DNA of 64,000 nt from Chondrosia reniformis. Taxonomy: Eukaryota > Porifera > Demospongiae > Chondrillida > Chondrillidae. The DNA is taken from assembly GCA_947172415.1 (NCBI GenBank), contig OX359200.1, positions 5,210,501-5,274,500 of the forward strand, written 5' to 3'. The position numbers were made by a program, and so were the translations under genes. Shown here piece by piece: positions 1 to 64,000 of the stretch; positions within the stretch are counted from its first letter, which is position 1, and each line of letters begins with the position of its first letter. The notes beneath the pieces are model-generated. The model searched no databases. It was given only the letters and a program-made list of their open reading frames with translations, and had not been told where the DNA came from.

Positions 1-270
1 AATAAGGTAATTAAAGAGCTCTACTAAATGAACAGCTGTGACTGCTTTATTGGAGACATTGTTAGACCAAAAGGCTTTATCCTGACAGACTTCTATATAT
101 TGGGACTTCCTACAGGTATAGGCACTATGAATAAGGTTAGTAATCTTATCTTTAAGTAGGTTATGGGGGATCGCTGTATATAATGTAGAAAAATCAAAAC
201 TAGCTAGCTGGGCTTTTCTAGTGGGTATAGACCTAAGACTATCTAAGACTTCTATAGTGAGTTTTCTACT
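1..270 (-). mobile_element. Penelope-like retroelement, reverse transcriptase fragment
   Basis: Read on the minus strand, one frame is open from about position 270 to the window edge. It contains the motif SFDFSTLYTAIPHNLL, typical of the finger/palm region of Penelope-like element (PLE) reverse transcriptases, followed by a charged helical stretch. Only this part of the RT is in the window, so the element continues to the left or is truncated. It sits in what should be intron sequence upstream of the first FN3 exon of copy A, because sequence from about 360 onward matches the corresponding intron of copies B and D. The family call is from motif recognition only. Confidence 0.7.
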
Positions 271-893
271 ATCCAAAAGGCATTAACACCAGTATTCCTA
301 TATATACCTAGGCAGTATTCTCTAAAATGTTTGAAAATTAGTCTGAGTGCCGAATTTAGAAATCTAACACTGAATCAATGGCAGAGAACTGGTGGTCATA
401 ACCAACTGTACTGGTTTTGATTCCAAGTGTAGTTGTTTACTTTCTTCTATGTTTACTTGTAACTAGTAAAAGTAATTGTATACATACAATCATCGAACTT
501 ATCTTTTATATAAATCATCTTTTTGACTTTCTGAACATCTTAAATCACTATTAATAATCCTTTTGTTATTGAACATTTGACTCTGCATGTGTGTCTATAC
601 TTTCAGAACTGCTACTTTTATGTAAGACTTGCCCCTTCCTGCATGGGAAATGAAATGATTGGATCAAGTGTCTACATATACAAAGAAGGCACCTTTGACC
701 TACAGTGGTACATAGTCATGATCACAGCTCATAAAGAAGACCCATGTACAGTGGTGAAGCAATTAGTGTGCAGTAATAAATTGAATTGTGTTCCTAGATG
801 ATTGATGAAATCAAACAATGATCCTGCTAAAATATCTATTAATGATGTCTGGAAATGTGTGGAGTCATATTTTATTGCTTTCCGTTGCCACAG
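271..893. other. Intron sequence upstream of copy A FN3-1 exon
   Basis: No exon is visible here. From about 360 the sequence is collinear with the introns preceding the FN3-1 exon of copy B (about 11283-11800) and copy D (about 35945-36650), including the segment that reads ggtcataaccaactgtactgg. Short open frames here are not conserved as protein between copies. Confidence 0.6.
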
Positions 894-3800
894 TGACTCC
901 ATCTCCAGTACCTGTAATACCTCCACCATCTCAAGTCCAAGGTGTAATGGTAACTCAAAGTGGAACATCCTTGACTGTTTCATGGACTGCAGTTACTGTA
1001 ACTGATCCAAAGTATGCTATATTATATGTAGTCAGGTATTCAACTGATAGGGGTACTCAGACAGATCCACCATCTGATGCTATGAAGAGATCGGGAATTA
1101 GATCTACATCAATTACACTAACAGGACTTCAATCAAATACCACCTACTATGTTTGGGTAGCAGCTGAAATCCTTGGTGCTGGAGTGCAAGGACCTTACAG
1201 TACAAGATTTCCCAATGAAGGTATATAAAGTTACATGTTGTAGATTTATTAGATGGATAGACAGAAGTATCATCTATAATATGTTTATTTTACTGCAATC
1301 TTAAGTATAATTAACCAATTAAGCATTATTGTTATATACATATGTATATCACTATTATAATGATGGCTTCTATATTCAGACTGAAAATAAAAACAGTTGC
1401 TAAAGTTGTTAATTTATTCTAATAAAACCACAGTGACTGTTACTAGGGGTACATTGGATGGATTTCCATTCTTAGTAATCTCTTGGAATAGGGAGGTGGA
1501 ATCCAGCATAACTTACATTGTGAGGTATTCAGTTGATAGTGGTACTGAAACAGAACCACCATCTGGAGCATCCACTGTATCAGGAATCCTAGATTCACCC
1601 GTAACACTAGTCAAACTTGCACAAGGTACAACATACTATATTTGGGTAGCAGCTGTTAGGAATGGTGAAGAGTCACCTTACAGTAGAAGAGTGTCAGTGA
1701 CCACTTATCAAGGTTTAGTTTATAAACATAGATATGTATTTAATTCTTGAACTGTATATATAGGTGTTTACTGTAAATATCCTTCACTATGAAGATAAAT
1801 TGAGCGCTGCAGCTTAAAGAAACACAGTAATACATGCATTATTATACTGCCTAAATCACTTGAAGGAGCTGCCCAAGACTAACCACATCTATCATGTTAA
1901 TCTGATTCAGAACTAGTACAGTGAACAAGGATACTATTGCCTCACTACGTACCTATGTATGAATATGTACGTATAATATTTCATTTTACTAATTACTGTC
2001 TGTATATGTGTATATATAGCCCCTCCAGTGGTCCAAGGTGTTACAGTTATTCCAAATGTGACTAAAATAAGTAAATCTCCGTCTTTGATTGTCGAATGGT
2101 CTGCTCCAGTTGGGGATGACATCACTTATGTAGTCCTCTACTCAACTATTAGACTGACTAATCCCCTGCAGGGTGCGGTGGAGAGGGAGGCATCTTGTCC
2201 CTTAATCTACCTGACTGGTCTCACCAGAGGTACAAGGTATTATATCTGGGTTTGTGCAGTGGCTAATGGTCTTCATGGACCATACAGTAGAGTAACCATG
2301 GCTACCACAGTAAACTGTAAGTAATACATACATATATACTGTATCGACAATAGAGTGCTATTACTGTATATATATGTATATAAATCAAATAAGAATTAAA
2401 AATGAAAAAGGAATAGAGATGACACTGCTTGTAGAATTCAGCAAATCTAGAAATATGATTACAAGATATTGACTATATTTAGTGGACCAGTGCTATATTC
2501 TGTCATAAGGTTATACATACAGTAGTTCCTTAGTCATGGCAGGGTGGACATTTTTTCATGTCAACTTCAGATTTTGTGGGCACCTTTCCAATCATTGTAT
2601 TTATTAGTATACTGTATAACTTACGTATCTTACTAAACTTACCTGTGTGTAAGTACTTTTCTTTTTAATGTTATACTGTGTGCATACAATTCAAATGTGA
2701 AATGTGATTATTAAGTATTTCTATATATAATACAGTTCCAGGTTCTCCAACAGCTCTTGATATTACTCCTCCATCTGAATCATGTGACCAACTGATGATA
2801 ACCTGGAAAGCACCATCTATCACTGGAGGACTACCTGTCAAGTATAAAGTATATGCCAACAATGAAACCCTGTTGTTATTAGATTCCAGAAATACAGTCA
2901 CCTTTACTGGTCTAACAGCTAACACGCAGTACACAGTGAGAGTAGTAGCTTTCAATGACTTGGGAGACGGAGGAGAAGTGGCAGGAACAGGGAAAACTAG
3001 ACCTAAAGGTTTGCTATACTAATTTATGCCATGGAACCTGCATGTCTGTACTATATTAGTCCAATCACCAATATATAGTATATAATACTATATATTACAT
3101 AATTTAAATGTCTAAGACTTGATTAAAGCGACCATTTCATGCCAAAACTGTCCTATGGAGAAGTGACTATTCAGAGAGGTTACATACAAGTCCATCTATA
3201 TAATGAATTGTGATATCTAATAAAGATGTATTTAAGTTAGTCATTACCTAAATTTATTTGCAGGCTTGATAGCAGTCAAATTGTCTACATCTTTTGCAAC
3301 ACAAATTGCTGTTGACATAGCTACAGCGTCTGATAGTCCATTGAATCTGTTCAGTTGCACCATTATGCCAAATAATAACCTCCCTCAGTCAAGACATATA
3401 ACTGGTTCTGAAGCTAAATATGTTGTGGATGGACTGAGACCAGGAGTGCATTATACTGTCAAATGTACCGCTTCATTTAATGGAATACAATATTGTGAAT
3501 CCGTCAGTAATTCATTAGGTATGAAAGATACATTTGTATATGCTCAATGCATAATGTATATTTCAATGATGTATAGAGATGCACCAGATGTAGATTAATA
3601 TCAGAGAGATAGAATTTACAAATGTTCCCTTCCCAGTGCTTCTACAATAACATTTGTATACAATATATGGAATACACAATGAACAATTCAATATTTCCAG
3701 GATGTTTCGATCCGGAGATCTTTCTCAACTAGTATAAAAACAATAAACTGACACGACTGAAAGAAACTCTTACTAAACCCTTAGTATGATATACTATATA

Positions 3801-6092
3801 TTTTCTACATATTTCTACCACATATTATTAAATTCTTATTACTCTAGTAACACCGACACTACCACCGCAAATCCAGCCCATTTCTATTACTATTCCAATA
3901 AGTACAGCACCTACTTTGATTATCTCATGGGATCGTATCATAAACTACGCCTACCAGGTGACATACACTGTGAGGTATTCAACAAGTAGAGGTACTACAA
4001 CAGAACCACCATCTGGAGCACCAACCATATCAGGAATTACTGGTACATCAACTGCAGTGACTGGACTTGCTCAAGGTACCACCTACTATATTTGGGTGAA
4101 GGCAGTAGCATCTGTTGGTGATGGACCTTACAGTACAAGAACTCAAACACGAACAATAAGAAGTAAGATCCTTAAACATTTACGTACGTTCCTTAATTTG
4201 ATGTGTTTATACATTAGTACCTTAAATGCGAAAGTGAAAAATGTGAATGACAAAAGGTTATGTAATTTGTATATACATATGTAAATGTATACAATTTTAA
4301 CACATACATGGATGTAATGTATAGCATATATTATTGGAAATCAAATGTGCATAATAGATTGCGAATTACAGGTGTATATAAGTAAATATAAAACTTAAGA
4401 TATACGGACTTGTATAATACAGATTTACCGAGGTGTCAAATCAATGCACATTAAAAGATTATGGATGCAGGCTAAAGTTGCAATCTCAGAGATATACATA
4501 CGTAAATTCACTTCCTGATCTACGTTCTGTACATAATTTACACTACAATCAATAATATTTATACGTATATAAAGATTTAATATAAATGGAATGTATATAA
4601 TACTAATAATATAATGTACATGTACGTACATATTCATGCATTATACAATATCCTTGTTCACTATACTAGTTCCAAATCAGATTAACATGACAGATGTGAT
4701 TGTAGTTAGTCAGTATCTTCTTTGGTCTAACTGGTCGGCTCCTTCAAGTGAGCGTCCAATTCAGCACTATGAAGTGGAGTACAGATCAGTGGATAGTGGA
4801 TCAACTGACTGGAACAGAGTATCAACAAACCCAACTACGACATCAGCTGCCTTAAAGAACCTTAAACCAGGAACTACCTACCAAGTGAGAGTGAGAGCTG
4901 TGTCTGATGTTGGAAGTGGAGAATGGAGTATCATAGTTAGTAGGACTACTTTTAATGGTACGTATGTTACTATAAGCATTGGACAGCTAATCTTGATATA
5001 TTCTTCTTTGTGTGTAAACGTTACAAGTTATTCATGTAGTGTTGATAAAACAACAGTTTTTATAAGAATGGCATAATTTTGACTGTTAGTATATGTATAT
5101 ACGTATCTGTTTCCCTGCTTGATATAATAGCATACATATATATATTTACTATCAGTAGTATCAGTGAAAGTATATCTAATGGTAGATGGTATGTGTGTAA
5201 ATTAGATACTTCATTATAATTATTTACAGTAGTAACCATTGTACCGTATGTTTATAAAATGTTTTTAAAGCAAGTGTAGACATGAAAACTGTACCATACT
5301 GTACATGTCCACATGTTCAACTCAGATACTGATGAGTGTGAAAGTGATAATGGAGGATGTCAACACATCTGTGTGAACACAATTGGATTATACTACTGTT
5401 TGTGTTTACCAGGATATACATTACATGAAGATGGGCACACTTGTGTGACGAGTGAGTAGATATACATGCATATATTCAATAACTCTGAATTAATTGTATG
5501 TTTGAGTATAGATACAGTGTTCATGTATACATACATACATGTACAGGTACATGCAGACATCATAGTTTTATATTATTCAATATAACTAGTATTAACTTTT
5601 TATTACCTTTCAGATGAAGAGATTTCTGTCAACTTTGAAATGATTGGTGTTTCTGGAAGAGAAGGACAAAGACTGGTTCTTGCTGTGGAGAGAATAGGAT
5701 GGACCGGAGCACCTTTATCAGTACCTGTTAGCATTCTTCATCTCAACACAAGCCTTCCTAATCAAGGTACAGACTATATTGTGAATTACCTTATGTTCCT
5801 TGGTAATTTGTATAGAATATAATTTGTGTTGCTATATATATTAAGATTAAAATTACAAATAATTCAGTTTTACTTCTTATACACAGCTAATGAGGGTGAC
5901 TATTCTCTGTTAACAAAAGAACTAACTTTCAATTCTATCTATGCATCAAATGAGAGACAAGTAGTTGCCATAGATCTGATTGAAGATGGTAATGAAGGGG
6001 AGGAGGATGAGCTGTTTTATGTCCTTCTTCATCCTCCTCCAGAAGTACAGAGCAAGACGAAATTAGTTACTTGTGTTATTCATGTCGGTTGA
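894..6092 (+). CDS. Ig/FN3/EGF/Calx-beta secreted protein, copy A (5' end missing)
   Basis: Ten exons are visible: FN3 exons 894-1220, 1434-1712, 2020-2316, 2736-3008, FN3-like 3264-3518, FN3 3848-4162 and 4670-4957, EGF 5326-5451, and Calx-beta in two exons 5614-5766 and 5887-6092 (TGA). All introns are GT-AG and all internal exons are phase 1-1, so each domain is a shuffling unit. FN3 motifs such as TTYYVWVAA and [16 protein letters not shown] are clear. The EGF has six Cys and the Ca-binding start DTDEC. The Calx-beta half carries EGDYS and [10 protein letters not shown]. The second FN3 exon is 12 nt shorter at its 5' end than in the other copies, still in frame. Signal and Ig exons are not in the window. 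A secreted adhesion or recognition role is inferred from the domains. Confidence 0.8.
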
Positions 6093-6342
6093 AACACTTA
6101 GTTTATCGTATTAGCGTATACCTTTTGTAAGCTTACAACATCATTTGGATTAGGCCGTATACCTGTGTGACCAGCTGCATGATTATATACAAGTTATTCA
6201 AATGAGTATACAGTATAGTCTCACAAGTGTACATGTGTATTGACTTTAATTGTCACAATATATAGATTATATAGTGATGTGTCACCTACGTATATATTAC
6301 CAGGAAAGCTTGCTAACATTTATCTTTCCAATAGTATCATAG
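6093..6342. other. Copy A 3' flank
   Basis: Sequence after the stop codon is strongly conserved downstream of copies B, C, D and the 62-kb remnant, for example the segment around tagcttttgtaagcttac. It is probably 3' UTR and flank copied with the genes. I did not find a convincing polyadenylation signal. Confidence 0.5.
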
Positions 6343-7262
6343 AGTACGGTAGTACTCCATAGTAGGGATGGCCAGAAAAAAAGATGGCCGCCCTATGTAA
6401 TGTATGGTGTCACGTGCACTGTGAAATCGACTGTAGCACTCGTCGTGAAGGAGCGCTCGAATTGTAATTGAATTCTAAACAAAAATATAAGTTACCCAAA
6501 GTTCAGAGATAACCATTAAATAAGCGGAAGACCAGCAGCGAACGAAAAAACCAAAAGCCGCCATCTTGAAAAATTCCTCACTTTCTCGGTCTTATTCTTC
6601 TTATTCTTTCTTTTCTTGAGCTACCGCTCGTGTCGAAGGAAATAACTTATTCCCGTTGATACAAATCGTACCAAATCGAACCTAAACTAGGGAATAGGCT
6701 ACAATAGGTTTGAACGCGTTCTACACGAAGCATGTTATTTCTGAAGGTGTTAAGAGTGAGACCATTTCGGACGCCATTTTCTAATTAAGATTTCTGGGTT
6801 ATATGCTCTCTCTCTCTTTGCAAATTTATCGCCAAGAGAACACTTACAAAATAAATTTTAACAAATAATATTAAGAAAAAAGGGGGGAAACAAGCAAAAT
6901 AAAAACATTTAAAAAAATGAAATTAGAAGTAGAGATGGCCCATGTAACAAATGACAAACACATCTGGAAAAAGTAGCGAAACAAGACAGTGATCATGTGA
7001 TAAGGCATACTGAAATTTAAGTGACTTAACCATACACATCGCTTCTATGTTTGGGCGCACCATCCCTACTTCAGCTATCATGATACTGGTGCGCCCAAAC
7101 ATAGAAGTGATGTGTATGGTTAAGTCACTTAAATTTCAGTATGCCTTATCACATGATCACTGTCTTGTTTCGCTACTTTTTCCAGATGTGTTTGTCATTT
7201 GTTACATGGGCCATCCCTACTTCTAATTTCATTTTTTTAAATGTTTTTATTTTGCTTGTATA
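6343..7262. mobile_element. Non-autonomous foldback/MITE-type element
   Basis: An insertion of roughly 0.92 kb that is absent from the equivalent place after copies B, C and D, where the flanking text runs on directly. It begins with agagtacggtagtactc and contains tagggatgg at its left side and ccatcccta at its right side, a signature shared with elements at 12174-12955 and 22325-22735. Its right part is a very long inverted repeat (listed separately). No coding capacity is seen. A CT-rich microsatellite lies near 6805-6825. Confidence 0.65.
6890..7259. repeat. Near-perfect 173-bp inverted repeat
   Basis: Left arm 6890-7062 and right arm 7087-7259 are reverse complements with two mismatches by my reading and a 24-bp spacer. 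Transcription would give a long double-stranded RNA hairpin. It forms the right part of the foldback element in the copy A to copy B intergenic region. Confidence 0.9.
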
Positions 7263-7639
7263 TATATATTTAAATTTACAAAACTAGAAATTAGTTTTAA
7301 ATGGTATTTGTACACAATTATAATGATTTGTGTACATATGAAACAACACTGCATGTCACTAATAACGAAAATAATACTAATTTGATATACTGTATTATAC
7401 TATATATATGTGTACACATGCAGACAGAGCTATATATGCTTAAAATAGTGAATGATCATGAACTGTCTATATATGAGATAAGTGTAAGTAAATTAATATA
7501 GGGGCAGCCCCTATATATGTAAAATGTGAATCCAATCGATCCTTACTTGACAATCTTATGTAGTAGTGTGTCAAAATATTATGTTAACAATATAATACAT
7601 ATAAATAAACTAAACATACTGACTGACAGCCTATAATAA
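7263..7639. other. Intergenic sequence, copies A to B
   Basis: No gene seen. It is shared with the intergenic DNA after copy C (about 28380-28530) and before copy E (about 62865-63090). It contains the small palindrome taggggcagcccctat near 7499-7514, repeated near 62936-62951. Confidence 0.5.
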
Positions 7640-7976
7640 AGTATATACCTTCCTCTAACACTTCTTGCAGGCAGTCTCTAATTGATATGGAAAAGGAATT
7701 CAGCTGATATCATAATTAAAATCAATTGTATTCAGAAAATTACTGTCTTTTAGAGAAATTTGTCCTTTATTTAATTTATACTGCATGCTGTGGAATACAG
7801 TTTTGAGCAAAGGCTGACAGAGGCTTAATAAATATATACATTTAGCTTGTAACACCGCAATATTTTACAGTCTTTACAAAACGTAAAAAGACGTATAATC
7901 AAATTGTTGACCCGTTTGGCCATATTATCATTATATCTCCAGTCGAAGTACAGATTTTCCTAGAAAGGTGTCGCCA
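7640..7976 (+). promoter_or_regulatory. Type I upstream region of copy B
   Basis: About 340 bp directly upstream of the start codon is conserved before copies B, C (18690-19033) and E (63095-63431) but not before copy D. It includes a conserved segment with acgtaaaaagacgt, two ACGT cores 10 bp apart, about 85 bp before the ATG in copy B. Promoter or 5' UTR function is inferred only from position and conservation; no transcription start can be assigned. Confidence 0.4.
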
Positions 7977-10900
7977 ATGGTTTTTTCAACCAACTTTGTT
8001 TTCCTCATTTGCGTGATAATGACCGCTTGTAAGTTAAGAGTTAATCGATAATATAAGCATTTCAATAATGTAACTAATAAAATTGGGTCTATATAAAACG
8101 CCATACTGTGTAAAGCTAAATCATTAACCATTAGGACCCCTTTCACATTTAACAACATCTATATATTAGAACTCATTTAAGGTTATCTTTCGTCTTATTC
8201 TTATAAAATTGCGACAAAGATAATATGTTATTTCTAATCGCTACATGCTGTGTATATGATAATGTATGTAGACTTTGATCACTCTTATATTGTGTACAGT
8301 ACAAGTTACGACATCTCAGCCAACTACTATTGCAGTGGGGAGTATTAGTGATTCAACTACTACAATCTCTGTAACACCTACCATTGGTCAATCAGTAGAA
8401 CTGCAGTGTAGTGGGAGTGGTGTAGGTAAACAGTGGTACACTACAGGAAGTGTAATAAGATCCACTCAAAATGTAATAAGTACAAGAGGTGGAGCTATTA
8501 CTAGGACATTGGCTTTCTCTTCATTCACTCCAAGTCATGCTGGAACATACACTTGTTTGGTATCTTCTCCTGGTGATACTCAGACATACCCTGTGGTACT
8601 TGGTGAGTCTATATAGTACTCCTTTATCCATATAGTAGGTCACACAAAACAGACTAAAGAGGTGGTGTATGAAGATGTAGATTCAAAAGAGGTTGACCTC
8701 CTCCAGCCCAACCCATCTTATGTAACTGTTTCCTCTCCCCTCTCCTCGCCTGAAATGTCTGGTCAGGTGCAGGGTCCAGTGTATGAGGAGTGTGAGATGA
8801 GGGACAGAGAGGTGATTGAGGAGAACCCTGCTTATGGTGCAGCAATTGATGTTCAATATTTATATAATGAAGCCAATTTTTTAACATTCTGATTTTGTAC
8901 TTTCTGTATCTTTTACATCAGATGAGATTGCAATTGCTCTCATCATTCTTCATGTTTTGGTCCAATTATATACAGTACACACATATATAATATATTGTAT
9001 AGTATATTGTAACTTGTACTGTATATATATATAAATTTCTTTGTATATATAAATAGGAATGTTGTGTATTGTTATTGATTCTTAAGTGACTTCCTATACT
9101 GTTAACTGTTAACTTCATTTTCTATCAGCTTGTTTTCAAATGTCTTTTGTTACATAATATTGTAACACTTCCTCATTTAATAATTTAAAGGATAACTTAA
9201 CTCTATATATGGTAATTATTCCTATAAATGTTTGATGTATACACATCCATTGAGTTTAGATTGCTACTTTTATGTACATGTATGTACAAGCATGTAAATG
9301 CCTTATTTTAAACATTCAGACAAATTTATTTCCAAATGAAATTTACCATCAATTATCTGTTACAGTGGAAATGGGCTATGTACCTATATACATAATCGGT
9401 TATAGATACTTTCATGTTGATGTGACACTATGATATTAAGAGAATATAACTGATCCATTAATTGTTGATTGTATCCACTGGTAGGTATATAATTATTGAC
9501 CTACGTATATAGTTAATTTGGCACAAGTATTTAGGATATTGGGCATATATATGCATGTATATAACTTGCACATTATTGGCCTAATGTATGTGCATGCACT
9601 GCTTACTACACTATATATATAGGCTATAGCATTAAAATTACTGTTTTGATATGTAAGATTCAGTTATACATTTGTCGTTGAGGGTAAATTGATTTTACCT
9701 TGCATTAGAAGTGTTTTGGTGATGTCCATTTAGCACTCATTTTTGATGTTTTTAACCCATATGCACCAAGTAATTGCAAATCTACCCAAACGGCTGTGTA
9801 CAGAAGGCATTAGAATGAGAAGAGAAGGAACTACCAGCAACGTGTTTTAGAGATTGAACGTGGGTCTTTTACCCCCTTAGTTTTCTCAACAACAGGTGAC
9901 ATGCACGGGCCCTGCAGCTCCAGTACCTATGGGAGGCTATATAGCCTCTCTTCTTGCAGAGAAGAGGTCTGCCCCATACCACCATGTCATCAACTGGCTT
10001 TGTTGCCTGCTAAATGTTTCACTGTTGAGATCCACATTCATGTGCATTCGGGGTGCACGATCAACCTCAAATGGACCTGGCAGATCAGTAATACACGACA
10101 ACCTAGCAATGTTGGGCTCAGCTGCTAGATGACTTCTACGATCATGATAAATAAATGTATTTCTTACTCATACCATTATGTTGCACATCAGTATTATGTT
10201 ATCACCAAATGTTGTATATACCATTTTCAATTATTATTATTATAATTACAATGTCTATTTATAAATTCTGTAGTTAATCCATCAGCAACTAACACCTTAA
10301 CAGTTGGAAGGACTGATGATCCAACTACTCCTATCACTATAACACCTACCCTCAGTCAACCTGTAGAGTTGGAATGTGACAGACAGACTGCAGGAAAGAA
10401 CTGGTACACTGATGGAACTATAGTAACCAACACTCCTGGAGAACTTGCTACTTCAGCTGGAACTGTTAGAACACTATCTATTTCATCATTCAGTCCATCT
10501 CATGCAAAAGGATACACATGTACTGTGAATGGAGGTACATCTACTGCTTATCCTGTTATACTGGGTAAGTGAGGCAATATTTTTAAGGTTTTATGGTACA
10601 TATTTATGTAATGATAAATGATAGATAAGTTTATTGGAGCTATCTGCAGTGAAAATCGAGCTAGATTGAACGTTTCATCCCATAGGTCTTCATAGGTAAT
10701 AATGAGGAAAGGATTACGGTAGTTGGTTTAAATAGAAAAAGTGACAGGATTTGAAAATTGAATAGAAGTTCCAAAATAAAAAAATTAATTTCTGGTGTTA
10801 ATTGATTTATCAATTTGTTTCAAGTAGGGTTTTACCCTTTTAATGGAACCGCCATTTTATCAGCTACAATTTGATACCACGAAGAGCCAGGTCGCTCTAA

Positions 10901-13900
10901 AAAAATTCAAGAATTTTGTATCAAATTTGATACCGTGCGAGGGTATGAGGGATATTTATGTAATATTGACTGTCAATATTTTAACTATCTGATTGTCTAA
11001 GTGAAGGTTTATTATTTATGTAATTCAAAAGTGCAAAGTGTGTTCATGTTTCATTTAACTATGCATGAATTTCAACTAAAATGGTTAAAACTGACAAGTG
11101 AATTACATGATGGCAACTGGTTAAGATGGCCCCTCCCACTGGAGTGGACTGAGTATTTGATTATCAGTTTCTGATAAAGAGAATAACCACTAATTTGTGT
11201 AAATAGAAACTATAATAATTATTGCTTTGTTTATCATTATATACGTACATGTATATAAGCAGGTGGCATCAATAGAGCATCAACACTGAATCAATGGTAG
11301 AGAACTGGTGGTCATAACCAACTGTACTGGCTTTGATTCCAAGTGTAGTTGTTTTCTTTCTTCTATGTTTACTTGTAACTAGTAAAAGTAATTGTATACA
11401 TATATACAATCATCGAACTTATCTTTTATGTGAATCATCTTTTGACTTTCTGAACATCTTAAATCTTGATAATCCTTTTGTTGTTGGACATTTGACTCTA
11501 TACTTTCAGAACTGCTATACTTTTTTATATGACTTGCCCCTTCCTGCATGGGAAATGATATCAATGAAATAATTGGATCAAACAAAGAAGGCACCTTTGA
11601 CCTACAGTGGTACATAGTCATGCATGCTAGCTCATAAAGAAGACCCATGCACAGTGGTGAAGCAATTAGTGTGCAGTAATAAATTGAACTGTGTTCCTAG
11701 ATGATTAATGAAATCAAACAATGATCCTCAGGCTGCTAAAATTTCTATTAATGATGTCTGGAAATGTGTGGAGTCATATTTTATTGCTTTCCGTTGCCAC
11801 AGAAACTCCACCTCCAGTACCTGTAATACCTCCACCATCTCAAGTCCAAGGTGTAATGGTAACTCGAAGTGGAACATCCTTGACTGTTTCATGGACTGCA
11901 GTTACTGTAACTGATCCAAGGTATAGAATTTTATATGTAGTCAGATATTCAACTGATAGCGGTACTCAGACAGATCCACCATCTGATGCTATGAAGAGAT
12001 CAGGAATCAGTGCTACATCAACTACACTAACAGGACTTCAATCAAATACCACTTACTATGTTTGGGTAGCAGCTGAAATCCTTGGTGCTGGAGTGCAAGG
12101 ACCTTACAGTACAAGATTTCCCAATGAAGGTATAAAGTTACATGTCATAGATTTATTAGATACGTAGGTTATATATATAGATAAGAAATATTAAAAATTT
12201 TCTACAAAAATAGTGAAGATGTAGGGATGGCATAAAAAGTAGAGAAACAAGAAAGGGATGTTACACAGTGAAGCATTAGCTATATATGCATGAATCATAC
12301 AACACCCTTGCTTGTAGGATTCATGTATAGCTAATGCTTCACTGTGTAACATCCCTTTCTTGTTTCTCTACTTTTTATGCCATCCCTACATCTTCACTAT
12401 TTTTGTAGAAAATTTTTAATATTTCTAGTTTCTGTACTTTTTATGGAGCATGGGCTAGGAATTAGATTCATATAATTAAAATCATTTTGGATTCGCAATC
12501 TTCGACTGATTATGACGTCATTAAAATGGCGACTTTATTGAGGCCTTGACTCTAGGGTCATGAAAACCGTCATGCTCAATAATAGCGTTATCGCTCTCGC
12601 TTCTACAAAAGAATACAGCTCGGAAAATTTGCAGTAGTTTCGTGTAACAATTAGTCCAAAAGCTTATATAGTTTTTTAGTTATGGCTGACGAAGAAGAAG
12701 AAGAAGAAGAAGAAGAACATGAAGAAGACGAAAATGGGAATTTTTAAAGTTTATTATTTCGCCAGCGGGACATATCCGCTTGCTTTTAAGGTCTATTTAG
12801 AGTATGTATATTGTATATATAGCTATACAAAGCCTTGTTTTGTCGATTTTCGGCCTATTTCGGGATTTCGCTCCTATACCAATGTATGGGGAAAACGAAA
12901 AAAAAACGTGTCATCCCTACATAGGGAGTACTACCGTACTCCCTGATATAGAAGAAATCCCTATCATCTTTATAATATGTTTATAATACATGGTTTTACT
13001 GCCTGTGTGTAATTAACCAATTAAGCATCACTATTATATACGTACGTATATCACAAGGGAGTACACTTGGCCTGTGAACAGGCTATGATGATAAGCAAAA
13101 AATAATTACAGGAAAGTATTACGCCAATGCGATTAACCAGTCAAGTGACTGAAGTCTAATCTTGGCTGGGGACCGAAGTTATATTAAATTGGCAAACAAT
13201 ATATCACTATATATAAAGCTGTCATATTACTATTACTCTAGTATGTTGCTTATAATTTGTATAATTTATTCTAATAAAACCACAGCAAGCTTTCAAGTGA
13301 CTGTTACTAGGGGGACATTGGATGGATTTCCATTCTTAGTAATCTCTTGGAATAGGGAGGTGGAATCTGGCATAACTTACATTGTGAGATATTCAGTTGA
13401 TAGTGGTAGTAAAACAGAACCACCATCTGGAGCATCCACTGTATCAGGAATCCTAGGCTCACCTGTAACACTAGTCAAACTTACACAAGGTACAACATAC
13501 TACATTTGGGTAGCAGCTGTTAGGAATGGTGAACAGTCACCTTACAGTAGAAGAGTGTCAGAGACTACTTATCAAGGTTTAGTTAATAAGCACATATGCA
13601 GTTAATTCTTGTGTACTTTGAATACCCTTCACAATGAAGATAAATTGAGCACTGCACGCAGCTTAAAGGCATAATACATGCATATAAAGAAGCTGATTAG
13701 CCACAACCACATCTGTATTCTTATATTGACTTGGAACTATATAGTACATGCAGTGAACAAGGATATTGTATACTATTGCTTAACGATGTATGAATATATA
13801 TGTACGATCATTCATTTCATTTCACCAATTACTGTCTGTATATGTATATAGCCCCTCCAGTGGTCCAAGGTGTTACAGTTATTCCAAATGTGACTAAAAT

Positions 13901-16900
13901 AAGTAGATCTCCGTCCTTGATTGTCGAATGGTCTGCTCCAGTTGGGGATGACATCACTTATGTAGTCCTCTACTCAACTATTAGACTGACTAATCCCCTG
14001 CAGGGTGCGGTGGAGAGGGAGGCATCTTGTCCCTTAATCTACCTGACTGGTCTCACCAGAGGTACAAGGTACTACATCTGGGTTTGTGCAGTGGCTAATG
14101 GTCTTCATGGACCATACAGTAGAGTAACCATGGCTACCACAGTTAACTGTAAGTAATACGTACATATATACTGTATCAAAAACATAGTGCTATTATATAT
14201 ATATGTAAATCAAATAAGAATTAAAAATGAAAAAGGAATAGAGATGACACTGCATGCTTGTAGAATTCAGCAAATCTAGAAATAATATTTAAACAAGATA
14301 TTGACTATATTTAGTGGACTGTCATAAGGTTATCTACCAAATGTTCACTTTTGTTAGTCTAACCAATCTAATTTTAGTGATATGAGGTGTTTTGCTTCCC
14401 CTATAGTCATGGCAGGGTGGACATTTTTTCATGTCAACTTCAGATTTTGTGGGCACCTTTCCAATCATTGTTATATAATATATAATAGTATATTGGTAAC
14501 TTACCTTGTGTATTACGTATGTGTAAATAGGCTACTTTTCTTTTTGTATGTACATTAATGTTATACTGTATGCATGCAATTCGAATGTGAAATGTGATTA
14601 TTAAGTATTTCTATATATCATATAGTTCCAGGTTCTCCAACAGCTCTTGATATTACTCCTCCATCTGGATCATGTGACCAACTGATGATAACCTGGAAAG
14701 CACCATCTATCACTGGAGGACTACCAGTCAAGTATAAAGTATATGCCAACAATGAAACCCAGTTGATATTAGATTCCAGAAATACAGTCACCTTTACTGG
14801 TCTAACAGCTAACACACTATACACAGTGAGAGTAGTAGCTTTCAATGACTTGGGAGATGGAGGAGAAGTGACAGGAACAGGGAAAACTAGACCTAAAGGT
14901 TTGCTATACTAATTTATGCAGTGGAACCTGCATCCCTATATATACTAGTCCAACCAGCATTATATAGGACTGCATTTGATGGTATATTATGTATGTATAT
15001 ATGTATACTGCATCCCTATATATACTAGTCCATCCAGCATTATATTTGACTTAATTATTTGATGGTATTATATTTAGGCAGGTATTATAATTATATATGA
15101 GATTACTATGTTTTTTGTAAAATGCACTATATACATAGTGATAAGTAGCTCTACCAGTATTTTAAAATATTACATAATTTAAATGTCTCAGACTTGATTA
15201 AAGCAACCATTTCATGCCAAAAACTGTCCTATGGAGAAGTGACTATTCAGAGAGGTTACATACAAGTCCATCTATATAATGAATTGTGATATCTAATAAA
15301 GATGTATTTAAGTGGAGAATAAATAGTCACTACATACGTAAATTTATTGCAGGCTTGATAGCAGTCAAATTGTCTACATCTTTTGCAACACAAATTGCTG
15401 TTGACATAGCTACAATGCCTGATAGTCCATTGAATCTGTTCAGTTGCACCATTATGCCAAATAATAACCTCCCTCAGCCAAGACATATAACTGGTTCTGA
15501 AGCTAAATATGTTGTGGATGGACTGAGACCAGGAGTGAATCACACTGTCAAATGTACTGCTTCATTTAATGGAATAGAATCTTGTGAATCCGTCAGTAAT
15601 TCATTAGGTATGAAAGATATATTTGTATATGCTCAATGCATAATGTATATTTAAATGATGTATAGAGATGCACCAGATCTAGATTAATATCAGAGAGATA
15701 GGATTTACAAAGGTTCACTTCCCAGTGCTTCTGCAATAACATTTGTACAATATACAGTACAGTATGTTATTCTGATACTGTAAAGGCCTCATTGCTGCAT
15801 AGAGGGTACTGATTATTGAAAGTTGTTGAGTGTAATTGCAGAGATGGGGATACACAATGAACAATTCAATTATTTCCAGGATATTTCGATCCGGAGATCT
15901 TTCTCAACTGGTATAAAACTAATAAACTGACATGACTGAAAGAAACTCTTACTAAACCCTTATTATGTTCTGCTACATATTTTCTACGTATTTCCACCAC
16001 ATACGTATGTATATTATTAAATTCCTATTCTACATATTTCTACCACATATTAATAAATTCTTATTACTCTAGTAACACCAACATTACCACCGCAAATCCA
16101 GTCCATTTCCATAACTATACCAATAAGTACAGCACCTACTTTGATAATCTCATGGGATCGCATCATAAACTACGACTACCAGGTGACATACACTGTGAGG
16201 TATTCAACAAGTAGAGGTACTGCAACAGAACCACCATCTGGAGCACCAACCATATCAGGAATTACTGGTACATCAACTGCAGTGACTGGACTTGCTCAAG
16301 GTACAACCTACTATATTTGGGTGAAGGCAGTAGCATCTGTTGGTGATGGACCTTACAGTGCCAGAACTCAAACACGAACAATAAGAAGTAAGATCCTTAA
16401 CCGTTTATGTACCTTAATTTGTTGTGTATATAAGTACCTTATGTAGTTTATACAATTTTAACACATACATAGATGTAATATATAGCAATATGCATTATTG
16501 GAAATCGAATAATAGATTGTGAATTGTGTATATAAGTAAAACATTTTTGATAAAACTTAAGATATATATACGGAATTACCGAGGTGTCAAATCAATGTGC
16601 ATTAAAAGATTATGGATGCAGGCAAAAGTCGCAATCTCAGAGATATACATACGTAAATTGACTTCCAGATCTACTTTCTGTACATAATTTACACTACAAT
16701 CAATAATATTTATACGGATATGAAGATTTAATATAAATGGAATGTATATAATACTAATAATATAAAGTACATGTATGTACATATTCATGTATTATACAAT
16801 ATCCTTGTTCACTGTACTAGTTCCAAATCAGATTAACATGACAGATGTGATTGTAGTTAGTCAGAATCTTCTTTGGGCTAACTGGTCGGCTCCTTCAAGT

Positions 16901-18233
16901 GAGCGTCCAATTCAGCACTATGAAGTGGAGTACAGAGCAGTAGATAGTGGATCAACTGACTGGAACAGAGTATCAATGAACCCAACTACGACATCAGCTG
17001 CCTTAAAGAACCTTAAACCAGGAACTACCTACCAAGTGAGAGTGAGAGCTGTGTCTGACGTTGGAAGTGGAAAATGGAGTATCATAGTTAGTAGGACTAC
17101 TTATAATGGTACGTATGTTACTGTAAGCATTGGACAGCTAATCTTGATATATACTGCTTTGTGTGTAAACGTTACAAGTTATTCATGTAGTGTTGATAAA
17201 ACAACAGTTTTTATAAGAATGGCATAATTTTGACTGTTAGTATATGTATATGTACGGATCTGTTTCCCTGCTTGATATAATAGCATACGTACGTATATAT
17301 ATTTACTATCAGTAGTATTAGTGAAAGTACATCTAATGGTAGATGGTATGTGTGTAAATTAGATACTTCATTATAATTATTTACAATAGTAACTATTGTA
17401 CCACATTTATATAATGTTTTAAAGCAAGTTTAGACATGAAAACTGTACCATACTGTACATGTCCACATGTTCAACTCAGATACTGATGAGTGTGAAAGTG
17501 ATAATGGAGGATGTCAACACATCTGTGTGAACACAATTGGATCGTACTACTGTTTGTGTTTACCAGGATATACATTACATGAAGATGGGCACACTTGTGT
17601 GAGGAGTGAGTATGTATACATGTACATATTCAATAACTCTGAATTAATTGTATGTGTGAGTATAGATACTGCTCATGTACAGGTACATGCAGAAATCATA
17701 GTTTTGTATTATTCCATATAACTAGTACTAACTTTTTATTACCTTTCAGATGAAGAGATTTCTATAAACTTTGCAATGATCAGTGTTTCTGGAAGAGAAG
17801 GACAAAGACTGGTTCTTGCTGTGGAGAGAATAGGATGGACGAGAGCACCTTTATCAGTACCTGTTAGCATTCTTCATCTCAACACAAGCTTTCCTAATCA
17901 AGGTACAGACTATATTGTGAATTACCTTATGTTCCTTGGTAATTTGTATAGAATATAATTAGTGTTGCTATATATATTAAGATTAAAATTACACATAATT
18001 CAGTTTTGTACCTTATATAATACACAGCTAATGAGGGAGACTATTCTCTGTTAACAAAAGCACTGACATTCAATTCTATCTATGCATCAAATGAGAGACA
18101 AGTGGTTGCCATAGATCTGATTGAAGATGGTAATGAAGGGGAAGAGGATGAACTGTTTTATGTCCTTCTTCATCCTCCTCCAGAAGTACAGAGCAAGAAG
18201 AAATTAGTCACTTGTGTTATTCATGTCGGTTGA
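7977..18233 (+). CDS. Ig/FN3/EGF/Calx-beta secreted protein, copy B (complete)
   Basis: Thirteen exons: signal peptide 7977-8028 ([17 protein letters not shown]), Ig-1 8300-8602, Ig-2 10274-10564, FN3-1 11803-12129, FN3-2 13286-13576, FN3-3 13852-14148, FN3-4 14626-14898, FN3-like 15353-15607, FN3-6 16073-16387, FN3-7 16821-17108, EGF 17480-17605, Calx-beta 17750-17902 and 18028-18233. The spliced length is 3177 nt, 1058 residues, open throughout, all phase-1 junctions. Ig-1 has the C...W...YTC pattern (LQC, KQWYTTG, GTYTCLV) and Ig-2 likewise (ECDRQ, NWYTDG, YTCTV). There is no transmembrane helix after the Calx-beta stop, so a secreted matrix or recognition protein is expected. The first donor is cttgtaagt where other copies have ctggtaagt. 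Introns contain a foreign tail-like ORF and several mobile elements. Confidence 0.85.
8639..8892 (+). other. Orphan receptor-tail-like ORF in copy B intron 2
   Basis: Between the two Ig exons lies an open segment ending in TGA at 8890-8892 whose product looks like an intracellular tail: acidic and polar, tyrosine-rich, with VVYEDV (ITIM-like spacing), two NPxY motifs (NPSY and NPAY) and VYEEC. It is absent from copies C and D at this place. The frame is closed upstream by a stop near 8614, and the nearest plausible acceptors do not give an open phase-1 junction from Ig-1. It may be a transposed terminal exon of a receptor gene or an unused alternative 3' exon. Codon use and GC content are higher than in the surrounding intron. 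Confidence 0.5.
9700..10190 (+). mobile_element. Probable degraded retroelement fragment in copy B intron 2
   Basis: This segment is missing from the same intron in copy C, where flanking text joins directly (about 20265-20290). It contains an open frame (about 9896-10132) with the stretch [14 protein letters not shown], which resembles the terminal region of proteins linked to invertebrate retroelements. No catalytic motif is present, so the family assignment is weak. Confidence 0.35.
10620..11280. other. Copy B intron 3, insertion-rich
   Basis: Part of the intron between Ig-2 and FN3-1. The segment about 10635-10960 has no counterpart in the copy C or D introns and includes text like cataggtcttcat, reminiscent of PLE ends elsewhere in the window. 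From about 11090 it is collinear with copies C and D. No exon is seen. Confidence 0.4.
12174..12955. mobile_element. Foldback/MITE-type element in copy B intron 4
   Basis: Insertion of about 0.78 kb between sequences that are contiguous in copy D (37010-37045). It has an inverted repeat on its left side (12184-12295 with 12318-12426, nearly perfect for about 100 bp) and ends on the right with catccctacatagggagtac then tagtactccct-type sequence, the same signature as the 6343 and 22325 elements. A (GAA)n run lies at about 12687-12718. The flanks share tatata, a possible target duplication. Confidence 0.65.
12184..12426. repeat. Inverted repeat, arms about 110 bp
   Basis: Left arm 12184-12295 and right arm 12318-12426 pair almost perfectly, with one small 4-nt bulge near the loop. 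It carries tagggatggc and its complement gccatccct. It would form a long hairpin in the copy B pre-mRNA. Confidence 0.85.
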
Positions 18234-19033
18234 AACACTTAGTTTATCTTCTTAGTGTATAGCTTTTGTAAGCTTACAGCATCATTTGGAATTTATTAAG
18301 TATTTAGGTCGTATACCTGTGTGAACAGCTGCATGATTATATACAAGTTATTCAAATGAGTATACAGTATAGTTTCACAAGTGTACATGTGTATTGACAT
18401 TAATTGTCACAATATATAGATTATATAGTGACATGTCACCTATATATTACCAGGAAAGCTTGCTAACATTCTTCTTTCCAATAGTACCTTTTAAATTTAC
18501 TAAAGCTAGTAATTAGTTTAAAAGGTGTGTATTTGTACACAATTATAATGATTCTTGTATATGAAACAACACTGCAGTGTTATTACATATACATGTATAT
18601 TGCCTTATGATCGCTAGAAAAATATATATATGCTTACTTAAAGAATTAACAAACACACCTTATATTGTGTATACCTTTCTCTAACACTTCTTGCAGGCAG
18701 TCTCTAATTGATATGGTATCGAGTGCTGATCTGAAAGGGATTCGGCTGATATCGTGAATGTTTAATTAAATCAAGGTTTTAGAGAAATTAGTACTTATAT
18801 TTATACTCCAGTGGAATACAGTTTATGCAAAAGCTAACAGAGATTTACTAAATATGCATGTTCGTTAGTTATAGCAAGTAGGCCAGTATATATAAGTTAC
18901 ATTTAGCTTGTATAAATACCGGTACCTATATCACTCGTATACACGCAAATTTTACAGTCTTTACAAAACGTAAAAAGACGTATAATCAAATATCTCTAGT
19001 CGAAGTGCAGACTTTCCTGGAGAGAAGCCACCA
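18234..19033. promoter_or_regulatory. Copy B 3' flank and type I upstream region of copy C
   Basis: The first part (to about 18660) is the conserved 3' flank. About 18665-19033 matches the upstream regions of copies B and E, with the acgtaaaaagacgt segment at about 18968-18981. No foldback element is present here, in contrast to the A to B spacer. Promoter function is inferred from conservation. Confidence 0.4.
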
Positions 19034-22000
19034 ATGGTTTTTTCTACCAACTTTGTTTTCCTTATTTGCATGATAACGACCGCTGGTAAGTTAAGAGGTA
19101 ATCGATAAACCTTAATTGGGTCTATATTCGCCACACTGTGTAAAGCTGATCATGAGCCATTACATGTTAATCATAGGAACTGGTGCAATTTAACCACATC
19201 TATAGAAATCCCTTAAGTTTAAGCTCGTCTGCTTCTTATAAAATTGGGACATAGTTTTTTTTCTAATACATGCTGTGTAAGAGATTTAATAATGTAGTCT
19301 TTGATCATGATTGACTCTTATATTGTTTACAGTACAAGTTACTGCATCTCAGCCAACTACTATTGCTGTGGGGAGTTCTACTGATTCAACTACTGTAACA
19401 CCTACCATTGGTCAATCAGTAGAACTGCAGTGTAGGCGTATAGGGATAAGAAAGGAGTGGTACACAACAGGAAGTGTAGTAACACCCACTTCAAATGAAA
19501 TAAGTACAGCTCCTGGAGCTACTAGGATATTGGCCTTCTCTTCATTCACTCCAAGTCATGCTGGAACATACACTTGTTTGGTATCGACTCCTGGTGATAC
19601 TCAGACAAAAACAACATACCCTGTGGTACTTGGTGAGTCTATATATATGGCACTCCTTTAAAAAGACTATGATACTAAGAGAATATTTAATAGATACCTG
19701 ATCCATTAATTGTTGATTGTATCCACTGCTATGTATATATTGATTGACCTATAGTTAGCGAATTTGGCACAAGTACATTTATTGTGCATATGTATGCATC
19801 AATGTCCGGTACAACTTACAGATTATTGACCTAATGTATGTGTATGCACTCCTTAATAAGTATCTTAATTTATTGAGACTCAGCAACAATTGTATTTAAA
19901 ACAAAATGAGCGTTTTGACCCAGAGGTCTTCATCAGCATCATAATATAAATTAGGATATTTATTATGAATGCAACAAAAAAACCATATCACTGCTTAATA
20001 TACACTATATATAGGCTGTAGCATTAAAATGCACTCTATGTGACCGTCCATGTACGAAAAGGCCCATTTTCATGTATGCAACTGAGATTGCATTTTTGAT
20101 ATTGTTTGAAAGGGCTTCTGTAGTTCTATTGAATGGTGCAAACGGAAGTGTCATAGCTGTTACGGATCCGAAGTTACAATACTTTGCAATCAAATATGTA
20201 CGTATATTATACATACTTGATTATTTTGATGGGTAAAATTCAGTTACACTTGTCGTTGAGAGTATATTGATTTTACTTTGCATAATATATCAGACCTGTT
20301 ATTAAAATGTCTGTTTATAAATTCTGTAGTTAATCCATCAGCAACTAACACCTTAACAGTTGGAAGGACTGATGATCCAACTACTACTATCATTATAACG
20401 CCTACCCTCAGTCAACCTGTAGAGTTGGAATGTGACAGACAGACTACAGGGAAGAACTGGTACACTGATGGAACTGTAGTAACCAACACTCCTGGAGAAC
20501 TTGCTACTTCAGCTGGAGGAGTTAGAACACTATCTATTTCATCATTCAGTCCATCTCATGCAAGAGGATACACATGTACTGTGAATGGAGGTACATCTAC
20601 TGCTTATCCTGTTTTACTAGGTAAGTGAGGCAATAATTTATGATATATAGTTAATTGAACTTGACCGAAGTCCTATTAAATTGGCAAGCATTGATTGCCT
20701 CCCAGTCATCCAAGTTGGAAAAAAATTATTTATGAATTATATTAATCAAGTATTTCTAACATTTAAAACTGACAAGTGAATTTCGTAATAGAATAAGGAT
20801 TTCTTCTAACTGCATTGAACTTAACTGTAAGATTTCAAGTCGCTGAAGAAGACCCTTAGGGTCAAAATGTCCAATCAGAAGATTTACCAAGACAAACTGC
20901 GTTTTTAGATGCTCAAAGAGTCAAAGGATGAACCATCTTAAAGATAAGTGAATTACGTACATGATGGTAACTGGTTAAGATGGGTACTTAGCTCCCACTG
21001 GAATGGACTGAGTAATTGCTTATTACAAAGAAGACACCTTTGACCAGCAGTGGTATATAGTCATACTTGTCGATCACAGCTCAAAAAGAAGATCCATACA
21101 CAATGGTGAAACAATTAGTAATAATACATTGAACTGTGTTCCTATAGATGATTAAATGCAATGATCCTGCTAAAACAATGATGTCTGGAATGTGTGGAGT
21201 TATTTTTTAATTGCTTTCCATTGCCACAGTGACTCCACCTGCAGTACCTGTAATATCTCCACCATCTCAAGTCCAAGGTGTAATGGTAACTCAAAGTGGA
21301 ACATCCTCGACTGTTTCATGGACTGCAGTACTGACTGATCCAAAGTATAATATATTATATGTAGTCAGATATTCAACTGATAGCGGTACTCGGACAGATC
21401 CACCATCTGATGCTATGAAGAGATCAGGAATTACAGCTACATCAACTACTCTGACTGGACTTCAACCAGATACCATCTACTATGTTTGGGTAGCAGCTGA
21501 AATCCTTGGTGCTGGAGTGCAAGGATCTTATAGTACAAGATTTCCCAATGAAGGTATATAAAGTGACTTGTTGAGATAGGTTATAGATATAAAGATAGAA
21601 GAAATCCCTATAATCTATACTGTATATATGTGTATACATGTGTGATCTTATGTATAGTTAACTAATTACAGTATGATGGTTCCTGTATTCAAACTAAAAG
21701 ACAGTTGATAAAGCTGTCATATTACTATTGCTCTAGTATAATATATCGTTTATAATTTGTATAATTTATTCACAGCAAGCTTTCAAGTGACTGTTACTAG
21801 GGGGACATTGGATGGATTTCCATTCTTAGTAATCTCTTGGAATAGGGAGGTGGAATCTGGCATAACTTACATTGTGAGGTATTCAGTTGATAGTGGTACT
21901 GAAACAAAACCACCATCTGGAGCATCCACTGTATCAGGAATTCTAGGCTCACCCGTAACACTAGTCAATCTTACACAAGGTACAACATACTACATTTGGG

Positions 22001-25000
22001 TAGCAGTTGTTAGGAATGGTGAACAGTCACCTTACAGTAGAAGAGTGTCAGAGACCACTTATCAAGGTTTAGTTAATAAGCACATATACAGTTGGTGTTT
22101 ACTGTAGATATCCTTCACAATAAAGATATATATGAGCACTGCAGCTTAAAGACATACAGTAATACATGACAGCCTAAATCCCTTGAAGAAACTGAAAGCC
22201 CAAAGAAGATGCTGACTAACCATAATTGCATCTGTCACGTTAATCTGATTTGGAACTAGTATATACAGTGAACAAGGATACTATTGCTTAACTACGTATC
22301 TATGTATGAATATATGTACATATCAGAGAGTACGGTAGTACTCTCTAAGTAGGGATGGCCCGAAACAAAATGGCTGCCGTATTCAATGTATTATGGGTTA
22401 ACACCTTATAAGTAGGCAGCGAAGCATTTTTAGCTCTTTTAAACTCATAATGTGTCTTTTTGTACAATTTCAATTGAGGGAAGCTGTTTTCAAGAGCGCA
22501 TAAAGGCTCCAAGTTTGTTAAACAGTTTCAGGCCTACTTCAGCCATCATGGTGCGCCCAAACATGGAATTGATGTGTATTGTTAAGTCACTGAAATTTGA
22601 GGCAGTATATATTCAATTTCTGTATTGTTAGCCTTATTATATGATCATTGTCTTGTTTCAATGCTTTTTCTAGATATGACTGCCATCCCTACTTCTCATT
22701 TCATTTTTTAAATGTTTAATTTACTTATAATATTTCATTCATATTTCACTAATTACTGTCTGTATATGTATTATATAGCCCCTCCAGTGGTCCAAGGTGT
22801 TACAGTTATTCCAAATGTGACTAAAATAAGTAAATCTCCGTCCTTGATTGTCGAATGGTCTGCTCCAGTTGGGGATGACATCACCTATGTAGTACTCTAC
22901 TCAACTATTAGACTGACTAATCCCCTGCAGGGTGCAGAGGAGAGGGAGGCATCTTGTCCCTCAATCTACCTGACTGGTCTCACCAGAGGTACAAGGTACT
23001 ATATCTGGGTTTGTGCAGTGGTTAATGGTCTTCATGGACCATACAGTAGAGTAACCATGGCTACCACAGTAAACTGTAAGTAATATGTACATATATACTG
23101 TATCAAAAACAGATATATATATAAATCAAATAAGAATTAAAAATGAAAAAGGAATAGAGATGACACTGCTTGTAGAATTCAGCAAATCTAGAAATAAAAC
23201 TTAAACAAGATATTGACTATATTTAGTGGAACAGTGCTATATACTGTCATAAGGTTATATATATATATCTATATATATTTGCATATACATACAGTATATA
23301 GTACCCCTTTTCATTAAAGATTATCTACCAAATATTCACTATATTTGAAAATGTATAGGTTTTCATTGCAAAACCTGCATGCAGGATGTATGATGTTTTT
23401 ATGTATCGTAACAAATATAATCAGTACTTTGTGAAGTCGTTTTGTTAGTCTAAGCAAATCGAATTTTAGAGATATGGAGTGTGTTTTGCTTCCTCTATAG
23501 TCATGGCAGAGTGGACATTTTTTTATGTCAACTTCAGATTTTGTGGGCACCTTTCCAATCATTGTTATAAAATCATTGTATTTAATAGTATATTGTATAA
23601 CTTACCTTGTGTGTGTAAGTACTTTTCTTTTTGAAAGCCATTGTACTGTACATTAATGTTATATGCCAGCATGTAATTCGAATGTGAAATGTGAATATTA
23701 AGTATTTCTATATATCATACAGTTCCAGGTTCTCCAACAGCTCTTGATATTACTCCTCCATCTGAATCATGTGACCAACTGATGATAACCTGGAAAGCAC
23801 CGTCTATCACTGGAGGACTACCAGTCAAGTATAAAGTATATGCCAACAATAAAACCCTGTTGATATTAGATTCCAGAAATACAGTCACCTTTACTGGTCT
23901 AACAGCTAACACGCAGTACACAGTGAGAGTAGTAGCTTTCAATGACTTAGGAGACGGAGGAGAAGTGACAGGAACAGGGAAAACTAGACCTAAAGGTTTA
24001 CTATACTAATTTATACCTTGGAACCTGCATGTCTACTATATAGTCCAATCACCAATATACAGTATATATAATACTATATATTACATAATTTAAATGTCTA
24101 AGACTTGATTAAAGCAACCATATGCATTTCATGCCTAAAACTGTCCTATGGAGAAGTGACTATTCAGAGAGGTTACATACAAGCTTAAGTCCATCTATAT
24201 AATAAATTGTAATATCTAATAAAGTTGTATTTAAGTGGAGATTAAATAGTCACTATATATGTACGTAAATTTATTGCAGGTTTGATAGCAGTCAAATTGT
24301 CTACATCTTTTGCAACACAAATTGCTGTTGACATAGCTACAACATCTGATAGTCCATTGAATCTGTTCAGTTGCACCATTATGCCAAATAATAACCTCCC
24401 TCAGCCAAGACATATAACTGGTTCTGAAGCTAAATATGTTGTGGATGGACTGAGACCAGGAGTGAATTACACTGTCAAATGTACCGCTTCATTTAATGGA
24501 ATACAATCTTGTGAATCCGTCAGTAATTCATTAGGTATGAAAGATATATTTGTTTATGCTGAATGCATAATGTATATTTCAATGATGTATAGAGATGCAC
24601 CAGATCTAGATTATTATCAGAGAGATAGGATTTACAAAGGTTCACTTCCCAGTGCTTCTGCAATAACATTTGTACAATATACAGTACAGTATGTTATTCT
24701 GATACTGTAAAAGCCTCATTGCTGCATAGGGTACTGATTATAGAAAGTTGTTGAGTGTAATTGCAGCGACTGGGATACACAATGAACAATTCAATTATTT
24801 CCAGGACGTTTCAATCTGGAGATCTTTCTCAACTAGTATAAAACTAATAAACTGACAAGACTGAAAGAAACTCTTACTAAACCCTTATTATGTTCTGCTA
24901 TATATTTTCTACGTATTTCCACCACATACGTACGTATATTATTAAATTCCTATTCTACATATTTCTACCACATATTAATAAATTCTTATTACTCTAGTAA

Positions 25001-28000
25001 CACCGACATTACCACCGCAAATCCAGCCCATTTCCATTACTATACCAATAAGTACAGCACCTACTTTGATAATCTCATGGGATCGCATCATAAACTATGA
25101 CTACCAGGTGACATACACTGTGAGGTATTCAACAAGTAGAGGTACTACAACAGAACCACCATCTGGAGCACCAACCATATCAGGAATTACTGGTACATCA
25201 ACTGCAGTGACTGGACTTGCTCAAGGTACCACCTACTATATTTGGGTGAAGGCAGTAGCATCTGTTGGTGATGGACCTTACAGTGCCAGAACTCAAACAC
25301 GAACAATAAGAAGTAAGATCCTTAAACATTTACGTATTGGAAATCAAATGTATAATAGATTGTGAATTACAGGTGTATATATAAGTAAGTAAAACATTTT
25401 TGATAAAACTTAAGATATACGGACTTTTATATACAGAATTACTGAGGTGTCAAATCAATGCGTATTAAAAGATTATGGATGCAGGCAAAAGTCACAATCT
25501 CATGATCAGAGATATACATACGTAAATTCACTTCCTGATCTACGTTCTGTACATAATTTACACTACAATCAATAATATTTATACGTATATGAAGATTTAA
25601 TATAAATGGAATGTATATAATACTAATAATATAATGTACATGTACGTACATATTCATGCATTATACAATATCCTTGTTCACTGTACTAGTTCCAAATCAG
25701 ATTAACATGACAGATGTGGTTGTAGTTAGTCAGCATCTTCTTTGGGCCAACTGGTCGGCTCCTTCAAGTGAGCGTCCAATTCAGCACTATGAAGTGGAGT
25801 ACAGATCAGTAGATAGTGGATCAACTGACTGGAACAGAGTATCAATGAACCCAACTACAACATCAATTGCCTTAAAGAACCTTAAACCAGGAACTACCTA
25901 CCAAGTGAGAGTGAGAGCTGTGTCTGACGTTGGAAGTGGAGAATGGAGTATCATAGTTAGTAGGACTACTTATAATGGTACGTATGTTACTGTAAGCATT
26001 GGACAGCTAATCTTGATATATACTGCTTTGTGTGTAAACGTTACAAGTTATTCATGTAGTGTTGATAAAACAACAGTTTTTATAAGAATGGCATAATTTT
26101 GACTGTTAGTATATGGATATACGTATCTGTTTCCCTGCTTGTTATAATAGCATACATGTACGTATATATATTTACTATCAGTAGTATCAGTGAATGGTAC
26201 TTTGTGTGTAAATTAGATACTTCATTTTAATTATTTACAGTAGTAACCATTGTACTGTATGTTTATAAAATGGTTTTAAAGCAAGTGTAGACATGAAAAC
26301 TGTAACATACTGTACATGTCCACATGTTCTACTCAGATACTGATGAGTGTGAAAGTGATAATGGAGGATGTCAACACATCTGTGTGAACACAATTGGATC
26401 GTACTACTGTTTGTGTTTACCAGGATATACATTACATGAAGATGGGCACACTTGTGTGACGAGTGAGTAGGTATACATGCGCATATTCAATAACTCTGAA
26501 TTAATTGTATGTCTGAATATACAGTGTACATGTGTACATGTCACTAGTTAAGAAGTGTAGCAATAAGCGGTGTAAAACATGTCCCTCTTTAGTTACTGGC
26601 CCTACTTTTAAGAGTTCAGTTACTGGCAGGACCTATCAAGTCCGTAGCCCTTGTGGTCCCCTAGGATGCCAGAGTAGGAATGTTGTGTATCTTATTACTT
26701 GTAAACAATGTGATGTAGAGTATGTAGGAGAAACCTCTCAGATGCTTAGGAGTAGAATGAACAACCATAGGACTAGTACCAAAGGTTTTAAGCCACTGTA
26801 TCTTTACAATCACTTTAATTCTGATAACCATAGTTTTGATGATGCCTTGATTATGCCCATAGAACAGATACCTGAGACACCTAATTCTACTAGCCTCAGA
26901 CTACTGAGAGAAGCGTTCTGGTACAAGGAACTCTGCTCTATTTACCCATATGGACTTAACGATAACATTAAAAGCGTTGGCAATATTTCGGAACTTAAAA
27001 AAGAAATCATCGTATGGAACCTTTTTAATCGCTTATCTCATAAAAGACGGCATCGGCGCTCCAATCTAAAATCGACAGGTAGTAGTAATAACTCTACCTT
27101 CGACCCTGAATGGCTCAAAGAACGACTACCACTTTACAAGAACGTGGGCTTTCTAGCCAAACTTAAACGCGATGCTTTTGCATTACAAGCTCGACACCTT
27201 CATCGTTTGTTAAACTCGGTACAATGTCTCATCGATACCCCAGAAACACCTTTTCCGCTTAGACTTATGCTAATGATTAAAGACGTTATTAAAGCACGCG
27301 CTTCAGCCAGCCTTCCCAAACACCCAACGAAAACGACAAGTCCAGAAGGGTTTCTTAAAATCGTGTTTCATAATAAAGGTGTAGAAAAAATAGGCCTAAA
27401 AGACTACTGTATCTTCATCTAAAGCTCTCTTTAGGTTTAGTTCCCCTATAGGCTCTTTTTACAGAATAGGCATATAGCATGTAGGAAAATGGTATCTTAG
27501 ATTTTTCATGTATACATACGATAATCATAGGAAAAATGTTTTGATTTCAAAGCGTGTCATGTAGGTCCAGAAATTATGGTTTTGTATATTCAATATAACT
27601 TGTATTGACTGTTTAAAACCTTTCAGATGGAGAGGTTTCTATAAACTTTGAAATGATCAGTGTTTCTGGAAGAGAAGGACAAAGACTGGTTCTTGCTGTG
27701 GAGAGAATAGGATGGATGAGAGCACCTTTATCAGTACCTGTTAGCATTCTTCATCTCAACACAAGCTTTCCTAATCAAGGTATAAAGACTATATTGTGAA
27801 TTACCTTATGTTCCTTGGTGAATATAATTTGTGTTGCTATATATATTAAGATTAAAATTTCAAATATACGTAACTGGTTTTACATCTTATACACAGCTAA
27901 TGAGGGTGACTATTCTCTGTTAACAAAAGCACTGACATTCAATTCTATCTATGCATCAAATGAGAGACAAGTGGTTGCCATAGATCTGATTGAAGATGGT

Positions 28001-28102
28001 AATGAAGGGGAGGAGGATGAACTGTTTTATGTCCTTCTTCGTCCACCTCCAGAAGTACAGAGCAAGACGAAATTAGTCACTTGTGTTGTTCGTGTCGGTT
28101 GA
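19034..28102 (+). CDS. Ig/FN3/EGF/Calx-beta secreted protein, copy C (complete)
   Basis: Thirteen exons: signal 19034-19085, Ig-1 19333-19632, Ig-2 20330-20620, FN3-1 21230-21553, FN3-2 21776-22066, FN3-3 22779-23075, FN3-4 23723-23995, FN3-like 24280-24534, FN3-6 24998-25312, FN3-7 25690-25977, EGF 26337-26462, Calx-beta 27627-27779 and 27897-28102. The sum is 3171 nt, 1056 residues, open, all phase 1. Ig-1 differs from copy B in the segment after the first Cys ([10 protein letters not shown]) and in the segment after WYTTGSV, with in-frame indels. A Penelope-like fragment has landed in the intron between the EGF and Calx-beta exons, in the same orientation as the gene, yet both splice sites survive. 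Domain content points to an extracellular, calcium-dependent adhesion or binding protein. Confidence 0.85.
19855..19998. mobile_element. Small retroelement-like insertion in copy C intron 2
   Basis: About 140 bp interrupts a stretch that is continuous in copy B (near 9600-9615). It contains gcgttttgacccagaggtc followed by ttcatcagcatca, the type of sequence found at the ends of Penelope-like fragments elsewhere in this window. Flanks share cttaata, a possible target duplication. Confidence 0.45.
20815..20935. mobile_element. Retroelement-end-like fragment in copy C intron 3
   Basis: Contains cgctgaagaagacccttag and gggtcaaaatgtcc, the complement-type version of the PLE end-like motif at 19900 and 37150. 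It is absent from the equivalent intron of copies B and D. No coding sequence. Confidence 0.4.
22325..22735. mobile_element. Foldback/MITE-type element in copy C intron 5
   Basis: Starts agagtacggtagtactctc and then tagggatggcc, as in the element at 6343. Its right side matches the right arm of the 6890-7259 hairpin (for example ggtgcgcccaaacat and gccatccctacttct), but the left arm is not complementary, so this is a related member without the long hairpin. It is absent from this intron in copies A, B and D. Confidence 0.6.
26527..27510 (+). mobile_element. 5'-truncated Penelope-like element in copy C
   Basis: About 0.97 kb inserted between the EGF and Calx-beta exons. Copy D keeps the empty site (around 42655-42680), where the left and right flanks join; a short catgt may be the target duplication. 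The open frame 26532-27422 (296 aa) has a CxxC-type cluster ([13 protein letters not shown]), then a GIY-YIG endonuclease start ([20 protein letters not shown]) with the downstream Arg and HxxxHxxx-like residues. The reverse transcriptase is missing. The frame is still intact, so the insertion is young or recently active elements exist nearby. Confidence 0.85.
26532..27422 (+). CDS. Penelope-like GIY-YIG endonuclease C-terminal ORF
   Basis: The 296-residue frame encodes the region downstream of the RT of a Penelope-like element: a Cys-rich linker near residues 9-17, then the GIY-YIG nuclease core. The core shows the YLI...YVGETS signature, a conserved Arg in MLRSRMNNH and an acidic tail. In the family this nuclease nicks target DNA for reverse transcription. 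Without its RT the copy cannot move on its own. Whether it is translated inside a copy C intron is doubtful. Confidence 0.75.
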   Translation: MYMSLVKKCSNKRCKTCPSLVTGPTFKSSVTGRTYQVRSPCGPLGCQSRNVVYLITCKQCDVEYVGETSQMLRSRMNNHRTSTKGFKPLYLYNHFNSDNHSFDDALIMPIEQIPETPNSTSLRLLREAFWYKELCSIYPYGLNDNIKSVGNISELKKEIIVWNLFNRLSHKRRHRRSNLKSTGSSNNSTFDPEWLKERLPLYKNVGFLAKLKRDAFALQARHLHRLLNSVQCLIDTPETPFPLRLMLMIKDVIKARASASLPKHPTKTTSPEGFLKIVFHNKGVEKIGLKDYCIFI

Positions 28103-28620
28103 AACACTTAGTTTATCTTCTTAGTGTATAGCTTTTGTAAGCTTACAACATCATTTAGAATTTAAGTATTTAGGCCATACACCTGTGTGAACAGCTGCAT
28201 GATTATAAACAAGTTATTCAAATGAGTATACAGTATAGTCTCACAAGTGTACATGTCACAATATATAGACTATATAGTGATATGTCACCTATGTATATAT
28301 TTCCAGGAAACTTTTTTGTATTTATCTTTCCAATAGTATATACCTTTTAAATTTTGCAAAACTAGAAATCAGTTTTAAATGGTTGTGTGTATTTGTACAC
28401 AATTATAATGATTCGTGTACATATGAAACAACACTGCATGTCAATAATAACGAAAATAATACTCATTTGATATACTGTATTATACTATATGTGTACACAT
28501 GCAGACAGAGCTATATATGCTTAAAATATGTACTTGTTAGGGATTGTATATATTTGGTTAAGATGGCTCCTCCCATGCACTAGAAATGAACAAATGGGGC
28601 TGGGTCTCTGATTATAATAA
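28103..28620. other. Copy C 3' flank
   Basis: Conserved gene-family flank, collinear with the A to B spacer (about 6093-6340 and 7263-7450). At about 28553-28615 it passes into ggttaagatggctcctccc, which resembles the copy B, C and D intron-3 sequence ggttaagatggcccctccc. No gene is seen. Confidence 0.5.
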
Positions 28621-29690
28621 TAATGATTTTTATTAATGTGACATGCTATTCTGAAAAAAAGATCAGTCAGAAATAGCCCAACCCATGGTGGGTTTACAAG
28701 TCACTGGGTATACACTTCCAGGGCCATGCAGGGAGGGTGTGTGTATTACAAAACCTTTATGGAACAAAAATTAGTGAGAATGAATGAGAGATTTACGATG
28801 AATGTACATACTGTAAATATAATTTGAGATCTTTTGATTTGGGTATGTTAGGATGAAGTGTTTTTTTTGGATACTTGGGTAAGAGTAGAAGTTAGGGGAT
28901 AAAAGTGAGCATTCAGCAAAAAGATTACATCTTATATGATTGAAAGCTGGACAGGTTGTAATAAAATGAGTGGAGTCCTCTATTGCACCACAGTTACACA
29001 GCTGGCAAATCCTGCTCTCCAGATCAACCTTAGGGTGTCTCAATCTGCCCTTCTCAATTTCGAGAGGGAGGCACCCACACCTCAGGGCTGCCAGGACTCT
29101 CCTTTTATCAAAATTACCAGTCCTTATATAGTAATCAGTTGAGGGCGTTCTCTTAATGAGCCTGTAGTCAGCTAACCTGCCCCCAGATCTACTATTTTTG
29201 TCTATAGTGTCTAGTCTTAAGGTCCAATCTTGTAAGGCTAATTTATTTATAAGTTGCATTGTATAACTGAGGAAGTGTGACCTATCATACATGATGGTGT
29301 TCATGAAATTACTGGGGTTAGAAATAGCAGGATAAGGAGCATCATTGGGGGTAATTAATTTAGAGATTACATCCATAACATTGCTATACCATGTATCTTT
29401 GAGGTTATATATCAGCTTGTTCAAATCACTAATATAATAGTCAGTATAAGGGGAAGCATATAAATCCATACTAAGTACTCTGCCGTAAGAGGACACTGAG
29501 TAGAAGTTGAGCTTGTTATCCACGTCGTTCTCTTGCCAAGCAACCCGCCACGCCGGATCAGCGTGCTTGCCACTCTTAGCTGTGGACTGGTATATATATA
29601 GAGGAGCACACTTCCCTTCTTCTTCTACAAATTGTATTAATGTGGAATCACATTTGTCACGATACACAAACTACTTTAGGAAAATATAAA
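28621..29690 (-). mobile_element. LINE-type retrotransposon, 3' fragment
   Basis: The minus-strand frame 28771-29667 encodes the C-terminal part of a non-LTR reverse transcriptase protein. The RT core is absent. A short A/T-rich end with an aataataat run lies at about 28616-28640, the expected 3' end. A piece of the same element recurs near 43628-43712 downstream of copy D. Confidence 0.65.
28771..29667 (-). CDS. LINE ORF2 C-terminal region (zf-RVT type)
   Basis: A 298-residue frame with no RT catalytic motif but with the C-terminal zinc-binding pattern seen in many LINE ORF2 proteins: [20 protein letters not shown], i.e. CxxC followed by H and C. The upstream part has the helical, Arg-rich linker usual before this finger. 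The start Met is arbitrary, as the element is truncated. It is intact as far as it goes and lies antisense to the surrounding gene cluster. Confidence 0.6.
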
Positions 29691-30330
29691 GTTATGAAAA
29701 AAAATAAAAAGCGCGTCCCAAGTGTGTTTTGGATACTCAGTGGGTGGTTCCAAAGTAATCGCGATATACTGACGATAAGAAAAAAAGGAAAAAAAACAGC
29801 GTTTGGAACGGTTTCCAAATCTTTTACAATAATCAGCAAAGATAGAAGAAAAAAGACCAGTCACGTTAGCCAGCAGAGACTGCTGTTACCGTCGAGCACC
29901 ACGAGGAGGTGTGACTTGGATTTTGCTCGATGCAGGGAGTTCACGTTTACCATCCACAATGCGAGCCGTCCTTCCATCGCTGGTCGTCTGGGGCCAGGAT
30001 CGTTGGTAACGCCTAACTCGTGCAGTTTCGGCTTTGGTAGTCACAGAGTGACAGAACCGGCCTTATCCCTCCCCGGGTTCCGTTGTATCGATAAATCGAT
30101 AATTGGTGAGCACATCCCCATGGCACCAACCGATACAGGGCAGCTACGGAACCTAGACACTACCAAGCCAACGAGTAAGGGAGTCCTTACTCCCTTACCC
30201 GAGGCTCCACGCTGGCAGGCCTGAATGGTCATGTAAAAATGGACTATTTATACTCCACTCTGTGTGATGAAAGTGAAAAAAGAGAAAAAAACGTTTGCCC
30301 TCGTAGTCGATCCAACTTTTGGCGTATTTA
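29691..30330. other. GC-richer inserted segment of unknown origin
   Basis: Base composition changes abruptly compared with the gene cluster. It contains a plus-strand open frame 29640-30224, without recognisable domains, and a minus-strand sequence that could be a LINE 5' region. I see no convincing gene. It lies between a LINE 3' fragment and a (gata)n-ended repeat, so it is probably nested mobile DNA. Confidence 0.35.
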
Positions 30331-30860
30331 TAGATAGATAGATAGATATTTTTATTTGTCATCAGGAGTGCTGCATCCACATCATCGGTGGATTTTCATG
30401 CAGGTCCTGGATCAAGTACAATGCAAAAAGATAGAGATATACATGAAATAATACACAGGTTCTAAATTGTTATTATAATTTATAAATTGAACACACACAA
30501 AAAAATCATTACAGATAAACAATGGTTAGTCGGGCTCGGTTCCAACCACCTCTGAGGACACTACAATTGGTGTCCAGAAACGGCACCGTCCCCGATGTAT
30601 AGTATAGTGAGACCTGGCTTCCCATCCGCACGCACATACTCCGCACTCTTACAGGATTCAAGGTACTTCCGAGTACTTTCTTCGTCAATAAGGGAATCTT
30701 CACCAACTTCATCTAGGCTTGCCATCCTGATAGGAGTTAGGGCCATTCCTCTAGTGGTTCTAAACCTCAATGCTGGTCCAGTGTCCCTCAGCTCAAACTC
30801 AGCCTGGTGGTATTGTAGGCTTGCTTCTCGCTCACTGTACTACCGGTGCTCTTATGAATG
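30331..30860 (-). other. Repeat-derived segment with short unknown ORF
   Basis: A gatagatagatagata run at about 30335-30350 begins a segment that looks like the 3' end of a minus-strand retroelement. A minus-strand frame from about 30840 to 30555 is open for about 90 codons, with the stretches EFELRDTGPALRFRTTRG and DEESTRKYLESCKSAEY. I do not recognise it. It could be part of a retroelement ORF1 or an exon fragment. Confidence 0.3.
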
Positions 30861-30894
30861 ACCATGATATTAACTTGTATATATACAAAAGTGG

Positions 30895-31066
30895 TATGTT
30901 AAGCACCAGCTAAATATATAAACTATAACACTATTATTGTATAAAATGTTAAGCACCAGCCATACTTATTATACATTTCTCCGTATGTTGAGCACCAGCT
31001 TAATATATAAACTATAACGCTATTATTGTATAAAATGTTAAGCACCAGTATACAGTTCTCCGTATA
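30895..31066. repeat. Two-unit direct repeat, about 88 bp, with TTAAGCACCAGC motifs
   Basis: Two tandem units each start gttRagcaccagc, contain tatataaactataac and end in tctccgtat. Each unit has a second gttaagcaccag inside. The same 12-bp core occurs in inverted form at the start of the 105-bp array at 31.6 kb. Confidence 0.7.
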
Positions 31067-31595
31067 GTACTCCTTAGTACTGTCGTCGGGTTTCCAAGTT
31101 TGTTTTTCGATGGCTTCGAGATATTAGTCGTTCTAATGGAAAAGGTTAAATAAAAACATTCAAAAAGAAAGAAGAACAATCGGTTTTGGAAGGCGCTTTG
31201 CTTGATCGAAGGTGCAGTTAACTTGGACTTGATCGTTTATGGCGAACTAGGTAATGTGCTCTGCATTAGGGAATGAATCATTAAATATCGAGGTTAGACA
31301 GTTCGTTTTAATTTGAAGCGTTGGTTAATCATAGCGACTCACAGCCATGTTTAGCAGCACGTAGGCCATGCAATGACACAACTCTAATACGCACTCGCAT
31401 GTATAAACAATAAAGTCCGTATTTTTGGCTTTAAAATAAGACCGTGAATTCATATGCATACAATTTTCCATAATTATATCCTATATACTGCTCCCATTCT
31501 TCATCCACATATACAATTAGTTTAACATTCAATGTACTTTAAGCACCGGAAAGCAAATGGGAACAGTTTGGGTCTGCAACTACTAAACCTATAGA
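31067..31595. other. Spacer between the two TTAAGCACC repeat arrays
   Basis: No exon or RNA gene recognised. A further aagcaccgga copy of the motif lies near 31541. The sequence is unlike the flanks of the other gene copies, so it is part of the inserted block between copies C and D. Confidence 0.4.
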
Positions 31596-32325
31596 TGTAT
31601 GATTAGCTGGTGCTTAAGCCAAAAAGTGTATTTAGCACCAGGGGGCTTTTAGGAGTTTCCAAGTCACCTCGATTGCATTTTCCAATAGTACAAGGCTTGC
31701 CGGTGCTTAAGCCAAAAAGTGGATCAAGAACCATGAGGCCTATAGGAGTTGCAAGGTGTCATTTGAAGTCACCTCGATTGCATTTTCCAATAGTAGAAGG
31801 CTTGCCGGTGCTTAACCCAAAAAGTGGATTAAGCATCAGGATGCCTATAGGAGCTGCAAGGTGTAATTCCAAGTCACCTCGATTGCATTTTCCCATAGTA
31901 CAAGGCTTGCCGGTGCTTAAGCCAAAAATTGGATTAAGTACCAGGATGCCTATAGGAGCTGCTAGGTGTCATTTCAAGTCACCTCGATGGCATTTTTCAA
32001 TAGTACAAGGCTTGTCAGTGTTTCAGCCAAAAAGTGGGTTAAGCATCAGGGGGCATATAGGAGCTGCAAGGTGTAATTCCAAGTCACCTCGATTGCATTT
32101 TCCCATAGTACAAGGCTAGCCGGTGCTTAAGCCAAAAATTGGATTAAGTACCAGGATGCCTATAGGAGCTGCTAGGTGTCATTTCAAGTCACCTCGATGG
32201 CATTTTTCAATAGTACAAGGCTTGTCAGTGTTTCAGCCAAAACGTGGGTTGAGCACCAGGAGGCCAAAGGAGCTACAAGGTGTCATTACAAGTCACCTTG
32301 ATTTGCATTTGAAACGATTAAATAA
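31596..32325 (+). repeat. 105-bp tandem array, seven units, open in one frame
   Basis: The marker acctcgat recurs at 31666, 31771, 31876, 31981, 32086 and 32191, exactly 105 bp apart, with a diverged seventh unit at about 32295. Units alternate in type over the last part, giving a 210-bp higher-order repeat. Because 105 is a multiple of three, one frame stays open (31610-32119, then after a TAG to 32329) and would encode 35-residue repeats with KSPRLHFPIVQGLPVLKPK. No signal peptide or upstream exon is evident, and one unit carries the in-frame TAG at 32117-32119. Confidence 0.85.
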
Positions 32326-32329
32326 ATAG

Positions 32330-32829
32330 CTAGCAGATTACTATATTGCTACACTATATATATTTTCAGTATATTTTAGATGACAGCTACATGGCGATCC
32401 TGTAGAGTTGTTTAAGCAGTGTCTGCTAGTTAATTTATGGTTAGATGAAATGACCCAAAGCAGTATTTACAACTGAAGACCACATGGATTAACAATCTAC
32501 TACATTTTCACACCTATCCCTCACTTGCGCGCCATCCATATATGTTTATACATGCTACTATTGTCTTGTCCCTGCACAAACATAGATGGCAGTTAGGTTT
32601 GTATGCATATATATATATACTTTCTCACCCCAACACAAACATGGAAGGCATGCAGGAAGTATAGGGGGCAGGACACTACATATATAACACCAGCCTAGGA
32701 GGGTGAAACAGCTAGCTGTACGTGTCTGTGATTCTTTTTCCCTCTTTTGTATGACTGGAAGGCAATCCATTGATTGCCATTTAAATACTCTCCTGACCAA
32801 TATAAGACTTGGTCGCTGGCCAGCAAATA
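32330..32829. other. Intergenic DNA before copy D
   Basis: AT-rich, with short microsatellite runs (about 32610-32620). The short antisense frames show no domain. No gene supported. Confidence 0.4.
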
Positions 32830-33060
32830 TAGTTCATCACTTATCAGAACAAGCTGATAATCAAAGTTATGTCTAAAGCATGTTCTAACAAAACCATCAT
32901 GTAAGCCTCTACACAAACTCAGTCTGGTTGTCTGCTTACCTTCCAAATGTCAGTAACATAATTACATTCATTGATCATTACGTAGACACAATTCTCTATA
33001 TAAAGTATATAAACACTTTATATTTAGTCTATAGCATCACAATCTCAGGACTAGATCTAA
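32830..33060 (+). promoter_or_regulatory. FReD-type promoter module upstream of copy D
   Basis: This region aligns with 45120-45345, upstream of the first FReD gene, and not with the upstream regions of copies B, C or E. Shared landmarks in order: cagtctggttgtctgctta, ttacattcattgat, a TATA-like TATATAAA at 32997-33004, and about 20-30 bp later the segment ctatagcatcacaatctca, which matches the gtctgtagtatcaaaatctc box of the FReD genes. The spacing fits a TATA box and start region. The ATG of copy D is about 280 bp further on. Confidence 0.6.
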
Positions 33061-33328
33061 TAAGATTTTGTTTCATTCAGTGGAATGCTAGGTAGATTTG
33101 TGCGGTTGGCAGACTATAAAGAGGGGCAGATAATTGAGGTGACACTGTATATATATATATATATGAATTGTCAGGTCCAAACTAATTGTAATAACAACAT
33201 TTATATTATATATCTACTGATCACCTTAGAAATTTAAATACATTATCCATCTTTGGTCATCTTTAATTATCCAGGGAGGTGTTTCTTGTTCCTCTAATCT
33301 CGGGGTCCAACCTGCAAGGATGTCAGCA

Positions 33329-36300
33329 ATGGTTTTTTCTAACTTGGTTTTCCTCATTTGTGTGATAATGACCGTTGGTAAGTTAAGAGATAATCGATTA
33401 ACCTTTCAATAATGTCTATAAATTGGGTCTATTATATAAGGCTATAAATTATATTCGCCAGACTGTGTAAAACTGATCATGAGTCATATGCATGTTAATC
33501 ATATAATAGGTCACAATTTTCGCCATTATATATATCATCCTTACTTCACCACCTGTCAAACACATCTATATATTAGAACTCACTTATCTTTGGTCTTTCT
33601 ATATATAAGGCTAACCAAGTTACAAAATAGTCTAATCATTCTTGTGTTTGTATGCAATCAAACATGGTCTTAAAATGTATATAGCTCCCCTCAATCACAA
33701 AGGGACATCATATGACATACATATATAAAGTCCTTGGCCTTTTATGTCCTGTGTACAAGTTACAAATGGTCTCTAACCCTGTTGATTATGCGAATGCATG
33801 CAACCATCCGTCGCTATTCTTAGCTCCCTCACAAGGCAAATCAAATCTGCTGTTGTTATTAGCTGAGACCCCTTTAAGACTGGAACCTTTGTTGAAATAT
33901 GGCATGCAAATGCATCATCTTCAGTCTATACTAAGGTGTGAAAAAGTAATTGGTAGGCCATGTGTTTTACCTTGCAATTGGATGATCTGTATCAACTACG
34001 TACTTCTCTCTATATATGCAGTAGTTGAGAATTTCAAAGTCTGCAACTATACGTATATTACCTTAATATATTGTAACTTGTACTGTATATAATATAAGAT
34101 TTTGTTGTAATCTATACGCTAGGCTTGTAATATTGTTTTTCTATTATAAACGTGCTGTTTAATTAATGTAGACATTGATCATTGATTGATTCTTATTATT
34201 TATTATTTTCAGTACAAGTAACTGCATCTCAGCCAACTACTATTGCAGTGGGGAGAGCTACTGATTCAACCACTACAATCACTGTAACACCTACCATTGG
34301 TCAATCAGTAGTACTGCAGTGTAGGCGTATAGGGATAAAACAGTGGTACACAACAGGAAGTGTAGTAAGGCCCACTCCAAAAGAAATACGTACAAGAGGT
34401 GGACCTATTAAGATATTGGCTTTCTCTTCATTCACTCCAAGTCATGCTGGAACATACACTTGTTTGATATCTTCTAAAGGTGATACTCAGACAAAAACAA
34501 CGTACCCTGTGGTACTTGGTGAGTCATTATGCAGGCGTATAGGATTTGAAGTTAGGGGGGGACTTATATTACATATTGGACATTTTAAGCCAAAATATGG
34601 ACAATTTGTACTGTAAACTTATATGAAATTGATATTAAAATTTTACGTGTTGATTTTTGGGTTAGATAATTAATCTTTTGGGGGGGATTAGATGGAATAA
34701 ACTCTGGAGGGGAAATCCCAGATTTTTCAGGGTTCTGTATGAACCCCTGTTATAATATTCCTTCTTATAAATATTTGATGTGCATCCATTGAGTTTATAT
34801 TAATTGCTTCTGTGCATTTTTTTAAATTTTTATAATAATTTTAGATAAATAAATATATACAATTATATTGTATTTGTTTGTTTTGATGCACATGTTGTTG
34901 AGTGATTTTACCATGCAGTTACCACATCATATTTATCAGAATTGTTTTCATAATGTCAGTTCATAAATTCTGTAGTTAATCCATCAGCAATTAATACAAT
35001 AAGAGTTGGAAGGACTGATGATCCAGCTACTCCTATCACTATAACACCTACCCTCAGTCAACCTGTAGAGTTGAAATGTGACAGACAGACTACAGGAAAG
35101 AACTGGTACACTGATGGAACTATAGTAACCACCACTCCTGGAGAACTTGCTACTTCGGCTAGAGCTGGAGTTAGAACACTATCTATTTCATCATTCAGTC
35201 CATCTCATGCAAGAGGATACACATGTACTGTGAATGGAGGTACATCTTATCCTGTTTTACTAGGTAAGTGAGGCAATAATCAGAGTTATATATATTTTGT
35301 ATAGTTGCCAGTTTTAACTTGTTTATGGTGATTATGTATTATGTATATATATTCTATGAATTAATACCATTCGATGCACTTAACTGTATGGTATGCAGAC
35401 GTTAGTTAAACTGTAATATTTTTGTACTGGCTTATATTAGTGTAATTACCTTTTCAATGTATGAATATATACGTAAATACATACATAATCACCGTAGACA
35501 GAAAATAATAATCAACTACTCAGTTCATTCCAGTGGGGGGGGGGGCATCTTAAGGTTTTATGCATACATACTGACGTAATATATATTGCCTATCACTATA
35601 CAGTCAAGCCTCTACGTATGTAGTATATATGTTGCCTGTCTATAGTGCAAATTGTGTTCATGTTTCATTTTATAAATATACATTCAAACTAAAATGTTTG
35701 ATTAATTGTTTTAAAGTATTTATAACATTTAAAACTGACAAGTGAATTACATGATGGCAACTGGTTAAGATGGCCCCTCCCACTGGAATGGACTGAGTAT
35801 TTGATTATCAGTTTCTGACAAAGAGAATAACCACTAATTTGTGTGAATACAGACTACAGTCGAACCTCGTTAAGACGAAATTCAAGGGATCTACTCAGAA
35901 ATTCATATTATCTATATAAGCAGGTAGCATTAATAGTGCATGCAACACTGAATCAATGGCAGAGAACTGGTGGTTGTACTGGGTTTGATTCTAAGTGCAT
36001 GTACGCAGTTCTTGTAATTGATTATCACTTATATACATTACACTAGCAAGTAAAAGTGTTTTATTATTTTAGTATTTATCTTTATTTAGGTAAAACTAAA
36101 GCGATCTGACCATTTTAATTTGCACTGTTAGAGTACTCTATATTATACCTAACTTTTAAGCAAAAGAAAAAATAGCATGTGGTAGGCCTTTTAAAGTAAT
36201 TAAATTGATTGTAGATGTTAACATGATCAGTGATTAAAGAATAATTCTTCTATATGAATCATCTTTTGACTTTCTGAACATGTTAAATCACGATTAATAA

Positions 36301-39300
36301 TCCTTTTGTTGTTGAACATTTGACCCTGTGTATCTATACTCTCAGAACTGCTATACTTTTATATAAGACTTGCGCACCTATAGCTACCTGCATGGGAAAT
36401 GATATCAATGCAATAATTGGATCAAGTATCTATATACAAAGAAGGCACCTTTGACCTACAATGGTACATAGTCATGATCACAGCTCATAAAGAAGACCCA
36501 TGCACAGTGGTGAAGCAATTAGTGTGCAATAATAAATTGAACTGTGTCCCTAGATGATTAATGAAATCAAAATTTGATCCTGCTAAAATATCTATTAATG
36601 ATGTCTGGAAATGAGTGGAGTCATATTTTATTGCTTTCCATTGCCACAGTGACTCCACCTCCTGTACCTGTAATATCTCCACCATCTAAAGTCCAAGGTG
36701 TAATGGTAACTCAAAGTGGAACATCATTGACTGTTTCATGGACTGCAGTTACTGTAACTGATCCAAAGTATAAGCTATTATATGTAGTTAGATATTCAAC
36801 TGATAGCGGTACTCAGACAGATCCACCATCTGATGCTATAAAGAGATCGGGTATTAGATCTACATCAAGTACACTAACAGGACTTCAACCAAATACCACC
36901 TACTATGTTTGGGTAGCAGCTGAAATCCTTGGTGCTGGAGTGCAAGGACCTTACAGTACAAGATTTCCCAATGAAGGTATAAAGTTACATGTTGTAGATT
37001 TATTAGATACGTAGGTTATATATATATATAGAAGAAATCCCTATCATCTATATAATATTAACTTGAAAACACTCGAGCGGCTAGGTGCCATAACAACTTC
37101 ACTTTTTCTCTAGCTGAACACTGAAAAATTCAAATCAAACATTTCCACCTCAATCCAGAGGTCCTCATCAGTGATAATAAGTACAACCAAATGGCAAGGT
37201 GGTTTATATATTACAGTATGGGGCAGAAAATATGTGTGAGAGCATATCCAAATTAGAAAAGGAATTTTTATAATTGTCAATTCACCGAGGGCAAAGGGCC
37301 CGCATCTCTGTTCAATTTATTGTCTTGAGCACGGATGTGCCAGGCCTCTAAAGCACATCTCTGGTGGGGGTGGCTGTCTACCACTGTAGCTTCCATCCAG
37401 TCTATGTCGTGCCCCTCATCCACTGCATGCCGAAACGTTTGATTTGATCATGAATTTTTTCAGTGTTCGGCTAGAGTAGTTTCAGAAAAAGCGAAGATAT
37501 AATATGTTTATATTACATGCATATGGTTTTACTGCATGTGTGTAATTAACCAATTAAGAATCACTATTATATACATACGTACGTATACACTTGGCCTGTG
37601 CAAAGGCTATGATGATAAGCAAAAAAGTATTACGCCAACCAGCCAAGTGACTGGCTGGGGGACCGAAGTTATATTAAATTGGCAAACCATATATCACTTC
37701 TATATTCACACTAAAAAAACAGTTGCTAAAGCTGTCATATTACTATTGCTCTAGTATGTTGCTTATAATTTGTATAATTTATTCTAATAAAACCACAGCA
37801 AGCTTTCAAGTGATAGTTACTAGGGGGACATTGGATGGATTTCCATTCTTAGCAATCTCTTGGAATGGGGAGGTGGAATCTGGCAAAACTTACATTGTGA
37901 GGTATTCAGTTGATAGTGGTACTGAAACAGAACCACCATCTGGAGCAACCACTGTATCAGGAATCCTTGATTCACCCGTAACACTAGTCAAACTTGCACA
38001 AGGTACAACATACTACATTTGGGTAGCAGCTGTTAGGAATGGTGAACAGTCACCTTACAGTAGAAGAGTGTCAGAGACCACTTATCAAGGTTTAGTTAGT
38101 ATTTGCAGTTACATAATTCTTGTCGATGTGTATGTATTTAGCATGATTTCCTAGAGTTACAGTTTTGTATTCAAAGTTACAAACTACAATTTTACAAGTT
38201 GAGTTTGAGTAAAATGCATATATATGAGCACTGCAGCTTAAAGACAAACAGTAATACATGCATATATACTGCCTAAATCACTTGAAGGAGCTGACAAGTT
38301 GGCCCAAAGAAGATGCTGACTAACCATCTGTCATGTTAATCTGATTTGGAACTAGTATATACAGTGAACAAGGATACTATTGCTTAACTACGTACCTATG
38401 TATGAATATGTACATATATAATATTTCATTCATATTTCACTAATTACTGTCTGTATACGTATGTGTTATATAGCCCCTCCAGTGGTCCAAGGCATTACAG
38501 TTATTCCAAATGTGACTAAAATAAGTAAATCTCCGTCCTTGATTGTCAGATGGTCTGCTCCAGTTGGGGATGACATCACCTATGTAGTACTCTACTCAAC
38601 TATTAGACTGACTAATCCCCTGCAGGGTGCGGTGGATAAGGAGGCATCTTTCCCCTCAATCTACCTATCTGGTCTCACCAGAGGTACAAGGTACTACATC
38701 TGGGTTTGTGCAGTGGTTCATGGTCTTCATGGACTATACAGTAGAGTAACCATGGCTACCACAGTAAACAGTAAGTAATACGCGTATATACTGTATCAAA
38801 AACAGAGTGCTATTATATACGTATATACTTATACGTACGTAAATCAAATAAGAATTAAAAATGAAAAAAGGAATGGCACTATATATACTTGTATAATCCA
38901 GTAAATCAAGATTTAAACAAAATATTGACTATATTTAGTGGACTGTCATAAGGTTATCTACTAAATGTTCATTAAATTGCCTATGTATAGGTTTTCATTG
39001 CAAAACCTGCATGCAGGATGTATGATGTTTTTATGTATTGTATCAACTATAATCAGTACTTTATGAAGTCGTTTATTAGTCTAACCAATCAAATTTTAGA
39101 GATATGGAGTGTGTTTTGCTTCCTCTATAGTCATGGCAGAGTGGACATTTTTCATGCCAACTTCAGATTTTGTGGGCACCTTTCCAATCATTGTTATATA
39201 ATATTTAATAGTATATTGTATAACTTACTTGTGTATTACGTATGTGTAAATAGGCTACTTTTCTTTTTGTACGTACATTAATGTTATACTGTATGCATGC

Positions 39301-42300
39301 AATTCGAATGTGAAATGTGAATATTAAATATTTCTATATATCATACAGTTCCAGGTTCTCCAACAGCTCTTGATATTACTCCTCCATCTGAATCATGTGA
39401 CCAACTGATGATAACCTGGAAAGCACCATCTATCACTGGAGGACTACCAGTCAAGTATAAAGTATATGCCAACAATGAAACCTTGTTGATATTAGATTCC
39501 AGAAATACAGTCACCTTTACTGGTCTAACAGCTAACACGCAGTACACAGTGAGAGTAGTAGCTTTCAATGACTTGGGAGATGGAGGAGAAGTGACAGGAA
39601 CAGGGAAAACTAGACCTAAAGGTTTGCTATACTAATTTATGCCACGGAACCTGCATGTCTACTATATATATAGTCCAATCACCAATATATAGTATATAAT
39701 ACTATATACCCCGTTGCCGGGCAACCGCCTGTGTATATATTTTGTAACCGGGATATAACAGGATTTAAGAAGCTATATACTGCCTTCGGCTTCTTAAATC
39801 CTGTTATATCCCTGCTAAGACATTTCTACTTGGAGGATGGACAATTCTCCTTACATTTAGGACAGTTGGAGTAGTCAGGGCAAGAGCATTCTATAAAGTT
39901 GTCAGCGTTTAAGCCAAACTAACCAGACGCCAGATGAGCCATCCTGAAAGTCCCGCCAAAATAACGATAAGAAGCGACGGAGTATATATCACTTATACCA
40001 TGGCGCTTCGGTGTATATGGGTTTATATACGTACTCGCCCTCGGGCGCTATGCACCCTCGTGACTCATACGTATAAAACCCATATACACCTCAGCGCCGT
40101 GGTAAAACTAATACATAATTTATATGTCTAAGGCTTGATTAAAGCAACCATTTTATGCCTAAAACTGTCCTATGGAGAAGTGACTATTCAGAGAGGTTAC
40201 ATACAAGTCCATCTATATAATAAATTGTAATATCTAATAAAGATGTATTTAAGTGGAGAATAAATAGTCACTACATACGTAAATTTATTTGCAGGCTTGA
40301 TAGCAGTCAAATTGTCCACATCTTTTGCAACACAAATTGCTGTTGACATAGCTACAATGCCTGATAGTCCATTGGATCTGTTCAGTTGCACCATTATGCC
40401 AAATAATAACCTCCCTCAGCCAAGACATATAACTGGTTCTGAAGCTAAATATGTTGTGGATGGACTGAGACCAGGTGTGAATTACACTGTCAAATGTACT
40501 GCTTCATTTAATGGAATACAATCTTGTGAATCCGTCAGTAATTCATTAGGTATGAAAGATATATTTGTATATGCTCAATGCATAATGTATATTTCAATGA
40601 TGTATAGAGATGCACCAGATCTAGATTAATATCAGAGAGATAGGATTTACAAAGGTTCACTTCCCAATGCTTCTGCAATAACATTTGTACAATATACAGT
40701 ACAGTATGTTATTCTGATACTGTAAAGGCCTCATTGCTGCATATATAGAGGGTACTGATTATTGAAAGTTGTTGAGTGTAATCGCTGCGACTGGGATACA
40801 CAATGAACAATTCAATTATTTCCAGGACGTTTCGATCTGGAGATCTTTCTCAACTGGTATAAAAACAATATACTGACACGACTGAAATAAACTCTTACTA
40901 AACCCTTAATATGTTATGCTATATATTTTCTACGTATTTCCACAACATACGTACGTATATATATTATTAAATTCCTATTCTACATATTTCTACCACATAT
41001 TATTAAATTCTTATTATCCTAGTAACACCAACATTACCACCGCAAATCCAGTCCATTTCCATAACCATACCAATAAGTACAGCACCTACTTTGATAATCT
41101 CATGGGATCGCATCATAAACTACAACTACCAGGTGACATACACTGTGAGGTATTCAACAAGTAGAGGTACTACAACAGAACCACCATCTGGAACACCAAC
41201 CATATCAGGAATTACTGGTACATCAACTACAGTGACTGGACTTGCTCAAGGTACAACCTACTATATTTGGGTGAAGGCAGTAGCATCTGTTGGTGATGGA
41301 CCTTACAGTACAAGAGCTCAAACACGAACAATAAGAAGTAAGATCCTTAAACATTTACGTACGTACCTTAATTTGTTGTGTATATAAGTACCTTTTGTAG
41401 TTTGTATATACATATGTAAATGTATACAATTTTAACACATACATGGATGTAATATATAGCATATATTATTGGAAATCAAATGTGCATAATAGATTGTGAA
41501 TTACAGGTGTATTTAAGTAAAACATTTTTGATAAAACTTAAGATATACAGAGTTACTGAGGTGTCAAATCAATGCGCATTAAAAGATTATGGATGCAGGC
41601 AAAAGTCGCAATCTCAGAGATATACATACGTAAATTCACTTCCTGATCTACGTTCTGTACATAATTTACACTACAATCAATAATATTAAACATATATGAA
41701 GATTTAATATAAATGGAATGTATATAATACTAATAATATAATGTACATGTACGTACATATTCATGCATTATACAATATCCTTGTTCACTGTACTAGTTCC
41801 AAATCAGATTAACATGACAGATGTGGTTGTAGTTAGTCAGAATCTTCTTTGGTCTAACTGGTCGGCTCCTTCAAGTGAGCGTCCAATTTATCACTATGAA
41901 GTGGAGTACAGAGCAGTAGATAGTGGATCAACTGATTGGAACAGAGTATCAACAAACCCAACTACGACATCAGCTGCCATAGAGAACCTTAAACCAGGAA
42001 CTACCTACCAAGTGAGAGTGAGAGCTGTGTCTGACGTTGGAAGTGGAGAATGGAGTATCATAGTTAGTAGGACTACTTATAATGGTACGTATGTTACTAT
42101 AAGCATTGGACAGCTAATCTTGATATATTCTGCTTTGTGTGTAAACGTTACAAGTTATTCATGTAGTGTTGATAAAACAACAGTTTTTATAAGAATGGCA
42201 TAATTTTGACTGTTAGTATATGTATATATATACGTATCTGTTTCCCTGCTTGATATAATAGCATACGTACGTATATATATTTACTATCAGTAGTATCAGT

Positions 42301-43264
42301 GAAAGTATATCTATATAATGGTAGATGGTATATATGTTAATTAAGATATTTCATTATAATTATATACAGTAGTAACCATTGTACCGTATGTTTATATAAT
42401 GTTTTAAAGCAAGTGTAGACATGAAAACTGTACCATACTGTACATGTCCACATGTTCAACTCAGATACCGATGAGTGTGAAAGTGATAATGGAGGATGTC
42501 AACACATCTGTGTGAACACATTTGGATCGTACACCTGTTTGTGTTTACCAGGATATACATTACATGAAGATGGGCACACTTGTGTGACGAGTGAGTAGGT
42601 ATACATGCGCATATTCAATAACTCTTAATTAATTGTATGTGTGAGTATACAGTGTACATGTATACATACGATAGGCATGGGAAAAATGTTTCCATTTCAA
42701 AACGTGTCTACCGTACGTAGGTCCAGAAATTATAGTTTTGTATATTCAATATAATTTGTATTGACTGTTTAAAACCTTTCAGATGGAGAGGTTTCTATAA
42801 ACTTTGAAATGATCAGTGTTTCTGGAAGAGAAGGACAAAGACTGGTTCTTGCTGTGGAGAGAATAGGATGGACCAGAGCACCTTTATCAGTACCTGTTAG
42901 CATTCTTCATCTCAACACAAGCCTTCCTAATCAAGGTATAGACTATATTGTGAATTACCTTATAATTCCTTGGTAATTTGTATAGAATATAATTAGTATT
43001 GCTATATATATATTACGAGTAAAATTACAAATAATTCAGTTTTACATCTTATACACAGCTAATGAGGGTGACTATTCTCTGTTAACAAAAGAACTGACAT
43101 TCAATTCTATCTATGCATCAAATGAGAGACAAGTGGTTGCCATAGATCTGATTGAAGATGGTAATGAAGGGGAGGAGGATGAGCTGTTTTATGTCCTTCT
43201 TTGTCCTCCTCCGGAAGTACAGAGCAAGAAGAAATTAGTTACTTGTGTTATTCGTGTCAGTTGA
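33329..43264 (+). CDS. Ig/FN3/EGF/Calx-beta secreted protein, copy D (complete)
   Basis: Thirteen exons: signal 33329-33377 ([16 protein letters not shown]; an in-frame ATG at 33320 could add three residues), Ig-1 34213-34518, Ig-2 34976-35263, FN3-1 36650-36976, FN3-2 37799-38089, FN3-3 38474-38770, FN3-4 39349-39621, FN3-like 40295-40549, FN3-6 41023-41337, FN3-7 41797-42084, EGF 42465-42590, Calx-beta 42783-42935 and 43059-43264. The sum is 3174 nt, 1057 residues from the second ATG, open and phase 1 throughout. Ig-1 has its own loop sequences (CRRIGIKQW, one residue shorter than copy C). Unlike B, C and E its upstream region is of the FReD type, so it may be expressed differently. Introns carry a PLE fragment and a double hairpin insertion. 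Confidence 0.85.
35530..35560. repeat. Poly-G run in copy D intron 3
   Basis: An uninterrupted run of about 11 G occurs at about 35536-35546 on the plus strand, and shorter G runs (6-7) occur at 34554-34560 and 34679-34686 in intron 2. They are not present in the other copies. Confidence 0.6.
35855..35905. mobile_element. pogo/Tc1-like terminal repeat remnant
   Basis: The segment cagtcgaacctcgttaagac followed by gaaattcaagggat has the consensus look of pogo/Tigger-class terminal repeats. Only one end is visible and there is no transposase. It lies in copy D intron 3. Confidence 0.45.
37057..37497 (-). mobile_element. Penelope-like element C-terminal fragment in copy D intron 4
   Basis: Insertion absent from copies A-C. 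On the minus strand, about 37440-37300 encodes [17 protein letters not shown] then [17 protein letters not shown], the hallmark C-terminal part of GIY-YIG-bearing retroelement proteins. Its two ends are imperfect inverted repeats of each other: ctctagctgaacactgaaaa near 37111 and its complement near 37457-37478. Flanks share tataatat. The inverted ends suggest a rearranged or tandem-insertion PLE copy. Confidence 0.65.
39700..40112. mobile_element. Insertion with two hairpins in copy D intron 7
   Basis: About 0.41 kb not present in this intron of copies A-C. It holds two separate inverted repeats: gggatataacaggatttaag (39750) with its complement ending near 39813, and a larger one from about 39998 (taccatggcgcttcggtgta) to about 40107, with a GC-rich loop. 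It starts with ccccgttgccgggcaacc, which is itself partly palindromic. No coding capacity. Probably a non-autonomous DNA element. Confidence 0.55.
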
Positions 43265-43740
43265 AATACTTAGTTTATCTTCTTAGTGTATAGCTTTTGT
43301 AAGCTTACAGCTTCATTTGGAATTTAAGTATATAGGCCGTATACCTGTGTGAACAGCTGCATGATTATATACAAGTTATTCAAATGAGTATACAGTATAG
43401 TCTCACAAGTGTACATGTGACATTAATTGTCACAATATATAGATTAGTGACACCTACGTATATATTACCAGGAAAGCTTGCTAACATTTTTCTTTCCAAT
43501 AGTACCTTTTAAATTTACAAAAACTAGAAATTAGTTTTAAATGGTTGTGTGTATATATATTTGTACACAATTATATTGATTTGAAGATGACTCCTCCCAT
43601 GCACTAGAAATGGGGCTGAGTCTCTGATTATCAGCTTGTTCAAATCACCAATAATCATTGTGAATGGCAATTAATATCTACTTTGTATAATAATCAATAT
43701 AAGGAGGGAAGCATGAATGAAGTAATGCATTGGGAATTGT
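43265..43740. other. Copy D 3' flank with LINE scrap
   Basis: The conserved gene-family flank runs to about 43580. The segment about 43628-43712 (agcttgttcaaatcacc ... ataaggagggaagcatg) matches the LINE fragment at 29412-29460, so an older copy of that LINE also lies here. Confidence 0.5.
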
Positions 43741-43744
43741 CCAT

Positions 43745-44875
43745 GTAGCTGAATGATAGAACACTGATGGTCATAACCAGATAACTATAATAGAACACTG
43801 ATCATGATGGTCGTAACCAGATAACTATATTGAACACTGATGGTCATAACCAGATAACTATATAGAACACTGATGGTCGTAACCAGATAACTATAATAGA
43901 ACACTGATGATATGGTCATAACCAGATAACTATATATAATAGAACACTGATGGTCGTAACCAGATAATTATATAGAACACTGATGGTCGTAACCAGATAA
44001 CTATAATAGAACACTGATGATATGGTCATAACCAGATAACTATATATAATAGAACACTGATGGTCGTAACCAGATGACTATATAGAACACTGATCATGAT
44101 GGTCGTAACCAGATAACTATATTGAACACTGATGGTCGTAACCAGATGACTATATAGAACACTGATGGTCATAACCAGATAACTATATTAGATCTCTCAG
44201 GGTCGTAACCAGATAACTATAATAGAACACTGATGATATGGTCATAACCAGATAACTATATATAATAGAACACTGATGGTCGTAACCAGATAACTATATA
44301 GAACACTGATGGTCGTAACCAGATAACTATATTAGATCTCTCAGGGTCGTAACCAGATAACTATATTGAACACTGATGGTCGTAATATAACCAGATGACT
44401 ATATAGAATACTGATGGTCGTAACCAGATAATTATAATAGAACACTGATGGTCATAACCAGATAACTATATTAGATCTCCCAGGGTCGTAACCAGATAAT
44501 TATAATAGAACACTGATGGTCATAACCAGATAACTATATTGAACACTGATGGTCGTAATATAACCAGATGACTATATAGAACACTGATGGTCGTAACCAG
44601 ATAATTATAATAGAACACTGATGGTCATAACCAGATAACTATATTAGATCTCCCAGGGTCGTAACCAGATAATTATAATAGAACACTGATGGTCATAACC
44701 AGATAACTATATTGAACACTGATGGTTGTAATATAACCAGATGACTATATAGAACACTGTTGGTCGTAACCAGATAATTATAATAGAACACTGATGGTCA
44801 TAACCAGATAACTATATTAGATCTCCCAGGGTCGTAACCAGAAAATAATAGGACACTAATGGTCATAACCAGCTG
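43745..44875. repeat. Minisatellite, about 32 units of 33-37 bp
   Basis: The unit is close to gaacactgatggtcRtaacc followed by agataactatata. I count about 32 occurrences of the taaccag core. Variants with ttagatctcccagg recur at 44471, 44644 and 44817, exactly 173 bp apart, showing a higher-order repeat of about five units. The array ends in tcataaccagctgtcctgag, which resembles the gene-family intron text tcataaccaactgtactgg. Confidence 0.9.
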
Positions 44876-45119
44876 TCCTGAGTTTTATTCCTATATGGCC
44901 AGCAATATATTGCTTCTTTCCTGTTTTCATTATATGTAGTTCATATTGTTTGAGAATCAAATAATTACTAAGTCTTGTAGTTTGATTATCACTTTGATTA
45001 TTAGCTACATAGCAATCCTCCATTTAATGGTGATCCTCTCTTCACCTATGTACGTACGTATATACAAATGACATAATTAGTCCCTATTCACACAATAGCT
45101 ATATTAGTGGTAATTCATA
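44876..45119. other. Intergenic DNA
   Basis: AT-rich sequence with no exon or repeat recognised. Confidence 0.4.
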
Positions 45120-45345
45120 TCACTTATCCAACAAGCCGACAATCAAGATATGTCTACAGCTAGAATGGTAACAAAACCATCATGTTAAACCACTATACAA
45201 ACTCAGTCTGGTTGTCTGCTTACCTTCCAAAGTTCAGTAACATAATTACATTCATTGATTGTTAGACACAATTCTCTATATAAAATATACAAATACTTTA
45301 TTAACTCCAGTCTGTAGTATCAAAATCTCAGGACTGGATCTAATA
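45120..45345 (+). promoter_or_regulatory. Promoter module of FReD pseudogene F1
   Basis: Contains ttacattcattgat, TATATAAA at 45277-45284 and cagtctgtagtatcaaaatc from 45308. The same ordered elements precede F2 (TATA at 47731-47738) and F5 (56873-56880), and this copy is the closest match to the copy D upstream region. Confidence 0.55.
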
Positions 45346-45458
45346 AAAAATTGGGAACAAAATTCATAAAGGCAAGTATATTTCCTAGTGTCTGTGTAGA
45401 TTTATACTCTTTGCTCATGGCTATATGTACAGGTGATTCAGCTTTGGTGCTGTAAATC

Positions 45459-46042
45459 ATGGCTGCTTTAGTAAATCTTTTGATCCTGGTCTGTGTGTTG
45501 GGACTTGAAATTTCTGTATGCTGGTCTTCTGCTATTGACAAAAACCTTGCTTTCCCAAGCCGTAGTGGATTAGAAACACATCATTTACAAAGGGTATATA
45601 TAAGGGTGGAATATTATTTTACTGATACATATGTATATGTTCAAACTACAATATTACTATTGTATATAGACTGTATATTTATATAATTAATATACAATTC
45701 AAAGTTGTCAGGCCTAGGTTTGCTTACAAGGGTTGGTTCAACTGGAACATTGACAATGACTGGACGGGTGGAATACTTATTGAACCAAAGAAGATTGTGG
45801 ACACATGTACTGCAACAGATTGGTCACAAGGGATTGAACCAGCCCCAAGCTCACATGGTGGTGATAGGAGACTTCTTGGAATTAATTTTGATAAACACTC
45901 TCCTCGTGACTATATAGAAAACTGTGTTACTTATCATGGAACATTTGATTCACCAACTGAATGCAGATGGCATGATTGTCATGGAGGTGGAAATACAGCT
46001 TTAATGAATCAACAAATGACATTGGCTATTTACATTCGATAA
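45459..46042 (+). pseudogene. FReD gene F1, internally deleted
   Basis: Exon 1 (45459-45593) is intact and encodes a signal peptide (MAALVNLLILVCVLGLEISV) plus a short mature part ending in ETHHLQR, parallel to exon 1 of F2 and F5. The next family sequence, from about 45694 to 46042, is only the last two-thirds of exon 4 (RFAYKGWFNWNIDND to AIYIR then stop). Exons 2 and 3 and the start of exon 4 are missing, and gccta is inserted at the junction, putting a TAG in the way. The 3' frame itself is open. A deletion through the middle of the gene explains this. Confidence 0.75.
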
Positions 46043-46049
46043 TATATAC

Positions 46050-46745
46050 ATATATATGTATCTTCTCTAAACAACTGCAGTCATATTGACAGTGTCACTC
46101 TGTAGAGAAATCATCTAGTATATTATTTACATGTATATCTATCACAAAAATTATTATCATTTTTGCTATTAAGTCTGATATACAGTAATACATAATACAT
46201 CCCAAAATTGGAAAATGCATCCACAACATAGAAAAAATAGAATACTTTAAGAGCAAAGCTGATCTTAAGCTCAGATGCCTCATGAGGTAAGTGGACTTGG
46301 AATTTGCCCCACCCACTCATGTCTTCTAAGGAGCTTGATGAGCTATTGGGTGGAACCAAAGTTCACCTATATAATGGGAACAAGGATCTCGATCCCCTCC
46401 CTGCTTGCCCAGTAAAGTGTGGGGTGAGTATGGATAAATCTCAGATGCCAGCTGTGTTAATTTGCATACAGTACTTTTCTGGGCGGCAGTAGTTGATGTG
46501 TTGGTGCTACCCACCACAATTGGGTTGACTGATCTCATTTTCATGACTGCATTATGTCTATATACTACAAACAAGCTCCCATCTCTGCTTACTTGTGTAT
46601 ATATTTGCAGCTACTAGGTTCACTGATCTCATTGTTGTGACTATTATTATGTCTACTACACTGATGGGTTGCTAATCTCATTGCCATGACTGCCATGTCT
46701 ACTATATACCTGTATATATATAATTATGTAGCTTACTTTTTAAAC
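46050..46745. repeat. Dispersed repeat downstream of F1
   Basis: The part about 46444-46730 is repeated at 47327-47605 and 56318-56560 (shared ctgatctcattttcatgact, tatgtctatatactacaaac and the tgatgggttgctaat-type end). 46255-46440 is also repeated at 56150-56330. A minus-strand frame across it is not conserved between copies, so it is not annotated as a gene. Confidence 0.6.
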
Positions 46746-46749
46746 AACA

Positions 46750-46870
46750 GCAAAATAATATCATTCATTGACACAGGGTATAAATAAAAATGCTCTTAAG
46801 AGGTGTCCAGTCTGTAGTATAATGCATCACAGTTTCCTGCAGGGCTGGAGAGCAAGACCTAAATTCAACT
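46750..46870 (+). promoter_or_regulatory. Orphan copy of the FReD promoter module
   Basis: Shows atcattcattgacacaggg, a TATA-like tataaataaa near 46779, cagtctgtagtataatgcat from 46809, and tcctgcagggctggagagca, all in the order found before F2 and F5, but with no signal-peptide exon following. A duplicate or remnant of a lost gene is the simplest reading. Confidence 0.45.
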
Positions 46871-47326
46871 TAAGTTTTTGGCATGCAATTTTTAACCCTC
46901 TATATGTATATAATTATTAATTTTACAGATGTAATAATATTAGTAAAGTTTTACCTATATAGTCTGTTATTTATTATTATTCAATTGATTAATGACAACA
47001 TATTACAAGAAGCCATAAATATATTAAAATGTAAAATGGCATGTTAAGTTATATGAATGTGCTTTCAGTATATACATTATGGCTTTAACCCTGAAAGCCA
47101 AAGAACATGCCGAGATTGTGGTGATGCATGGTTCCATTGTGATTGTTGATTTTAATTGGTATTTACATATTGTGAAGGGACCCAGAGAATTAAGTAGTGG
47201 TTGAGATGTCATTTGATATGGGATTCCTCCTATAGTATCCTCATTGTGCCTCGTTATATACGTACATAGGTCTACCACTGGGACAGCCATCTCCCCAACC
47301 TAGACTATATAGGTGGCCTTCATTGG
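46871..47326. other. Intergenic DNA between F1 and F2
   Basis: AT-rich to 47020, then a segment (about 47080-47340) that recurs at about 50410-50660 (shared tcctatagtatcctcattgt and ctagactatataggtggcctt-type text). The antisense frame 47024-47290 has no domain. No gene supported. Confidence 0.4.
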
Positions 47327-47689
47327 CCAGATGCCAGCTGTGTTAATTTGCATACAGTACTTTTCTGGGCGGCAGTAGTTGGTGTGTTGGTGCTACCCAC
47401 CACAATTGGGTTGACTGATCTCATTTTCATGACTACCTACATTATGTCTATATACTACAAACAAGCTCCCATCTCAGCATACTTGTGTATACTATTGTAG
47501 CTACTAGGTTCATTGATCTCATTGTTGTGACTATTATTATGTCTACTACACTGATGGGTTGCTAATAGCATTGCCATGACTACCATGTCTACCATATAAT
47601 GACATTCATTTATATATGTATATGCAGTATTGATATCTCTAATAAATAATATACTTTATACCCTAACATAAACTGATTGTTAACACCAA

Positions 47690-47845
47690 TCAATAACAGC
47701 AAAATAATGACATTCATTGGCACAGAGTATTATATAAAGGTTTGTATTATAAAGTGAAGTCTGTAGTATCAAAATCTCTGTCTGTATATAGTATACAGCA
47801 CAGTCTCCTGCAGGGCTAGAGAGCAAGATCTAAAATTTAAGTGAG
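47690..47845 (+). promoter_or_regulatory. Promoter module of FReD gene F2
   Basis: Contains aataatgacattcattggca, TATATAAA at 47731-47738, gtctgtagtatcaaaatctc at about 47759, and cagtctcctgcagggctaga about 30-40 bp later. The same order and spacing occur before F5. Transcription probably starts near the gtctgtagtatca box; this is inferred from TATA spacing. Confidence 0.55.
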
Positions 47846-47922
47846 CACATGCAATTGCTTAATTATACTCTAGATGTGCATGTTTCTTTTCATATACTGA
47901 TTCAGCTTCAGTGCAATCAAAA

Positions 47923-50171
47923 ATGGCTGCTTCATTTGGAATAAATCTGTTGACCCTGGTCTATGTGTTGGGACTTGAAATTTCTATATGCTACTCTTCT
48001 ATTATTGACAAAAACACTGGATTTGAAACACATCATTTACAAAGGGTATTAATATGATATACATATTCACACTTCTACATACATATTATTCTTGTATAAT
48101 GGACTGTATATTTATACAAACTTTAACTTGGTGTTTTATAATATACTGTACATATATTAACTTTAGCTAGTGAAATTCTCACTTTGAAATTTTCTAGAGG
48201 TCAACTTTCCCAACAAAGGACTGCACTTCAGCTAATGACGGAGAGGTCTTACATTTCAGTGGAGGACCACAGATCAAAACAATATGGATATGTCAGAATG
48301 ATGATTGGATTCCTCATGAGTACGTGTATATAAACACACAATAAATGGCACTGTATTCAACATGCAAATAATTTTGTATGTATGTGCAATTGCTTGTAAC
48401 ATTAAATGGTGTACAGATATAATTTATTCATATATAGCTGAGTATGAATATATATATATTTATAGTTATAATGGCAATTGTATATAGAAATGGCCCACAT
48501 TTTGCTCATGATTAAACAGTTTGCAATTGACTATATTGGACTGCATATCATGCACCTATTCTGTACAGTGAAAAGCGTGTATATAAGCGGTCACCTGACT
48601 TGAGCGGTCACCTGACTTGAGTGGTAACCTCCAAATTCAGCCCTTAAAATCCTGTCAAAATTATCTTATGTATAAAATGAATGGCCTTTGCTTTCTATAA
48701 TGTTGTCACCTCTCTAACAAGGCCAAATTCAGCAGACTTCATGTATTAGACAGGTTTTACTATATAATATGAAATAGTTTTATTATATACAATCAAAAGG
48801 TAATTTAGTATTATTATTGTGCTATCTATTTAATATATATTTATATATGCGTCTGGCAGTTTCAGTGCCACATACACACTTATCAATATATACTTTAAGA
48901 CCAGAGCAAAGTAATAGTTCATAACGTTCTTGAACTGATCTATCACAAATTGTATGAGCTACTTTCTATTATTTTATTAAGGCTCCCTGTTTATACCAGC
49001 TATGGGCTATGTACCTATTTTAAACAATAACAATAACAATAACATAAATGCATTAAGATCATAGCTTTGCATAATTATATTATACATGTATGCAATTTAA
49101 ATAAAAAGAACACATTCCCTACAGTGTTACCCCATCTCTTGGAAAGAGTGAGTTTGTTGCTGCTTCCTCTTGTAAAGAGATCAGAGACGTTCTGTCTAAT
49201 GAATGTTCTGGAAGACCACAGAGTGGAACTTACTGGATCAGTGCAATGGAATGGTGCGACTATGACTGTCAGACATATCCAAACAAGACCATGCAAGTGA
49301 GGGGGACTAGCTATATGCTTTATATATATATATGAATAGTTGAACTATTATTATCAAACTATATACAACATCAATTAGTGGGCTGGTATTCAAAATTGTT
49401 GTTGTGAAGTGCCATTTTTTAATAAAGTTAAATAGTTGAAGTGTTTCGCGTCAAACCACAACATCAGTAAAGGTTTAGAATCATTGTCTTGCCTATCCTA
49501 TATACGTAGCTACATACTATATACGTATATATAGGAATCTTCACTTGATGGCCATTTTTGCGATAAACACCGGTGACCATTATGTGTTTGTTTAGCAAAA
49601 TTTGTTATTGTCATGCATTGTATTCATACAGGTGCACTGTGAAATGGATTTGGATGGAGGTGGATGGACCATGGTATGGAAGTATTCATACTTGGAGGTG
49701 CTACCTCTCACAACAGATATGTACTATTTCAGTGACTATTTCAAGCAGTGCAGTGACCTGGAATCGGGATGGTGTAATATTCCTAAGAAGAGACGATTTA
49801 AGCCAACAGAGATGCTCATTGCTGCTTATCACAACAAAGTTGTCTGGTTTGCTTACAAGGGTTGGTTCAACTGGAACATTGACAATGACTGGACAGGTGG
49901 AATACTTATTGAACCAAAGAAGATTGTGGACACGTGTACCTGGACTGATCACACACAAGGGATTGAACCAGCCCCAAGCTCACCTGATGATGATAGGAGA
50001 CTTCTTGGAATTAATTTTGATAAACACTCTCCTCGTGACTATTTAGTAAACTGTGTGGGTTATCATGGAACATTTGATTCACCAATTGAATGTAGATGGG
50101 GTGATTGCCATTGGGGTGGTAATAGAGCTTTGGTGCACCAACAGATGACAATTGCTATTTACATTCGATGA
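47923..50171 (+). CDS. Secreted fibrinogen-related protein F2
   Basis: Four exons: 47923-48045, 48198-48319, 49125-49296, 49632-50171, total 957 nt, 318 residues. Exon 1 gives a signal peptide and linker (ending FETHHLQR). Exon 2 encodes a small two-Cys module (KDCTSANDGEVLHFSG ... WICQNDDW). Exon 3 and the start of exon 4 show the FReD/COLFI-type entry: SCKEI, SGTYWISAMEWCDYDC, VHCEMDLDGGGWTMVW. The C-terminal two-thirds is divergent, rich in Trp and Cys, and lacks the canonical Ca-site and the WWYxxC motif. Likely a secreted lectin-like protein; the ligand is unknown. It is paired with F5 in a segmental duplication. Confidence 0.8.
48565..48780. mobile_element. pogo-like MITE remnant in F2 intron 2
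   Basis: Begins cagtgaaaagcgtgtatata then agcggtcacctgacttgagc, and ends in cacctctctaacaaggcc and acaggttttacta, the usual look of short pogo-class elements. The cacctgacttgag unit is tandemly repeated here (two copies) and at 57730 (four copies). A related copy lies at 54763-54950. Confidence 0.5.
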
Positions 50172-50600
50172 TATATCTCCTCTAAACAGCTACAGTCATA
50201 TTAACAACACTGTAGGCTAAGAGTAATTAACAGCAGTAATATTAATTTTACAGATGTATTAGTATTAGTTCCTGATATATTATCATTATTCAATTGTATA
50301 ACCCTTTTAAAATGACAACATATATTTAATGAAGCCATAAATATATCCAACACATAGCTATAGAAAAGAGATATAAATCTGCTTTCAGTATACTGCTGCA
50401 GTATATATATCCTGAAATTTAAAGCCATGCAAAGAACATTCAAAAAGTCATTAATGTTCTCTTTGAGATTGTTTTCATTGTGATTGGTGATTTTAATTGG
50501 TATATATTGAGAATTGTGATGTGACTCAGAGAATGAAGAACGTGGCGGTTGAGTTGTCAGTTGAGATGGAATTCCTCCTATAGTATCCTCATTGTGCCTG
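50172..50600. other. F2 3' flank
   Basis: Shares short stretches with the region after F1 (46921-47190). No gene recognised. Confidence 0.4.
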
Positions 50601-51840
50601 GCTATATTGGACCACCACGGGGGACAGCCCTAGACTAGGTGGCCTTCCCTGGCCATGCATTCACTGAAGTAGGCCGCCCCTCCTTTAGGTAATTACAGGA
50701 GCAATATATAGTAACCCACATTAAGAGGAGGAAGCTATATATATTCTTAGTCTATATTGCTTAGGCTGATCATGAGGGATAACAACCATTGAGTTATTTT
50801 TCAGTCAAGGTCAGTGGTACTGTAACAGATCAATCCACACATGGCCATCAATGCATCATTAGTCAGGATCCAATACAGGAAGAGAAGAAAGGCCACAGTG
50901 GGCCACCACTCAATGATCAGCCAAGTAAGCAGCAGGAAGCCTGGCCCCGTGTGTTACAAGATGCATGTTTAGCAAGGCTGCAAACCACTCAATCAATTGT
51001 ACTGGACTCTCCATCATGAACTATAATTGTTATATAAACTAAAAACCGTAATATCTCTGTGGATTGCATGTGTAACCAATGAACAAGTGCTACAAGGGAA
51101 TCTGGTGATTGGCTCAATGGTACTCACTGTTGCATCCATGGGGCTTCGTCTTGTTGACGAGGTTGTATGTGTCACTTTTCTTGAGCTGAAAATGGCTGTT
51201 GGTCTCCAGCTGGGAGTCCCCCTATGCGAGCCATGCACATGCACAGTCCACCATTGTGGTAAACAAGTGGACAAGTTCACCATCCATGGCCTCAGCCGCT
51301 CCAAGAGCCAGGGACACCATCCTCAGGACATGCATCACAATCAACTTCATCTTCAAGTCATCTCCAGAGTTCCCAAGCAGTACTGGCCTCAGTAGAAACA
51401 GATGGGAAGCAACTGGATGGAGTGACCATGATGCTCTGGGAAAGAGGGAAATCCCTCATATATGGGATGTAACCTGTCCCGACACCTTTTCTGCGTCCCA
51501 TGAGGCAGCAGCTACTAGGGTGGCCGGGGCAGTAGCTGAAGAGCAGAGGAGAGAAAGAAGCAAACATGCAGTGATTTAGCCTGGACCCATCATGTGATCC
51601 CCTTGGCCATCGAGACATGCAGCAGAAGCGTTTGGTCCTGATGCCTCAAATGATTTGATGCCTTAGGTAGAAGTATCATTGCAATCATCAATGATCCCCA
51701 CAACAGATCACACATGATTCAGCAATTTCAGTTGCTCTACAGCAAGGCAATGCCACCTCAGTATTGGGCACTTTCCCCATTAGATCCTTAATCTATCATC
51801 AACTTATATATATAGTGCAAGTTACGAATATATATCACAT
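50600..51840 (+). mobile_element. Degraded retrotransposon C-terminal fragment (copy 1)
   Basis: About 50860-51840 is collinear with 59620-60485. In broken frames it encodes VGLQLGVPLCEPC, then KRPDGVT-like and WDVTCPDTFSASHEA segments and an Arg/Glu-rich helix, a pattern seen at the end of invertebrate non-LTR retroelement proteins. The RPDGVT ... WDVT spacing resembles a restriction-like endonuclease core. This copy has frameshifts and is not functional. Confidence 0.5.
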
Positions 51841-53330
51841 TATGGGTGACTAAAACATATACTCAATTGTTACATTATTATTATAATGTACAATGATAAG
51901 TTGAACTAATAGTATGTACAATAAACCGTATGTCCCAATATATACAGAGTATGAATCTCATCAGTATATACAAATGTTGGAATTCTTGAGCTACAGCAGT
52001 CTCCTTGCTCCCAGCAGAAAATGGTTCACTTTTAACCTTCATTGTCTCGTAAAGATTGAAAATATAATCAAGAGAATAAAGATATATATCCTGCTTATAA
52101 ATTTGAATTATTTTGATCTCCTTTAGAGGATAATTACAAACATACAAGATGCAGTATTAGCTGGCTATTATATATATTCAAATTGCATTTCCAGCAGCAT
52201 GTGACAAAATAAGAGTGTCATGTTTAAATCTTAAATGACACTTGTATAGGATTCACAGAAACACACGGTGAAATTAGAGAGTCACTGGCACCAACTCTAG
52301 CCAGTATACTGTCTACCACTGAGATAGTGGCGGAGACACAGGACACAAAACAGCCTGCCTAAGTCATCAGGACAATAACACCGATCTAAAAGGAAGACGT
52401 GCGAACACTCTCTCTACAGCACTGATACACAGAGCACCTACTTGTCTGATATAAGTGGACTCTCGCATATTGGGTCCTGTTATGATATGAAACATATCCC
52501 TACCTACAAACCGTACATACAGTATACATAGATATGATTATATATATGAATCATTGGACATCAGAGCTAGCAACACTTATTGAATAGGTTATTGCTGCGT
52601 GGGCTTTAATGTAGAATGGTGTACGATGCAGTGTGTAATATTGGACGGCTTGAAGTGGCACCTCTTAGCAGTTTGATATCATTGCTATAAAAGCAATGTC
52701 GTCTTGCATCTCCAAACAAGGATGTCTTGCTCCTAACAGAATAATATCCCCTTCACCTGCACACAGACACAAGAAAGAGACCAAATACTTGGTGGAGGAG
52801 GGATCTATATAGCACAGAGCAAAGCTGATCTGTCAACAAGTTTAAAGGTCCAGGGTACCAATGATAACACATAATACACATCAAAGGGGTGGACGTACAA
52901 TGACAAAAGGGGGTGCTGGTGGCCTGGAAGCTAAGTGTGAAGATACAGATTACAAAGCAATGGGATGGCCAGGGTTCACCTCCAGGGCAGTAAAGAAAAA
53001 GAAAGAAAAGTGATACCCCCTACCATCAAAACCTGCCCAGACTGATTACTGACTGATTTAACTGATTTACATTTGTGTATGATGTTTGTATATTGTTTGT
53101 AATTACAGGACTCCCTGGTAGACCAGCTGTGAGCTGAAGGGACATTCCTGATTAAAATAATAATAACAATAACAATAACAATGGCCCAGTTGTAGGCTTG
53201 ATAACTTAGCTGGTCTGTCAACAAATTGAAAGGACATCCTGGAGCCAGTACAATCAACCACACAAAAATAAGCAATATAAAAAGATCACCAATCAGTTGA
53301 TTCAGAAATTTACAAGACTGTTAAGGAGTG
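51841..53330. other. Intergenic DNA before FReD gene F3
   Basis: No exon, RNA gene or clear mobile element recognised. Microsatellites such as (aataac)n occur at about 53152-53182. A short inverted pair flanks 52214-52246 (agagtgtcat / atgacact). Confidence 0.4.
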
Positions 53331-54143
53331 ATGTTTAAAGTGTTCCTCTTTGCTATACTTGTAGTTCTTGGGTGTGGACAGGAATGTAAGTCAGTTAAAC
53401 TCAACTCTCACTTATAGACAGACAATTCTTTCAGTGTATGACCAAACAGTCTATTTCTGTGTACAGGCAAGAGATATCCCGACTGCATCCCCACTGACTG
53501 TCAGGAGGTTAAGGACAAGTGTGGATGTGACAGCTCTGGAGTCTACACAATCAACATGTGTGGAAAGGTCAGGAATGTCCACTGTGACATGCTAGGAGCT
53601 GTGGGTTGGACTGTCTTTCAGCGTCGTCAAGATGGCTCGGTCAACTTCTACAGAGACTATGTGGACTACATTGATGGGTTTGGCAGCGCAGATGGGGAGT
53701 ACTGGCTGGGTCTGGACAACATTCACTGCCTGACCACAAGGTCACCTAAAGCTGAACTCCTTGTTGACCTGGCTGACTTTGAGGGTAACTATAAGTATGC
53801 TCGATATAGCTACTTTTCAATTGGTAATGGAGACACTGGATACAGAATAAACATTGGAGGGTACAGTGGAACAGCTGGTGATGGCATGAATGGAGGTGGA
53901 AATCCAGCAAATGGAATGTCCTTTACTACAAGAGATCATGATGCCGATGCTAGTGACAGCAACTGTGCTGTGACAAACAAAGGTGCTTGGTGGTATAAGG
54001 CCTGTCATGATGCCAACATCAATGGACAGTATCTCAGTGGACCACAGTCATCCTATGCTGATGGAGTCATCTGGCATCCTTTTAGAGGTCACCAGTATTC
54101 TCTCAAGTACACAGCAATGAAGATGCACAACACAAGGAATTAG
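53331..54143 (+). CDS. Secreted canonical fibrinogen-related (FReD) protein F3
   Basis: Two exons, 53331-53385 and 53467-54143, total 732 nt, 243 residues. Exon 1 is a signal peptide (MFKVFLFAILVVLGCGQE). The rest is one complete FReD domain: CGCDSSGVYTINMCG, VHCDM, GWTVFQRRQDGSVNFYR, EYWLGLDNIHCLT, a Ca-site DHDADASDSNCA, GAWWYKACHDANINGQY and the C-terminal GHQYSLKYTAMKM. This matches the length and motif order of ficolin, tachylectin-5 and tenascin FReDs. In that family the Ca-site and Cys loop build a pocket for acetylated sugars or protein ligands. GC content and codon use are higher than in F2/F5 and it is not their close paralogue. Intact. Confidence 0.9.
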
Positions 54144-55050
54144 CTCACAATTAGTGGAAAGAGAACAATTACATTAGGCTTAGTATAGACCACATTAAAA
54201 CCTTGTCATTCTCTTTTCTGTAAATGCAATAATAGTCATCATATTGCTGTGTGTAGCCAACTTAAATGATTTAATAGACATTGAATGTAACTATATATAC
54301 ACTATATACTAGTACATAAGCATACTCAGCTAATGAGATATCACATTGTCACCAGCTACAGTTCCTCACCTTTTGATTGAATGACTGGTCGGACGTATGG
54401 AACTGGTGCACTCACAGACACATCATCAAAACTACATACAAACAGTAACCATGGCAACACTAACCTACATTCCGCATGTCACGAGGTACACATTACACAC
54501 AATTGCACAAATATATAAATTGAACTATATTCAGTATGGCTATATAATTATCAATCAGACATGAAACATACATATGTATATAGACACATACTGCATGTAC
54601 ATTTGCAGAAAATATTTTTGTGTACAATTGTTTGTATAGCTGAGTATGACTATTTATATATAGCTGAGTATATAAGAATATAGGAATGGCTTATATTATA
54701 TAACAAAAGGTTTTACTCATGATCAACTAGGTTATACAGTTTGACTTGATTGGACTGTTTGTACAGTGCAACCTGTGTAAGCGGTCACCTGAATAGGGCA
54801 GTCACCTCTGAATTACAGTCGGCTCTTAAATTCCAGGCAAAATCGTATGTATATTATGGGCTTTACATAATACAGTCACCTCTCTAACAAGCTAGGCCAA
54901 TAGTAAGTTCTTTTGTTCTCAAGTTGATGGGTTTTACTACATATAATATGTAATATAGTTTTGCTATTTATTTGTTTGACAGTTTCAGTACCACATGCAA
55001 TTTATGTTAAGATCACAGTAGGTATTATTAACAATGTACATTCCCTACAG
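54144..55050. other. Spacer and pogo-like remnant upstream of F4
   Basis: From about 54570 the sequence is collinear with intron 2 of F2 and F5 (tagctgagtatga, a pogo-like piece 54763-54950 starting cagtgcaacctgtgtaagcg). So F4 lost its exons 1 and 2 while keeping part of intron 2. 54144-54560 holds nothing recognisable. Confidence 0.5.
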
Positions 55051-56063
55051 TGTGACCCCATCTCTTGGTAAGACTGAAACTGTGGCTGCTTCCTCTTGTA
55101 AAGAGATCAGAGACGTTCTGTCTAATGAATGTTCTGGAAGACCACAGAGTGGAACTTACTGGATCAGTGCAATGGAATGGTGCGACTGTGACTGTCAGAC
55201 ATATCCAAACAAGACCATGCAAGTGAGGGGGACTATATACAAATTATATGAATAGTTGAACTGTACATTATAATCTAACTACAGCATCGATATCAGTATT
55301 ATAAGGTTGTTTAGAATTTTGTGGACCATTACTAATATAAATAATCTTACATGCTACAGGAATCTTATTTGACGGCCATTTTTGCAATAAACAACTGTGG
55401 CCATATTCTGCAATTTCTACTGACACACAAAAATAGAAGCTGTTTTATCTAGTTTAGTTGTCATGCATATTGATATTATAATTTGGTGTTTGTTTAGCAA
55501 TTTTGTAATTGCATCATATTCATACAGGTTCTTGTGAAATGGATTTGGATGGAGATGGATGGACCATGGTATGGAAGCATTCATACTTGGAGGTGCTACC
55601 TCTCACAATAGATATGTATTATTTCAGTGACTATTTCAAGTAGTGCAGTGACCTTGAATTGGGATGGTGTAATATTCCTACGATTTAAGCCAACAGAGAT
55701 GCTCATTGCTGCTTATCACAACAAAGTCGTCAGGTTTGCTTACAAGGGTTGGTTCAACTGGAACATTGATAATGACTGGACAGGTGGAATACTTTTTGAA
55801 CCAAAGAAGATTGTGGACACATGTACTGCAACAGATTGGTCACAAGGGATTGAACCAGCCACAAGCTCCCATGCAGATGATAGGAGACTTCTTGGAATTA
55901 ATTTTGATAAACACTCTCCTCGTGAATATTTAGTAAGCTGTGTTGGTTATCATGGAACATTTGATTCACCAACTGAATGCAGATGGGGTGATTGCATGCC
56001 ATTGGGTTGGTAACTAAGAGCTTTGATGAACCAACAAATGACAATTGCTATTTACATTTGATA
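55051..56063 (+). pseudogene. FReD gene F4, truncated and frameshifted
   Basis: Exon 3 (55051-55222) is open and almost identical to that of F5. Exon 4 starts at 55528 but has one base deleted within its first ten bases, then an in-frame TAG (tttcaagtagtgc, about 55633), a deletion of the KKRR-coding stretch and a frame change near the end (tgcatgccattgggttgg). Exons 1 and 2 are absent. Four independent lesions make a functional product very unlikely. Confidence 0.8.
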
Positions 56064-56760
56064 ATATACGTAACTTCTCTAAACAGCTGCAGTCAATGTC
56101 ACTCTGTAGCGAAATTAACATTAGTATATTAGTTTCATATATATATTAAGCTCAGATGTCTCATGCAGTAAATGGACTCTGGATTTACCCCACCGACTCA
56201 TATCTTCTAAGAAGCTTGATGAGCTAATGGGTGGAACCAAAGTTCACTTAATGGGAACAAGGATCTAGATTCCCTCCCTGCTTGCCCAGAAAAGTGCAGG
56301 GTGAGTGTGGATAAATTGCAGATGCCAGCTGTGTTAATTAGCTTATGGGCAAGCAATAGTTGGCTACCCACCTCAATTGGGTTGACTGATCTCATTTTCA
56401 TGACTACATTATGTCTATATACTACAAACAAGCTAATAAGATTCCCATCTCAACATTTGCAGCTACTTGGTTCACTGATCTCATTGTTGTGACTATTATT
56501 ATGTCTACACTGATGGGTAGCTAATCTCATTGCCATGACTACCATTTCTACTATATATATATATGTAATAGCTACCTTCCTCTTTTTATATAAATAATAT
56601 ACCCTGAATGTCTGCTGCCATTATACTTTATACCTTAACATAAACTGATTGGTCTAAACACTAATCAATAATGGCAAAATAATGACATTCATTGACACAG
56701 AGTACTCTTACTAAGTAAAGTCTAGATCTGTAGTATTATATATTGATTCCTCTGTTCATC
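56064..56760. repeat. Dispersed repeat and partial promoter module downstream of F4
   Basis: About 56150-56560 repeats the sequence downstream of F1 (46255-46730). About 56680-56735 has gacattcattgacacagag and ctgtagtattata, a partial copy of the FReD promoter box without a gene. This confirms that F1-to-F2 and F4-to-F5 are copies of one block. Confidence 0.55.
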
Positions 56761-56819
56761 TCTAATAAATAATATACTTTATACCCTAACATAAACTGAT
56801 TGGCTGCTTCCATTCTAAA

Positions 56820-56975
56820 CACCAATTGCAATCAATAACAGCAAAATAATGACATTCATTGGCAGAGAGTATTATATAAATGTTTGTATTATAAAATCAA
56901 GTCTGTAGTATCAAAATCTCTGTCTGTAGTATAAATCACAGTCTCCTGCAGGGCTAGAGCAAGATCTAAAATTTC
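56820..56975 (+). promoter_or_regulatory. Promoter module of FReD gene F5
   Basis: aataatgacattcattggca, TATATAAA at 56873-56880, gtctgtagtatcaaaatctc at about 56901 and cagtctcctgcagggctaga at about 56940, same order as before F2. Confidence 0.55.
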
Positions 56976-57068
56976 AAGTGAGAAAATTTTAAACATGCAA
57001 TTACTTAATTAGACTCTAGATGTGCATGTTTCTGTTCATATACTGATTCATCTTCAGTGCAATCAAAA

Positions 57069-59344
57069 ATGACTGCTTCATTTGGAATAAATCTGTTGAT
57101 CCTCGTCTGTGTGTTGGGACTTGAAATTTCTATATGCTACTCTTCTATTATTGACAAAAACACTGGATTTGAAACACATCATTTACAAAGGGTATTAATG
57201 TGATATACATATTCACACTTCTACCTACATATTATTCTTGTATATTGGACTGTATATATATACAAACTTTAACTTGGTGTTTTATAATATACTCTGCATA
57301 TATTAACTTTAGCTAGTGAAATTCTCACTTTGAAATTTTCTAGAGGTCAACTTTCCCAACAAAGGACTGCACTTCAGCTAATGACGGAGAGGTCTTACAT
57401 TTCAGTGGAGGACCACAGATCAAAACAATATGGATATGTCAGAATGATGATTGGATTCCTCATGAGTACGTGTATATAAACACACAATAAATGGCACTGT
57501 ATTCAACATGCAAATAATTTTGTTTGCAGATGATTCTGTATGTGCAATTGCTTGTAACATTAAATGGTGTACAGATATAATTTATTCATAGCTGAGTATG
57601 AATATATATTTATAGTTATAATGGCAATATATAGAAATGGCCCACATTTTGCTCATGGTTAAACAGTTTGCAATTGACTATATTGGACTGTATATCGTGC
57701 ACCTATTCTGTACAGTGAAAAGCATGTATATAAGCGGTCACCTGACTTGAGCGGTCACCTGACTTGAGTGGTCACCTGACTTGAGTGGTCACCTGACTTG
57801 AACTGTCACCTCCAAATTCAGCCTTTAAAATCCTGGCAAAATTATCTTATGTATAAAATGAATGGTCTTTGCTTTCTATAATGTGGTCACCTCTCTAACA
57901 AGGCTAAATTCAGCAGACTGCATGTATTAGACAGGTTTAATATATAATATGGAATAGTTATAATCAAAATGTAATTATTATTGTGCTATCTATATAATAT
58001 GTGTCTGGCAGTTTAAGTGCTATAGTAAGAGTAAAAGCTATATACCTATCAATATATACTTTAAGACCAGAGCAAAGTTCTTGAACTGATCCATCACAAA
58101 TTGTATGAGCTACTTTCTATTATTTTATTAAGGCTCCTTGTTTATACCAGCTCTGCATGGGCTATGTACCAATTTAAACAATAACATTAAGATCATAGCT
58201 TTGCATATATATACGTATATGCAATTTAAATAAAAACAATGCATTCCCTACAGTGTGACCCCATCTCTTGGTAAGACTGAAACTGTGGCTGCTTCCTCTT
58301 GTAAAGAGATCAGAGACGTTCTGTCTAATGAATGTTCTGGAAGACCACAGAGTGGAACTTACTGGATCAGTGTAATGGAATGGTGCGACTGTGACTGTCA
58401 GATAAACCCAAACAAGACCATGCAAGTGAGGGGACTATATACATTATATGAATAGTTGAACTATACAACATCAATTAGTGGGCTGATATTCAAATCTGTT
58501 GTTGTAAACTATAATGTTTTTACTTGACAGCCATTTTTTCAATAAACAAGTTGAATAGTTGAATTTTTTTGTGTCAAACCACAACATCAGTAAAGGTATA
58601 TAATCATTGTTTTGTGAAACATTATAAACAGGAATAATCCTATATAGCTATATGCCATAGGAATTTTTACTTGACGGCCATTTTTGTGATAAACACCCGT
58701 GGTCATATTGTGCAATTTCTACTGACACACATAAAATACAAGCTGCTTTATCTAGTTTAGTTGTCATGCATATTTGTTTGTCTTGTATATTCATTGTATT
58801 CATACAGGTACACTGTGAAATGGATTTGGATGGTGGAGGATGGACCATGGTATGGAAGCATTCATACATGGAGGTGCTACCTCTCACAACAGATATGTAC
58901 TATTTCAGTGACTATTTCAAGCAGTGCAGTGACCTGGAATCGGGATGGTGTAATATTCCTAAGAAGAGACGATTTAAGCCAACAGAGATGCTCATTGCTG
59001 CTTATCACAACAAAGTTGTCAGGTTTGCTTACAAGGGTTGGTTCAACTGGAACATTGACAATGACTGGACAGGTGGAATACTTATTGAACCAAAGAAGAT
59101 TGTGGACACATGTACTGCAACAGATTGGTCACAAGGGATTGAACCAGCCCCAAGCTCAAATGATGAGAGGAGGCTTCTTGGAATTAATTTTGATATACAC
59201 TCTCCTCGTGACTATTTAGTAAACTGTAATGGTTATCATGGAACATTTGATTCACCAACTGAATGCAGATGGCACGATTGTGATTGGCAAGGAAATAGAG
59301 CTTTGGTGAACCAACAGATAACAATTGCTATTTACATTCGATAA
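57069..59344 (+). CDS. Secreted fibrinogen-related protein F5
   Basis: Four exons: 57069-57191, 57344-57465, 58254-58425, 58808-59344, total 954 nt, 317 residues. Same architecture as F2: signal peptide (MTASFGINLLILVCVLGLEI), two-Cys module, FReD/COLFI-like entry (SGTYWISVMEWCDCDC, VHCEMDLDGGGWTMVW) and divergent Trp/Cys-rich C-terminus. Differences from F2 cluster in two surface-like segments: CTATDWSQGIEP versus CTWTDHTQGIEP, and CRWHDCDWQGN versus CRWGDCHWGGN. Exon 2 is the same in both genes by my reading. Intron 2 carries the same pogo-like remnant as F2, with four rather than two cacctgacttgag units. An AATAAA lies at about 59468, a candidate polyadenylation signal. Confidence 0.8.
57715..57960. 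mobile_element. pogo-like MITE remnant in F5 intron 2
   Basis: Same element as at 48565-48780. The unit ggtcacctgacttgagt is repeated four times here, showing expansion or contraction after duplication of the block. Confidence 0.5.
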
Positions 59345-59519
59345 TATATCTCCTCTAAACAACTGCAGTCATATTGACAATATCACTCTGTAGGGAAATT
59401 AACAGTACTATATTATTTACGAAAAGTATTATCATTTTCCCCATTAAGTCTGATATGTATTGTCAATTGAATAAACTTTAATTTGAAATGATAAATGATA
59501 TCTGAAGTGCCACCCATCT

Positions 59520-60485
59520 TGCCTCTAGCCCCGTCTGCCTTTCTGGCATCTGCTGCTGGGTGCACTGGCCTTACTACTCAGATCCTTCCAGGCAGGTTGA
59601 AGGACGTCCCCTACCCCTTGGTGGAGGATCCAATCCAGGAAGGGAAGAAAGGCCACAGTGGGCCACCACCCAACGATCAGCCAATTAAGCAGGAGAAAGC
59701 CTGGAATGTCCCATGTGTTACAAGATACATGTCATGTTCGGCATAGCAAGGCTGCAAAGCACAAGGAATGAGCAAGTTCCACAAAGGAATCTGGTGCATG
59801 GCTCAATGATACTCCCTGTTGTATCCTTGGGGCTTTGCCTTGTTGATGAGGTTGTCTGTGTCACTGTTGGTCTCCAGCTGGGAGTCCCCCTATGCGAGCC
59901 ACGTGCACACTCCACCATTGTGGTAAACAAGCGGACATGTTCACCACCCATGGCCTCAGCTGTTCCAAGAGCCAGGGACGCCATCCTCAGCACATCACTA
60001 GCTAATTATAAAGCACAGTTCCCAACACCTTGGAACCTGTTGGCACGCCACATTAGAACAGATGGGAGGCGACCGGATGGAGTGACCATCACCCCCTGGG
60101 ATGTGACCTTTCCTGACACATTTTCTGGGTCCCATGAGGCATCAGCTACTAGGGCGTCCAGGGCAGTAGCTGAAGAGGCAGAGGAGAGAAAGAAGCAAAA
60201 ATACAGTGATTTAGCCTTGACCCATCATGTGATCCCCTTGGCCATCGAGACAGCAGAAGCATTTGGTCCTGATTGATGCCTCAAATGTCAAAAGAATCAT
60301 TGTAATCAAATAATCCCAACACCAGATCACACATGATTCAGTAATTTCAGTTGCTCTACAGCAAGGTAATGCCACCTCAGTATTGGGCACTTTCTCCATT
60401 AGATCCTTAATCTATTATTCGCAGTGCTTTGCACTGCAATAACAGCTTATATTCACATATATAGTGTAAGTTACGAATTTATACA
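59520..60485 (+). mobile_element. Degraded retrotransposon C-terminal fragment (copy 2)
   Basis: Collinear with the fragment after F2. A frame 59713-60276 keeps VGLQLGVPLCEPR, then LARHIRTDGRRPDGVTITPW, DVTFPDTFSGSHEA and an Arg/Glu-rich helix ending in ALTHHVIPLAIETAEAFGPD. It resembles the C-terminal, possibly endonuclease, end of a non-LTR retroelement protein. Part of the basic Cys/His region is frame-disrupted. It was duplicated together with the FReD block. Confidence 0.5.
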
Positions 60486-60857
60486 CGGATGCAAGTGGCT
60501 ACCAAAATAATCACAATCAGGTATGTTAAATGCTACACGACTTTATATTAGCCACACTGAAATTCTCAACTTCTGCATACAGAGTAGTAGTCTCTACAAA
60601 TCATATAAGGTTAACCTTCCAATTACATTAGCTGATCACACCTTAGTATATTTATATAGACTGAAGATGAAGTATCTGCATGCCATTATCAGCAAAAATT
60701 CCAGTCTAAGGGGGTCTCGGCCAATAATCACTGCAGATGTGAGTGTGAGCTAAGAGTACCGACAGTTGTTTGCATGCATTCCCATAAACAACAGGGTTAG
60801 AGACCATTTGGTAACTTGCACACAAGGGACATTGTTCATGAAATAAATTAAAGGCCT
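60486..60857. other. Spacer at the junction of the two gene clusters
   Basis: No gene supported. About 60745-60825 is, on the minus strand, related to a segment in copy D intron 1 (about 33752-33832; both encode the chance-looking QMVSNPVxY), so a dispersed repeat is present. At about 60857 it abuts the middle of an FN3-7 exon, which marks a rearrangement breakpoint. Confidence 0.4.
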
Positions 60858-62023
60858 CAGGAACTACCTGCCAAATGAGAGTGAGAGCTGTGTCTGATGT
60901 TGGAAGTGGAGAATGGAGTATCATAGTTAGTAGGACTACTTATGATGGTATGCTACTGTAAGCATTGGACAGCTAATCTTGATATATTCTGCTTTGTGTG
61001 TAAACGTTACAAGTTATTCATGTAATGTTGATAAAACAACAGTTTTTATAAGAATGGCATAATTTTGACTGTTAGTATACGTACGTATTTGTTTCCCTGT
61101 TTGCATTGGTTGTAGTATCAGTGAAAGTACATCAAATGGTAGATGGTACTTTGTGTGTAAATTATTTCATTATAATTATTTACAGTAGTAACATTGTATT
61201 GTATGTTTATAAAATGTTTTTAAAGCAAGTGTAGACATGAAAACTGTATCATGCTGTACATGTCTACATGTTCAACTCAGATACCAATGAGTTCGAAAGT
61301 TATAATGGAGGATGTCAACACATCTGTGTGAACACATTTGGATCGTACTACTGTTTGTGTTTACCAGGATATACATTACATGAAGATGGGCGAGGAGTGA
61401 GTAGGTACACATGCGCATATTCAATAACTCTGATTTAATTGTATGTCTAAGATACAGTGTACATGTAAACATACGTACATACGTACATACGTACATGTAC
61501 AGGTACAGAAATCATAGTTTTGTATATTCAATATAACTTGTATTAACTTTTTATAATCTTTCAGATGAAGAAGTTTCTATAAACTTTGAAATGATCGGTG
61601 TTTCTGGAAGAGAAGGACAAAGACTGGTTCTTGCTGTGGACAGAATAGGATGGACCAGAGCACCTTTATCAGTACCTGTTAGCATCCTTCATCTCAATAC
61701 AAGCTTTCCTAATCAAGGTACAGACTATATTGTGAATTACCTTATGTTCCTTGGTAATGTGGCTATATATATTAAGATTAAAATTACAAATAATTCAGTT
61801 TGACATCTTATACACAGCTAATGAGGGTGACTATTCTCTGTTAACAAAAGAACTGACATTCAATTCTATCTATGCATCAAATGAGAGACAAGTAGTTGCC
61901 ATAGATCTGATTGAAGATGGTAATGAAGGGGAGGAGGATGAGCTGTTTTATGTCCTTCTTCGTCCTCCTCCAGAAGTACAGAGCAAGAAGAAATTAGTCA
62001 CTTGTGTTATTCATGTCGGTTGA
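60858..62023 (+). pseudogene. Truncated copy of the Ig/FN3/EGF/Calx-beta gene
   Basis: Starts inside an FN3-7 exon (60858-60947) and continues with EGF (61281-61396) and both Calx-beta exons (61565-61717, 61818-62023). All upstream exons are missing. In the EGF the first Cys is replaced by Phe (TNEFES instead of TDECES), and about 10 bp are deleted near its end, removing the last Cys and shifting the frame. The Calx-beta exons remain open and intact. The 3' flank is nearly identical to that of copy B, so this fragment probably derives from a copy B-like gene. Confidence 0.8.
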
Positions 62024-63094
62024 AACACTTAGTTTATCTTCTTAGTGTATAGCTTTTGTAAGCTTACAGCATCATTTGGAATTTATTAAGTATTTAGGCC
62101 GTATACCTGTGTGAACAGCTGCATGATTATATACAAGTTATTCAAATGAGTATACAGTATAGTTTCACAAGTGTACATGTGTATTGACATTAATTGTCAT
62201 ACATATAGTGACATGTCACCTATACATTACCAGGAAAGCTTGCTAACATTCTTCTTTCCAATAGTACCTTTTAAATTTACTAAAGCTAGTAATTAGTTTA
62301 AAAGGTGTGTATTTGTACACAATTATAATGATTCTTGTATATGAAACAACACTGCAGTGTTATTACATATACATGTATATTGCCTTATGATCGCTAGAAA
62401 AATATATATATGCATAGCTTACTTAAAGAATTAACAAACACACCTTATATTGATATCACATATGATTAATATAATTCTGCAGACATGGGGTCCTATTCCA
62501 TGTGTGCTGTAAGTGGATTCAATGGATTTGCTGAACCAAGTGTCTACTACTATATATATTCATGAAGAACAGCTGTAAGTGTTGATGGAACCTATAGTGT
62601 ACTGAAAAGTATAGAAACAGTATCAATATACAAGCTTTTTGCCTCCACATACATACGTAGAGGTATGCATGTCAGATGTAAATTTTAGAAATAAGTAGTA
62701 AAAAAATCAGTGAGGCTGCAGTCTCCATATTTAAATTACTTGGCCTCTTTGTGGGGCTTATATATAGTCCTAACTTTATTGATTCTGGATGTTTAGTATC
62801 TTCAAAAACTTAAGTTTCCACAACACCACCATTTGCAAATATGTATAAATAAAGTGTAATACTAATAGTGAATGAACTGTCTGCATATGAGATGAGTGTA
62901 ACAACGTTAACTGGATGTAAGAATGAAATTAATATAGGGGCAGCCCCTATAAATTTATATGCATGTAAAATGTGAATCCGATCCTTACTTGACAATCTTA
63001 TGTAGTGTGTCAAATTATTATGTTAACAATATAATACATATAAATAAACTAAACATACTGACTGACAGCCTATAATAAAGTATATACCTTCCTC
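62024..63094. other. Spacer before copy E, mosaic of two other spacers
   Basis: 62024-62455 follows the copy B 3' flank (18234-18660), while 62865-63094 follows the A to B spacer (7440-7640), including the taggggcagcccctat palindrome. The middle, 62456-62864, is not seen elsewhere. It contains an acceptor-like ctgcag at about 62475-62480, after which a short frame runs GSYSMCAVSGFNGFAEPS to a TGA at about 62565, perhaps the end of an Ig- or FN3-type exon from another gene; this is weak. Confidence 0.45.
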
Positions 63095-63431
63095 TAGCAC
63101 TTCTTGCAGGCAGTCTCTAAATGATATGGAAAAGGAATTCAGCTGATATCATAATTAAAATCAATTGTATTCAGAAAATTACTGTCTTTTAGAGAAATTT
63201 GTACTTTATTTAATTTATACTGCATGCTGTGGAATACAGTTTTGAGCAAAGGCTGACAGAGGTTTAATAAATATATACATTTAGCTTGTAGCTACACTCT
63301 TGTATATACACGCAATATTTTACAGTCTTTACAAAACGTAAAAAGACGTATAATCAAATTGTTGACCCGTTTGGCCATATTATCATTATATCTCTAGTCG
63401 AAGTACAGATTTTCCTAGAAAGGTGTCGCCA
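63095..63431 (+). promoter_or_regulatory. Type I upstream region of copy E
   Basis: Matches the copy B upstream region nearly base for base, including acgtaaaaagacgt at about 63338. Promoter role inferred from conservation and position. Confidence 0.4.
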
Positions 63432-64000
63432 ATGGTTTTTTCAACCAACTTTGTTTTCCTTATTTGCGTGATAACGACCGCTGGTAAGTTGAGAGGTAAT
63501 CGATAAACCTTTCAATAATGTAACTAATAAAATTGGGTCTATATAAAACGCCATACTGTGTAAAGCTAAATCATTAGCCATTAGGACCCCTTTCACATTT
63601 AACCACATCTATATATTAGAACTCATTTAAGGTTATCTTTCGTCTTATTCTTATAAAATTGCGACAAAGATAATATGTTATTTCTAATAGCTACATGCTG
63701 TGTAATATGATAATGTATAAAGACTTTGATCATGATTGACTCTTATATTGTGTACAGTACAAGTTACTGCATCTCAGTCAACTACTATTGCAGTGGGGAG
63801 TATTAGTGATTCAACTACTACAATCTCTGTAACACCTGCCATTGGTCAATCAGTAGAACTGCAGTGTAGTGGGAGTGGTGTAAATAAACAATGGTACACA
63901 ACAGGAAGTGTAGTAGCACCCACTCCAAATGAAATAAGTACAACTCCTGGAGCTACTAGGATATTGGCTTTCTCTTCATTCACTCCAAGTTATGCTGGAA
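63432..64000 (+). CDS. Ig/FN3/EGF/Calx-beta secreted protein, copy E (3' part beyond window)
   Basis: Signal exon 63432-63483 ([17 protein letters not shown], donor ctggtaagt) and the first part of Ig-1 from 63758 to the window end. The Ig-1 reading frame is open. Its loop after the first Cys (CSGSGVNKQW) is copy B-like, while the loop after WYTTGSV (VAPTPNEISTTPG) is copy C-like, so this exon looks like a mosaic. By analogy the gene continues with Ig-2, seven FN3, EGF and Calx-beta beyond the edge. Confidence 0.8.

Follow-up and report, generated by a model that had tools for sequence, protein, structure and literature searches.

Here, we describe a family of tandem genes from the kidney sponge, Chondrosia reniformis (chromosome 12), in which the loops of immunoglobulin (Ig) domains show replacement above the silent rate and in which segments recombine among copies. 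These genes probably encode recognition proteins with a double-Ig head on an FN3-like rod, forming a germline repertoire that selection and gene conversion have diversified. How sponges discriminate self and symbionts from strangers is a long-standing question for which we know of no agreed receptor, and a large Ig family that is under selection, recombines and has its loop sites mapped offers named genes and residues that are testable in a microbe-rich sponge. If our reading is true, Ig loops have come to be used in the manner of antibodies also in a lineage other than those in which such use is commonly considered.

The window, i.e., the whole stretch of 64,000 nucleotides analyzed, contains the tandem copies A to E and one truncated copy, all on the forward strand (Table 1). 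The gene order is signal peptide, Ig-1, Ig-2, seven FN3-like exons, EGF and a Calx-beta-like end with the stop, and exon phases are conserved across the gene models of copies B, C and D. In these three copies, one Ig-1 exon was matched per gene, and it is open, has AG/GT borders, a length divisible by three and phase 1; in copy E, the AG is present at the exon start, which is the border inspected, and the remainder was completed from the genome. The positions and peptides of all four Ig-1 exons are as quoted in the initial annotation, and the Ig fold that it proposed for Ig-1 is supported by sequence, with the two cysteines and the tryptophan of the immunoglobulin superfamily. As a V-set domain, copy B Ig-1 scores 21.2 bits, below the Pfam cut-off of 26, and the Calx-beta match (14.2 bits, E 0.045) is below the Pfam cut-off of 27. 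A near-identical Calx-like 3' exon lies 7.7 to 9.7 kb downstream in 9 of the 11 Ig-1 exons fetched from chromosome 12, two of these nine sharing a single one; for the other two, there is none among the matches listed. No Ig exon was matched between copy D and the truncated copy.

Table 1. Exons and loop segments of the tandem genes, in window coordinates
Feature	Position	Strand	Remark
Copy A 3' part	894..6092	+	Ig-1 upstream of window (locus L013)
Copy A F1-F3	F1 894-1220; F2 about 1431-1712; F3 2020-2316	+	F2 start off AG
Copy A F4-F7	F4 2736-3008; F5 3264-3518; F6 3848-4162; F7 4670-4957	+	
Copy A EGF and Calx-like	EGF 5326-5451; Calx-like 5614-5766, 5887-6092	+	contains stop
Copy B signal-peptide exon	7977..8028	+	
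Copy B Ig-1 exon	8300..8602	+	residues 1-100 = 8302-8601
Copy B Ig-1 N-terminal variable stretch	8341..8370	+	residues 14-23
Copy B Ig-1 BC loop, CDR1-like	8413..8424	+	residues 38-41; Ig-2 model and alignment
Copy B Ig-1 C'D segment, CDR2-like	8455..8475	+	residues 52-58; Ig-2 model and alignment
Copy B Ig-1 DE loop, HV4-like	8488..8499	+	residues 63-66; Ig-2 model and alignment
Copy B Ig-1 FG loop, CDR3-like	8566..8583	+	residues 89-94; Ig-2 model and alignment
Copy B Ig-2 exon	10274..10564	+	
Copy B FN3-like exons, whole span	11803..17108	+	
Copy B F1-F4	F1 11803-12129; F2 13286-13576; F3 13852-14148; F4 14626-14898	+	
Copy B F5-F7	F5 15353-15607; F6 16073-16387; F7 16821-17108	+	F5 weak
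Copy B EGF exon	17480..17605	+	
Copy B Calx-beta-like exons	17750-17902, 18028-18233	+	TGA at end
Copy C signal-peptide exon	19034..19085	+	
Copy C Ig-1 exon	19333..19632	+	
Copy C Ig-2 to Calx-like, whole span	20330..28102	+	
Copy C Ig-2, F1-F3	Ig-2 20330-20620; F1 21230-21553; F2 21776-22066; F3 22779-23075	+	
Copy C F4-F7	F4 23723-23995; F5 24280-24534; F6 24998-25312; F7 25690-25977	+	
Copy C EGF and Calx-like	EGF 26337-26462; Calx-like 27627-27779, 27897-28102	+	
Copy D signal-peptide exon	33329..33377	+	
Copy D Ig-1 exon	34213..34518	+	
Copy D Ig-2 to Calx-like, whole span	34976..43264	+	
Copy D Ig-2, F1-F3	Ig-2 34976-35263; F1 36650-36976; F2 37799-38089; F3 38474-38770	+	
Copy D F4-F7	F4 39349-39621; F5 40295-40549; F6 41023-41337; F7 41797-42084	+	
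Copy D EGF and Calx-like	EGF 42465-42590; Calx-like 42783-42935, 43059-43264	+	
Truncated copy: F7 end, EGF, Calx-like exons	60858..62053	+	match ends, flanks included
Copy E signal-peptide exon	63432..63483	+	
Copy E Ig-1 exon	63758..64000	+	cut by window end, complete in locus L012

Differences among the Ig-1 exons of copies B to E were initially described as clustered in three loop-like segments. The clustering in loops stands: 16 of the 23 columns assigned a priori to loops vary in amino acid, and 23 of the 79 other columns do (Fisher p 6e-4). A cruder clustering test is weaker, its value being reached by 132 of 5000 shuffles with the four copies and by 24 of 5000 once copy A is included. 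The number of segments does not, as the variable residues 14-23 had been missed; moreover, segment 2 is variable as claimed but spans C'D and DE instead of a single CDR2-like loop. In the same four exons, replacement over silent change per site is 1.49 in loops, 0.80 outside loops and 0.60 in strands. Silent divergence of Ig-1 (dS 0.133) is above that of each of the 11 other exons (0.042-0.114) and, thus, part of the excess of Ig-1 over FN3 is not selection. Inside Ig-1, silent rates are similar in loop (0.070) and non-loop (0.055) positions, so that the contrast within the exon holds. The FN3, EGF and Calx-like exons of the window copies have dN/dS of 0.24-0.96, in agreement with the earlier statement that FN3 exons lack the pattern.

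For the family-wide analysis, we compared 46 intact Ig-1 and 41 intact Ig-2 exons taken from the best matches to chromosomes 12, 6 and 1 of one individual's assembly, the source of all copies; many chromosome-6 matches and those of the remaining chromosomes lie outside this set, and copy numbers are lower bounds, the genome search having scored 150 of 288 candidates. Seven partial alignments were dropped (read as two broken Ig-1 and one frameshifted Ig-2, each in two pieces, plus an Ig-2 truncated at a fetch edge). Because the AlphaFold2 model of Ig-1 (46 sequences) had a pLDDT of only 35 and was set aside, loops were fixed a priori from the Ig-2 model (pLDDT 86) and transferred by sequence alignment, giving 21 loop positions of 100 in Ig-1.

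Two lines of evidence support selection on the loops. First, we used a tree-free test on independent close pairs with a total divergence under 0.10, the pairs being chosen on total divergence because a silent-distance filter biases the ratio. In 18 independent pairs of Ig-1, pN/pS is 1.79 (bootstrap 1.32-2.84) in loops vs. 1.00 (0.77-1.39) in non-loop positions; in 16 pairs of Ig-2, the values are 1.77 (1.20-2.81) and 0.75 (0.55-0.98), and the loop value is 1.94 with 20 pairs. Second, a codon-site test (a purpose-written script, not published software, in which kappa was fixed and branch lengths came from FastTree) gave, on one tree, a 2dlnL of 77.6 for all 46 Ig-1 and 41.9 for 40 of the 41 Ig-2 after removal of one duplicate. 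Both tests bear out the claim of the initial annotation that replacement in Ig-1 is focused on loops, where we find pN/pS above 1. It is very improbable that this signal is an artefact of fitting one tree to recombining paralogues, of misaligned indels or of saturated silent sites. One tree does misfit, and in null simulations with recombinant blocks analyzed on one tree (25 per domain) recombination inflates the statistic to means of 13.5 for Ig-1 and 7.3 for Ig-2. However, the maxima in these simulations are 30.9 and 21.3, far from the observed 77.6 in the case of Ig-1; the selected columns are mostly ungapped, and the pair test involves neither a tree nor pairs at or above 0.10 total divergence. 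On three block trees, for which no null was simulated, the site test gives 51.7 for Ig-1 and 39.4 for Ig-2. The 11 chromosome-12 Ig-1 copies alone give only 8.5, also with no null simulated.

Recombination itself is strong: for Ig-1, three block trees beat one tree by 442 log units vs. 91-135 in 8 recombination-free simulations. This, together with the recurrence of common loop motifs on chromosomes 12 and 6 (e.g., 10 of the 46 Ig-1 copies have GSGV as their BC motif), speaks for relaxed constraint, in which tolerant loops carry old motifs shuffled by gene conversion, with neither selection for diversity nor a role in recognition. We regard this explanation as unlikely: relaxation alone cannot push replacements past the silent rate, whereas the bootstrap limits of the loop ratio exceed 1 in the tree-free pairs of both domains, silent rates are similar in and out of loops, and the site test exceeds the simulations with recombination.

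Among the 15 Ig-1 sites at posterior 0.9, nine fall inside the 21 loop positions (p 4e-4). Sites of Ig-1 and Ig-2 at this posterior coincide at 5 homologous positions vs. 1.6 expected (p 0.008), and at posterior 0.95 at 2 vs. 0.64 expected (p 0.12). Ig-2 had initially been described as devoid of the pattern; this is correct for the chromosome-12 copies (loop pN/pS 0.82 in 5 pairs; site test 2dlnL 3.5) but not family-wide, as the ratios and site test above document. The signal is uneven within Ig-1, with the FG loop alone being weak (∼1.2 in pairs) and the N-terminal part at 1.0. For the opposite-end loops (CC', EF), the ratio is 2.36 (lower limit 1.20) when the closest pairs, which have 3 silent changes, are used, and 1.17 (0.61-4.09) over a larger set of pairs.

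A full-length protein search (7992 candidates scored) yielded 33 proteins, each of which has FN3 among its listed domains; two of them bear Ig domains and animal names, a brother-of-CDO and a hemicentin. The double-Ig part had no match at E 0.001 among 2953 candidates of similar length. An Ig-1 profile search (best 7988 candidates scored) gave at least 118 matches, none with a protein name. When the first 60 of the 118 were compared to the 46 Ig-1, 23 were exact (some only from residue 13), and 15 of the remaining 37 were within 14 differences of a fetched Ig-1. In these 15, 46 of 134 differences fall in loops, compared to a loop column fraction of 0.345 with insertion columns counted (p 0.55); thus, the database proteins lend loop enrichment no support. 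Among the openly licensed papers listed, judged by title and abstract beginning, none describes the family.

With a signal peptide and, in copy B, no membrane segment, the chromosome-12 products look secreted, as was first proposed. Copies B to E have a signal-like exon, and at five places, one of them the truncated copy, a stop lies directly 3' of the Calx-like exon. In a hydropathy scan of the copy B product, no strongly hydrophobic segment was found besides the signal peptide, the maximum 19-residue mean beyond it being 1.35. Secretion probably does not extend to at least one chromosome-6 relative. Two such relatives were read: the first bears a probable membrane segment, and in the second a death domain lies downstream, which would be in one transcript with the head. 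Because these genes carry the same kind of head, soluble and cell-bound forms probably draw on one recognition repertoire. A more far-reaching version, an antibody-like germline repertoire in which double-Ig heads that recombine and carry selected CDR-like loops would serve both soluble matrix proteins and membrane or death-domain receptors for self/non-self or symbiont discrimination, appears doubtful to us; if true, it would place loop-based Ig recognition near the base of animals.

We suggest that the Ig frame stays constant across the tandem copies, that positive selection would alter the loops of the BC/DE/FG end and the C'D edge, in loops of the kind that usually form the binding sites of Ig domains, and that gene conversion or unequal exchange would swap segments among copies. 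Each copy would then likely present a different binding surface, which the constant part may carry, space or anchor in the matrix. The ligand could be microbes or other sponge cells. It is conceivable, and overlaps with our reading of a recognition repertoire, that the proteins are instead variable self-markers or homophilic adhesion molecules for allorecognition or cell sorting rather than microbe receptors. Sponge aggregation factors contain Calx-beta domains, although Calx-beta in our proteins scores under the Pfam cut-off, and a secreted form would reside in the matrix. Sponges also show allorecognition (PMC5450542). By contrast, many copies per individual are unlike a single polymorphic marker locus, and we consider the self-marker alternative possible but the less probable one.

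The recognition repertoire that we favor resembles several known systems. The V-region-containing chitin-binding proteins (VCBPs) of amphioxus and tunicates are secreted, multigene and have two N-terminal diversified Ig domains, as do the sponge proteins, the secretion of the latter being judged by sequence. The sponge genes differ from VCBPs in having FN3, EGF and a Calx-like end, in forming many tandem genes and in an Ig-1 under the V-set cut-off; no chitin-binding domain was matched in the exons scanned (copies A and B), the C-terminal end being made up of EGF and Calx-like parts. Snail FREPs are secreted and, like the sponge proteins, Ig-headed. They too are diversified, by point mutation and recombination (PMC11999971). 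No fibrinogen domain was found among the scanned exons of copies A and B. Unlike in arthropod Dscam and chelicerate sDscam, diversity in the sponge family appears to come from whole genes and not from large alternative-exon arrays. The Alr proteins of Hydractinia are membrane allorecognition proteins. As in the sponge family, the IgSF genes that encode them are clustered, and their bearer is a sessile animal of an early branch, but they are membrane-bound, whereas the chromosome-12 products look secreted. One complex comprises 41 Alr members (PMC11999971). In both the present family and Geodia cydonium, sponge Ig domains are involved, and those of G. cydonium have been proposed to function in self/non-self recognition. 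They belong to a receptor tyrosine kinase (PMC12018476), one gene as opposed to the large tandem family here, and the sponge exons that we scanned gave no kinase match.

Some copies decay, as seen from a minimum of two Ig-1 exons and one Ig-2 exon that are broken. At one place on chromosome 12 (C12:5285117-5286909), two Ig-1 exons precede one Ig-2. Finally, the window contains a separate Fibrinogen_C reading frame at 53442-54143.

The three tandem gene copies B, C and D in the window share one exon order, in which a signal peptide is followed by two Ig exons (Ig-1 and Ig-2), seven FN3-like exons, an EGF exon, two Calx-beta-like exons and a stop codon. The predicted protein of copy B has 1058 residues, and its internal exon junctions are in phase 1 and carry AG and GT. 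In copies C and D, the mapped exons are likewise bounded by AG and GT, and each is a multiple of three bases long; for copy A, the start of one exon was not placed on AG. We use the names FN3-5 and Calx-beta tentatively because the scores are weak or below cut-off, i.e., 17.8 bits (copy A) and 13.4 bits (copy B) against a cut-off of 25 for FN3-5, and 14.2 bits against 27 for Calx-beta. With the signal peptide excluded, the 19-residue hydropathy mean in copy B peaks at 1.35, a maximum from which we infer that the product is most likely secreted.

Ig diversity in this family arises by point change together with gene conversion or unequal exchange. Three block trees were better than one tree by 442 log units for Ig-1 and by 382 log units for Ig-2, while in recombination-free simulations (eight per domain) the gain from block trees was just 75 to 135 log units. 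Because the observed gains lie far beyond those in the simulations, segments of the Ig exons differ in their history. In-frame length changes are also present in the BC, DE and FG loops. Among the window copies, exon-wide dN/dS was 0.85 for Ig-1, 0.68 for Ig-2, 0.24 to 0.79 for the FN3 exons, 0.62 for EGF, and 0.96 and 0.24 for the two Calx-like exons, with few changes in the small exons. Silent divergence among these copies was highest in Ig-1 (0.133), and the distance of Ig-1 from FN3 is, therefore, partly a matter of age or of less homogenisation.

The family extends well outside the window, which covers positions 5210501-5274500 of chromosome 12. The source assembly comprises 117,379,552 bases in 15 contigs, with 10,409,357, 8,731,016 and 7,521,688 bases in chromosomes 1, 6 and 12 (C1, C6 and C12), respectively; the published description of odChoReni1.1, the C. 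reniformis assembly, gives 14 chromosomes plus the mitochondrion, 117.37 Mb in total, and 10.41, 8.73 and 7.52 Mb for the same three chromosomes (PMC12181767). In the genome search, the best 150 of 288 candidate Ig matches were scored, and chromosomes 12, 6 and 1 supplied the exon set, in which 46 Ig-1 and 41 Ig-2 exons, all intact, were included. The Calx-like 3' exon has 36 matches in the genome. On chromosome 12, nine full copies are near-identical (94-100%) and accompanied by one fragment; on chromosome 6, 18 copies with 45-50% identity lie at 5.38-5.58 Mb. These 18 exons fall in a further cluster at C6:5.38-5.60 Mb with Ig matches of 50-61% (among the best 150 of 288), and this cluster is probably a sister family. 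At locus L035 on chromosome 12, two Ig-1 exons (C12:5285117 and 5285907) precede a single Ig-2, an arrangement that may represent alternative use of the exons, a form with three Ig domains or a pair of genes.

For the relatives on chromosome 6, two 10-kb stretches, L063 and L062, were read. In L063, a reading frame 3' of the Ig-Ig-FN3 head contains a strongly hydrophobic stretch; the frame maximum is 2.63, and the stretch is possibly partly intron. Judged by its predicted hydropathy, this stretch is probably a membrane segment. When the hydrophobic exon alone was compared, seven closer relatives were found at C6:5.09-5.10 Mb and C6:0.82-1.04 Mb. L062 contains a Death domain (27.4 bits against a cut-off of 22.6) 7 kb past Ig-1 at C6:1847620, and a near copy of the Death exon (89%) is present at C6:1802261. 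Death domains are frequent in the C. reniformis genome, with 142 matches, and hydropathy of the reading frames between FN3 and the Death exon of L062 revealed no clear membrane segment. The Ig-Ig-FN3 head and the Death domain of L062 may belong to one gene, and we regard this as a candidate link.

Altogether, a variable predicted binding end, a constant secreted rod and probable membrane-bound cousins suggest that the family would work like an innate recognition repertoire. According to the published description (PMC12181767), the metagenome of the specimen is of the kind typical for a high-microbial-abundance sponge and, for this reason, discrimination of symbionts or other microbes is as likely a role as recognition of other sponges.

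Features located in L062 and among the gene copies of the window
Feature	Location	Basis
Death domain exon 3' of Ig-Ig-FN3 head	L062:7626-8018	Pfam match
Second frame, death-domain-like	L062:8573-8917	By eye; no Pfam match
Long inverted repeats resembling short terminal-repeat elements	window:~6920-7240 and 12200-12420	By eye
Tyrosine-rich, cytoplasmic-tail-like frame in Ig-1/Ig-2 intron of copy B	window:8650-8850	Reading frame
301-residue frame in EGF-Calx intron of copy C	window:26517-27422	GIY-YIG 22.0 bits, just under cut-off 22.6
Tandem array, ~6 copies of 105/210-base units	window:31657-32310	
Tandem array, ~32 copies of 34-base units	window:43756-44872	
Two fibrinogen-like reading frames between copies D and E	window:49596-50171 and 58661-59344	By eye; no Pfam fibrinogen match
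Fibrinogen_C reading frame between copies D and E	window:53442-54143	E 4e-63

The GIY-YIG-like frame in copy C is likely a retroelement remnant. The tyrosine-rich frame is also found in the Ig-1/Ig-2 intron of locus L010 and has 18 genome matches, 10 of which lie on C1 at 9.88-10.00 Mb.
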